Assembly (NCBI RefSeq): GCF_000003605.2
Contig: NW_003132176.1
Span: forward strand, 1-58,450
DNA length: 58,450 nt
From: Saccoglossus kowalevskii
Taxonomy: Eukaryota > Hemichordata > Enteropneusta > Harrimaniidae
Direction: 5' to 3'
The notes under the pieces are model-generated. The model saw nothing but the letters and a program-made list of their open reading frames with translations, did not search any database and was not told the origin of the DNA. The translations under genes were made by a program, and so were the position numbers. Below, piece by piece: positions 1-58,450 of this stretch (positions are counted from its first letter, which is position 1; every line of letters begins with the position of its first letter).

Positions 1-595
1 CAGAATTAGTGAAAGCGTAGGTTTAGTCTGATGTCCTGAATTAGTGAAAGCGTAGGGTCATTCTGATGTCCTGAATTAGTGAAAGCGTAGGTTTAGTCTG
101 ATGTACTGAATTAGTGAAAGCGTAGGTTTATTCTGATGTCCTGAATTAGTGAAAGCGCAGGTTTATTCTGATCCCTGAATTAGTGAAATCGTAGGTTTAT
201 TCTGATGTCCTGAATTAGTGAAAGCGTAGGTTTATTCTGATGTCCTGAATTAGTGAAAGCGTTGGTTTATTCTGATGTCCTGAATTAGTGAAATAGTAGG
301 TTTGTTCTGATGTCCTGAATTAGTGAAAGCGTAGGTTTATTCTGATGTCCTGAATTAGTGAAAGCGTAGGTTTATTCTGATGTCCTGAATTAGTGAAAGC
401 GTAGGTTTATTCTGATGTCCTGAATTAGTGAAAGCGTAGGTTTATTCTGATGTCCTGAATTAGTGAAAGCGTAGGTTTATTCTGATGTCCTGAATTAGTG
501 AAAGCGTTGGTTTATTCTGATGTCCTTAATTAGTGAAAGCGTAGGGTCATTCTGATGTCCTGAATTAGTGAAAGCGTAGGTTTATTCTGATGTCC
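1..595. repeat. Duplicated block V, copy 1
   Basis: The marker order is TTTAGTC, GGGTCA, TTTAGTC followed by a GTACTG junction, a GCGCAGG unit with the 34-bp GATCCCTG junction, an AAATCG unit, a GCGTTGG unit, an AAATAG unit with TTTGTTC, a run of five plain units, GCGTTGG, then CCTTAATT with GGGTCA. The part 37-595 reads the same as 41100-41658, with no difference I could find. The part 2-456 matches 51319-51773. The match to the third copy reaches the window edge, so the block probably continues upstream. Confidence 0.85.
386..420 (+). repeat. Reference monomer (clean consensus unit)
   Basis: This unit shows the commonest base at every position and defines the numbering used in this annotation (position 1 is the T of TGAATTAG). 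Commonest variant classes elsewhere are: GC to TA at 14-15 (AAATAG type); T21 to G with T23 to C (GGGTCA type); C15 to T (GTG type) or A (GAG type); T17 to C (GCGCAGG type); G14 to A (AAAACG type); G2 to A (TAAATT type); T1 to C (CGAATT type); G29 to A (CTAATG type). Length variants recur too: 36 bp with an extra T in TTTATTTCTG, an extra T in AAGTTTTATT or an extra G in ATAGGGGTC, and 34 bp in GATCCCTG. Confidence 0.95.
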
Positions 596-840
596 TGAAT
601 TAGTGAAATAGTAGGTTTATTCTGATGTCCTGAATTAGTGAAAGCGTAGGTTTATTCTGATGTCCTGAATTAGGGAAATGGTAGGTTTATTCTGATGTCC
701 TGAATTAGTAAAAGCGTAGGGTCATTCTGATGTCCTGAATTAGTGAAAGCGTAGGTTTATTCTGATGTCCTGAATTAGTGAAATAGTAGGTTTATTCTGA
801 TGTCCTGAATTAGTGAAAGAGTAGGTTTATTCTGATGTCC

Positions 841-895
841 TGAATTAGTGAAATAGTAGTTTATTCTGATGTCCTGAATTAGTGAAGCGGAGGGT
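841..895. other. Patch of homopolymer losses Q1
   Basis: Two neighbouring units each lack one base: GTAGTTTATT lacks one G of the GG, and GTGAAGCGG lacks one A of the AAA. These losses are rare in the clean parts of the array, so sequencing or consensus error is possible. Confidence 0.5.
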
Positions 896-2169
896 CATTC
901 TGATGTCCTGAATTAGTGAAAGCGTAGGTTTATTCTGATGTCCTGAATTAGAGAAAGCGTACGGTCATTCTGATGTCCTGAATTAGTGAAAGCGTAGGTT
1001 TATTCTAATGTCCTGAATTAGTGAAAGCGTAGGTTTATTCTAATGTCCTGAATTAGTGAAAGCGTAGGTTTATTCTGATGTCCTGAATTAGTGAAAGCGT
1101 AGGTTTATTCTGATGTCCTGAATTAGTGAAAGCGTAGGGTCATTCTGATGTCCTGAATTAGTGAAAGCGTAGGTTTATTCTGATGTCCTGAATTAGTGAA
1201 AGCGTAGGTTTATTCTGATGTCCTGAATTAGTGAAAGCGTAGGTTTATTATGATGTCCTGAATTAGTGAAATAGTTGGTTTATTCTGATGTCCTGAATTA
1301 GTGAAAGCGTATGTTTATTCTGATGTCCTGAATTAGTGAAAGCGTATGTTTATTCTGATGTCCTGAATTAGTGAAAGCGTAGGTTTATTCTGATGTCATG
1401 AATTAGTGAAAGCGTAGGTTTATTCTGATGTCCTGAATTAGTGAAATAGTAGGTTTATTCTGATGTCCTGAATTAGTGAAAGCGTAGGTTCATTCTGATG
1501 TCCTGAATTAGTGAAAGTGTAGGTTTATTCTGATGTCCTGAATTAGTGAAAGCGTAGGTTTATTCTGATGTCCTGAATTAGTAAAATAGTAGGTTTATTC
1601 TGATGTCCTGAATTAGTGAAAGCGTAGGTTTATTCTGATGTCCTGAATTAGTGAAAGCGTAGGTTTATTCTGATGTCCTGAATTAGTGAAAGCGTAGGGT
1701 CATTCTGATGTCCTGAATTAGTGAAAGCTTAGGTTTATTCTGATGTCCTGAATTAGAGAAAGCGTAGGGTCATTCTGATGTCCTGAATTAGTGAAAGCGT
1801 AGGTTTATTCTAATGTCCTGAATTAGTGAAAGCGTAGGTTTATTCTAATGTCCTGAATTAGTGAAAACGTAGGTTTATTCTGATGTCCTGAATTAGTGAA
1901 AGCGTAGGTTTAGTCTGATGTCCTGAATTAGTGAAAGTGTAGGGTCATCCTGATGTCCTGAATTAGTGAAAGCGTAGGGTTATTCTGATGTCCTGAAATT
2001 AGTGAAAGCGTAGGTTTATTCTGATGTCCTGCATTAGTGAAAGCGTAGGTTTATTCTGATGTTCTGAATTAGTGAAATAGTAGGTTTATTCTGATGTCCT
2101 GAATTAGTGAAAGCGTAGGTTTATTCTGATGTCCTGAATTAGTGAAAGCGTAGGTTTATTCTGATGTCC

Positions 2170-2415
2170 TAAATTAGTGAAAGAGTAGGTTTATTCTGAT
2201 GTCCTAAATTAGTGAAAGCGTAGGTTTATTCTAATGTCCCGAATTAGTGAAATAGTATGTTTATTCTGATGTCCTGAATTAGTGAAAGCGTAGGTTTATT
2301 CTAATGTCCTGAATTAGTGAAAGCGTAGGTTTATTTCTGATGTCCTGAATTAGTGAAATAGTAGGTTTATTCTGATGTCCTGAATTAGTGAAAACGTAGG
2401 GTCATTCTGATGTCC
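2170..2415. repeat. Cassette K, copy 1 (full, 246 bp)
   Basis: Defines cassette K: seven units in the order TAAATT/GAG type, TAAATT plain, CGAATT with AAATAG and TATG, plain, a 36-bp unit with TTTATTTCTG, AAATAG type, AAAACG with GGGTCA. The length is 7 x 35 + 1 because of the 36-bp unit. In this copy the second and fourth units end in CTAATG. Confidence 0.9.
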
Positions 2416-3569
2416 TGAATTAGTGAAAGCGTAGGTTTATTCTGATGTCCTGAATTAGTGAAATAGTAGGTTTATTCTGATGTCCTGAATTAGTGAAAGC
2501 GTAGGGTCATTCTGATGTCCTGAATTAGTGAAAGTGTAGGTTTATTCTGATGTCCTGAATTAGTGAAAGCGTAGGTTTATTCTGATCCCTGAATTAGTGA
2601 AAGCGTAGGTTTATTCTAATGTCCTGAATTAGTGAAATAGTAGGTTTATTCTGATGTCCTGAATTAGGGAAAGCGTTGGTTTATTCTGATGTCCTGAATT
2701 AGTGAAAGCGTAGGTTTATTCTGATGTCCTGAATTAGTGAAATAGTAGGTTTATTCTGATGTCCTGAATTAGTGAAAGCGTAGGTTTATTCTGATGTCCT
2801 GAATTAGTGAAAGCGTAGGTTTATTCTGAAGTCCTGAATTAGTGAAAGCGTAGGGTCATTCTGATGTCCTGAATTAGTGAAAGCGTAGGTTTATTCTGAT
2901 GTCCTGAATTAGTGAAAGCGTAGGGTCATTCTGATGTCCTGAATTAGTAAAAGCGTAGGTTTATTCTGATGTCCTGAATTAGTGAAAGCGTAGGTTTATT
3001 CTGATGTCCTGAATTAGTGAAAGCGTAGGGTCATTCTGATGTCCTGAATTAGTGAAAGCGTAGGTTTATTCTAATGTCCTGAATTAGTGAAAGCGTAGGT
3101 TTATTCTAATGTCCTGAATTAGTGAAAACGTAGGTTTATTCTGATGTCCTGAATTAGTGAAAGCGGAGGTTTAGTCTGATGTCCTGAATTAGTGAAAGCG
3201 TAGGGTCATTCTGATGTCCTGAATTAGTGAAAGCGTAGGTTTATTCTGATGTCCTGAATTAGTGAAAGCGTAGGTTTATTCTGATGTCCTGAATTAGTGA
3301 AAGCGTAGGTTTATTCTGATGTCCTGAATTAGAGAAAGCGTACGGTCATTCTGATGTCCTGAATTAGTGAAAGCGTAGGTTTATTCTGATGTCCTGAATT
3401 AGTGAAAGCGTAGGTTTATTCTGATGTCCTGAATTAGTAAAAGCGTAGGTTTATTCTGATGTCCTGAATTAGTGAAAGCGTAGGTTTATTCTGATGTCCT
3501 GAATTAGTGAAAGCGTAGGTTTATTCTGATGTCATGAATTAGTGAAAGCGCAGGTTTATTCTGATGTCC

Positions 3570-3815
3570 TTAATTAGTGAAAGAGTAGGTTTATTCTGAT
3601 GTCCTAAATTAGTGAAAGCGTAGGTTTATTTTGATGTCCCGAATTAGTGAAATAGTATGTTTATTCTGATGTCCTAAATTAGTGAAAGCGTAGGTTTATT
3701 CTGATGTCCTGAATTAGTGAAAGCGTAGGTTTATTTCTGATGTCCTGAATTAGTGAAATAGTAGGTTTATTCTGATGTCCTGAATTAGTGAAATAGTAGG
3801 TTTATTCTGATGTCC
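3570..3815. repeat. Cassette K, copy 2
   Basis: Full length. The first unit begins TTAATT, the second ends TTTTGATG and the last unit is AAATAG type instead of AAAACG/GGGTCA. The same three peculiarities occur in the copy at 32829-33074, so the two are close relatives. Confidence 0.88.
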
Positions 3816-3960
3816 TGAATTAGTGAAAGCGTAGGTTTATTCTGATGTCCTGAATTAGTGAAAGCGTAGGTTTAATCTGATGTCCTGAATTAGTGAAATA
3901 GTAGGTTAATTCTGATGTCCTGAATTAGTGAAAGCGTAGGGTCATTCTGATGTCCTGAAT

Positions 3961-4045
3961 TAGTGAAGCGTAGTTTATTCTGATGTCCTGAATTAGTGAA
4001 AGCGTAGTTTATTCTGATGTCCTGAATTAGTAAATAGTAGTTTAT
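3961..4045. other. Patch of homopolymer losses Q2
   Basis: At least four single-base losses in three adjacent units (GTGAAGCG, GTAGTTTATT twice, GTAAATAGTAGTTT). All fall in the AAA or GG runs of the monomer. Confidence 0.6.
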
Positions 4046-4769
4046 TCTGATGTCCTGAATTAGTGAAAGCGTAGGTTTATTCTGATGTCCTGAATTAGTG
4101 AAATAGTAGGTTTATTCTGATGTCCTGAATTAGTGAAATAGTAGGTTTATTCTGATGTCCTGAATTAGGGAAAGCGTAGGTTTATTCTGATGTCCTGAAT
4201 TAGTGAAAGCGTAGGTTTATTCTGATGTCCTGAATTAGTGAAATAGTAGGTTTATTCTGATGTCCTGAATTAGTGAAAGCGTAGGGTCATTCTGATGTCC
4301 TGAATTAGTGAAATTGTAGGTTTATTCTGATGTCGTGAATTAGTGAAAGCGTAGGTTTATTCTGATGTCCTGAATTAGTAAAATAGTAGGTTTATTCTGA
4401 TGTCCTGAATTAGTGAAAGCGTAGGTTTATTCTGATGTCCTGAATTAGTGAAAGCGTAGGTTTATTCTGATGTCCTGAATTAGTGAAATAGTATGTTTAT
4501 TCTGATGTCCTGAATTAGTGAAAGAGTAGGTTTATTCTGATGTCCTGAATTAGTGAAAGCGTAGGGTCATTCTGATGTCCTGAATTAGTGAAAGCGTAGG
4601 TTTATTCTGATGTTCTGAATTAGTGAAAGCGTAGGGTCATTCTGATGTCCTGAATTAGTGAAAGCGTAGGTTTATTCGAATGTCCTGAATTAGTGAAAGC
4701 GTAGGTTTATTCTAATGTCCTGAATTAGTGAAAACGTAGGTTTATTCTGATGTCCTGAATTAGTGAAAG

Positions 4770-4970
4770 CGTAGTTTAGTCTGATGTCCTGAATTAGTGA
4801 AGCGTAGTTTATTCTGATGTCCTGAAATAGTGAAAGCGTAGTTTATTCTGATGTCCTGAATTAGTAAAGCGTAGCCTTATTCTGATGTCCTGAATAGTGA
4901 AAGCATAGGGGTCATTCTGATATCTGAATTAGTGAAAGCGTAGGTTTATTCTGATGTCCCGAAATTAGTG
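4770..4970. other. Patch of homopolymer losses and odd indels Q3
   Basis: Six consecutive units carry one-base changes: GTAGTTTAGT, GTGAAGCG, CTGAAATAG, GTAAAGCG, TAGCCTTATT, CTGAATAGTG, GATATCTG and CCCGAAATT. The underlying order (TTTAGTC, ..., AGCTTTA, ATAGGGGTC with GATATCC) is that of cassette C, which is clean at 9896-10141. This is therefore a C-like tract with a corrupted sequence. Confidence 0.65.
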
Positions 4971-5380
4971 AAAGTGTAGGTTTATTCTGATGTCCTGAAT
5001 TAGTGAAAGCGTAGGTTTATTCTGATGTCCTGAATTAGTGAAAGCGTAGGTTTATTCTGATGTCCTGAATTAGTGAAAGCGTAGGTTTATTCTGATGTCC
5101 TGAATTAGTGAAAGCGTAGGTTTATTCTGATGTCCTGAATTAGTGAAAGCGTTGGTTTATTCTGATGTCCTGAATTAGTGAAAGCGTAGGGTCATTCTGA
5201 TGTCCTGAATTAGGGAAAGCGTAGGTTTATTCTGATGTCCTGAATTAGTGAAAGCGTAGGTTTATTCTGATGTCCTGAATTAGTGAAAGCGTAGGGTCAT
5301 TCTGATGTCCTGAATTAGTGAAAGCGTAAGTTTATTCTGATGTCCTGAATTAGTGAAAGCGTAGGTTTATTCTGATGTCC

Positions 5381-5486
5381 TGAATTAGTGAAATAGTAGG
5401 TTTATTTCTGATGTCCTGAATTAGTGAAATAGTAGGTTTATTCTGATGTCCTGAATTAGAGAAAACGTAGGGTCCTTCTGATGTCC
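5381..5486. repeat. Cassette K tail (36-bp unit, AAATAG, AAAACG)
   Basis: Only the last three units of K are present. The 36-bp unit is AAATAG type and the last reads TTAGAGAAAACG with GGGTCCTTC. An identical arrangement is at 29540-29645. Confidence 0.85.
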
Positions 5487-5695
5487 TGAATTAGTGAAAG
5501 CGTAGGGTCATTCTGATGTCCTGAATTAGTGAAAGCGTAGGTTTATTCTGATGTCCTGAATTAGTGAAAGCGTCGGTTAATTCTGATGTCCTGAATAAGT
5601 GAAAGCGTAGGTTTATTCTGATGTCCTGAATTAGTGAAAGCGTAGGTTTATTCTGATGTACTGAATTAGTGAAAGTGTAGTTTATTCTGATGTCC

Positions 5696-6255
5696 TGAAT
5701 TAGTGAAAGCGTAGGTTTATTCTGATGTCCTGAATTAGTGAAAGCGTAGGGTCATTCTGATGTCCTGAATTAGTGAAAGCGTAGGTTTATTCTGATGTCC
5801 TGAATTAGTGAAAGCGTAGGGTCATTCTGATGTCCTGAATTAGTGAAAGCGTAGGTTTATTCTGATGTCCTGAATTAGTGAAAGCGTAGGTTTATTCTGA
5901 TGTCCTGAATTAGTGAAAGCGTAGGGTCATTCTGATGTCCTGAATTAGTGAAAGCGTAGGTTTATTCTGATGTCCTGAATTAGTGAAAGCGTAGGGTCAT
6001 TCTGATGTCCTGAATTAGTGAAAGCGTAGGTTTATTCTGATGTCCTGAATTAGTGAAAGCGTAGGTTTATTCTGATGTCCTGAATTAGTGAAATAGTAAG
6101 TTTATTCTGATGTCCTGAATTAGTGAAAGCGTAGAGTCATGCTGATGTCCTGAATTAGTGAAAGCGTAGGTTTATTCTCATGTCCTGAATTAGTGAAAGC
6201 GTAAGTTTATTCTGATGTCCTGAATTAGTGAAAGTGTAGGTATATTCTGATGTCC
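5696..6255. repeat. Duplicated block VI, copy 1 (560 bp)
   Basis: Plain and GGGTCA units alternate, followed by an AAATAGTAAG unit and the rare markers GTAGAGTCATGCTG, TATTCTCATG and GTGTAGGTATATT. The same order is at 21947-22506, a constant offset of 16,251 bp across the 560 bp. Confidence 0.85.
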
Positions 6256-6535
6256 TGAATTAGTGAAAGCGCAGGTTTATTCTGATGTCCTGAATTAGTG
6301 AAATAGTATGTTTATTATGATGTCCTGAATTAGTGAAAGCGTAGGTTTATTCTGATGTCCTGAATTAGTGAAAGCGTAGGTTTATTCTGATGTCCTGCAT
6401 TAGTGAAAGCGTAGGTTTATTCTGATGTTCTGAATTAGTGAAATAGTAGGTTTATTCTGATGTCCTGAATTAGTGAAAGCGTAGGTTTATTCTGATGTCC
6501 TGAATTAGTGAAAGCGTAGGTTTATTCTGATGTCC

Positions 6536-6781
6536 TAAATTAGTGAAAGAGTAGGTTTATTCTGATGTCCTAAATTAGTGAAAGCGTAGGTTTATTCTGA
6601 TGTCCCGAATTAGTGAAATAGTATGTTTATTCTGATGTCCTGAATTAGTGAAAGCGTAGGTTTATTCTAATGTCCTGAATTAGTGAAAGCGTAGGTTTAT
6701 TTCTGATGTCCTGAATTAGTGAAATAGTAGGTTTATTCTGATGTCCTGAATTAGTGAAAACGTAGGGTCATTCTGATGTCC
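6536..6781. repeat. Cassette K, copy 3
   Basis: Full seven-unit copy with TATG and the GGGTCATTC ending. It follows an E pair (TGCATT at 6396) by two plain units, as at 14942, 19321 and 39839. Confidence 0.9.
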
Positions 6782-6989
6782 TGAATTAGTGAAAGCGTAG
6801 GTTTATTCTGATGTCCTGAATTAGTGAAATAGTAGGTTTATTCTGATGTCCTGAATTAGTGAAATAGTAGGTTTATTCTGATGTCCTGAATTAGGGAAAG
6901 CGTAGGTTTATTCTGATTTCCTGAATTAGTGAAAGCGTAGGTTTATTCTGATGTCCTGAATTAGTGAAATAGTAGGTTTATTCTGATGT

Positions 6990-7520
6990 CCTGAATTAGT
7001 GAAAGCGTAGGGTCATTCTGATGTCCTGAATTAGTGAAAGCGTAGGGTCATTCTGATGTCCTGAATTAGTGAAAGCGTAGGTTTATTCTGATGTCCTGAA
7101 TTAGTGAAAGCGTAGGGTCATTCTGATGTCCTGAATTAGTGAAAGCGTAGGTTTATTCTGATGTCCTGAATTAGTGAAAGCGTAGGGTCATTCTGATGTC
7201 CTGAATTAGTGAAAGCGTAGGTTTATTCTGATGTCGTGAATTAGTGAAAGCGTAGGTTTATTCTGATGTCCTGAATTAGTGAAATAGTAAGTTTATTCTG
7301 ATGTCCTGAATTAGTGAAAGCGTAGGGTCATTCTGATGTCCTGAATTAGTGAAAGCGTAGGGTTATTCTCATGTCCTGAATTAGTGAAAGCGTAAGTTTA
7401 TTCTGATATCCTGAATTAGTGAAAGTGTAGTTTATTCTGATGTCCTGAATTAGTGAAAGCGCAGTTTATTCTGATGTCCTGAATTAATGAAATAGTATGT
7501 TATATGATGTCCTGATTAGT
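6990..7520. repeat. Duplicated block VII, copy 1
   Basis: The order is GGGTCA twice, then plain and GGGTCA alternating, GTCGTGAATT, AAATAGTAAG, GGGTCA, a GGGTTATTCTCATG unit, GCGTAAG with GATATCC, a GTG unit, a GCGCAG unit and AAATAGTATG. It matches about 39100-39640. The final 90 bases are corrupted here (Q4) but clean in the other copy. Confidence 0.75.
7425..7520. other. Patch of losses Q4
   Basis: Four units lose bases: GTGTAGTTTATT, GCGCAGTTTATT, TATGTTATATGATG and CCTGATTAG. The counterpart near 39530-39640 is intact. Immediately after the patch the unit order jumps to a different module (GCGTTGG, GGGTCA, TTAGGGAAAG). Confidence 0.65.
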
Positions 7521-7896
7521 GAAAGCGTAGGTTTATTCTGATGTCCTGAATTAGTGAAAGCGTTGGTTTATTCTGATGTCCTGAATTAGTGAAAGCGTAG
7601 GGTCATTCTGATGTCCTGAATTAGGGAAAGCGTAGGTTTATTCTGATGTCCTGAATTAGTGAAAGCGTAGGTTTATTCTGATGTCCTGAATTAGTGAAAG
7701 CGTAGGGTCATTCTGATGTCCTGAATTAGTGAAAGCGTAAGTTTATTCTGATGTCCTGAATTAGTGAAAGCGTAGGTTTATTCTGATGTCCTGAATTAGT
7801 GAAATAGTAAGTTTATTCTGATGACCTGAATTAGTGAAAGCGTAGGGTCATTCTGATGTCCTGAATTAGTGAAAGCGTAGGTTTATTCTGATGTCC

Positions 7897-8071
7897 TGAA
7901 TTAGTAAAAGCGTAGGTTTATTCTGATGTCCTGAATTAGTGAAAGTGTAGGTTTATTCTGATGTCCTGAATTAGTGAAAGCGCAGGTTTATTCTGATGTC
8001 ATGAATTAGTGAAATAGTATGTTTATTCTGATGTCCTGAATTAGTTAAAGCGTAGGTTTATTCTGATGTCC
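7897..8071. repeat. Cassette B, copy 1 (5 of 10 units)
   Basis: Units in order are GTAAAAG, GTG type, GCGCAGG, a CATGAATT start with AAATAG and TATG, then GTTAAAG. Instead of the usual second half it joins directly to a K copy that lacks its first unit. Confidence 0.85.
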
Positions 8072-8282
8072 TAAATTAGTGAAAGCGTAGGTTTATTCTG
8101 ATGTCCCGAATTAGTGAAATAGTATGTTTATTCTGATGTCCTAAATTAGTGAAAGCGTAGGTTTAATCTGATGTCCTGAATTAGTGAAAGCGTAGGTTTA
8201 TTTCTGATGTCCTGAATTAGTGAAATAGTAGGTTTATTCTGATGTCCTGAATTAGTGAAAACGTAGGGTCCTTCTGATGTCC
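8072..8282. repeat. Cassette K, copy 4 (first unit missing, 211 bp)
   Basis: Begins at the TAAATT plain unit, runs through CGAATT/TATG, a TTTAATCTG unit and the 36-bp unit, and ends with AAAACG and GGGTCCTTC. Confidence 0.85.
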
Positions 8283-8949
8283 TGAATTAGTGAAAGCGTA
8301 GGGTCATTCTGATGTCCTGAATTAGTGAAAGCGTAGGTTTATTCTGATGTCCTGAATTAGTGATAGCGTCGGTTAATTCTGATGTCCTGAATAAGTGAAA
8401 GCGTAGGTTTATTCTGATGTCCTGAATTAGTGAAAGCGTAGGTTTATTCTGATGTACTGAATTAGTGAAAGTGTAGGTTTATTCTGATGTCCTGAATTAG
8501 TGAAAGCGTAGGTTTATTTTGATGTCCTGCATTAGTGAAAGCGTAGGTTTATTCTGATGTTCTGAATTAGTGAAATAGTAGGTTTATTCTGATGTCCTGA
8601 ATTAGTGAAAGCGTAGGTTTATTCTGATGTCCTGAATTAGTGAAAGCGTAGGTTTATTCTGATGTCCTGAATTAGTAAAAGCGTAGGTTTATTCTGATGT
8701 CCTGAATTAGTGAAAGCGTAGGTTTATTCTGATGTCCTGAATTAGTGAAAGCGTAGGTTTATTCTGATGTCATGAATTAGTGAAAGCGTAGGTTTATTCT
8801 GATGTCCTGAATTAGTGAAATAGTAAGTTTTATTCTGATGTCCTGAATTAGTGAAAGCGTTTGGTTTATTCTGATGTCCTGAATTAGTGTAAGCGTAGGT
8901 TTATTCTGATGTCCTGAATTAGTGAAAGCGTAGGTTTATTCTGATGTCC

Positions 8950-9195
8950 TGAATTAGTGAAAGAGTAGGTTTATTCTGATGTCCTAAATTAGTGAAAGCG
9001 TAGGTTTATTCTGATGTCCCGAATTAGTGAAATGGTATGTTTATTCTGATGTCCTAAATTAGTGAAAGCGTAGGTTTATTCTGATGTCCTGAATTAGTGA
9101 AAGCGTAGGTTTATTTCTGATGTCCTGAATTAGTGAAATAGTAGGTTTATTCTGATGTCCTGAATTAGTGAAAACGTAGGGTCCTTCTGATGTCC
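8950..9195. repeat. Cassette K, copy 5 (AAATGG/GGGTCC subfamily)
   Basis: Full copy with AAATGGTATG in the third unit and GGGTCCTTC at the end. It is followed by the same unit order as the 806-bp repeats at 35738 and 36860, up to 9721, where cassette C takes over in place of the 23rd unit. Confidence 0.9.
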
Positions 9196-9720
9196 TGAAT
9201 TAGTGAAAGCGTAGGTTTATTCTGATGTCCTGAATTAGTGAAATAGTAGGTTTATTCTGATGTCCTGAATTAGTGAAATAGTAGGTTTATTCTGATGTCC
9301 TGAATTAGTGAAAGCGTAGGTTTATTCTGATGTCCTGAATTAGTGAAAGCGTAGGTTTATTCTGATGTCCTGAATTAGTGAAATAGTAGGTTTATTCTGA
9401 TGTCCTGAATTAGTGAAAGCGTAGGGTCATTCTGATGTCCTGAATTAGTGAAAGCGTAGGTTTATTCTGATGTCCTGAATTAGTGAAAGCGTAGGTTTAT
9501 TCTTATGTCCTGAATTAGTAAAATAGTAGGTTTATTCTGATGTCCTGAATTAGTGATAGCGTAGGTTTATTCTGATGTCCTGAATTAGTGAAAGCGTAGG
9601 TTTATTCTGATGTCCTGAATTAGTGAAATAGTAGGTTTATTCTGATGTCCTGAATTAGTGAAAGCGTAGGGTCATTCTGATGTCCTGAATTAGTGAAAGC
9701 GTAGGTTTATTCTGATGTCC

Positions 9721-10141
9721 TGAATTAGTGAAAGCGTCGGTTAATTCTGATGTCCTGAATTAGTGAAAGCGTAGGGTCATTCTGATGTCCTGAATTCGTG
9801 AAAGCGTAGGTTTATTCTAATGTCCAGAATTAGTGAAAGCGTAGGTTTATTCTAATGTCCTGAATTAGTGAAAACGTAGGTTTATTCTGATGTCCTGAAT
9901 TAGTGAAAGCGGAGGTTTAGTCTGATGTCCTGAATTAGTGAAAGCGTATGGTCATTCCGATGTCCTGAATTAGTGAAAGCGTAGGTTTATTCTGATGTCC
10001 TGAATTAGTGAAAGCGTAGCTTTATTCTGATGTCCTGAATTAGTGAAAGCATAGGGGTCATTCTGATATCCTGAATTAGTGAAAGCGTAGGTTTATTCTG
10101 ATGTCCTGAATTAGTGAAAGTGTAGGTTTATTCTGATGTCC
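9721..10141. repeat. Cassette C, copy 1 (12 units, 421 bp)
   Basis: Defines cassette C: GCGTCGGTTAATTC; GGGTCA; GAATTCGTG start with CTAATG; plain with CTAATG; AAAACG; GCGGAGG with TTTAGTC; GCGTATGGTCA; plain; GTAGCTTTA; 36-bp ATAGGGGTCA with GATATCC; plain; GTG type. This copy shares a CCAGAATT start in unit 4 and TCATTCCGATG with the copy at 29716. The restriction-type hexamer GAATTC is at 9792. Confidence 0.9.
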
Positions 10142-10596
10142 TGAATTAGTGAAAGCGTAGGTTTATTCTGATGTCCTGAATTAGTGAAAGCGTAGGTTTA
10201 TTCTGATGTCCTGAATTAGTGAAAGCGTAGGTTTATTCTGATGTCCTGAATTAGTGAAAGCGTTGGTTTATTCTGATGTCCTGAATTAGTGAAAGCGTAG
10301 GGTCATTCTGATGTCCTGAATTAGGGAAAGCGTAGGTTTATTCTGATGTCCTGAATTAGTGAAAGCGTAGGTTTATTCTGATGTCCTGAATTAGTGAAAG
10401 CGTAGGGTCATTCTGATGTCCTGAATTAGTGAAAGCGTAAGTTTATTCTGATGTCCTGAATTAGTGAAAGCGTAGGTTTATTCTGATGTCCTGAATTAGT
10501 GAAATAGTAAGTTTATTCTGATGTCCTGAATTAGTGAAAGCGTAGGGTCATTCTGATGTCCTGAATTAGTGAAAGCGTAGGTTTATTCTGATGTCC

Positions 10597-11017
10597 TGAA
10601 TTAGTGAAAGCGTCGGTTAATTCTGATGTCCTGAATTAGTGAAAGCGTAGGGTCATTCTGATGTCCTGAATTCGTGAAAGCGTTGGTTTATTCTAATGTC
10701 CTGAATTAGTGAAAGCGTAGGTTTATTCTAATGTCCTGAATTAGTGAAACCGTAGGTTTATTCTGATGTCCTGAATTAGTGAAAGAGGAGGTTTAGTCTG
10801 ATGTCCTGAATTAGTGAAAGCGTATGGTCATTCTGATGTCCTGAATTAGTGAAAGCGTAGGTTTATTCTGATGTCCTGAATTAGTGAAAGCGTAGCTTTA
10901 TTCTGATGTCCTGAATTAGTGAAAGCATAGGGGTCATTCTGATATCCTGAATTAGTGAAAGCGTGGGTTTATTCTGATGTCCTGAATTAGTGAAAGTGTA
11001 GGTTTATTCTGATGTCC
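10597..11017. repeat. Cassette C, copy 2
   Basis: Full 421 bp. It belongs to the AAACCG/GAGGAGG subfamily, with GCGTTGG in the GAATTC unit (hexamer at 10668) and GCGTGGG in unit 11. It heads block III, which is repeated from 23098. Confidence 0.9.
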
Positions 11018-11507
11018 TGAATTAGTGAAAGCGTAGGTTTATTCTGATGTCCTGAATTAGTGAAAGCGTAGGTTTATTCTGATGTCCTGAATTAGTGAAA
11101 GCGTAGGTTTATTCTGATGTCCTGAATTAGTGAAAGCGTAGGTTTATTCTGATGTCCTGAATTAGTGAAAGCGTTGGTTTATTCTGATGTCCTGAATTAG
11201 TGAAAGCGTAGGGTCATTCTGATGTCCTGAATTAGGGAAAGCGTAGGTTTATTCTGATGTCCTGAATTAGTGAAAGCGTAGGTTTATTCTGATGTCCTGA
11301 ATTGGTGAAAGCGTAGGGTCATTCTGATGTCCTGAATTAGTGAAAGCGTAAGTTTATTCTGATGTCCTGAATTAGTGAAAGCGTAGGTTTATTCTGATGT
11401 CCTGAATTAGTGAAATAGTAAGTTTATTCTGATGTCCTGAATTAGTGAAAGCGTAGGGTCATTCTGATGTCCTGAATTAGTGAAAGCGTAGGTTTATTCT
11501 GATGTCC

Positions 11508-11857
11508 TGAATTAGTAAAAGCGTAGGTTTATTCTGATGTCCTGAATTAGTGAAAGTGTAGGTTTATTCTGATGTCCTGAATTAGTGAAAGCGCAGGTTT
11601 ATTCTGATGTCATGAATTAGTGAAATAGTATGTTTATTCTGATGTCCTGAATTAGTTAAAGCGTAGGTTTATTCTGATGTCCTGAATTAGTGAAAGCGTA
11701 GGTTTATTCTGATGTCCTGAATTAGTGAAATAGTAGGTTTATTATGATGTCCTGAATTAGTGAAAGCGTAGGTTTATTCTGATGTCCTGAATTAGTGAAA
11801 GCGTAAGTTTATTCTGATGTCCTGAATTAGTGAAAGCGTAGGTTTATTCTGATGTCC
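11508..11857. repeat. Cassette B, copy 2 (full, 350 bp)
   Basis: Complete ten-unit form: GTAAAAG; GTG; GCGCAGG; CATGAATT with AAATAG/TATG; GTTAAAG; plain; AAATAG with TTATTATG; plain; GTAAGTTT; plain. It joins K at 11858 without a gap. Confidence 0.9.
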
Positions 11858-12068
11858 TGAATTAGTGAAAGAGTAGGTTTATTCTGATGTCCTAAATTAG
11901 TGAAAGCGTAGGTTTATTCTGATGTCCCGAATTAGTGAAATAGTATGTTTATTCTGATGTCCTGAATTAGTGAAAGCGTAGGTTTATTCTGATGTCCTGA
12001 ATTAGTGAAAGCGTAGGTTTATTTCTGATGTCCTGAATTAGTGAAATAGTTGGTTTATTCTGATGTCC
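11858..12068. repeat. Cassette K, copy 6 (six units, ends AAATAGTTGG)
   Basis: Lacks the AAAACG unit and ends with AAATAGTTGG. That ending is shared with the K copies at 17009, 24289 and 27577, all of which follow cassette B. Confidence 0.9.
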
Positions 12069-12663
12069 TGAATTAGTGAAAGCGTAGGTTTATTCTGATG
12101 TCCTGAATTAGTGAAAGCGTAGGTTTATTCTGATGTCCTGAATTAGTGAAAGCGTAGGTTTATTCTGATGTCCTGAATTAGTGAAAGCGTAGGTTTATTC
12201 TGATGTCCTGAATTAGTGAAAGCGTTGGTTTATTCTGATGTCCTGAATTAGTGAAAGCGTAGGGTCATTCTGATGTCCTGAATTAGTGAAAGCGTTGGTT
12301 TATTCTGATGTCCTGAATTAGTGAAAGCGTAGGGTCATTCTGATGTCCTGAATTAGTGAAAGCGTAGGTTTATTCTGATGTCCTGAATTAGTGAAAGCGT
12401 AGGGTTATTCTGATGTCCTGAATTAGTGAAAGCGTAGGGTCATTCTGATGTCCTGAATTAGTGAAAGCGTAGGTTTATACTGATGTCCTGAATTAGTGAA
12501 AGCGTAGGTTTATTCTGATGTCCTGAATTAGTGAAATAGTAAGTTTATTCTGATGTCCTGAATTAGTGAAAGCGTAGGGTCATTCTGATGTCCTGAATTA
12601 GTGAAAGCGTAGGTTTATTCTGATGTCCTGAATTAGTGAAAGCGTAGGTTTATTCTGATGTCC

Positions 12664-12803
12664 TGAATTAGTGAAAGCGGAGGGTCATTCTGATGTCCAG
12701 AATTAGTGAAATCGTAGGTTTATTCTAATGTCCTGAATTAGTGAAAGCCTGGGTTTATTCTAATGTCCTGAATTAGTGAAAGCGTAGGGTCATTCTGATG
12801 TCC
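12664..12803. repeat. Cassette D, copy 1 (last four units)
   Basis: Units are GCGGAGGGTCA; a CCAGAATT start with AAATCG and CTAATG; AAAGCCTGGG with CTAATG; GGGTCA. The two leading units found in other D copies are absent. Confidence 0.85.
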
Positions 12804-13749
12804 TGAATTAGTGAAAGCGTAGGTTTATTCTGATGTCCTGAATTAGTAAAATAGTAGGTTTATTCTGATGTCCTGAATTAGTGAAAGCGTAGGTTTATTC
12901 TGATGTCCTGAATTAGTGAAAGCGTAGGTTTATTCTGATGTCCTGAATTAGTGAAATAGTAGGTTTATTCTGATGTCCTGAATTAGTGAAAGCGTAGGGT
13001 TTATTCTGATGTCCTGAATTAGTGAAAGAGTAGGTTTATTCTGATGTTCTGAATTAGTGAAAGCGTAGGGTCATTCTGATGTCCTGAATTAGTGAAAGCG
13101 TAGGTTTATTCTGATGTCCTGAATTAGTGAAAGCGTAGGGTCATTCTGATGTCCTGAATTAGTGAAAGCGTAGGTTTATTCTAATGTCCTGAATTAGTGA
13201 ATGCGTAGGTTTATTCTAATGTCCTGAATTAGTGAAAACGTAGGTTTATTCTGATGTCCTGAATTAGTGAAATAGTAGGTTTATTCTGATGTCCTGAATT
13301 AGTGAAAGCGTAGGTTCATTCTGATGTCCTGAATAAGTGAAAGCGTAGGTTTATTCTGATGTCCTGAATTAGTGAAAGCGTAGGTTTATTCTGATGTACT
13401 GAATTAGTGAAAGTGTAGGTTTATTCTGATGTCCTGAATTAGTGAAAGCGTAGGTTTATTCTGATGTCCTGCATTAGTGAAAGCGTAGGTTTATTCTGAT
13501 GTTCTGAATTAGTGAAATAGTAGGTTAATTTAGATGTCCTGAATTAGTGAAAGCGTAGGTTTATTCTGATGTCCTGAATTAGTGAAAGTGTAGGTTTATT
13601 CTGATGTCCTGAATTAGTGAAAGCGTAGGTTTATTCTGATGTCCTGAATTAGTGAAAGCGTAGGTTTATTCTGATGTCCTAAATTAGTGAAAGCGTAGGT
13701 TTATACTGATGTCCTGAATTAGTGAAAGCGTTAGTTTATTCTGATGTCC

Positions 13750-13995
13750 TGAATTAGTGAAAGAGTAGGTTTATTCTGATGTCCTAAATTAGTGAAAGCG
13801 TAGGTTTATTCTGATGTCCCGAATTAGTGAAATAGTATGTTTATTCTGATGTCCTGAATTAGTGAAAGCGTAGGTTTATTCTAATGTCCTGAATTAGTGA
13901 AAGCGTAGGTTTATTTCTGATGTCCTGAATTAGTGAAATAGTAGGTTTATTCTGATGTCCTGAATTAGTGAAAACGTAGGGTCATTCTGATGTCC
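13750..13995. repeat. Cassette K, copy 7
   Basis: Full 246 bp with the GGGTCATTC ending. The twelve units before it, including GGTTAATTTAGATG and TTTATACTG, are the same series found twice at 47331-48240. Confidence 0.9.
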
Positions 13996-14941
13996 TGAAT
14001 TAGTGAAAGCGTAGGTTTATTCTGATGTCCTGAATTAGTGAAATAGTAGGTTTATTCTGATGTCCTGAATTAGTGAAATAGTAGGTTTATTCTGATGTCC
14101 TGAATTAGGGAAAGCGTAGGTTTATTCTGATGTCCTGAATTAGTGAAAGCGTAGGTTTATTCTGATGTCCTGAATTAGTGAAATAGTAGGTTTATTCTGA
14201 TGTCCTGAATTAGTGAAAGCGTAGGGTCATTCTGATGTCCTGAATTAGTGAAAGTGTAGGTTTATTCTGATGTCGTGAATTAGTGAAAGCGTAGGTTTAT
14301 TCTGATGTCCTGAATTAGTAAAATAGTAGGTTTATTCTGATGTCCTGAATTAGTGAAAGCGTAGGTTTATTCTGATGTCCTGAATTAGTGAAAGCGTAGG
14401 TTTATTCTGATGTCCTGAATTAGTGAAATAGTAGGTTTATTCTGATGTCCTGAATTAGTGAAAGCGTAGGGTTTATTCTGATGTCCTGAATTAGTGAAAG
14501 AGTAGGTTTATTCTGATGTCCTGAATTAGTGAAAGCGTAGGGTCATTCTGATGTCCTGAATTAGTGAAAGCGTAGGTTTATTCTGATGTCCTGAATTAGT
14601 GAAAGCGTAGGGTCATTCTGATGTCCTGAATTAGTGAAAGTGTAGGTTTATTCTGATGTCCTGAATTAGTGAAAGCGCAGGTTTATTCTGATGTCCTGAA
14701 TTAGTGAAATAGTATGTTTATTATGATGTCCTGAATTAGTGAAAGCGTAGGTTTATTCTGATGTCCTGAATTAGTGAAAGCGTAGGTTTATTCTGATGTC
14801 CTGCATTAGTGAAAGCGTAGGTTTATTCTGATGTTCTGAATTAGTGAAATAGTAGGTTTATTCTGATGTCCTGAATTAGTGAAAGCGTAGGTTTATTCTG
14901 ATGTCCTGAATTAGTGAAAGCGTAGGTTTATTCTGATGTCC

Positions 14942-15187
14942 TAAATTAGTGAAAGAGTAGGTTTATTCTGATGTCCTAAATTAGTGAAAGCGTAGGTTTA
15001 TTCTGATGTCCCGAATTAGTGAAATAGTATGTTTATTCTGATGTCCTGAATTAGTGAAAGCGTAGGTTTATTCTAATGTCCTGAATTAGTGAAAGCGTAG
15101 GTTTATTTCTGATGTCCTGAATTAGTGAAATAGTAGGTTTATTCTGATGTCCTGAATTAGTGAAAACGTAGGGTCATTCTGATGTCC
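14942..15187. repeat. Cassette K, copy 8
   Basis: Full 246 bp, TATG and GGGTCATTC type. About 700 bp of following sequence (AAATAG pairs, TTAGGGAAAG, GTCGTGAATT, GTAAAATAG) repeats the series that follows copies 7, 12, 13 and 23. Confidence 0.9.
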
Positions 15188-16658
15188 TGAATTAGTGAAA
15201 GCGTAGGTTTATTCTGATGTCCTGAATTAGTGAAATAGTAGGTTTATTCTGATGTCCTGAATTAGTGAAATAGTAGGTTTATTCTGATGTCCTGAATTAG
15301 GGAAAGCGTAGGTTTATTCTGATGTCCTGAATTAGTGAAAGCGTAGGTTTATTCTGATGTCCTGAATTAGTGAAATAGTAGGTTTATTCTGATGTCCTGA
15401 AATTAGTGAAAGCGTAGGGTCATTCTGATGTCCTGAATTAGTGAAAGTGTAGCTTTATTCTGATGTCGTGAATTAGTGAAAGCGTAGGTTTATTCTGATG
15501 TCCTGAATTAGTAAAATAGTAGGTTTATTCTGATGTCCTGAATTAGTGAAAGCGTAGGTTTATTCTGATTTCCTGAATTAGTGAAAGCGTAGGTTTATTC
15601 TGATGTCCTGAATTAGTGAAAGCGTAGGGTTTATTCTGATGTCCTGAATTAGTGAAAGAGTAGGTTTATTCTGATGTCCTGAATTAGTGAAAGCGTAGGG
15701 TCATTCTGATGTCCTGAATTAGTGAAAGCGTAGGTTTATTCTGATGTCCTGAATTAGTGAAAGCGTAGGGTCATTCTGATGTCCTGAATTAGTGAAAGCG
15801 TAGGTTTATTCTAATGTCCTGAATTAGTGAAAGCGTAGGTTTATTCTAATGTCCTGAATTAGTGAAAACGTAGGTTTATTCTGATGTCCTGAATTAGTGA
15901 AAGCGTAGGTTTAGTCTGATGTCCTGAATTAGTGAAAGCGTAGGTTTATTCTGATGTCCTGAATTAGTGAAAGCGTAGGTTTATTCTGATGTCCTGAATT
16001 AGTAAAAGCGTAGGTTTATTCTAATCCCTGAATTAGTGAAAGCGTAGGTTTATTCTAATGTCCTGAATTAGTGAAATAGTAGGTTTATTCTGATGTCCTG
16101 AATTAGTGAAAGCGTATGTTTATTCTGATGTCCTGAATTAGTGAAAGCGTAGGTTTATTCTGATGTCCTGAATTAGTGAAATAGTAGGTTTATTCTGATG
16201 TCCTGAATTAGTGAAAGCGTAGGTTTATTCTGATGTCCTGAATTAGTGAAAGCGTAGGGCCATTCTGATGTCCTGAATTAGTGAAAGCGTTGGTGTATTC
16301 TGATGTCCTGAATTAATGAAAGCGTTGGTTTATTCTGATGTCCTGAATTAGTGAAAGCGTTGGTTTATTCTGATGTCCTGAATTAGTGAAAGCGTAGGTT
16401 TATTCTAATGTCCTGAATTAGTGAAAGCGTAGGTTTATTCTGATGTCCTGAATTAGTGAAAGCGTAGGTTTATTCTGATGTCCTGAATTAGTGAAAGCGT
16501 AGGTTTATTCTGATGTCCTGAATTAGTGAAAGCGTAGGTTTATTCTGATGTCCTGAATTAGTGAAAGCGTTGGTTTATTCTGATGTCCTGAATTAGTGAA
16601 AGCGTAGGGTCATTCTGATGTCCTGAATTAGTGAAAGCGTAGGTTTATTCTGATGTCC

Positions 16659-17008
16659 TGAATTAGTAAAAGCGTAGGTTTATTCTGATGTCCTGAATTA
16701 GTGAAAGTGTAGGTTTATTCTGATGTCCTGAATTAGTGAAAGCGCAGGTTTATTCTGATGTCATGAATTAGTGAAATAGTATGTTTATTCTGATGTCCTG
16801 AATTAGTTAAAGCGTAGGTTTATTCTGATGTCCTGAATTAGTGAAAGCGTAGGTTTATTCTGATGTCCTGAATTAGTGAAATAGTAGGTTTATTATGATG
16901 TCCTGAATTAGTGAAAGCGTAGGTTTATTCTGATGTCCTGAATTAGTGAAAGCGTAAGTTTATTCTGATGTCCTGAATTAGTGAAAGCGTAGGTTTATTC
17001 TGATGTCC
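16659..17008. repeat. Cassette B, copy 3 (full, 350 bp)
   Basis: Same ten-unit order as at 11508, with no difference noticed. It joins K copy 9 directly. Confidence 0.9.
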
Positions 17009-17219
17009 TGAATTAGTGAAAGAGTAGGTTTATTCTGATGTCCTAAATTAGTGAAAGCGTAGGTTTATTCTGATGTCCCGAATTAGTGAAATAGTATGTT
17101 TATTCTGATGTCCTGAATTAGTGAAAGCGTAGGTTTATTCTGATGTCCTGAATTAGTGAAAGCGTAGGTTTATTTCTGATGTCCTGAATTAGTGAAATAG
17201 TTGGTTTATTCTGATGTCC
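17009..17219. repeat. Cassette K, copy 9 (six units)
   Basis: Same form as copy 6, ending in AAATAGTTGG. Confidence 0.9.
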
Positions 17220-17454
17220 TGAATTAGTGAAATAGTAGGTTTATTCTGATGTCCTGAATTAGTGAAAGCGTAGGTTTATTCTGATGTCCTGAATTAGTGA
17301 AAGCGTAGGTTTATTCTGATGTTCTGAATTAGTGAAAGCGTAGGTTTATTCTGATGTCCTGAATTGGTAAAATAGTAGGTTTATTCTGATGTCCTGAATT
17401 AGTGAAAACGTAGGTTTATTCTGATGTACTGAATTAGTGAAAGCGGAGGTTTAG

Positions 17455-17585
17455 TCTGATGTCTGAATTAGTGAAAGCGTAGGGTCATTTCTGATGTCCT
17501 GAATTAGTGAAAGCGTAGTTTATTCTGATGTCCCTGAATTAGTGAAAGCGTAGGTTTATTCTGATGTCCTGAATTAGTCGAAAGA
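17455..17585. other. Patch of one-base gains and losses Q5
   Basis: GATGTCTG, TCATTTCTG, GCGTAGTTTATT, GTCCCTG and AGTCGAAAG fall within four units. The paralogous tracts at 24740-24870 and 28024-28150 are clean at all these places. Confidence 0.65.
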
Positions 17586-19320
17586 GTAGGTTTATTCTGA
17601 TGTCCTGAATTAGTGAAAGCGCAGGTTTATTCTGATGTCCTGAATTAGTGAAAGCATAGGGGTCATTCTGATGTCCTGAATTAGTGAAAGCGTAGGTTTA
17701 TTCTGATGTCCTGAATTAGTGAAAGTGTAGGTTTATTCTGATGTCCTGAATTAGTGAAAGCGTAGGTTTATTCTGATGTCCTGAATTAGTGAAAACGTAG
17801 GTTTATTCTGATGTCCTGAATTAGTGAAAGCGTAGGTTTATTCTGATGTCCTGAATTAGTGAAAGCGTAGGTTTATTCTGATGTCCTGAATTAGTGAAAG
17901 CGTTGGTTTATTCTGATGTCCTGAATTAGTGAAAGCGTAGGGTCATTCTGATGTCCTGAATTAGTGAAAGCGTAGGTTTATTCTGATGTCCTGAATTAGT
18001 GAAAGCGTAGGTTTATTCTGATGTCCTGAATTAGTGAAAGCGTAGGTTTATTCTGATGTCCTGAATTAGTGAAAGCGTAGGTTTATTCTGATGTCCTGAA
18101 TTAGTGAAAGCGTTGGTTTATTCTGATGTCCTGAATTAGTGAAAGCGTAGGGTCATTCTGATGTCCTGAATTAGTGAAAGCGTAGGTTTATTCTGATGTC
18201 CTGAGTTAGTGAATGCGTAGGGTCATTCTGATGTCCTGAATTAGTGAAAGCGTAGGTTTATTCTGATGTCCAGAATTAGTGAAAACGTAGGTTTATTCTG
18301 ATGTCCTGAATTAGTGAAATAGTAGGTTTATTCTGATGTCCTGAATTAGTGAAAGCGTAGGTTTATTCTGATGTCCTGAATTAGTGAAAGCGTTGGTTTA
18401 TTCTGATGTCCTGAATTAGTGAAAGCGTAGGGTCATTCTGATGTCCTGAATTAGTGAAAGCGTAGGTTTATTCTGATGTCCTGAATTAGTGAAAGCGTAG
18501 GTTTATTCTGATGTCCTGAATTAGTGAAAGCGTAGGTTTATTCTGATGTCCTGAATTAGTGAAAGCGTAGGTTTATTCTGATGTCCTGAATTAGTGAAAG
18601 CGTTGGTTTATTCTGATGTCCTGAATTAGTGAAAGCGTAGGGTCATTCTGATGTCCTGAATTAGTGAAAGCGTAGGTTTATTCTGATGTCCTGAATTAGT
18701 GAAATAGTAAGTTTATTCTGATGTCCTGAATTAGTGAAAGCGTAGGGTCATTCTGATGTCCTGAATTAGTGAAAGCGTAGGTTTATTCTGATGTCCTGAA
18801 TTAGTGAAAGCGTAGGTTTATTCTGATGTCCTGAATTAGTGAAAGTGTAGGTTTATTCTGATGTCCTGAATTAATGAAAGCGCAGTTTATTCTGATGTCC
18901 TGAATTAGTGAAAGCGTAGGGTCATTCTGATGTCCTGAATTAGTGAAAGCGTAGGTTTATTCTGATGTCCTGAATTAGTGAAAGCGTAGGGTCATTCTGA
19001 TGTCCTGAATTAGTGAAAGTGTAGGTTTATTCTGATGTCCTGAATTAGTGAAAGCGCAGGTTTATTCTGATGTCCTGAATTAGTGAAATAGTATGTTTAT
19101 TATGATGTCCTGAATTAGTGAAAGCGTAGGTTTATTCTGATGTCCTGAATTAGTGAAAGCGTAGGTTTATTCTGATGTCCTGCATTAGTGAAAGCGTAGG
19201 TTTATTCTGATGTTCTGAATTAGTGAAATAGTAGGTTTATTCTGATGTCCTGAATTAGTGAAAGCGTAGGTTTATTCTGATGTCCTGAATTAGTGAAAGC
19301 GTAGGTTTATTCTGATGTCC

Positions 19321-19495
19321 TAAATTAGTGAAAGAGTAGGTTTATTCTGATGTCCTAAATTAGTGAAAGCGTAGGTTTATTCTGATGTCCCGAATTAGTG
19401 AAATAGTATGTTTATTCTGATGTCCTGAATTAGTGAAAGCGTAGGTTTATTCTGATGTCCTGAATTAGTGAAAGCGTAGGTTTATTCTGATGTCC
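19321..19495. repeat. Cassette K, copy 10 (first five units)
   Basis: Stops after five units and is followed at once by a full copy, as if one copy had been partly duplicated 175 bp (five monomers) upstream. Its fifth unit is a plain 35-mer, not the 36-bp form. Confidence 0.85.
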
Positions 19496-19741
19496 TAAAT
19501 TAGTGAAAGAGTAGGTTTATTCTGATGTCCTAAATTAGTGAAAGCGTAGGTTTATTCTGATGTCCCGAATTAGTGAAATAGTATGTTTATTCTGATGTCC
19601 TGAATTAGTGAAAGCGTAGGTTTATTCTAATGTCCTGAATTAGTGAAAGCGTAGGTTTATTTCTGATGTCCTGAATTAGTGAAATAGTAGGTTTATTCTG
19701 ATGTCCTGAATTAGTGAAAACGTAGGGTCATTCTGATGTCC
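19496..19741. repeat. Cassette K, copy 11
   Basis: Full 246 bp, TATG and GGGTCATTC type. Confidence 0.9.
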
Positions 19742-19986
19742 TGAATTAGTGAAAGCGTAGGTTTATTCTGATGTCCTGAATTAGTGAAATAGTAGGTTTA
19801 TTCTGATGTCCTGAATTAGTGAAATAGTAGGTTTATTCTGATGTCCTGAATTAGGGAAAGCGTAGGTTTATTCTGATGTCCTGAATTAGTGAAAGCGTAG
19901 GTTTATTCTGATGTCCTGAATTAGTGAAAGCGTAGGTTTATTCTGATGTCCTGAATTAGTGAAAGCGTAGGTTTATTCTGATGTCC

Positions 19987-20232
19987 TAAATTAGTGAAAG
20001 AGTAGGTTTATTCTGATGTCCTAAATTAGTGAAAGCGTAGGTTTATTCTGATGTCCCGAATTAGTGAAATAGTATGTTTATTCTGATGTCCTGAATTAGT
20101 GAAAGCGTAGGTTTATTCTAATGTCCTGAATTAGTGAAAGCGTAGGTTTATTTCTGATGTCCTGAATTAGTGAAATAGTAGGTTTATTCTGATGTCCTGA
20201 ATTAGTGAAAACGTAGGGTCATTCTGATGTCC
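19987..20232. repeat. Cassette K, copy 12
   Basis: Full 246 bp. It begins 491 bp (14 units plus 1) after copy 11; the extra base is the 36-bp unit, so this stretch is a local tandem duplication. Confidence 0.9.
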
Positions 20233-20722
20233 TGAATTAGTGAAAGCGTAGGTTTATTCTGATGTCCTGAATTAGTGAAATAGTAGGTTTATTCTGATGT
20301 CCTGAATTAGTGAAATAGTAGGTTTATTCTGATGTCCTGAATTAGGGAAAGCGTAGGTTTATTCTGATGTCCTGAATTAGTGAAAGCGTAGGTTTATTCT
20401 GATGTCCTGAATTAGTGAAATAGTAGGTTTATTCTGTTGTCCTGAATTAGTGAAAGCGTAGGGTCATTCTGATGTCCTGAATTAGTGAAAGTGTAGCTTT
20501 ATTCTGATGTCGTGAATTAGTGAAAGCGTAGGTTTATTCTGATGTCCTGAATTAGTAAAATAGTAGGTTTATTCTGATGTCCTGAATTAGTGAAAGCGTA
20601 GGTTTATTCTGATGTCCCGAATTAGTGAAATAGTATGTTTATTCTGATGTCCTGAATTAGTGAAAGCGTAGGTTTATTCTGATGTCCTGAATTAGTGAAA
20701 GCGTAGGTTTATTCTGATGTCC

Positions 20723-20966
20723 TAAATTAGTGAAAGAGTAGTTTATTCTGATGTCCTAAATTAGTGAAAGCGTAGTTTATTCTGATGTCCCGAATTAGTG
20801 AAATAGTATGTTTATTCTGATGTCCTGAATTAGTGAAAGCGTAGGTTTATTCTAATGTCCTGAATTAGTGAAAGCGTAGGTTTATTTCTGATGTCCTGAA
20901 TTAGTGAAATAGTAGGTTTATTCTGATGTCCTGAATTAGTGAAAACGTAGGGTCATTCTGATGTCC
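20723..20966. repeat. Cassette K, copy 13 (two bases short)
   Basis: Full seven units, but the first two read GTAGTTTATT, each lacking one G. An isolated CGAATT/TATG unit lies just upstream, near 20618. Confidence 0.88.
20735..20780. other. Patch of homopolymer losses Q6
   Basis: Two successive GG to G losses inside K copy 13. The other full K copies are not short at both sites. Confidence 0.5.
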
Positions 20967-21736
20967 TGAATTAGTGAAAGCGTAGGTTTATTCTGATGTC
21001 CTGAATTAGTGAAATAGTAGGTTTATTCTGATGTCCTGAATTAGTGAAATAGTAGGTTTATTCTGATGTCCTGAATTAGGGAAAGCGTAGGTTTATTCTG
21101 ATGTCCTGAATTAGTGAAAGCGTAGGTTTATTCTGATGTCCTGAATTAGTGAAATAGTAGGTTTATTCTGATGTCCTGAATTAGTGAAAGCGTAGGGTCA
21201 TTCTGATGTCCTGAATTAGTGAAAGTGTAGGTTTATTCTGATGTCCTGAATTAGTGAAAGCGTAGGTTTATTCTGATGTTCTGAATTAGTAAAATAGTAG
21301 GTTTATTCTGATGTCCTGAATTAGTGAAAGCGTAGGTTTATTCTGATGTCCTGAATTAGTGAAAGCGTAGGTTTATTCTGATGTCCTGAATTAGTGAAAT
21401 AGTAGGTTTATTCTGATGTCCTGAATTAGTGAAAGCGTAGGGTCATTCTGATGTCCTGAATTAGTGAAAGCGTAGGTTTATTCTGATGTCCTGAATTAGT
21501 GAAAGCGTAGGGTCATTCTGATGTCCTGAATTAGTGAAAGCGTAGGTTTATTCTAATGTCCTGAATTAGTGAAAGCGTAGGTTTATTCTAATGTCCTGAA
21601 TTAGTGAAAACGTAGGTTTATTCTGATGTCCTGAATTAGTGAAAGCGTAGGTTTAGTCTGATGTCCTGAATTAGTGAAAGCGTAGGGTCATCCTGATGTA
21701 ATGAATTAGTGAAAGCGTAGGGTTATTCTGATGTCC

Positions 21737-22191
21737 TGAATTAGTGAAAGCGTAGGTTTATTCTGATGTCCTGAATTAGTGAAATAGTAGGTTTATTCTG
21801 ATGTCCTGAATTAGTGAAAGCGTAGGTTTATTCTGATGTCCTGAATTAGTGAAAGCGTAGGTTTATTCTGAAGTCCTGAATTAGTGAAAGCGTAGGGTCA
21901 TTCTGATGTCCTGAATTAGTGAAAGCGTAGGGTCATTCTGATGTCCTGAATTAGTGAAAGCGTAGGTTTATTCTGATGTCCTGAATTAGTGAAAGCGTAG
22001 GGTCATTCTGATGTCCTGAATTAGTGAAAGCGTAGGTTTATTCTGATGTCCTGAATTAGTGAAAGCGTAGGGTCATTCTGATGTCCTGAATTAGTGAAAG
22101 CGTAGGTTTATTCTGATGTCCTGAATTAGTGAAAGCGTAGGTTTATTCTGATGTCCTGAATTAGTGAAAGCGTAGGGTCATTCTGATGTCC
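21737..22191. repeat. 455-bp tandem duplication, left copy
   Basis: Thirteen units: plain, AAATAG, plain, a rare GAAGTCC unit, then GGGTCA and plain units alternating. The right copy is 22507-22961, exactly 770 bp (22 monomers) later, marked by the GAAGTCC units at 21870 and 22640. Confidence 0.85.
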
Positions 22192-22506
22192 TGAATTAGT
22201 GAAAGCGTAGGTTTATTCTGATGTCCTGAATTAGTGAAAGCGTAGGGTCATTCTGATGTCCTGAATTAGTGAAAGCGTAGGTTTATTCTGATGTCCTGAA
22301 TTAGTGAAAGCGTAGGTTTATTCTGATGTCCTGAATTAGTGAAATAGTAAGTTTATTCTGATGTCCTGAATTAGTGAAAGCGTAGAGTCATGCTGATGTC
22401 CTGAATTAGTGAAAGCGTAGGTTTATTCTCATGTCCTGAATTAGTGAAAGCGTAAGTTTATTCTGATGTCCTGAATTAGTGAAAGTGTAGGTATATTCTG
22501 ATGTCC
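21947..22506. repeat. Duplicated block VI, copy 2
   Basis: Counterpart of 5696-6255, including GTAGAGTCATGCTG at 22382 and GTAGGTATATT near 22487. It overlaps the left copy of the 455-bp tandem duplication. Confidence 0.85.
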
Positions 22507-22961
22507 TGAATTAGTGAAAGCGTAGGTTTATTCTGATGTCCTGAATTAGTGAAATAGTAGGTTTATTCTGATGTCCTGAATTAGTGAAAGCGTAGGTTTA
22601 TTCTGATGTCCTGAATTAGTGAAAGCGTAGGTTTATTCTGAAGTCCTGAATTAGTGAAAGCGTAGGGTCATTCTGATGTCCTGAATTAGTGAAAGCGTAG
22701 GGTCATTCTGATGTCCTGAATTAGTGAAAGCGTAGGTTTATTCTGATGTCCTGAATTAGTGAAAGCGTAGGGTCATTCTGATGTCCTGAATTAGTGAAAG
22801 CGTAGGTTTATTCTGATGTCCTGAATTAGTGAAAGCGTAGGGTCATTCTGATGTCCTGAATTAGTGAAAGCGTAGGTTTATTCTGATGTCCTGAATTAGT
22901 GAAAGCGTAGGTTTATTCTGATGTCCTGAATTAGTGAAAGCGTAGGGTCATTCTGATGTCC
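22507..22961. repeat. 455-bp tandem duplication, right copy
   Basis: Matches 21737-22191. It ends where a broken cassette B (GTG, GCGCAGG, CATGAATT, GTTAAAG) and patch Q7 begin. Confidence 0.85.
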
Positions 22962-23097
22962 TGAATTAGTGAAAGTGTAGGTTTATTCTGATGTCCTGAA
23001 TTAGTGAAAGCGCAGGTTTATCTGATGTCATGAATTAGTGAAATAGTATGTTTATTCTGATGTCTGAATTAGTTAAAGCGTAGGTTTATCTGATGTC
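22962..23097. repeat. Cassette B fragment, damaged
   Basis: Four units in the B order (GTG, GCGCAGG, CATGAATT with AAATAG/TATG, GTTAAAG), lacking the GTAAAAG unit and carrying several base losses. Confidence 0.75.
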
Positions 23098-23105
23098 TGA
23101 ATTAG
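23010..23105. other. Patch of losses Q7 at a module junction
   Basis: AGGTTTATCTG occurs twice and GATGTCTG twice, so at least four bases are lost in about 95. The order then jumps from cassette B to the middle of cassette C at 23098. Confidence 0.65.
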
Positions 23106-23483
23106 TGAAAGCGTAGGGTCATTCTGATGTCCTGAATTCGTGAAAGCGTTGGTTTATTCTAATGTCCTGAATTAGTGAAAGCGTAGGTTTATTCTAATGT
23201 CCTGAATTAGTGAAACCGTAGGTTTATTCTGATGTCCTGAATTAGTGAAAGAGGAGGTTTAGTCTGATGTCCTGAATTAGTGAAAGCGTATGGTCATTCT
23301 GATGTCCTGAATTAGTGAAAGCGTAGGTTTATTCTGATGTCCTGAATTAGTGAAAGCGTAGCTTTATTCTGATGTCCTGAATTAGTGAAAGCATAGGGGT
23401 CATTCTGATATCCTGAATTAGTGAAAGCGTGGGTTTATTCTGATGTCCTGAATCAGTGAAAGTGTAGGTTTATTCTGATGTCC
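23098..23483. repeat. Cassette C, copy 3 (first unit missing)
   Basis: Eleven units, 386 bp, AAACCG/GAGGAGG subfamily; the GAATTC hexamer is at 23134. Its last unit starts GAATCAG. Confidence 0.88.
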
Positions 23484-23973
23484 TGAATTAGTGAAAGCGT
23501 AGGTTTATTCTGATGTCCTGAATTAGTGAAAGCGTAGGTTTATTCTGATGTCCTGAATTAGTGAAAGCGTAGGTTTATTCTGATGTCCTGAATTAGTGAA
23601 AGCGTAGGTTTATTCTGATGTCCTGAATTAGTGAAAGCGTTGGTTTATTCTGATGTCCTGAATTAGTGAAAGCGTAGGGTCATTCTGATGTCCTGAATTA
23701 GGGAAAGCGTAGGTTTATTCTGATGTCCTGAATTAGTGAAAGCGTAGGTTTATTCTGATGTTCTGAATTAGTGAAAGCGTAGGGTCATTCTGATGTCCTG
23801 AATTAGTGAAAGCGTAAGTTTATTCTGATGTCCTGAATTAGTGAAAGCGTAGGTTTATTCTGATGTCCTGAATTAGTGAAATAGTAAGTTTATTCTGATG
23901 TCCTGAATTAGTGAAAGCGTAGGGTCATTCTGATGTCCTGAATTAGTGAAAGCGTAGGTTTATTCTGATGTCC

Positions 23974-24288
23974 TGAATTAGTAAAAGCGTAGGTTTATTC
24001 TGATGTCCTGAATTAGTGAAATTGTAGGTTTATTCTGATGTCCTGAATTAGTGAAAGCGCAGGTTTATTCTGATGTCATGAATTAGTGAAATAGTATGTT
24101 TATTCTGATGTCCTGAATTAGTTAAAGCGTAGGTTTATTCTGATGTCCTGAATTAGTGAAATAGTAGGTTTATTATGATGTCCTGAATTAGTGAAAGCGT
24201 AGGTTTATTCTGATGTCCTGAATTAGTGAAAGCGTAAGTTTATTCTGATGTCCTGAATTAGTGAAAGCGTAGGTTTATTCTGATGTCC
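23974..24288. repeat. Cassette B, copy 4 (nine units, 315 bp)
   Basis: The plain unit after GTTAAAG is missing; otherwise it is complete and joined to K. Confidence 0.88.
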
Positions 24289-24499
24289 TGAATTAGTGAA
24301 AGAGTAGGTTTATTCTGATGTCCTAAATTAGTGAAAGCGTAGGTTTATTCTGATGTCCCGAATTAGTGAAATAGTATGTTTATTCTGATGTCCTGAATTA
24401 GTGAAAGCGTAGGTTTATTCTGATGTCCTGAATTAGTGAAAGCGTAGGTTTATTTCTGATGTCCTGAATTAGTGAAATAGTTGGTTTATTCTGATGTCC
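24289..24499. repeat. Cassette K, copy 14 (six units)
   Basis: Ends AAATAGTTGG. Serves both as the end of block III and as the start of a second copy of block IV, which continues to about 25400. Confidence 0.9.
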
Positions 24500-25760
24500 T
24501 GAATTAGTGAAATAGTAGGTTTATTCTGATGTCCTGAATTAGTGAAAGCGTAGGTTTATTCTGATGTCCTGAATTAGTGAAAGCGTAGGTTTATTCTGAT
24601 GTTCTGAATTAGTGAAAGCGTAGGTTTATTCTGATGTCCTGAATTAGTAAAATAGTAGGTTTATTCTGATGTCCTGAATTAGTGAAAACGTAGGTTTATT
24701 CTGATGTACTGAATTAGTGAAAGCGGAGGTTTAGTCTGATGTCCTGAATTAGTGAAAGCGTAGGGTCATTCTGATGTCCTGAATTAGTGAAAGCGTAGGT
24801 TTATTCTGATGTCCTGAATTAGTGAAAGCGTAGGTTTATTCTGATGTCCTGAATTAGTGAAAGAGTAGGTTTATTCTGATGTCCTGAATTAGTGAAAGCG
24901 CAGGTTTATTCTGATGTCCTGAATTAGTGAAAGCATAGGGGTCATTCTGATGTCCTGAATTAGTGAAAGCGTAGGTTTATTCTGATGTCCTGAATTAGTG
25001 AAAGTGTAGGTTTATTCTGATGTCCTGAATTAGTGAAAGCGTAGGTTTATTCTGATGTCCTGAATTAGTGAAAACGTAGGTTTATTCTGATGTCCTGAAT
25101 TAGTGAAAGCGTAGGTTTATTCTGATGTCCTGAATTAGTGAAAGCGTAGGTTTATTCTGATGTCCTGAATTAGTGAAAGCGTTGGTTTATTCTGATGTCC
25201 TGAATTAGTGAAAGCGTAGGGTCATTCTGATGTCCTGAATTAGTGAAAGCGTAGGTTTATTCTGATGTCCTGAATTAGTGAAAGCGTAGGTTTATTCTGA
25301 TGTCCTGAATTAGTGAAAGCGTAGGTTTATTCTGATGTCCTGAATTAGTGAAAGCGTAGGTTTATTCTGATGTCCTGAATTAGTGAAAGCGTTGGTTTAT
25401 TCTGATGTCCTGAATTAGTGAAAGCGTAGGGTCATTCTGATGTCCTGAATTAGTGAAAGCGTAGGTTTATTCTGATGTCCTGAATTAGTGAAAGCGTAGG
25501 GTTATTCTGATGTCCTGAATTAGTGAAAGCGTAGGGTCATTCTGATGTCCTGAATTAGTGAAAGCGTAGGTTTATACTGATGTCCTGAATTAGTGAAAGC
25601 GTAGGTTTATTCTGATGTCCTGAATTAGTGAAATAGTAAGTTTATTCTGATGTCCTGAATTAGTGAAAGCGTAGGGTCATTCTGATGTCCTGAATTAGTG
25701 AAAGCGTAGGTTTATTCTGATGTCCTGAATTAGTGAAAGCGTAGGTTTATTCTGATGTCC

Positions 25761-25963
25761 TGAATTAGTGAAAGTGTAGTTTATTCTGATGTCCTGAATT
25801 AATGAAGCGCAGTTTATTCTGATGTCCTGAATTATGAAAGCGGAGGGTCATTCTGATGTCCAGAATTAGTGAAGCGTAGTTTATTCTAATGTCCTGAATT
25901 AGTGAAAGCCTGGTTTATTCTAATGTCCTGAATTAGTGAAAGCGTAGGGTCATTCTGATGTCT
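25761..25963. repeat. Cassette D, copy 2 (203 bp, damaged)
   Basis: Complete D order (GTG; TTAATGAAAG with GCGCAGG; GCGGAGGGTCA; CCAGAATT with CTAATG; GCCTGGG; GGGTCA), but seven bases shorter than the intact copy at 26733-26942. The roughly 300 bp before it (GGGTTATTC, TTTATACTG, AAATAGTAAG) also match the region before copy 3. Confidence 0.85.
25775..25920. other. Patch of homopolymer losses Q8
   Basis: GTGTAGTTTATT, AATGAAGCGCAGTTTATT, GAATTATGAAAG, GTGAAGCGTAGTTTATT and GCCTGGTTTATT: seven bases missing relative to the paralogue at 26747-26905. The losses are mostly in GG and AAA runs. Just after it the order jumps to block V. Confidence 0.7.
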
Positions 25964-26100
25964 TGAATTAGTGAAAGCGTAGGTTTAGTCTGATGTACTG
26001 AATTAGTGAAAGCGTAGGTTTATTCTGATGTCCTGAATTAGTGAAAGCGCAGGTTTATTCTGATCCCTGAATTAGTGAAATCGTAGGTTTATTCTGATGT
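25964..26100. repeat. Fragment of block V
   Basis: TTTAGTC followed by GTACTG, plain, GCGCAGG with the 34-bp GATCCCTG junction, then AAATCG: the same series as 72-206, 41135 and 51390. It follows patch Q8 directly. Confidence 0.8.
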
Positions 26101-26732
26101 CCTGAATTAGTGAAAGCGTAGGTTTATTCTGATGTCCTGAATTAGTGAAAGCGTAGGTTTATTCTGATGTCCTGAATTAGTGAAAGAGTAGGTTTATTCT
26201 GATGTCCTGAATTAGTGAAAGCGCAGGTTTATTCTGATGTCCTGAATTAGTGAAAGCGTAGGTTTATTCTGATGTCCTGAATTAGTGAAAGCGTAGGTTT
26301 ATTCTGATGTCCTGAATTAGTGAAAGCGTAGGTTTATTCTGATGTCCTGAATTAGTGAAAGCGTTGGTTTATTCTGATGTCCTGAATTAGTGAAAGCGTA
26401 GGGTCATTCTGATGTCCTGAATTAGTGAAAGCGTAGGTTTATTCTGATGTCCTGAATTAGTGAAAGCGTAGGGTTATTCTGATGTCCTGAATTAGTGAAA
26501 GCGTAGGGTCATTCTGATGTCCTGAATTAGTGAAAGCGTAGGTTTATACTGATGTCCTGAATTAGTGAAAGCGTAGGTTTATTCTGATGTCCTGAATTAG
26601 TGAAATAGTAAGTTTATTCTGATGTCCTGAATTAGTGAAAGCGTAGGGTCATTCTGATGTCCTGAATTAGTGAAAGCGTAGGTTTATTCTGATGTCCTGA
26701 ATTAGTGAAAGCGTAGGTTTATTCTGATGTCC

Positions 26733-26942
26733 TGAATTAGTGAAAGTGTAGGTTTATTCTGATGTCCTGAATTAATGAAAGCGCAGGTTTATTCTGATGT
26801 CCTGAATTAGTGAAAGCGGAGGGTCATTCTGATGTCCAGAATTAGTGAAAGCGTAGGTTTATTCTAATGTCCTGAATTAGTGAAAGCCTGGGTTTATTCT
26901 AATGTCCTGAATTAGTGAAAGCGTAGGGTCATTCTGATGTCC
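26733..26942. repeat. Cassette D, copy 3 (full, 210 bp)
   Basis: Reference copy for cassette D. Unit 4 reads AAAGCG after its CCAGAATT start, as at 50271; copies 1, 4 and 5 read AAATCG there. Confidence 0.9.
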
Positions 26943-27109
26943 TGAATTAGTGAAAGCGTAGGTTTATTCTGATGTACTGAATTAGTGAAAGCGTAGGTTT
27001 ATTCTGATGTCCTGAATTAGTGAAATAGTAGGTTTATTCTGATGTCCTGAATTAGTGAAAGCGTAGGTTTATTCTGATGTCCTGAATTAGTGAAATAGTA
27101 GGTTTATTC

Positions 27110-27200
27110 TAATGTCACTGAATTAGTGAAAGCGTTGGTTTATTCTGATGTCCTTAAATTAGTGAAAGCGTAGGGTCATTCTGATGTCCCTGAAATTAGT
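27110..27200. other. Patch of one-base gains Q9
   Basis: ATGTCACTG, CCTTAAATT and GTCCCTGAAATT each gain one base. The similar tract at 50640-50720 is clean. Cassette B starts 27 bases later. Confidence 0.55.
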
Positions 27201-27226
27201 GAAAGCGTAGGTTTATTCTGATGTCC

Positions 27227-27576
27227 TGAATTAGTAAAAGCGTAGGTTTATTCTGATGTCCTGAATTAGTGAAAGTGTAGGTTTATTCTGATGTCCTGAA
27301 TTAGTGAAAGCGCAGGTTTATTCTGATGTCATGAATTAGTGAAATAGTATGTTTATTCTGATGTCCTGAATTAGTTAAAGCGTAGGTTTATTCTGATGTC
27401 CTGAATTAGTGAAAGCGTAGGTTGATTCTGATGTCCTGAATTAGTGAAATAGTAGGTTTATTATGATGTCCTGAATTAGTGAAAGCGTAGGTTTATTCTG
27501 ATGTCCTGAATTAGTGAAAGCGTAAGTTTATTCTGATGTCCTGAATTAGTGAAAGCGTAGGTTTATTCTGATGTCC
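27227..27576. repeat. Cassette B, copy 5 (full, 350 bp)
   Basis: Ten units. The plain unit after GTTAAAG ends GGTTGATTC, a mark shared only with the copy at 41659. Confidence 0.9.
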
Positions 27577-27787
27577 TGAATTAGTGAAAGAGTAGGTTTA
27601 TTCTGATGTCCTAAATTAGTGAAAGCGTAGGTTTATTCTGATGTCCCGAATTAGTGAAATAGTATGTTTATTCTGATGTCCTGAATTAGTGAAAGCGTAG
27701 GTTTATTCTGATGTCCTGAATTAGTGAAAGCGTAGGTTTATTTCTGATGTCCTGAATTAGTGAAATAGTTGGTTTATTCTGATGTCC
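27577..27787. repeat. Cassette K, copy 15 (six units)
   Basis: Ends AAATAGTTGG and is followed by block IV up to about 28320. Confidence 0.9.
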
Positions 27788-28733
27788 TGAATTAGTGAAA
27801 TAGTAGGTTTATTCTGATGTCCTGAATTAGTGAAAGCGTAGGTTTATTCTGATGTCCTGAATTAGTGAAAGCGTAGGTTTATTCTGATGTTCTGAATTAG
27901 TGAAAGCGTAGGTTTATTCTGATGTCCTGAATTAGTAAAATAGTAGGTTTATTCTGATGTCCTGAATTAGTGAAAACGTAGGTTTATTCTGATGTACTGA
28001 ATTAGTGAAAGCGGAGGTTTAGTCTGATGTCCTGAATTAGTGAAAGCGTAGGGTCATTCTGATGTCCTGAATTAGTGAAAGCGTAGGTTTATTCTGATGT
28101 CCTGAATTAGTGAAAGCGTAGGTTTATTCTGATGTCCTGAATTAGTGAAAGCGTAGGTTTATTCTGATGTCCTGAATTAGTGAAAGCGCAGGTTTATTCT
28201 GATGTCCTGAATTAGTGAAAGCATAGGGGTCATTCTGATGTCCTGAATTAGTGAAAGCGTAGGTTTATTCTGATGTCCTGAATTAGTGAAAGTGTAGGTT
28301 TATTCTGATGTCCTGAATTAGTGAAAGCGTAGGTTTATTCTGATGTCCTGAATTAGTGAAAGCGTAAGTTTATTCTGATGTCCTGAATTAGTGAAATAGT
28401 AGGTTTATTCTGATGTCCTGAATTAGTGAAAGCGTAGGGTCATTCTGATGTCCTGAATTAGTGAAAGCGTAGGTTTATTCTGATGTCCTGAATTAGTGAA
28501 AGCGTAGGTTTATTCTTATGTCCTGAATTAGTAAAATAGTAGGTTTATTCTGATGTCCTGAATTAGTGATAGCGTAGGTTTATTCTGATGTCCTGAATTA
28601 GTGAAAGCGTAGGTTTATTCTGATGTCCTGAATTAGTGAAATAGTAGGTTTATTCTGATGTCCTGAATTAGTGAAAGCGTAGGGTCATTCTGATGTCCTG
28701 AATTAGTGAAAGCGTAGGTTTATTCTGATGTCC

Positions 28734-29154
28734 TGAATTAGTGAAAGCGTCGGTTAATTCTGATGTCCTGAATTAGTGAAAGCGTAGGGTCATTCTGATG
28801 TCCTGAATTCGTGAAAGCGTAGGTTTATTCTAATGTCCTGAATTAGTGAAAGCGTAGGTTTATTCTAATGTCCTGAATTAGTGAAACCGTAGGTTTATTC
28901 TGATGTCCTGAATTAGTGAAAGAGGAGGTTTAGTCTGATGTCCTGAATTAGTGAAAGCGTATGGTCATTCTGATGTCCTGAATTAGTGAAAGCGTAGGTT
29001 TATTCTGATGTCCTGAATTAGTGAAAGCGTAGCTTTATTCTGATGTCCTGAATTAGTGAAAGCATAGGGGTCATTCTGATATCCTGAATTAGTGAAAGCG
29101 TAGGTTTATTCTGATGTCCCGAATTAGTGAAAGTGTAGGTTTATTCTGATGTCC
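28734..29154. repeat. Cassette C, copy 4
   Basis: Full 421 bp. It is intermediate in type: AAACCG and GAGGAGG as in copies 2, 3 and 6, but GCGTAGG rather than GCGTTGG in the GAATTC unit (hexamer at 28805). The last unit starts CCCGAATT. Confidence 0.9.
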
Positions 29155-29539
29155 TGAATTAGTGAAAGCGTAGGTTTATTCTGATGTCCTGAATTAGTGA
29201 AAGCGTAGGTTTATTCTGATGTCCTGAATTAGTGAAAGCGTAGGTTTATTCTGATGTCCTGAATTAGTGAAAGCGTAGGTTTATTCTGATGTCCTGAATT
29301 AGTGAAAGCGTTGGTTTATTCTGATGTCCTGAATTAGTGAAAGCGTAGGGTCATTCTGATGTCCTGAATTAGGGAAAGCGTAGGTTTATTCTGATGTCCT
29401 GAATTAGTGAAAGCGTAGGTTTATTCTGATGTCCTGAATTAGTGAAAGCGTAGGGTCATTCTGATGTCCTGAATTAGTGAAAGCGTAAGTTTATTCTGAT
29501 GTCCTGAATTAGTGAAAGCGTAGGTTTATTCTGATGTCC

Positions 29540-29645
29540 TGAATTAGTGAAATAGTAGGTTTATTTCTGATGTCCTGAATTAGTGAAATAGTAGGTTTAT
29601 TCTGATGTCCTGAATTAGAGAAAACGTAGGGTCCTTCTGATGTCC
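29540..29645. repeat. Cassette K tail
   Basis: Three units: 36-bp AAATAG, AAATAG, and TTAGAGAAAACG with GGGTCCTTC. The same as 5381-5486, and the surrounding units also match. Confidence 0.85.
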
Positions 29646-29715
29646 TGAATTAGTGAAAGCGTAGGGTCATTCTGATGTCCTGAATTAGTGAAAGCGTAGG
29701 TTTATTCTGATGTCC

Positions 29716-30136
29716 TGAATTAGTGAAAGCGTCGGTTAATTCTGATGTCCTGAATTAGTGAAAGCGTAGGGTCATTCTGATGTCCTGAATTCGTGAAAGC
29801 GTAGGTTTATTCTAATGTCCAGAATTAGTGAAAGCGTAGGTTTATTCTAATGTCCTGAATTAGTGAAAACGTAGGTTTATTCTGATGTCCTGAATTAGTG
29901 AAAGCGGAGGTTTAGTCTGATGTCCTGAATTAGTGAAAGCGTATGGTCATTCCGATGTCCTGAATTAGTGAAAGCGTAGGTTTATTCTGATGTCCTGAAT
30001 TAGTGAAAGCGTAGCTTTATTCTGATGTCCTGAATTAGTGAAAGCATAGGGGTCATTCTGATATCCTGAATTAGTGAAAGCGTAGGTTTATTCTGATGTC
30101 CTGAATTAGTGAAAGTGTAGGTTTATTCTGATGTCC
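29716..30136. repeat. Cassette C, copy 5
   Basis: Full 421 bp, AAAACG/GCGGAGG subfamily. It shares the CCAGAATT start in unit 4 and TCATTCCGATG with copy 1 at 9721. The GAATTC hexamer is at 29787. Confidence 0.9.
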
Positions 30137-30382
30137 TGAATTAGTGAAAGCGTAGGTTTATTCTGATGTCCTGAATTAGTGAAAGCGTAGGTTTATTCTG
30201 ATGTCCTGAATTAGTGAAAGCGTAGGTTTATTCTGATGTCCTGAATTAGTGAAATAGTAAGTTTTATTCTGATGTCCTGAATTAGTGAAAGCGTAGGTTT
30301 ATTCTGATGTCCTGAATTAGTGAAAGCGTAGGTTTATTCTGATGTCCTGAATTAGTGAAAGCGTAGGTTTATTCTGATGTCC

Positions 30383-30627
30383 TGAATTAGTGAAAGAGTA
30401 GGTTTATTCTGATGTCCTAAATTAGTGAAAGCGTAGGTTTATTCTGATGTCCCGAATTAGTGAAATGGTATGTTTATTCTGATGTCCTAAATTAGTGAAA
30501 GCGTAGGTTTATTCTGATGTCCTGAATTAGTGAAAGCGTATGTTTATTTCTGATGTCCTGAATTAGTGAAATAGTAGTTTATTCTGATGTCCTGAATTAG
30601 TGAAAACGTAGGGTCCTTCTGATGTCC
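30383..30627. repeat. Cassette K, copy 16 (AAATGG subfamily)
   Basis: Seven units. One G is lost in the sixth (ATAGTAGTTTATT), the fifth reads GCGTATG, and it ends GGGTCCTTC. Confidence 0.88.
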
Positions 30628-30837
30628 TGAATTAGTGAAAGCGTAGGTTTATTCTGATGTCCTGAATTAGTGAAATAGTAGGTTTATTCTGATGTCCTGA
30701 ATTAGTGAAATAGTAGGTTTATTCTGATGTCCTGAATTAGTGAAAGCGTAGGTTTATTCTGATGTCCTGAATTAGTGAAAGCGTAGGTTTATTCTGATGT
30801 CCTGAATTAGTGAAAGCGTAGGTTTATTCTGATGTCC

Positions 30838-31258
30838 TGAATTAGTGAAAGCGTCGGTTAATTCTGATGTCCTGAATTAGTGAAAGCGTAGGGTCATTCT
30901 GATGTCCTGAATTCGTGAAAGCGTTGGTTTATTCTAATGTCCTGAATTAGTGAAAGCGTAGGTTTATTCTAATGTCCTGAATTAGTGAAACCGTAGGTTT
31001 ATTCTGATGTCCTGAATTAGTGAAAGAGGAGGTTTAGTCTGATGTCCTGAATTAGTGAAAGCGTATGGTCATTCTGATGTCCTGAATTAGTGAAAGCGTA
31101 GGTTTATTCTGATGTCCTGAATTAGTGAAAGCGTAGCTTTATTCTGATGTCCTGAATTAGTGAAAGCATAGGGGTCATTCTGATATCCTGAATTAGTGAA
31201 AGCGTGGGTTTATTCTGATGTCCTGAATTAGTGAAAGTGTAGGTTTATTCTGATGTCC
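30838..31258. repeat. Cassette C, copy 6
   Basis: Full 421 bp, with all marks of copy 2 (GCGTTGG, AAACCG, GAGGAGG, GCGTGGG). The GAATTC hexamer is at 30909. Confidence 0.9.
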
Positions 31259-31339
31259 TGAATTAGTGAAAGCGTAGGTTTATTCTGATGTCCTGAATTA
31301 GTGAAAGCGTAGGTTTATTCTGATGTCCTGAATTAGTGA

Positions 31340-31545
31340 AAGCGTAGTTTATTCTGATGTCCTGAATTAGTGAAAGCGTAGGTTTATTCTGATGTCCTGA
31401 ATTAGTGAAGCGTTGGTTTATTCTGATGTCCTGAATTATGAAAGCGTAGGGTCATTCTGATGTCCTGAATTAGGGAAGCGTAGGTTTATTCTGATGTCCT
31501 GAATTAGTGAAAGCGTAAGTTTATTCTGATGTCTGATTATTGAAA
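31340..31545. other. Patch of homopolymer losses Q10
   Basis: GCGTAGTTTATT, GTGAAGCGTTGG, GAATTATGAAAG, TTAGGGAAGCG and GTCTGATTATTG fall within six units. The same series after C copy 2 (11103-11310) is clean. At 31560 the order jumps to block IV, skipping the B + K part. Confidence 0.7.
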
Positions 31546-31559
31546 GCGTAGGGTCATTC

Positions 31560-32140
31560 TGATGTCCTGAATTAGTGAAATAGTAGGTTTATTCTGATGT
31601 CCTGAATTAGTGAAAGCGTAGGTTTATTCTGATGTCCTGAATTAGTGAAAGCGTAGGTTTATTCTGATGTTCTGAATTAGTGAAAGCGTAGGTTTATTCT
31701 GATGTCCTGAATTAGTAAAATAGTAGGTTTATTCTGATGTCCTGAATTAGTGAAAACGTAGGTTTATTCTGATGTACTGAATTAGTGAAAGCGGAGGTTT
31801 AGTCTGATGTCCTGAATTAGTGAAAGCGTAGGGTCATTCTGATGTCCTGAATTAGTGAAAGCGTAGGTTTATTCTGATGTCCTGAATTAGTGAAAGCGTA
31901 GGTTTATTCTGATGTCCTGAATTAGTGAAAGCGTAGGTTTATTCTGATGTCCTGAATTAGTGAAAGCGCAGGTTTATTCTGATGTCCTGAATTAGTGAAA
32001 GCATAGGGGTCATTCTGATGTCCTGAATTAGTGAAAGCGTAGGTTTATTCTGATGTCCTGAATTAGTGAAAGTGTAGGTTTATTCTGATGTCCTGAATTA
32101 GTGAAAGCGTAGGTTTATTCTGATGTCCTGAATTAGTGAA
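31560..32140. repeat. Duplicated block IV, partial copy
   Basis: AAATAG, plain, plain, TTCTGAATT, GTAAAATAG, AAAACG, GTACTG with GCGGAGG, through ATAGGGGTCA. The GTACTG marker at 31774 is exactly 3,780 bp (108 monomers) from the one at 27994. Confidence 0.85.
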
Positions 32141-32268
32141 ATAGTAAGTTTATTCTGATGTCCTGAATTAGTGAAAGCGTAGGGTCATTCTGATGTCCTG
32201 AATTAGTGAAAGCGTAGGTTTATTCTGATGTCCTGAATTAGTGAAAGCGTAGGTTTATTCTGATGTCC

Positions 32269-32478
32269 TGAATTAGTGAAAGTGTAGGTTTATTCTGATG
32301 TCCTGAATTAATGAAAGCGCAGGTTTATTCTGATGTCCTGAATTAGTGAAAGCGGAGGGTCATTCTGATGTCCAGAATTAGTGAAATCGTAGGTTTATTC
32401 TAATGTCCTGAATTAGTGAAAGCCTGGGTTTATTCTAATGTCCTGAATTAGTGAAAGCGTAGGGTCATTCTGATGTCC
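32269..32478. repeat. Cassette D, copy 4 (full, 210 bp)
   Basis: Unit 4 has AAATCG after its CCAGAATT start. The units before it (ATAGGGGTCA, GTG, AAATAGTAAG, GGGTCA) match those before copy 5 at 48870. Confidence 0.9.
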
Positions 32479-32723
32479 TGAATTAGTGAAAGCGTAGGTT
32501 TATTCTGATGTACTGAATTAGTGAAAGCGTAGGGTCATTCTGATGTCGTGAATTAGTGAAAGCGTAAGTTTATTCTGATGTCCTGAATTAGTGAAAGCGT
32601 AGGTTTATTCTGATGTCCTGAATTAGTGAAATAGTAAGTTTATTCTGATGTCCTGAATTAGTGAAAGCGTAGGGTCATTCTGATGTCCTGAATTAGTGAA
32701 AGCGTAGGTTTATTCTGATGTCC

Positions 32724-32828
32724 TGAATTAGTAAAAGCGTAGGTTTATTCTGATGTTCTGAATTAGTGAAAGTGTAGGTTTATTCTGATGTCCTGAATTA
32801 GTGAAAGCGCAGGTTTATTCTGATGTCC
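32724..32828. repeat. Cassette B, first three units only
   Basis: GTAAAAG, GTG (with a TTCTGAATT start) and GCGCAGG, then directly K copy 17. The CATGAATT unit and the rest of B are missing. Confidence 0.8.
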
Positions 32829-33074
32829 TTAATTAGTGAAAGAGTAGGTTTATTCTGATGTCCTAAATTAGTGAAAGCGTAGGTTTATTTTGATGTCCCG
32901 AATTAGTGAAATAGTATGTTTATTCTGATGTCCTAAATTAGTGAAAGCGTAGGTTTATTCTGATGTCCTGAATTAGTGAAAGCGTAGGTTTATTTCTGAT
33001 GTCCTGAATTAGTGAAATAGTAGGTTTATTCTGATGTCCTGAATTAGTGAAATAGTAGGTTTATTCTGATGTCC
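32829..33074. repeat. Cassette K, copy 17
   Basis: Sister of copy 2 at 3570: TTAATT start, TTTTGATG in unit 2, and AAATAG as last unit. The following units (TTTAATCTG, GGTTAATTC) match too. Confidence 0.88.
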
Positions 33075-34826
33075 TGAATTAGTGAAAGCGTAGGTTTATT
33101 CTGATGTCCTGAATTAGTGAAAGCGTAGGTTTAATCTGATGTCCTGAATTAGTGAAATAGTAGGTTAATTCTGATGTCCTGAATTAGTGAAAGCGTAGGG
33201 TCATTCTGATGTCCTGAATTAGTGAAAGCGTAGGTTTATTCTGATGTCCTGAATTAGTGAAAGCGTAGGTTTATTCTGATGTCCTGAATTAGTAAAATAG
33301 TAGGTTTATTCTGATGTCCTGAATTAGTGAAAGCGTAGGTTTATTCTGATGTCCTGAATTAGTGAAATAGTAGGTTTATTCTGATGTCCTGAATTAGTAA
33401 AAGCGTAGGGTCATTCTGATGTCCTGAATTAGTGAAAGCGGAGGTTCATTCTGATGTCCTAAATTAGTGAAAGCGTGGGTTTATTCTGATGTCCTGAATT
33501 AGTGAAAGCGTAGGGTCATTCTGATGTCCTGAATTAGTGAAAGCGTAGGTTTATTCTAATGTCCTGAATTAGTGAAAGCGTAGGTTTATTCTAATGTCCT
33601 GAATTAGTGAAAACGTAGGTTTATTCTGATGTCCTGAATTAGTGAAATCGGAGGTTTAGTCTGATGTCCTGAATTAGTGAAAGCGTAGGGTCATTCTGAT
33701 GTCCTGAATTAGTGAAAGCGTAGGGTTATTCTGATGTCCTGAATTAGTGAAAGCGTAGGTTTATTCTGATGTCCTGAATTAGTGAAAGCGTAGGTTTATT
33801 CTGATGTCCTGAATTAGTGAAAGCATAGGGGTCATTCTGATGTCCTGAATTAGTGAAAGCGTAGGTTTATTCTGATGTCCTGAATTAGTGAAAGCGTAGG
33901 GTCATTCTGATGTCCTGAATTATTGAAAGCGTTGGTTTATTCTGATGTCCTGAATTAGTGAAAGCGTTGGTTTATTCTGATGTCCTGAATTAGTGAAAGC
34001 GTATGTTTATTCTGATGTCCTGAATTAGTGAAAGCGTAGGTTTATTCTGATGTCCTGAATTAGTGAAAGCGTAGGTTTATTCTGATGTCCTGAATTAGTG
34101 AAAGCGTATGTTTATTCTGATGTCCTGAATTAGTGAAAGCGTAGATTTATTCTGATGTCCTGAATTAGTGAAAGCGTAGGGTCATTCTGATGTCCTGAAT
34201 TAGTGAAAGCGTAGGTTTATTCTGATGTCCTCAATTAGTGAAAGCGTAGGTTTATTCTGATGTCCTGAATTAGTGAAATAGTAGGTTTATTCTGATGTCC
34301 TGAATTAGTGAAAGCGTGAGGTCATTCTGATGTCCTGAATAAGTGAAAGCGTAGGTTTATTCTGATGTCCTGAATTAGTGAAAGCGTAGGTTTATTCTGA
34401 TGTACTGAATTAGTGAAAGTGTAGGTTTATTCTGATGTCCTGAATTAGTGAAAGCGTAGGTTTATTTTGATGTCCTGCATTAGTGAAAGCGTAGGTTTAT
34501 TCTGATGTCCTGAATTAGTGAAATAGTAGGTTTATTCTGATGTCCTGAATTAGTGAAAGCGTAGGTTTATTCTGATGTCCTGAATTAGTGAAAGCGTAGG
34601 TTTATTCTGATGTCCTGAATTAGTAAAAGCGTAGGTTTATTCTGATGTCCTGAATTAGTGAAAGCGTAGGTTTATTCTGATGTCCTGAATTAGTGAAATA
34701 GTAAGTTTTATTCTGATGTCCTGAATTAGTGAAAGCGTAGGTTTATTCTGATGTCCTGAATTAGTGAAAGCGTAGGTTTATTCTGATGTCCTGAATTAGT
34801 GAAAGCGTAGGTTTATTCTGATGTCC

Positions 34827-35071
34827 TGAATTAGTGAAAGAGTAGGTTTATTCTGATGTCCTAAATTAGTGAAAGCGTAGGTTTATTCTGATGTCCCGAA
34901 TTAGTGAAATAGTATGTTTATTCTGATGTCCTAAATTAGTGAAAGCGTAGGTTTAATCTGATGTCCTGAATTAGTGATGCGTAGGTTTATTTCTGATGTC
35001 CTGAATTAGTGAAATAGTAGGTTTATTCTGATGTCCTGAATTAGTGAAAACGTAGGGTCCTTCTGATGTCC
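34827..35071. repeat. Cassette K, copy 18
   Basis: TATG with GGGTCCTTC, an intermediate type. One base short: the 36-bp unit begins GTGATGCG. Counterpart of the copy at 54193. Confidence 0.88.
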
Positions 35072-35737
35072 TGAATTAGTGAAAGCGTAGGGTCATTCTG
35101 ATGTCCTGAATTAGTGAAAGCGTAGGTTTATTCTGATGTCCTGAATTAGTGAAAGCGTCGGTTAATTCTGATGTCCTGAATAAGTGAAAGCGTAGGTTTA
35201 TTCTGATGTCCTGAATTAGTGAAAGCGTAGGTTTATTCTGATGTACTGAATTAGTGAAAGTGTAGGTTTATTCTGATGTCCTGAATTAGTGAAAGCGTAG
35301 GTTTATTTTGATGTCCTGCATTAGTGAAAGCGTAGGTTTATTCTGATGTTCTGAAGTAGTGAAATAGTAGGTTTATTCTGATGTCCTGAATTAGTGAAAG
35401 CGTAGGTTTATTCTGATGTCCTGAATTAGTGAAAGCGTAGGTTTATTCTGATGTCCTGAATTAGTAAAAGCGTAGGTTTATTCTGATGTCCTGAATTAGT
35501 GAAATCGTAGGTTTATTCTGATGTCCTGAATTAGTGAAAGCGTAGGTTTATTCTGATGTCATGAATTAGTGAAAGCGTAGGTTTATTCTGATGTCCTGAA
35601 TTAGTGAAATAGTAAGTTTTATTCTGATGTCCTGAATTAGTGAAAGCGTAGGTTTATTCTGATGTCCTGAATTAGTGAAAGCGTAGGTTTATTCTGATGT
35701 CCTGAATTAGTGAAAGCGTAGGTTTATTCTGATGTCC

Positions 35738-35983
35738 TGAATTAGTGAAAGAGTAGGTTTATTCTGATGTCCTAAATTAGTGAAAGCGTAGGTTTATTCT
35801 GATGTCCCGAATTAGTGAAATGGTATGTTTATTCTGATGTCCTAAATTAGTGAAAGCGTAGGTTTATTCTGATGTCCTGAATTAGTGAAAGCGTAGGTTT
35901 ATTTCTGATGTCCTGAATTAGTGAAATAGTAGGTTTATTCTGATGTCCTGAATTAGTGAAAACGTAGGGTCCTTCTGATGTCC
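35738..35983. repeat. Cassette K, copy 19 (AAATGG/GGGTCC)
   Basis: Full. Starts the first 806-bp super-unit. Counterpart of 55105. Confidence 0.9.
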
Positions 35984-36543
35984 TGAATTAGTGAAAGCGT
36001 AGGTTTATTCTGATGTCCTGAATTAGAGAAATAGTAGGTTTATTCTGATGTCCTGAATTAGTGAAATAGTAGGTTTATTCTGATGTCCTGAATTAGTGAA
36101 AGCGTAGGTTTATTCTGATGTCCTGAATTAGTGAAAGCGTAGGTTTATTCTGATGTCCTGAATTAGTGAAATAGTAGGTTTATTCTGATGTCCTGAATTA
36201 GTGAAAGCGTAGGGTCATTCTGATGTCCTGAATTAGTGAAAGCGTAGGTTTATTCTGATGTCCTGAATTAGTGAAAGCGTAGGTTTATTCTTATGTCCTG
36301 AATTAGTAAAATAGTAGGTTTATTCTGATGTCCTGAATTAGTGATAGCGTAGGTTTATTCTGATGTCCTGAATTAGTGAAAGCGTAGGTTTATTCTGATG
36401 TCCTGAATTAGTGAAATAGTAGGTTTATTCTGATGTCCTGAATTAGTGAAAGCGTAGGGTCATTCTGATGTCCTGAATTAGTGAAAGCGTAGGTTTATTC
36501 TGATGTCCTGAATTAGTGAAAGCGTAGGTTTATTCTGATGTCC
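35738..36543. repeat. 806-bp super-unit (23 monomers), copy 1
   Basis: K followed by plain, TTAGAGAAATAG, AAATAG, plain x2, AAATAG, GGGTCA, plain, a TTCTTATG unit, GTAAAATAG, GTGATAGCG, plain, AAATAG, GGGTCA, plain x2. The length is 23 x 35 + 1. The next K starts exactly 806 bp later. Confidence 0.9.
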
Positions 36544-36789
36544 TGAATTAGTGAAAGAGTAGGTTTATTCTGATGTCCTAAATTAGTGAAAGCGTAGGTT
36601 TATTCTGATGTCCCGAATTAGTGAAATGGTATGTTTATTCTGATGTCCTAAATTAGTGAAAGCGTAGGTTTATTCTGATGTCCTGAATTAGTGAAAGCGT
36701 AGGTTTATTTCTGATGTCCTGAATTAGTGAAATAGTAGGTTTATTCTGATGTCCTGAATTAGTGAAAACGTAGGGTCCTTCTGATGTCC
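36544..36789. repeat. Cassette K, copy 20 (AAATGG/GGGTCC)
   Basis: Full. Heads a short super-unit of 316 bp (nine monomers plus 1) that is cut off by the next K copy. Confidence 0.9.
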
Positions 36790-36859
36790 TGAATTAGTGA
36801 AAGCGTAGGTTTATTCTGATGTCCTGAATTAGTGAAATAGTAGGTTTATTCTGATGTCC

Positions 36860-37105
36860 TGAATTAGTGAAAGAGTAGGTTTATTCTGATGTCCTAAATT
36901 AGTGAAAGCGTAGGTTTATTCTGATGTCCCGAATTAGTGAAATGGTATGTTTATTCTGATGTCCTAAATTAGTGAAAGCGTAGGTTTATTCTGATGTCCT
37001 GAATTAGTGAAAGCGTAGGTTTATTTCTGATGTCCTGAATTAGTGAAATAGTAGGTTTATTCTGATGTCCTGAATTAGTGAAAACGTAGGGTCCTTCTGA
37101 TGTCC
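36860..37105. repeat. Cassette K, copy 21 (AAATGG/GGGTCC)
   Basis: Full. Starts the second 806-bp super-unit. Confidence 0.9.
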
Positions 37106-37665
37106 TGAATTAGTGAAAGCGTAGGTTTATTCTGATGTCCTGAATTAGTGAAATAGTAGGTTTATTCTGATGTCCTGAATTAGTGAAATAGTAGGTTTAT
37201 TCTGATGTCCTGAATTAGTGAAAGCGTAGGTTTATTCTGATGTCCTGAATTAGTGAAAGCGTAGGTTTATTCTGATGTCCTGAATTAGTGAAATAGTAGG
37301 TTTATTCTGATGTCCTGAATTAGTGAAAGCGTAGGGTCATTCTGATGTCCTGAATTAGTGAAAGCGTAGGTTTATTCTGATGTCCTGAATTAGTGAAAGC
37401 GTAGGTTTATTCTTATGTCCTGAATTAGTAAAATAGTAGGTTTATTCTGATGTCCTGAATTAGTGATATCGTAGGTTTATTCTGATGTCCTGAATTAGTG
37501 AAAGCGTAGGTTTATTCTGATGTCCTGAATTAGTGAAATAGTAGGTTTATTCTGATGTCCTGAATTAGTGAAAGCGTAGGGTCATTCTGATGTCCTGAAT
37601 TAGTGAAAGCGTAGGTTTATTCTGATGTCCTGAATTAGTGAAAGCGTAGGTTTATTCTGATGTCC
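36860..37665. repeat. 806-bp super-unit, copy 2
   Basis: Same 23-unit order as 35738-36543, with TTAGTGAAATAG in place of TTAGAGAAATAG and GTGATATCG in place of GTGATAGCG. Confidence 0.9.
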
Positions 37666-37911
37666 TGAATTAGTGAAAGAGTAGGTTTATTCTGATGTCC
37701 TAAATTAGTGAAAGCGTAGGTTTATTCTGATGTCCCGAATTAGTGAAATGGTATGTTTATTCTGATGTCCTAAATTAGTGAAAGCGTAGGTTTATTCTGA
37801 TGTCCTGAATTAGTGAAAGCGTAGGTTTATTTCTGATGTCCTGAATTAGTGAAATAGTAGGTTTATTCTGATGTCCTGAATTAGTGAAAACGTAGGGTCC
37901 TTCTGATGTCC
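37666..37911. repeat. Cassette K, copy 22 (AAATGG/GGGTCC)
   Basis: Full. Starts a third super-unit that leaves the 806-bp pattern near 38160, at a GTGTCGG unit. Confidence 0.9.
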
Positions 37912-39099
37912 TGAATTAGTGAAAGCGTAGGTTTATTCTGATGTCCTGAATTAGTGAAATAGTAGGTTTATTCTGATGTCCTGAATTAGTGAAATAGTAG
38001 GTTTATTCTGATGTCCTGAATTAGTGAAAGCGTAGGTTTATTCTGATGTCCTGAATTAGTGAAAGCGTAGGTTTATTCTGATGTCCTGAATTAGTGAAAT
38101 AGTAGGTTTATTCTGATGTCCTGAATTAGTGAAAGCGTAGGGTCATTCTGATGTCCTGAATTAGTGAAAGTGTCGGTTTATTCTGATGTCGTGAATTAGT
38201 GAAAGCGTAGGTTTATTCTGATGTCCTGAATTAGTAAAATAGTAGGTTTATTCTGATGTCCTGAATTAGTGAAAGCGTAGGTTTATTCTGATGTCCTGAA
38301 TTAGTGAAAGCGTAGGTTTATTCTGATGTCCTGAATTAGTGAAATAGTATGTTTATTCTGATGTCCTGAATTAGTGAAAGCGTAGGGTTTATTCTGATGT
38401 CCTGAATTAGTGAAAGAGTAGGTTTATTCTGATGTCCTGAATTAGTGAAAGCGTAGGGTCATTCTGATGTCCTGAATTAGTGAAAGCGTAGGTTTATTCT
38501 GATGTCCTGAATTAGTGAAAGCGTAGGGTCATTCTGATGTCCTGAATTAGTGAAAGCGTAGGTTTATTCTAATGTCCTGAATTAGTGAAAGCGTAGGTTT
38601 ATTCTAATGTCCTGAATTAGTGAAAACGTAGGTTTATTCTGATGTCCTGAATTAGTGAAAGCGTAGGTTTAGTCTGATGTCCTGAATTAGTGAAAGCGTA
38701 GGTTTATTCTGATGTCCTGAATTAGTGAAAGCGTAGGTTTATTCTGATGTCCTGAATTAGTAAAAGCGTAGGTTTATTCTAATCCCTGAATTAGTGAAAG
38801 CGTAGGTTTATTCTAATGTCCTGAATTAGTGAAATAGTAGGTTTATTCTGATGTCCTGAATTAGTGAAAGTGTAGGTTTATTCTGATGTCGTGAATTAGT
38901 GAAAGCGTAGGTTTATTCTGATGTCCTGAATTAGTAAAATAGTAGGTTTATTCTGATGTCCTGAATTAGTGAAAGCGTAGGGTTTATTCTGATGTCCTGA
39001 ATTAGTGAAAGAGTAGGTTTATTCTGATGTCCTGAATTAGTGAAAGCGTAGGTTTATTCTGATGTCCTGAATTAGTGAAATAGTAGGTTTATTCTGATG

Positions 39100-39640
39100 T
39101 CCTGAATTAGTGAAAGCGTAGGGTCATTCTGATGTCCTGAATTAGTGAAAGCGTAGGGTCATTCTGATGTCCTGAATTAGTGAAAGCGTAGGTTTATTCT
39201 GATGTCCTGAATTAGTGAAAGCGTAGGGTCATTCTGATGTCCTGAATTAGTGAAAGCGTAGGTTTATTCTGATGTCCTGAATTAGTGAAAGCGTAGGGTC
39301 ATTCTGATGTCCTGAATTAGTGAAAGCGTAGGTTTATTCTGATGTCGTGAATTAGTGAAAGCGTAGGTTTATTCTGATGTCCTGAATTAGTGAAATAGTA
39401 AGTTTTATTCTGATGTCCTGAATTAGTGAAAGCGTAGGGTCATTCTGATGTCCTGAATTAGTGAAAGCGTAGGGTTATTCTCATGTCCTGAATTAGTGAA
39501 AGCGTAAGTTTATTCTGATATCCTGAATTAGTGAAAGTGTAGGTTTATTCTGATGTCCTGAATTAGTGAAAGCGCAGGTTTATTCTGATGTCCTGAATTA
39601 GTGAAATAGTATGTTTATTATGATGTCCTGAATTAGTGAA
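39100..39640. repeat. Duplicated block VII, copy 2
   Basis: Clean counterpart of 6990-7520. It has AAGTTTTATT (extra T) in the AAATAGTAAG unit where copy 1 has AAGTTTATT. Confidence 0.75.
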
Positions 39641-39838
39641 AGCGTAGGTTTATTCTGATGTCCTGAATTAGTGAAAGCGTAGGTTTATTCTGATGTCCTG
39701 CATTAGTGAAAGCGTAGGTTTATTCTGATGCTCTGAATTAGTGAAATAGTAGGTTTATTCTGATGTCCTGAATTAGTGAAAGCGTAGGTTTATTCTGATG
39801 TCCTGAATTAGTGAAAGCGTAGGTTTATTCTGATGTCC

Positions 39839-40084
39839 TAAATTAGTGAAAGAGTAGGTTTATTCTGATGTCCTAAATTAGTGAAAGCGTAGGTTTATTC
39901 TGATGTCCCGAATTAGTGAAATAGTATGTTTATTCTGATGTCCTGAATTAGTGAAAGCGTAGGTTTATTCTAATGTCCTGAATTAGTGAAAGCGTAGGTT
40001 TATTTCTGATGTCCTGAATTAGTGAAATAGTAGGTTTATTCTGATGTCCTGAATTAGTGAAAACGTAGGGTCATTCTGATGTCC
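39839..40084. repeat. Cassette K, copy 23
   Basis: Full, TATG and GGGTCATTC type. It follows an E pair at 39699 (with a GCTCTGAATT start) by two plain units. Confidence 0.9.
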
Positions 40085-41099
40085 TGAATTAGTGAAAGCG
40101 TAGGTTTATTCTGATGTCCTGAATTAGTGAAATAGTAGGTTTATTCTGATGTCCTGAATTAGTGAAATAGTAGGTTTATTCTGATGTCCTGAATTAGGGA
40201 AAGCGTAGGTTTATTCTGATGTCCTGAATTAGTGAAAGCGTAGGTTTATTCTGATGTCCTGAATTAGTGAAATAGTAGGTTTATTCTGATGTCCTGAATT
40301 AGTGAAAGCGTAGGGTCATTCTGATGTCCTGAATTAGTGAAATTGTAGGTTTATTCTGATGTCGTGAATTAGTGAAAGCGTAGGTTTATTCTGATGTCCT
40401 GAATTAGTAAAATAGTAGGTTTATTCTGATGTCCTGAATTAGTGAAAGCGTAGGTTTATTCTGATGTCCTGAATTAGTGAAAGCGTAGGTTTATTCTGAT
40501 GTCCTGAATTAGTGAAATAGTATGTTTATTCTGATGTCCTGAATTAGTGAAAGCGTATGTTTATTCTGATGTCCTGAATTAGTGAAAGCGTAGGTTTATT
40601 CTGATGTCCTGAATTAGTGAAAGCGTAGGGTCATTCTGATGTCCTGAATTATTGAAAGCGTTGGTTTATTCTGATGTCCTGAATTAGTGAAAGCGTAGGT
40701 TTATTCTGATGTCCTGAATTAGTGAAAGCGTATGTTTATTCTAATGTCCTGAATTAGTGAAAGCGTAGGTTTATTCTGATGTCCTGAATTAGTGAAAGCG
40801 TAGGTTTATTCTGATGTCCTGAATTAGTGAAAGCGTAGGTTTATTCTGATGTCCTGAATTAGTGAAAGCGTAGGGTCATTCTGATGTCCTGAATTAGTAA
40901 AAGCGTAGGTTTATTCTGATGTCCTGAATTAGTGAAAGCGTAGGTTTATTCTGATGTCCTGAATTAGTGAAATAGTAGGTTTATTCTGATGTCCTGAATT
41001 AGTGAAAGCGTAGGTTCATTCTGATGTCCTGAATAAGTGAAAGCGTAGGTTTATTCTGATGTCCTGAATTAGTGAAAGCGTAGGTTTATTCTGATGTCC

Positions 41100-41658
41100 T
41101 GAATTAGTGAAAGCGTAGGGTCATTCTGATGTCCTGAATTAGTGAAAGCGTAGGTTTAGTCTGATGTACTGAATTAGTGAAAGCGTAGGTTTATTCTGAT
41201 GTCCTGAATTAGTGAAAGCGCAGGTTTATTCTGATCCCTGAATTAGTGAAATCGTAGGTTTATTCTGATGTCCTGAATTAGTGAAAGCGTAGGTTTATTC
41301 TGATGTCCTGAATTAGTGAAAGCGTTGGTTTATTCTGATGTCCTGAATTAGTGAAATAGTAGGTTTGTTCTGATGTCCTGAATTAGTGAAAGCGTAGGTT
41401 TATTCTGATGTCCTGAATTAGTGAAAGCGTAGGTTTATTCTGATGTCCTGAATTAGTGAAAGCGTAGGTTTATTCTGATGTCCTGAATTAGTGAAAGCGT
41501 AGGTTTATTCTGATGTCCTGAATTAGTGAAAGCGTAGGTTTATTCTGATGTCCTGAATTAGTGAAAGCGTTGGTTTATTCTGATGTCCTTAATTAGTGAA
41601 AGCGTAGGGTCATTCTGATGTCCTGAATTAGTGAAAGCGTAGGTTTATTCTGATGTCC
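41100..41658. repeat. Duplicated block V, copy 2
   Basis: Reads as identical to 37-595 over 559 bp, at an offset of 41,063 bp, and ends exactly where cassette B starts. Rare shared marks are GATCCCTG and TTTGTTC. Confidence 0.88.
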
Positions 41659-42008
41659 TGAATTAGTAAAAGCGTAGGTTTATTCTGATGTCCTGAATTA
41701 GTGAAAGTGTAGGTTTATTCTGATGTCCTGAATTAGTGAAAGCGCAGGTTTATTCTGATGTCATGAATTAGTGAAATAGTATGTTTATTCTGATGTCCTG
41801 AATTAGTTAAAGCGTAGGTTTATTCTGATGTCCTGAATTAGTGAAAGCGTAGGTTGATTCTGATGTCCTGAATTAGTGAAATAGTAGGTTTATTATGATG
41901 TCCTGAATTAGTGAAAGCGTAGGTTTATTCTGATGTCCTGAATTAGTGAAAGCGTAAGTTTATTCTGATGTCCTGAATTAGTGAAAGCGTAGGTTTATTC
42001 TGATGTCC
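41659..42008. repeat. Cassette B, copy 6 (full, 350 bp)
   Basis: Carries the GGTTGATTC mark of copy 5. Joined to a K copy that breaks off. Confidence 0.9.
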
Positions 42009-42114
42009 TGAATTAGTGAAAGAGTAGGTTTATTCAAGATGTCCTAAATTAGTGAAAGCGTAGGTTTATTCTGATGTCCCGAATTAGTGAAATAGTATGT
42101 TTATTCTGATGTCT
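42009..42114. repeat. Cassette K, copy 24 (first three units)
   Basis: Breaks off after the CGAATT/TATG unit. The first unit reads TATTCAAGATG, an odd insertion. What follows is a CTGAAATAG unit, GTAAAAG and a CTAATCCCTG junction, present twice in a row (from about 42110 and 42255). Confidence 0.85.
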
Positions 42115-42120
42115 GAAATA
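42030..42120. other. Patch of odd indels Q11 at a cassette break
   Basis: TATTCAAGATG and GATGTCTGAAATAG flank the point where K is cut after three units. Confidence 0.5.
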
Positions 42121-43057
42121 GTGAAAGCGTAGGTTTATTCTGATGTCCTGAATTAGTAAAAGCGTAGGTTTATTCTAATCCCTGAATTAGTGAAAGCGTA
42201 GGTTTATTCTAATGTCCTGAATTAGTGAAATAGTAGGTTTATTCTGATGTCCTGAAATAGTGAAAGCGTAGGTTTATTCTGATGTCCTGAATTAGTAAAA
42301 GCGTAGGTTTATTCTAATCCCTGAATTAGTGAAAGCGTAGGTTTATTCTAATGTCCTGAATTAGTGAAATAGTAGGTTTATTCTGATGTCCTGAATTAGT
42401 GAAAGTGTAGGTTTATTCTGATGTCGTGAATTAGTGAAAGCGTAGGTTTATTCTGATGTCCTGAATTAGTAAAATAGTAGGTTTATTCTGATGTCCTGAA
42501 TTAGTGAAAGCGTAGGTTTATTCTGATGTCCTGAATTAGTGAAAGCGTAGGTTTATTCTGATGTCCTGAATTAGTGAAATAGTAGGTTTATTCTGATGTC
42601 CTGAATTAGTGAAAGCGTAGGGTTTATTCTGATGTCCTGAATTAGTGAAAGAGTAGGTTTATTCTGATGTCCTGAATTAGTGAAAGCGTAGGGTCATTCT
42701 GATGTCCTGAATTAGTGAAAGCGTAGGTTTATTCTGATGTCCTGAATTAGTGAAAGCGTAGGGTCATTCTGATGTCCTGAATTAGTGAAAGTGTAGGTTT
42801 ATTCTGATGTCCTGAATTAGTGAAAGCGCAGGTTTATTCTGATGTCCTGAATTAGTGAAATAGTATGTTTATTATGATGTCCTGAATTAGTGAAAGCGTA
42901 GGTTTATTCTGATGTCCTGAATTAGTGAAAGCGTAGGTTTATTCTGATGTCCTGCATTAGTGAAAGCGTAGGTTTATTCTGATGTTCTGAATTAGTGAAA
43001 TAGTAGGTTTATTCTGATGTCCTGAATTAGTGAAAGCGTAGGTTTATTCTGATGTCC

Positions 43058-43162
43058 TAAATTAGTGAAAGAGTAGGTTTATTCTGATGTCCTAAATTAG
43101 TGAAAGCGTAGGTTTATTCTGATGTCCCGAATTAGTGAAATAGTATGTTTATTCTGATGTCC
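43058..43162. repeat. Cassette K, copy 25 (first three units)
   Basis: Three units only, followed by a 36-bp GTAGGGTTTATT unit and a GAG unit, a pair that occurs twice in a row here. Confidence 0.85.
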
Positions 43163-45580
43163 TGAATTAGTGAAAGCGTAGGGTTTATTCTGATGTCCTG
43201 AATTAGTGAAAGAGTAGGTTTATTCTGATGTCCTGAATTAGTGAAAGCGTAGGGTTTATTCTGATGTCCTGAATTAGTGAAAGAGTAGGTTTATTCTGAT
43301 GTCCTGAATTAGTGAAAGCGTAGGGTCATTCTGATGTCCTGAATTAGTGAAAGCGTAGGTTTATTCTGATGTCCTGAATTAGTGAAAGCGTAGGTTTATT
43401 CTGATGTCCTGAATTAGTGAAAGCGTAGGTTTATTCTGATGTCCTGAATTAGTGAAAGCGCAGGTTTATTCTGATGTCCTGAATTAGTGAAAGCATAGGG
43501 GTCATTCTGATGTCCTGAATTAGTGAAATAGTAGGTTTATTCTGATGTCCTGAATTAGTGAAATAGTAGGTTTATTCTGATGTCCTGAATTAGGGAAAGC
43601 GTAGGTTTATTCTGATGTCCTGAATTAGTGAAAGCGTAGGTTTATTCTGATGTCCTGAATTAGTGAAATAGTAGGTTTATTCTGATGTCCTGAATTAGTG
43701 AAAGCGTAAGGTCATTCTGATGTCCTGAATTAGTGAAAGCGTAGGTTTATTCTGATGTCCTGAATTAGTGAAATAGTAGGTTTATTCTGATGTCCTGAAT
43801 TAGTGAAATAGTAGGTTTATTCTGATGTCCTGAATTAGGGAAAGCGTAGGTTTATTCTGATGTCCTGAATTAGTGAAAGCGTAGGTTTATTCTGATGTCC
43901 TGAATTAGTGAAATAGTAGGTTTATTCTGATGTCCTGAATTAGTGAAAGCGTAGGGTCATTCTGATGTCCTGAATTAGTGAAAGTGTAGGTTTATTCTGA
44001 TGTCCTGAATTAGTGAAAGCGTAGGTTTATTCTGATGTTCTGAATTAGTAAAATAGTAGGTTTATTCTGATGTCCTGAATTAGTGAAAGCGTAGGTTTAT
44101 TCTGATGTCCTGAATTAGTGAAAGCGTAGGTTTATTCTGATGTCCTGAATTAGTGAAATAGTAGGTTTATTCTGATGTCCTGAATTAGTGAAAGCGTAGG
44201 GTCATTCTGATGTCCTGAATTAGTGAAAGCGTAGGTTTATTCTGATGTCCTGAATTAGTGAAAGCGTAGGTTTATTCTGATGTCCTGAATTAGTAAAATA
44301 GTAGGTTTATTCTGATGTCCTGAATTAGTGAAAGCGTAGGTTTATTCTGATGTCCTGAATTAGTGAAAGCGTAGGTTTATTCTGATGTCCTGAATTAGTG
44401 AAATAGTATGTTTATTCTGATGTCCTGAATTAGTGAAAGAGTAGGTTTATTCTGATGTCCTGAATTAGTGAAAGCGTAGGGTCATTCTGATGTCCTGAAT
44501 TAGTGAAAGCGTAGGTTTATTCTGATGTTCTGAATTAGTGAAAGCGTAGGGTCATTCTGATGTCCTGAATTAGTGAAAGCGTAGGTTTATTCGAATGTCC
44601 TGAATTAGTGAAAGCGTAGGTTTATTCTAATGTCCTGAATTAGTGAAAACGTAGGTTTATTCTGATGTCCTGAATTAGTGAAAGCGTAGGTTTAGTCTGA
44701 TGTCCTGAATTAGTGAAAGCGTAGGTTTATTCTGATGTCCTGAAATAGTGAAAGCGTAGGTTTATTCTGATGTCCTGAATTAGTAAAAGCGTAGGTTTAT
44801 TCTAATCCCTGAATTAGTGAAAGCGTAGGTTTATTCTAATGTCCTGAATTAGTGAAATAGTAGGTTTATTCTGATGTCCTGAATTAGTGAAAGTGTAGGT
44901 TTATTCTGATGTCGTGAATTAGTGAAAGCGTAGGTTTATTCTGATGTCCTGAATTAGTAAAATAGTAGGTTTATTCTGATGTCCTGAATTAGTGAAAGCG
45001 TAGGTTTATTCTGATGTCCTGAATTAGTGAAAGCGTAGGTTTATTCTGATGTCCTGAATTAGTGAAATAGTAGGTTTATTCTGATGTCCTGAATTAGTGA
45101 AAGCGTAGGGTTTATTCTGATGTCCTGAATTAGTGAAAGAGTAGGTTTATTCTGATGTCCTGAATTAGTGAAAGCGTAGGGTCATTCTGATGTCCTGAAT
45201 TAGTGAAAGCGTAGGTTTATTCTGATGTCCTGAATTAGTGAAAGCGTAGGGTCATTCTGATGTCCTGAATTAGTGAAAGTGTAGGTTTATTCTGATGTCC
45301 TGAATTAGTGAAAGCGCAGGTTTATTCTGATGTCCTGAATTAGTGAAATAGTATGTTTATTATGATGTCCTGAATTAGTGAAAGCGTAGGTTTATTCTGA
45401 TGTCCTGAATTAGTGAAAGCGTAGGTTTATTCTGATGTCCTGCATTAGTGAAAGCGTAGGTTTATTCTGATGTTCTGAATTAGTGAAATAGTAGGTTTAT
45501 TCTGATGTCCTGAATTAGTGAAAGCGTAGGTTTATTCTGATGTCCTGAATTAGTGAAAGCGTAGGTTTATTCTGATGTCC

Positions 45581-45685
45581 TAAATTAGTGAAAGAGTAGG
45601 TTTATTCTGATGTCCTAAATTAGTAAAAGCGTAGGTTTATTCTGATGTCCCGAATTAGTGAAATAGTATGTTTATTCTGATGTCC
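45581..45685. repeat. Cassette K, copy 26 (first three units)
   Basis: Breaks after CGAATT/TATG into CTGAAATAG, GTAAAAG and CTAATCCCTG, exactly as at 42009-42180, so the break itself has been copied. Confidence 0.85.
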
Positions 45686-47049
45686 TGAAATAGTGAAAGC
45701 GTAGGTTTATTCTGATGTCCTGAATTAGTAAAAGCGTAGGTTTATTCTAATCCCTGAATTAGTGAAAGCGTAGGTTTATTCTAATGTCCTGAATTAGTGA
45801 AATAGTAGGTTTATTCTGATGTCCTGAAATAGTGAAAGCGTAGGTTTATTCTGATGTCCTGAATTAGTGAAAGCGTAGGTTTATTCTGATGTCCTGAATT
45901 AGTGAAAGCGTAGGGTCATTCTGATGTCCTGAATTAGTGAAAGCGTTGTTGTATTCTGATGTCCTGAATTAGTGAAAACGTTGGTTTATTCTGATGTCCT
46001 GAATTAGTGAAAGCGTTGGTTTATTCTGATGTCCTGAATTAGTGAAAGCGTATGTTTATTCTAATGTCCTGAATTAGTGAAAGCGTAGGTTTATTCTGAT
46101 GTCCTGAATTAGTGAAAGCGTAGGGTCATTCTGATGTCCTGAATTATTGAAAGCGTTGGTTTATTCTGATGTCCTGAATTAGTGAAAGCGTTGGTTTATT
46201 CTGATGTCCTGAATTAGTGAAAGCGTATGTTTATTCTAATGTCCTGAATTAGTGAAAGCGTAGGTTTATTCTGATGTCCTGAATTAGTGAAAGCGTAGGA
46301 TTATTCTGATGTCCTGAATTAGTGAAAGCGTATGTTTATTCTGATGTCCTGAATTAGTGAAAGCGTAGGTTTATTCTGATGTCCTAGTTTAGTGAAAGCG
46401 TAGGGTCATTCTGATGTCCTGAATTAGTGAAAGCGTAGGTTTATTCTGATGTCCTGAATTAGTGAAAGCGTAGGTTTATTCTGATGTCCTGAATTAGTGA
46501 AATAGTAGGTTTATTCTGATGTCCTGAATTAGTGAAAGCGTAGGGTCATTCTGATGTCCTGAATAAGTGAAAGCGTAGGTTTATTCTGATGTCCTGAATT
46601 AGTGAAAGCGTAGGTTTATTCTGATGTACTGAATTAGTGAAAGTGTAGGTTTATTCTGATGTCCTGAATTAGTGAAAGCGTAGGTTTATTCTGATGTCCT
46701 GCATTAGTGAAAGCGTAGGTTTATTCTGATGTTCTGAATTAGTGAAATAGTAGGTTTATTCTGATGTCCTGAATTACTGAAAGCGTAGGTTTATTCTGAT
46801 GTCCTGAATTAGTGAAAGCGTAGGTTTATTCTGATGTCCTGAATTAGTGAAAGCGTAGGTTTATTCTGATGTCCTGAATTAGTGAAAGCGTAGGTTTATT
46901 CTGATGACATGAATTAGTGAAAGCGTAGGTTTATTCTGATGTCCTGAATTAGTGAAATAGTAAGTTTTATTCTGATGTCCTGAATTAGTGAAAGCGTAGG
47001 TTTAATCTGATGTCCTGAATTAGTGAATGCGTAGGTTTATTCTGATGTC

Positions 47050-47335
47050 CTTAATTAGTGAAAGAGTAGGTTTGTTTATTCTGATGTCCTAATTAGTGAA
47101 AGCGTAGTTTATTTTGATGTCCCGAATTAGTGAAATAGTATGTTTATTCTGATGTCCTAAATTAGTGAAAGCGTAGTTTATTCTGATGTCCTGAATTAGT
47201 GAAAGCGTAGTTTATTTCTGATGTCCTGAATTAGTGAAAGCGTAGGTTCATTCTGATGTCCTGAATAAGTGAAAGCGTAGGTTATTCTGATGTCTGAATT
47301 AGTGAAAGCGTAGGTTTATTCTGATGTCCCTGAAT
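47050..47335. other. Patch of losses and gains Q12
   Basis: The longest such patch: GGTTTGTTTATT, CCTAATTAG, GTAGTTTATT repeatedly, AGGTTATTCTG, GATGTCTG and GTCCCTG in about 285 bases. The order then changes to the GTG/TGCATT series. Confidence 0.7.
47051..47224. repeat. Cassette K, copy 27 (damaged)
   Basis: TTAATT start with GAG, a GGTTTGTTTATT insertion, CCTAATTAG, three GTAGTTTATT units and a 36-bp-type unit. The AAATAG and AAAACG units are absent. Confidence 0.75.
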
Positions 47336-47785
47336 TAGTGAAAGTGTAGGTTTATTCTGATGTCCTGAATTAGTGAAAGCGTAGGTTTATTCTGATGTCC
47401 TGCATTAGTGAAAGCGTAGGTTTATTCTGATGTTCTGAATTAGTGAAATAGTAGGTTAATTTAGATGTCCTGAATTAGTGAAAGCGTAGGTTTATTCTGA
47501 TGTCCTGAATTAGTGAAAGTGTAGGTTTATTCTGATGTCCTGAATTAGTGAAAGCGTAGGTTTATTCTGATGTCCTGAATTAGTGAAAGCGTAGGTTTAT
47601 TCTGATGTCCTAAATTAGTGAAAGCGTAGGTTTATACTGATGTCCTGAATTAGTGAAAGCGTTAGTTTATTCTGATGTCCTGAATTAGTGAAAGAGTAGG
47701 TTTATTCTGATGTCCTAAATTAGTGAAAGCGTAGGTTTATTCTGATGTCCCGAATTAGTGAAATAGTATGTTTATTCTGATGTCC
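47331..47785. repeat. 455-bp tandem repeat, unit 1 (13 monomers)
   Basis: GTG, plain, TGCATT, TTCTGAATT with AAATAG and GGTTAATTTAGATG, plain, GTG, plain x2, TAAATT with TTTATACTG, GCGTTAG, GAG, TAAATT, CGAATT/TATG. Repeated at once from 47786; a third copy of the series runs through 13400-13850. Confidence 0.88.
47681..47785. repeat. Cassette K, copy 28 (first three units)
   Basis: End of tandem unit 1. The K cassette is cut here by the start of the next 455-bp unit. Confidence 0.85.
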
Positions 47786-48275
47786 TAAATTAGTGAAAGT
47801 GTAGGTTTATTCTGATGTCCTGAATTAGTGAAAGCGTAGGTTTATTCTGATGTCCTGCATTAGTGAAAGCGTAGGTTTATTCTGATGTTCTGAATTAGTG
47901 AAATAGTAGGTTAATTTAGATGTCCTGAATTAGTGAAAGCGTAGGTTTATTCTGATGTCCTGAATTAGTGAAAGTGTAGGTTTATTCTGATGTCCTGAAT
48001 TAGTGAAAGCGTAGGTTTATTCTGATGTCCTGAATTAGTGAAAGCGTAGGTTTATTCTGATGTCCTAAATTAGTGAAAGCGTAGGTTTATACTGATGTCC
48101 TGAATTAGTGAAAGCGTTAGTTTATTCTGATGTCCTGAATTAGTGAAAAAGTAGGTTTATTCTGATGTCCTGAATTAGTGAAAAAGTAGGTTTATTCTGA
48201 TGTCCTAAATTAGTGAAAGCGTAGGTTTATTCTGATGTCCCGAATTAGTGAAATAGTATGTTTATTCTGATGTCC
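47786..48275. repeat. 455-bp tandem repeat, unit 2 (with one extra monomer)
   Basis: Starts with a TAAATT/GTG unit exactly 455 bp after 47331. The GAG unit has become AAAAAG and is present twice (48136 and 48171), a fresh one-monomer duplication, so this unit is 490 bp. Confidence 0.88.
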
Positions 48276-48416
48276 TAAATTAGTGAAAGCGTTGGTTTAT
48301 TCTGATGTCCTGACTTAGTGAAAGCGTAGGTTTATTTCTGATGTCCTGAATTAGTGAAATAGTAGGTTTATTCTGATGTCCTGAATTAGTGAAAACGTAG
48401 GGTCATTCTGATGTCC
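48171..48416. repeat. Cassette K, copy 29
   Basis: Full 246 bp. The first unit is AAAAAG, the fourth TAAATT with GCGTTGG, the fifth begins TGACTTAG, and it ends GGGTCATTC. Confidence 0.88.
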
Positions 48417-48429
48417 TGAATTAGTGAAA

Positions 48430-48510
48430 GCGTAGTTTATTCTGATGTCCTGAATTAGGGAATAGTAGGTTTATTCTGATGTCCTGAATTAGTGAAATAG
48501 TAGTTTATTC
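48430..48510. other. Patch of homopolymer losses Q13
   Basis: GCGTAGTTTATT, TTAGGGAATAG and ATAGTAGTTTATT: one base lost in each of three successive units. Shortly after, the order jumps to the GCGCAGG/ATAGGGGTCA part of block IV. Confidence 0.6.
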
Positions 48511-48869
48511 TGATGTCCTGAATTAGTAAAATAGTAGGTTTATTCTGATGTCCTGAATTAGTGAAAGCGCAGGTTTATTCTGATGTCCTGAATTAGTGAA
48601 AGCATAGGGGTCATTCTGATGTCCTGAATTAGTGAAAGCGTAGGTTTATTCTGATGTCCTGAATTAGTGAAAGTGTAGGTTTATTCTGATGTCCTGAATT
48701 AGTGAAAGCGTAGGTTTATTCTGATGTCCTGAATTAGTGAAATAGTAAGTTTATTCTGATGTCCTGAATTAGTGAAAGCGTAGGGTCATTCTGATGTCCT
48801 GAATTAGTGAAAGCGTAGGTTTATTCTGATGTCCTGAATTAGTGAAAGCGTAGGTTTATTCTGATGTCC

Positions 48870-49079
48870 TGAATTAGTGAAAGTGTAGGTTTATTCTGAT
48901 GTCCTGAATTAATGAAAGCGCAGGTTTATTCTGATGTCCTGAATTAGTGAAAGCGGAGGGTCATTCTGATGTCCAGAATTAGTGAAATCGTAGGTTTATT
49001 CTAATGTCCTGAATTAGTGAAAGCCTGGGTTTATTCTAATGTCCTGAATTAGTGAAAGCGTAGGGTCATTCTGATGTCC
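48870..49079. repeat. Cassette D, copy 5 (full, 210 bp)
   Basis: Unit 4 has AAATCG after its CCAGAATT start, as in the copy at 32269, with which it shares about 300 bp of preceding sequence. Confidence 0.9.
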
Positions 49080-49289
49080 TGAATTAGTGAAAGCGTAGGT
49101 TTATTCTGATGTACTGAATTAGTGAAAGCGTAGGTTTATTCTGATGTCCTGAATTAGTGAAAGCGTAGGTTTATTCTGATGTCCTGAATTAGTGAAATAG
49201 TAGGTTTATTCTGATGTCCTGAATTAGTGAAAGCGTAGGGTCATTCTGATGTCCTGAATTAGTGAAAGCGTAGGTTTATTCTGATGTCC

Positions 49290-49710
49290 TGAATTAGTGA
49301 AAGCGTCGGTTAATTCTGATGTCCTGAATTAGTGAAAGCGTAGGGTCATTCTGATGTCCTGAATTCGTGAAAGCGTAGGTTTATTCTAATGTCCTGAATT
49401 AGTGAAAGCGTAGGTTTATTCTAATGTCCTGAATTAGTGAAAACGTAGGTTTATTCTGATGTCCTGAATTAGTGAAAGCGGAGGTTTAGTCTGATGTCCT
49501 GAATTAGTGAAAGCGTATGGTCATTCTGATGTCCTGAATTAGTGAAAGCGTAGGTTTATTCTGATGTCCTGAATTAGTGAAAGCGTAGCTTTATTCTGAT
49601 GTCCTGAATTAGTGAAAGCATAGGGGTCATTCTGATATCCTGAATTAGTGAAAGCGTAGGTTTATTCTGATGTCCTGAATTAGTGAAAGTGTAGGTTTAT
49701 TCTGATGTCC
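49290..49710. repeat. Cassette C, copy 7
   Basis: Full 421 bp, AAAACG/GCGGAGG subfamily, without the CCAGAATT and TCCGATG marks of copies 1 and 5. The GAATTC hexamer is at 49361. Confidence 0.9.
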
Positions 49711-50270
49711 TGAATTAGTGAAAGCGTAGGTTTATTCTGATGTCCTGAATTAGTGAAAGTGTAGGTTTATTCTGATGTCCTGAATTAGTGAAAGCGTAGG
49801 TTTATTCTGATGTCCTGAATTAGTGAAAGCGTAGGTTTATTCTGATGTCCTGAATTAGTGAAAGCGTAGGTTTATTCTGATGTCCTGAATTAGTGAAAGC
49901 GTTGGTTTATTCTGATGTCCTGAATTAGTGAAAGCGTAGGGTCATTCTGATGTCCTGAATTAGTGAAAGCGTAGGTTTATTCTGATGTCCTGAATTAGTG
50001 AAAGCGTAGGTTTATTCTGATGTCCTGAATTAGTGAAAGCGTAGGGTCATTCTGATGTCCTGAATTAGTGAAAGCGTAGGTTTATACTGATGTCCTGAAT
50101 TAGTGAAAGCGTAGGTTTATTCTGATGTCCTGAATTAGTGAAATAGTAAGTTTATTCTGATGTCCTGAATTAGTGAAAGCGTAGGGTCATTCTGATGTCC
50201 TGAATTAGTGAAAGCGTAGGTTTATTCTGATGTCCTGAATTAGTGAAAGCGTAGGTTTATGCTGATGTCC

Positions 50271-50480
50271 TGAATTAGTGAAAGTGTAGGTTTATTCTGA
50301 TGTCCTGAATTAATGAAAGCGCAGGTTTATTCTGATGTCCTGAATTAGTGAAAGCGGAGGGTCATTCTGATGTCCAGAATTAGTGAAAGCGTAGGTTTAT
50401 TCTAATGTCCTGAATTAGTGAAAGCCTGGGTTTATTCTAATGTCCTGAATTAGTGAAAGCGTAGGGTCATTCTGATGTCC
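50271..50480. repeat. Cassette D, copy 6 (full, 210 bp)
   Basis: Unit 4 has AAAGCG, as in copy 3. The following units (GTACTG, AAATAG, plain, AAATAG with CTAATG, GCGTTGG, GGGTCA) match those after 26942. Confidence 0.9.
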
Positions 50481-51318
50481 TGAATTAGTGAAAGCGTAGG
50501 TTTATTCTGATGTACTGAATTAGTGAAAGCGTAGGTTTATTCTGATGTCCTGAATTAGTGAAATAGTAGGTTTATTCTGATGTCCTGAATTAGTGAAAGC
50601 GTAGGTTTATTCTGATGTCCTGAATTAGTGAAATAGTAGGTTTATTCTAATGTCCTGAATTAGTGAAAGCGTTGGTTTATTCTGATGTCTTGAATTAGTG
50701 AAAGCGTAGGGTCATTCTGATGTCCTGAATTAGTGAAAGCGTAGGTTTATTTAGATGTACTGAATTAGTGAAAGCGTAGGTTTATTCTGATGTCCTGAAT
50801 TAGTGAAATAGTAGGTTTATTCTGATGTCCTGAATTAGTGAAAGCGTATTTTATTCTGATGTCCTGAATTAGTGAAATAGTAGGTTTATTCTGATATCCT
50901 GAATTAGTGAAAGCGTAGGGTTATTCTGATGTCCTGAATTAGTGAAAGCGTAGGTTTATTCTGATGTCCTGAATTAGTGAAATAGTAGGTTTATTCTGAT
51001 GTCCTGAATTAGTGAAAGCGTAGGTTTATTCTGATGTCCTGAATTAGTGAAATAGTAGGTTTATTCTGATGTCCTGAATTAGTGAATGCGGAGGGTCATT
51101 CTGATGTCCTGAATTAGTGATAGCGTAGGTTTATTCTGATGTCCTGAATTAGTGAAAGCGTAGGTTTATTCTGATGTCCTGAATTAGTGAAAGCGTAGGG
51201 TCATTCTGATGTCCTGAATTAGTGAAAGCGTAGGTTTATTCTAATGTCCTGAATTAGTGAAAGCCTGGGTTTATTCTAATGTCCTGAATTAGTGAAAACG
51301 TAGGATTATTCTGATGTC

Positions 51319-51773
51319 CTGAATTAGTGAAAGCGTAGGTTTAGTCTGATGTCCTGAATTAGTGAAAGCGTAGGGTCATTCTGATGTCCTGAATTAGTGA
51401 AAGCGTAGGTTTAGTCTGATGTACTGAATTAGTGAAAGCGTAGGTTTATTCTGATGTCCTGAATTAGTGAAAGCGCAGGTTTATTCTGATCCCTGAATTA
51501 GTGAAATCGTAGGTTTATTCTGATGTCCTGAATTAGTGAAAGCGTAGGTTTATTCTGATGTCCTGAATTAGTGAAAGCGTTGGTTTATTCTGATGTCCTG
51601 AATTAGTGAAATAGTAGGTTTGTTCTGATGTCCTGAATTAGTGAAAGCGTAGGTTTATTCTGATGTCCTGAATTAGTGAAAGCGTAGGTTTATTCTGATG
51701 TCCTGAATTAGTGAAAGCGTAGGTTTATTCTGATGTCCTGAATTAGTGAAAGCGTAGGTTTATTCTGATGTCC
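51319..51773. repeat. Duplicated block V, copy 3
   Basis: Matches 2-456 (offset 51,318 bp) and lies exactly 10,255 bp (293 monomers) from the counterpart at 41100. It diverges at a GCGTCGG unit near 51774. Confidence 0.85.
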
Positions 51774-51859
51774 TGAATTAGTGAAAGCGTCGGTTTATTC
51801 TGATGTCCTGAATTAGTGAAAGCGTAGGTTTATTCTGACGTCCTGAATTAGTGAAAGCG

Positions 51860-52680
51860 TAGGTTTATTCTGATGTCCTAAATTAGTGAAAGCGTAGGTT
51901 TATTCTGACGTCCTGAATTAGTGAAAGCGTAGGTTTATTTCTGATGTCCTGAATTAGTGAAATAGTAGGTTTATTCTGATGTCCTGAATTAGTGAAAACG
52001 TAGGGTCCTTCTGATGTCCTGAATTAGTGAAAGCGTAGGGTCATTCTGATGTCCTGAATTAGTGAAAGCGTAGGTTTATTCTGATGTCCTGAATTAGTGA
52101 AAGCGTCGGTTAATTCTGATGTCCTGAATAAGTGAAAGCGTAGGTTTATTCTGATGTCCTGAATTAGTGAAAGCGTAGGTTTATTCTGATGTACTGAATT
52201 AGTGAAAGTGTAGGTTTATTCTGATGTCCTGAATTAGTGAAAGCGTAGGTTTATTTTGATGTCCTGCATTAGTGAAAGCGTAGGTTTATTCTGATGTTCT
52301 GAAGTAGTGAAATAGTAGGTTTATTCTGATGTCCTGAATTAGTGAAAGCGTAGGTTTATTCTGATGTCCTGAATTAGTGAAAGCGTAGGTTTATTCTGAT
52401 GTCCTGAATTAGTAAAAGCGTAGGTTTATTCTGATGTCCTGAATTAGTGAAAGCGTAGGTTTATTCTGATGTCCTGAATTAGTGAAAGCGTAGGTTTATT
52501 CTGATGTCATGAATTAGTGAAAGCGTAGGTTTATTCTGATGTCCTGAATTAGTGAAATAGTAAGTTTTATTCTGATGTCCTGAATTAGTGAAAGCGTAGG
52601 TTTATTCTGATGTCCTGAATTAGTGAAAGCGTAGGTTTATTCTGATGTCCTGAATTAGTGAAAGCGTAGGTTTATTCTGA
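51860..52680. repeat. Duplicated block II, copy 1 (about 820 bp)
   Basis: Matches about 54279-55099 at a constant offset of 2,419 bp. Shared rare marks are TGACGTCC (51907 and 54325), TATTTTGATG before TGCATT, and TGAAGTAGTG (52300 and 54719). Confidence 0.85.
51879..52019. repeat. Cassette K, copy 30 (last four units)
   Basis: TAAATT with TGACG, the 36-bp unit, AAATAG, and AAAACG with GGGTCCTTC. Its first three units are replaced by plain units. Confidence 0.85.
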
Positions 52681-54192
52681 TGTCCTGAATTAGTAAAATA
52701 GTAGGTTTATTCTGATGTCCTGAATTAGTGAAAGCGTAGGTTTATTCTGATGTCCTGAATTAGTGAAATAGTAGGTTTATTCTGATGTCCTGAATTAGTA
52801 AAAGCGTAGGGTCATTCTGATGTCCTGAATTAGTGAAAGCGTAGGTTCATTCTGATGTCCTAAATTAGTGAAAGCGTGGGTTTATTCTGATGTCCTGAAT
52901 TAGTGAAAGCGTAGGGTCATTCTGATGTCCTGAATTAGTGAAAGCGTAGGTTTATTCTAATGTCCTGAATTAGTGAAAGCGTAGGTTTATTCTAATGTCC
53001 TGAATTAGTGAAAACGTAGGTTTATTCTGATGTCCTGAATTAGTGAAATCGGAGGTTTAGTCTGATGTCCTGAATTAGTGAAAGCGTAGGGTCATTCTGA
53101 TGTCCTGAATTAGTGACAGCGTAGGTTTATTCTGATGTCCTGAATTAGTGAAAGCGTAGGTTTATTCTGATGTCCTGAATTAGTGAAAGCGTAGGTTTAT
53201 TCTGATGTCCTGAATTAGTGAAAGCATAGGGGTCATTCTGATGTCCTGAATTAGTGACAGCGTAGGTTTATTCTGATGTCCTGAATTAGTGAAAGCGTAG
53301 GGTCATTCTGATGTCCTGAATTATTGAAAGCGTTGGTTTATTCTGATGTCCTGAATTAGTGAAAGCGTTGGTTTATTCTGATGTCCTGAATTAGTGAAAG
53401 CGTATGTTTATTCTGATGTCCTGAATTAGTGAAAGCGTAGGTTTATTCTGATGTCCTGAATTAGTGAAAGCGTAGGTTTATTCTGATGTCCTGAATTAGT
53501 GAAAGCGTATGTTTATTCTGATGTCCTGAATTAGTGAAAGCGTAGGTTTATTCTGATGTCCTGAATTAGTGAAAGCGTAGGTTAATTCTGATGTCCTGAA
53601 TTAGTGAAAGCGTAGGTTTATTCTGATGTCCTCAATTAGTGAAAGCGTAGGTTTATTCTGATGTCCTGAATTAGTGAAATATTAGGTTTATTCTGATGTC
53701 CTGAATTAGTGAAAGCGTAGGGTCATTCTGATGTCCTGAATAAGTGAAAGCGTAGGTTTATTCTGATGTCCTGAATTAGTGAAAGCGTAGGTTTATTCTG
53801 ATGTACTGAATTAGTGAAAGTGTAGGTTTATTCTGATGTCCTGAATTAGTGAAAGCGTAGGTTTATTCTGATGTTCTGAATTAGTGAAATAGTAGGTTTA
53901 TTCTGATGTCCTGAATTAGTGAAAGCGTAGGTTTATTCTGATGTCCTGAATTAGTGAAAGCGTAGGTTTATTCTGATGTCCTGAATTAGTAAAAGCGTAG
54001 GTTTATTCTGATGTCCTGAATTAGTGAAAGCGTAGGTTTATTCTGATGTCCTGAATTAGTGAAATAGTAAGTTTTATTCTGATGTCCTGAATTAGTGAAA
54101 GCGTAGGTTTATTCTGATGTCCTGAATTAGTGAAAGCGTAGGTTTATTCTGATGTCCTGAATTAGTGAAAGCGTAGGTTTATTCTGATGTCC

Positions 54193-54438
54193 TGAATTAG
54201 TGAAAGAGTAGGTTTATTCTGATGTCCTAAATTAGTGAAAGCGTAGGTTTATTCTGATGTCCCGAATTAGTGAAATAGTATGTTTATTCTGATGTCCTAA
54301 ATTAGTGAAAGCGTAGGTTTATTCTGACGTCCTGAATTAGTGAAAGCGTAGGTTTATTTCTGATGTCCTGAATTAGTGAAATAGTAGGTTTATTCTGATG
54401 TCCTGAATTAGTGAAAACGTAGGGTCCTTCTGATGTCC
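54193..54438. repeat. Cassette K, copy 31
   Basis: Full, TATG with GGGTCCTTC. Its fourth unit has TGACGTCC, as in copy 30. Confidence 0.9.
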
Positions 54439-55099
54439 TGAATTAGTGAAAGCGTAGGGTCATTCTGATGTCCTGAATTAGTGAAAGCGTAGGTTTATTC
54501 TGATGTCCTGAATTAGTGAAAGCGTCGGTTAATTCTGATGTCCTGAATAAGTGAAAGCGTAGGTTTATTCTGATGTCCTGAATTAGTGAAAGCGTAGGTT
54601 TATTCTGATGTACTGAATTAGTGAAAGTGTAGGTTTATTCTGATGTCCTGAATTAGTGAAAGCGTAGGTTTATTTTGATGTCCTGCATTAGTGAAAGCGT
54701 AGGTTTATTCTGATGTTCTGAAGTAGTGAAATAGTAGGTTTATTCTGATGTCCTGAATTATTGAAAGCGTAGGTTTATTCTGATGTCCTGAATTAGTGAA
54801 AGCGTAGGTTTATTCTGATGTCCTGAATTAGTAAAAGCGTAGGTTTATTCTGATGTCCTGAATTAGTGAAAGCGTAGGTTTATTCTGATGTCCTGAATTA
54901 GTGAAAGCGTAGGTTTATTCTGATGTCATGAATTAGTGAAAGCGTAGGTTTATTCTGATGTCCTGAATTAGTGAAATAGTAAGTTTTATTCTGATGTCCT
55001 GAATTAGTGAAAGCGTAGGTTTATTCTGATGTCCTGAATTAGTGAAAGCGTAGGTTTATTCTGATGTCCTGAATTAGTGAAAGCGTAGGTTTATTCTGA
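54279..55099. repeat. Duplicated block II, copy 2
   Basis: Counterpart of 51860-52680; also part of block I, so this stretch is present three times (near 34915, 51860 and 54279). One difference is a TTATTGAAAG unit near 54760. Confidence 0.85.
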
Positions 55100-55104
55100 T
55101 GTCC

Positions 55105-55350
55105 TGAATTAGTGAAAGAGTAGGTTTATTCTGATGTCCTAAATTAGTGAAAGCGTAGGTTTATTCTGATGTCCCGAATTAGTGAAATGGTATGTTTATT
55201 CTGATGTCCTAAATTAGTGAAAGCGTAGGTTTATTCTGATGTCCTGAATTAGTGAAAGCGTAGGTTTATTTCTGATGTCCTGAATTAGTGAAATAGTAGG
55301 TTTATTCTGATGTCCTGAATTAGTGAAAACGTAGGGTCCTTCTGATGTCC
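55105..55350. repeat. Cassette K, copy 32 (AAATGG/GGGTCC)
   Basis: Full. Starts a 561-bp version of the 806-bp super-unit. Confidence 0.9.
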
Positions 55351-55665
55351 TGAATTAGTGAAAGCGTAGGTTTATTCTGATGTCCTGAATTAGAGAAATA
55401 GTAGGTTTATTCTGATGTCCTGAATTAGTGAAATAGTAGGTTTATTCTGATGTCCTGAATTAGTGAAAGCGTAGGTTTATTCTGATGTCCTGAATTAGTG
55501 AAAGCGTAGGTTTATTCTGATGTCCTGAATTAGTGAAATAGTAGGTTTATTCTGATGTCCTGAATTAGTGAAAGCGTAGGGTCATTCTGATGTCCTGAAT
55601 TAGTGAAAGCGTAGGTTTATTCTGATGTCCTGAATTAGTGAAAGCGTAGGTTTATTCTGATGTCC
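55105..55665. repeat. 561-bp super-unit (16 monomers), short form of the 806-bp unit
   Basis: Same order as 35738-36543, including TTAGAGAAATAG, but lacking seven consecutive units from the TTCTTATG unit to a plain unit (245 bp). Confidence 0.9.
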
Positions 55666-55947
55666 TGAATTAGTGAAAGAGTAGGTTTATTCTGATGTCC
55701 TAAATTAGTGAAAGCGTAGGTTTATTCTGATGTCCCGAATTAGTGAAATGGTATGTTTATTCTGATGTCCTAAATTAGTGAAAGCGTAGGTTTATTCTGA
55801 TGTCCTGAATTAGTGAAAGCGTAGGTTTATTTCTAATGTCCTGAATTAGTGAAAGCGTAGGTTTATTTCTGATGTCCTGAATTAGTGAAATAGTAGGTTT
55901 ATTCTGATGTCCTGAATTAGAGAAAACGTAGGGTCCTTCTGATGTCC
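55666..55947. repeat. Cassette K, copy 33 (eight units, 282 bp)
   Basis: AAATGG type with the 36-bp unit present twice, the first ending TTTATTTCTAATG. The last unit is TTAGAGAAAACG with GGGTCCTTC, the form seen at 5381 and 29540. The copy looks like a hybrid of two K subfamilies. Confidence 0.88.
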
Positions 55948-56399
55948 TGAATTAGTGAAAGCGTAGGGTCATTCTGATGTCCTGAATTAGTGAAAGCGTA
56001 GGTTTATTCTGATGTCCTGAATTAGTGAAAGCGTCGGTTAATTCTGATGTCCTGAATAAGTGAAAGCGTAGGTTTATTCTGATGTCCTGAATTAGTGAAA
56101 GCGTAGGTTTATTCTGATGTACTGAATTAGTGAAAGTGTAGGTTTATTCTGATGTCCTGAATTAGTGAAAGCGTAGGTTTATTTTGATGTCCTGCATTAG
56201 TGAAAGCGTAGGTTTATTCTGATGTTCTGAATTAGTGAAATAGTAGGTTTATTCTGATGTCCTGAATTAGTGAAAGCGTAGGTTTATTCTGATGTCCTGA
56301 ATTAGTGAAAGCGTAGGTTTATTCTGATGTCCTGAATTAGTAAAAGCGTAGGTTTATTCTGATGTCCTGAATTAGTGAAAGCGTAGGTTTATTCTGATG

Positions 56400-57360
56400 T
56401 CCTGAATTAGTAAAATAGTAGGTTTATTCTGATGTCCTGAATTAGTGAAAACGTAGGTTTATTCTGATGTACTGAATTAGTGAAAGCGGAGGTTTAGTCT
56501 GATGTCCTGAATTAGTGAAAGCGTAGGGTCATTCTGATGTCCTGAATTAGTGAAAGCGTAGGTTTATTCTGATGTCCTGAATTAGTGAAAGCGTAGGTTT
56601 ATTCTGATGTCCTGAATTAGTGAAAGCGTAGGTTTATTCTGATGTCCTGAATTAGTGAAAGCGCAGGTTTATTCTGATGTCCTGAATTAGTGAAAGCATA
56701 GGGGTCATTCTGATGTCCTGAATTAGTGAAAGCGTAGGTTTATTCTGATGACCTGAATTAGTGAAAGTGTAGGTTTATTCTGATGTCCTGAATTAGTGAA
56801 AGCGTAGGTTTATTCTGATGTCCTGAATTAGTGAAAGCGTAGGTTTATTCTGATGTCCTGAATTAGTGAAAGCGTAGGTTTATTCTGATGTCCTGAATTA
56901 GTGAAAGCGTAGGTTTATTCTGATGTCCTGAATTAGTGAAAGCGTTGGTTTATTCTGATGTCCTGAATTAGTGAAAGCGTAGGGTCATTCTGATGTCCTG
57001 AATTAGTGAAAGCGTAGGTTTATTCTGATGTCCTGAATTAGTGAAAGCGTAGGTTTATTCTGATGTCCTGAATTAGTGAAAGCGTAGGTTTATTCTGATG
57101 TCCTGAATTAGTGAAAGCGTAGGTTTATTCTGATGTCCTGAATTAGTGAAAGCGTTGGTTTATTCTGATGTCCTGAATTAGTGAAAGCGTAGGGTCATTC
57201 TGATGTCCTGAATTAGTGAAAGCGTAGGTTTATTCTGATGTCCTGAATTAGTGAAAGCGTAGGGTTATTCTGATGTCCTGAATTAGTGAAAGCGTAGGGT
57301 CATTCTGATGTCCTGAATTAGTGAAAGCGTAGGTTTATACTGATGTCCTGAATTAGTGAA
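56400..57360. repeat. Duplicated block IV, partial copy
   Basis: GTAAAATAG, AAAACG, GTACTG with GCGGAGG (56469), GGGTCA, GCGCAGG, ATAGGGGTCA, GTG, plain runs, GCGTTGG and GGGTCA twice, GGGTTATTC, TTTATACTG. It follows the order at 24650-25600. Confidence 0.8.
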
Positions 57361-58081
57361 AGCGTAGGTTTATTCTGATGTCCTGAATTAGTGAAAGTGT
57401 AGGTTTATTCTGATGTCCTGAATTAGTGAAAGCGTAGGTTTATTCTGATGTCCTGAATTAGTGAAAGCGTAGGTTTATTCTGATGTCCTGAATTAGTGAA
57501 AGCGTAGGTTTATTCTGATGTCCTGAATTAGTGAAAGCGTAGGTTTATTCTGATGTCCTGAATTAGTGAAAGCGTTGGTTTATTCTGATGTCCTGAATTA
57601 GTGAAAGCGTAGGGTCATTCCGATGTCCTGAATTAGTGAAAGCGTAGGTTTATTCTGATGTCCTGAATTAGTGAAAGCGTAGGTTTATTCTGATGTCCTG
57701 AATTAGTGAAAGCGTAGGGTCATTCTGATGTCCTGAATTAGTGAAAGCGTAAGTTTATTCTGATGTCCTGAATTAGTGAAAGCGTGGTCATTCCGATGTC
57801 CTGAATTAGTGAAAGCGTAGGTTTATTCTGATGTCCTGAATTAGTGAAAGCGTAGGTTTATTCTGATGTCCTGAATTAGTGAAAGCGTAGGTTTATTCTG
57901 ATGTCCTGAATTAGTGAAAGCGTAAGTTTATTCTGATGTCCTGAATTAGTGAAAGCGTAGGTTTATTCTGATGTCCTGAATTAGTGAAATAGTAAGTTTA
58001 TTCTGATGTCCTGAATTAGTGAAAGCGTAGGGTCATTCTGATGTCCTGAATTAGTGAAAGCGTAGGTTTATTCTGATGTCC

Positions 58082-58431
58082 TGAATTAGTAAAAGCGTAG
58101 GTTTATTCTGATGTCCTGAATTAGTGAAAGTGTAGGTTTATTCTGATGTCCTGAATTAGTGAAAGCGCAGGTTTATTCTGATGTCATGAATTAGTGAAAT
58201 AGTATGTTTATTCTGATGTCCTGAATTAGTTAAAGCGTAGGTTTATTCTGATGTCCTGAATTAGTGAAAGCGTAGGTTTATTCTGATGTCCTGAATTAGT
58301 GAAATAGTAGGTTTATTATGATGTCCTGAATTAGTGAAAGCGTAGGTTTATTCTGATGTCCTGAATTAGTGAAAGCGTAAGTTTATTCTGATGTCCTGAA
58401 TTAGTGAAAGCGTAGGTTTATTCTGATGTCC
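58082..58431. repeat. Cassette B, copy 7 (full, 350 bp)
   Basis: Ten units in the standard order, immediately followed by the GAG unit that opens cassette K. Confidence 0.9.
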
Positions 58432-58450
58432 TGAATTAGTGAAAGAGTAG
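58432..58450. repeat. Cassette K, start of a further copy (cut by window end)
   Basis: Only 19 bases are visible (through GAAAGAGTAG). From the pattern at 11858, 17009 and 27577, a six-unit K ending in AAATAGTTGG is expected to follow. Confidence 0.7.

Follow-up and report, generated by a model that had tools for sequence, protein, structure and literature searches.

The satellite array

The window, a stretch of 58,450 bp, is a complete contig within the 572-Mb assembly of Saccoglossus kowalevskii. It is filled from end to end by an array of 35-bp satellite units that are ~92% alike. Alignment of the whole window to the 35-bp consensus yields 1,670 monomers (the final one cut), 153 indels, and 2,135 substitutions. 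Complete monomers measure 33 to 36 bp, with a single exception of 39 bp. A scan of the window for open reading frames of at least 60 amino acids, tRNAs, and Rfam matches at the gathering score returned none. An exact 59-base pattern has 374 matches in the assembly, the same count as in the window. Exact 35-base and 22-base pieces of the unit have no match in viral_contigs or genome_contigs, blastn of positions 1 to 3000 against phages and plasmids is negative, six 14- to 17-base pieces of the unit (both strands) are absent from the literature searched, and a literature search for a 35-bp satellite gave no paper evidently about this unit.

The array is a mosaic of modules, with segments that average about 14 monomers (490 bp). 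A Sanger-length origin of this mosaic was set aside, since collinear stretches as long as 50 monomers are duplicated at 92% token identity.

Clusters of private indels

Four indels recur in the array and are mostly linked to particular modules (+T22, +G16, +A15, and G30-). Their exclusion leaves 74 private indel letters in 59 monomers across the window. When affected monomers no more than 3 monomers apart are grouped together, they form exactly 13 multi-monomer clusters and 10 single-monomer sites. This unbiased scan returns precisely the 13 patches that had been listed by a sequence-only reading of the contig (Table 1). Its description of clustered indels amid clean monomers holds as well: the patches carry 62 private letters in 56 monomers versus 12 in the 1,613 others. 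The affected monomers form 36 neighbouring pairs, compared with 6.0 expected and a maximum of 15 across 5,000 random placements. Private indels number 1.11 per monomer in the patches and 0.007 outside.

Table 1. Satellite array, indel patches, and related sites in the window
Feature	Positions	Strand	Description
35-bp satellite array	1-58450	+	Fills the whole contig
Patch 1	842-909		Two monomers; GG to G and AAA to AA; break at 910 (at 842 under the lowest penalty)
Patch 2	3957-4056		Three monomers; 5 deletions (3 GG to G); break at 4057 (right edge) or 4127 (two monomers on, reverse pass)
Patch 3	4757-4996		Seven monomers; 8 events; internal break at 4858
Patch 4	7413-7547		Four monomers with 5 deletions; forward pass puts the break at 7514, reverse pass at 7548
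Patch 5	17431-17606		Indels within a collinear module whose copies at 24711 and 27999 are clean; no break in six settings
Patch 6	20724-20791		Two monomers; two GG to G; no break in six settings
Patch 7	22998-23098		Three monomers; losses in T and C runs; breaks at the right edge and one monomer before the left edge
Patch 8	25762-25929		7 single-base deletions relative to the clean copy at 26734-26908; break at 25930 or 25965
Patch 9	27084-27227		Four monomers, one insertion apiece; internal break at 27120
Patch 10	31330-31568		Seven monomers; 6 deletions; break at the right edge (31569)
Patch 11	42010-42114		Three monomers; two events; break at the right edge (42115)
Patch 12	47052-47331		10 private indel letters spread over eight monomers; one break at 47052, another at 47228
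Patch 13	48418-48519		Three monomers; 3 deletions; break at 48520 (right edge) or 48555 (one monomer on)
Single GG to G loss	5663-5696		Immediately precedes an order break; small patch-like join
Single GG to G loss	18868-18901		Immediately precedes an order break
Single-monomer indel site	57770-57802		Immediately precedes an order break
Clean paralogue of patch 8	26734-26908		Control copy

The same reading portrayed the patches as losses, mostly of GG to G and AAA to AA. Losses do prevail, with 50 letters, but 12 inserted letters are also present, 3 of them from one 4-base duplication at 47052, and patch 9 contains insertions exclusively. GG to G is indeed the dominant change, affecting 21 of 48 GG runs, but AAA to AA is found in just 6 of 60 runs; CC to C occurs in 7 of 53 and a loss from TTT in 2 of 47. 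Altogether, 42 of the 50 lost letters sit in runs of two or more. The balance of deletions and insertions differs significantly between patches (p 0.0004), as expected if they stem from different reads; the strand heterogeneity of GG versus CC loss is nonsignificant (permutation p 0.20). Rare-substitution monomers are not clearly enriched in the patches (3 versus 1.9 expected), and substitutions relative to the mosaic source roughly double (0.30 per monomer versus 0.14 outside), so that substitutions are not raised in proportion to indels.

Private indels are shared with the module-matched copy in 2 of 52 cases, which form a single pair (18868 and 25796). The corresponding fractions are 68 of 71 for the recurrent indels and 174 of 210 for rare substitutions. 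Ten of the 13 patches consist entirely of 60-mers that occur once in the window; a minority of those in the remaining three patches recur. The seven-base shortfall that had been noted for patch 8 is exact: the patch and its clean paralogue differ by seven lost bases, and 14 identical monomers precede these differences. Indels set patch 5 apart from its two copies, apart from one substitution variant that only one of these copies has in common with it. The indels are clustered, private to one copy, and mostly run-length changes, as would be expected of an uncorrected single-read patch. A simple unrecognised overlap (local duplication) was considered for patch 8, whose clean copy lies 28 monomers downstream, and rejected, as the preceding segments mismatch.

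Module order at the patches

Depending on the pass, 8 to 11 of the 13 patches carry a break in module order, with about 4.6 expected. The forward pass finds a break in 11 patches (circular shifts average 4.6, and the fraction reaching 11 is 0.0006). Specifically, the break falls at the right edge of 7 patches, versus 0.91 expected and with none of 1,669 circular shifts as high, and at the left edge of one. In the reverse pass, 8 patches have a break, 5 at the right edge (p 0.0012) and 1 at the left, and three remaining breaks lie just beyond the right side of their patch, at a distance of one or two monomers. Detection bias is excluded by two controls: with the patches masked, a break is still found at 9 of 13 (none of 250 controls is as high), and simulated error patches have a mean of 4.5 breaks and a mean of 0.86 right-edge breaks, with none of 120 simulations reaching the real values.

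Of five order jumps proposed from the sequence alone, four have a break no more than about one monomer away (7514-7548, 23099, 25930-25965, and 31569). The fifth, at 47331, does not: the break closest to it lies three monomers before it (47228), and another is at 47052. Further breaks, unnamed in that proposal, accompany patches 1, 2, 3, 9, 11, and 13. At patches 5 and 6, all six settings leave the module order unbroken. Module order therefore breaks at the patches beyond chance, although not at 2 of the 13. At patch 7, the five best downstream paralogues all begin at the right edge. Where a break coincides with a patch edge, the indel tract lies mostly on the left side of the break, as a read-concatenation convention would predict.

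Most order breaks, 106 of 118, fall outside the patches; together with the two patches that have none, this indicates that the array is also genuinely mosaic. The lengths of the complete monomers show that joins keep the 35-bp phase, which is intact at every patch.

Origin of the patches

The best explanation, to which we assign a probability of roughly 0.7, is that the patches are uncorrected single-read sequence that survived in the consensus at points within the satellite array where reads were joined during assembly. The sequence-only reading had suggested joined low-quality read ends, and the indel-dominated spectrum, the non-inheritance, and the right-edge breaks support it. From these observations, along with the clustering and the preserved phase, we infer that the patches are read ends and that the overlaps there are false. 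One read would extend to its right-hand end, retaining local base-calling errors, chiefly GG called as G, and the following read would take over clean, often from a different module. False but phase-correct overlaps could pass because the units are about 92% alike. Against this reading count the unbroken order at patches 5 and 6, the many breaks outside the patches, the patch-free ends of the window, the modest replication in other contigs, and the doubled substitution differences in the patches. Most likely, the unit order across the patches is not to be trusted, and the breaks there are candidate mis-joins, none of which is singled out as wrong.

The Nippostrongylus brasiliensis MinION/Canu assembly provides a parallel: in the corrections described for it, single-base deletions make up 44% and exceed insertions tenfold (PMC5765664), and deletions exceed insertions here too. 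Unlike those errors, which were counted genome-wide over transcribed sequence, the ones in the window are confined to short patches beside breaks, and its substitutions are few, compared with 28% transitions in the figures given for N. brasiliensis (PMC5765664). In the human X centromere, as described, ambiguous placement in near-identical repeats harms the local consensus, and the order at some points is supported by one or two reads (PMC7484160). That array was resolved by ultra-long reads and unique markers (PMC7484160), whereas the analysis of the window covers the assembled sequence.

It is possible, though rather unlikely, that the indels are base-calling errors and the module order is right, the patches being real junctions at which correction failed because the reads covering them were too few or disagreed in structure (haplotype or individual differences). 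This would accommodate the errors in patches 5 and 6, the mosaic nature of the array outside the patches, and the phase, and in large repeats the quality of polishing is described as having suffered from ambiguous read placement (PMC7484160). It leaves unexplained why the errors lie to the left of the break, both here and, more weakly, elsewhere in the assembly. In eight other satellite contigs, the break falls at the right edge in 4 to 7 of 23 cases and at the left edge in 0 to 2, with about 2 expected for each; this right-edge excess is modest (p 0.0035 to 0.09 by setting) and weaker than that in the window. Such recurring one-sidedness fits an assembler convention.

Real, locally mutated junctions, made by error-prone synthesis such as break-induced replication with clustered frameshifts before a template switch, are very improbable. 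The breaks do follow the tracts directionally, and the spectrum reported for yeast is alike, being dominated by 1-bp deletions that mostly fall in runs of at least two (PMC3039667). The window indels, however, are far denser, affecting roughly 3% of the bases and 44% of the GG runs. The spontaneous mutation rate in yeast is very low. The reported increase over it goes up to 2,800-fold and is still seen at distances of 16 and 36 kb, beyond any short tract (PMC3039667), whereas the patches are short-range. Rare substitutions are not clearly raised in the patches, and the heritable change that such a mutation tract predicts in module copies is not seen: one pair aside, the private indels did not travel with their modules, whereas the recurrent indels did. 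Still less probable is a satellite repair polymerase that makes a 70- to 280-bp deletion-rich tract just before switching template to another module; each patch would then mark a recent exchange point, not yet copied. Old degenerate boundary monomers inherited in the array would place patches at cassette boundaries, where they are, but this already disfavoured idea is hardly credible given the uniqueness of the 60-mers in most patches, the clean other copies of the cassettes of patches 5 and 8, and indel recurrence that follows the site and not the module.

Satellite order is often treated as a record of unequal exchange; if the patches are read ends at joins, the most conspicuous boundaries here are the least trustworthy. 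Run-length indels that are private and lie to one side of a module break offer a read-free flag for suspect boundaries, applicable to the other satellite contigs of this assembly.

The two ends of the window carry no patch, and contig ends elsewhere (14 other contigs in the right-hand-end test) are mixed. Rare indels are absent from 8 of 17 contig starts and from 5 of 15 right-hand ends; among the remainder, several have one or two, a few have clusters, and some are uninterpretable. A suggestive cluster lies at the right end of contig C4600. Contig C2380 has indel clusters at both ends, with 5 and 6 rare indels per 300 bases versus 0.19 expected. At its end, GG to G affects the last 3 of 3 ATAAG(G)AATA sites, compared with 2 of 438 in the first 30 kb; these losses may represent a local inherited variant, since the ATGAGG sites between them are spared and their spacing is 59 bases.

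Array composition and inheritance of its variants

The window is a single unbroken tandem array of a 35-bp unit (1,669.5 copies, 92% match, 58,450 bases) and makes up the entire contig C2375 of the assembly (572,110,611 bases in 4,830 contigs). Within it, no open reading frame of at least 60 aa, no tRNA, and no Rfam match at the gathering score was found. An exact search for a 59-base pattern of the unit gave 374 hits assembly-wide, the same number as in the window; this pattern, matched exactly, is thus limited to this contig. Contigs that consist only of satellite, each differing in its repeat, seem to be very numerous in the assembly. From 24 sampled contig starts, 20 were readable (3- to 4-kb samples); in 15 of these, almost all of the sample is a single tandem array whose unit (20 to 280 bp) differs from contig to contig, 1 is partly tandem, and 4 are not tandem.

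Monomers and indels were defined by wraparound alignment of the window to the 35-bp consensus, which yielded 1,670 monomers, 153 indels, and 2,135 substitutions. Four recurrent indels (+T22, +G16, +A15, and G30-) were set apart, and all remaining indels were counted as private. The array plainly copies itself. The recurrent indels mostly travel with their modules, being common to module-matched copies in 68 of 71 cases open to testing, and serve well to mark cassette copying; rare substitutions are common to such copies in 174 of 210 cases. By comparison, a module-matched copy exists in the window for 52 private indels, and the indel is common to both copies in only 2 of them (one pair, 18868/25796). 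Patch indels thus do not behave as inherited changes.

Features of the array discussed in the text
Feature	Coordinates	Copy	Remarks
Patch 5	17431-17606	two copies, at 24711 and 27999
Patch 8	25762-25929	26734-26908	14 upstream monomers identical
Recurrent indels	2334, 3734, 5405, 6700, 8201, and others		+T22, 32 copies; +G16, 27; G30-, 11 plus the cut last monomer; +A15, 9
Longest collinear duplication	34512-36264	53878-55631	50 monomers, 92% token identity
Another of the longest collinear duplications	8073-9721	34863-36509	47 monomers, 85% token identity
39-bp monomer, start of patch 12	47052-47090		GTTT duplication; only complete monomer above 36 bp in the window
Possibly older or foreign array segment	50622-50900		5 of 8 monomers with variants unique in the window, one having lost a G (50832); no strong paralogue found on either side of 50832 within the window

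Clustering and spectrum of the private indels

A scan that grouped private indels independently of the sequence-only reading recovered exactly the 13 patches listed there, plus 10 single sites. The difference in density between the patches and the other monomers is confirmed, with 62 private indel letters in 56 patch monomers versus 12 in the 1,613 others. Neighboring monomers with private indels form 36 pairs (6.0 expected; maximum of 15 in 5,000 random placements). Rare substitutions in the same window are not significantly clustered (8 pairs versus 5.3 expected). A clean counterpart seven bases longer had been noted for patch 8, and compared with this copy the patch indeed lacks seven bases over five monomers and differs in nothing else; beyond the patch, each of the next two monomers carries one substitution, and then the two series diverge. 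Patch 5 differs from its copies in indels and has one variant in common with the copy at 24711 that is absent from the one at 27999.

The 62 patch letters comprise 50 losses and 12 insertions, 3 of the latter being part of one 4-base duplication. The losses had been characterized as mostly GG to G and AAA to AA. The first part holds, with 21 of 48 GG runs shortened inside patches, whereas only 6 of 60 AAA runs are, and CC runs are also affected (7 of 53), followed by TTT (2 of 47), TT (4 of 113), and AA (2 of 59); 8 deletions lie outside runs. Replication slippage is expected to favor longer A and T runs, which the patch losses do not. Monomers with rare substitutions number 3 inside patches (1.9 expected). 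Substitution differences to the best mosaic source rise from 0.14 per monomer outside patches to 0.30 inside, which is modest beside the rise in private indels, from 0.007 to 1.11, and probably due in part to misaligned indels.

Order breaks at the right edges of patches

In a copying model (Viterbi), each monomer was represented by its substitutions and recurrent indels and its source was traced elsewhere in the array, a change of source counting as a break. A penalty of 11 yields 118 breaks: 12 fall in patches and 106 outside. In the forward pass, 11 of the 13 patches hold a break (average of 4.6 in circular shifts, of which a fraction of 0.0006 reaches 11); the break falls exactly at the right edge in 7 patches (0.91 expected; 0 of 1,669 shifts reach 7) and at the left edge in 1 (0.92 expected). 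The reverse pass, which settles ties in the opposite direction, gives 8 patches with a break (P = 0.039), 5 at the right edge (P = 0.0012) and 1 at the left. Eleven patches, identical under all six settings, have their break inside or within 2 monomers to the right; the sequence-only reading had noted module changes right after several patches. Patches 5 and 6 (17455 and 20735) have no such break in any setting and resemble local errors that leave the order unchanged.

With the patch monomers masked, 9 of the 13 patches (all but 5, 6, 9, and 12) still hold a break, compared with 24% in controls (0 of 250 as high). Error patches simulated on clean sequence and passed through the whole pipeline gave a mean of 4.5 breaks, 0.86 of them at the right edge, and none of the 120 runs reached 11 breaks or 7 right-edge breaks. 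When the patch itself is ignored, the score for a collinear copy spanning it falls short of the control median for 12 of the 13 patches with flanks of 4, 6, and 8, patch 5 being the exception. The five monomers to the left of breaks contain 52 private indel letters and those to the right 28, against 26.1 expected on either side (P = 0.0018 for the left); a right-edge break is also present at 3 or 4 of the 10 single sites (0.65 to 0.78 expected).

Since complete monomers measure 33 to 36 bp, with a sole exception of 39 bp, the joins keep the 35-bp phase, 

Probable read ends and alternative explanations

The pattern is best accounted for by the earlier proposal of joined low-quality read ends, with the patches representing uncorrected single-read sequence at putative assembly joins. 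The assembler would carry such sequence to the right-hand end of one read, and the next read would continue past the right edge of the patch; as the units are ~92% alike, error-tolerant overlaps could be phase-correct yet module-wrong. Earlier papers already describe long-read consensus errors in which single-base deletions predominate (PMC5765664) and quality loss in large repeats through ambiguous placement (PMC7484160). NextDenovo, as an example of assembler behavior, is described (PMC11046930) as defining low-score regions in reads and breaking contigs at low-depth connection points.

The same analysis was applied to eight other satellite contigs, with C2379 left out for its many indels and C2374 for its shortness. 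Among their 23 clusters (those at stretch ends excluded), right-edge breaks number 4 to 7 and left-edge breaks 0 to 2, with ~2 expected for each (right-edge P = 0.0035 to 0.09, depending on the setting); 11 to 15 clusters have any break (8.4 to 10.2 expected; P = 0.015 to 0.16). Agreement on the side among contigs whose repeats are unrelated is better explained by a convention of the assembler than by the DNA itself. In the closest rival explanation, the base errors are real as errors and the order is right, a true junction having had too little or conflicting coverage, which leaves the one-sidedness unexplained. Real mutated junctions, as in break-induced replication, are unlikely, and the spontaneous base rate underlying a comparison with yeast is low. 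Yeast break-induced replication (PMC3039667) does yield 1-bp deletions in short runs, with an up to 2,800-fold rise that persists at 16 and 36 kb, but comes nowhere near the ~3% of bases within 70 to 280 bp seen in the patches.

Contig ends lend mixed support to the view that read ends carry such errors. The terminal 300 bases were compared in the window plus 14 other contigs for right-hand ends and plus 16 for starts; C3600, C500, and C4830 were too rich in misaligned bases to be judged. Of 17 starts, 8 are free of rare indels, as are 5 of the 15 right-hand ends; the window itself has none at its right end and, at its start, a single one of recurrent type. Excesses are seen at the right ends of C4600 (3 versus 0.51 expected) and C2370 (5 versus 1.4), in C2374 (5 versus 0.26, all in one short insertion), and at both ends of C2380 (5 and 6 versus 0.19). 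In C2380, the ATAAGGAATA site has a single G in 2 of 438 instances over the first 30 kb (these two share a cluster) versus all 3 of the last before the contig end. Both Gs are retained at the ATGAGG sites between these three losses, which are spaced 59 bases apart; the losses are therefore possibly a local inherited variant.
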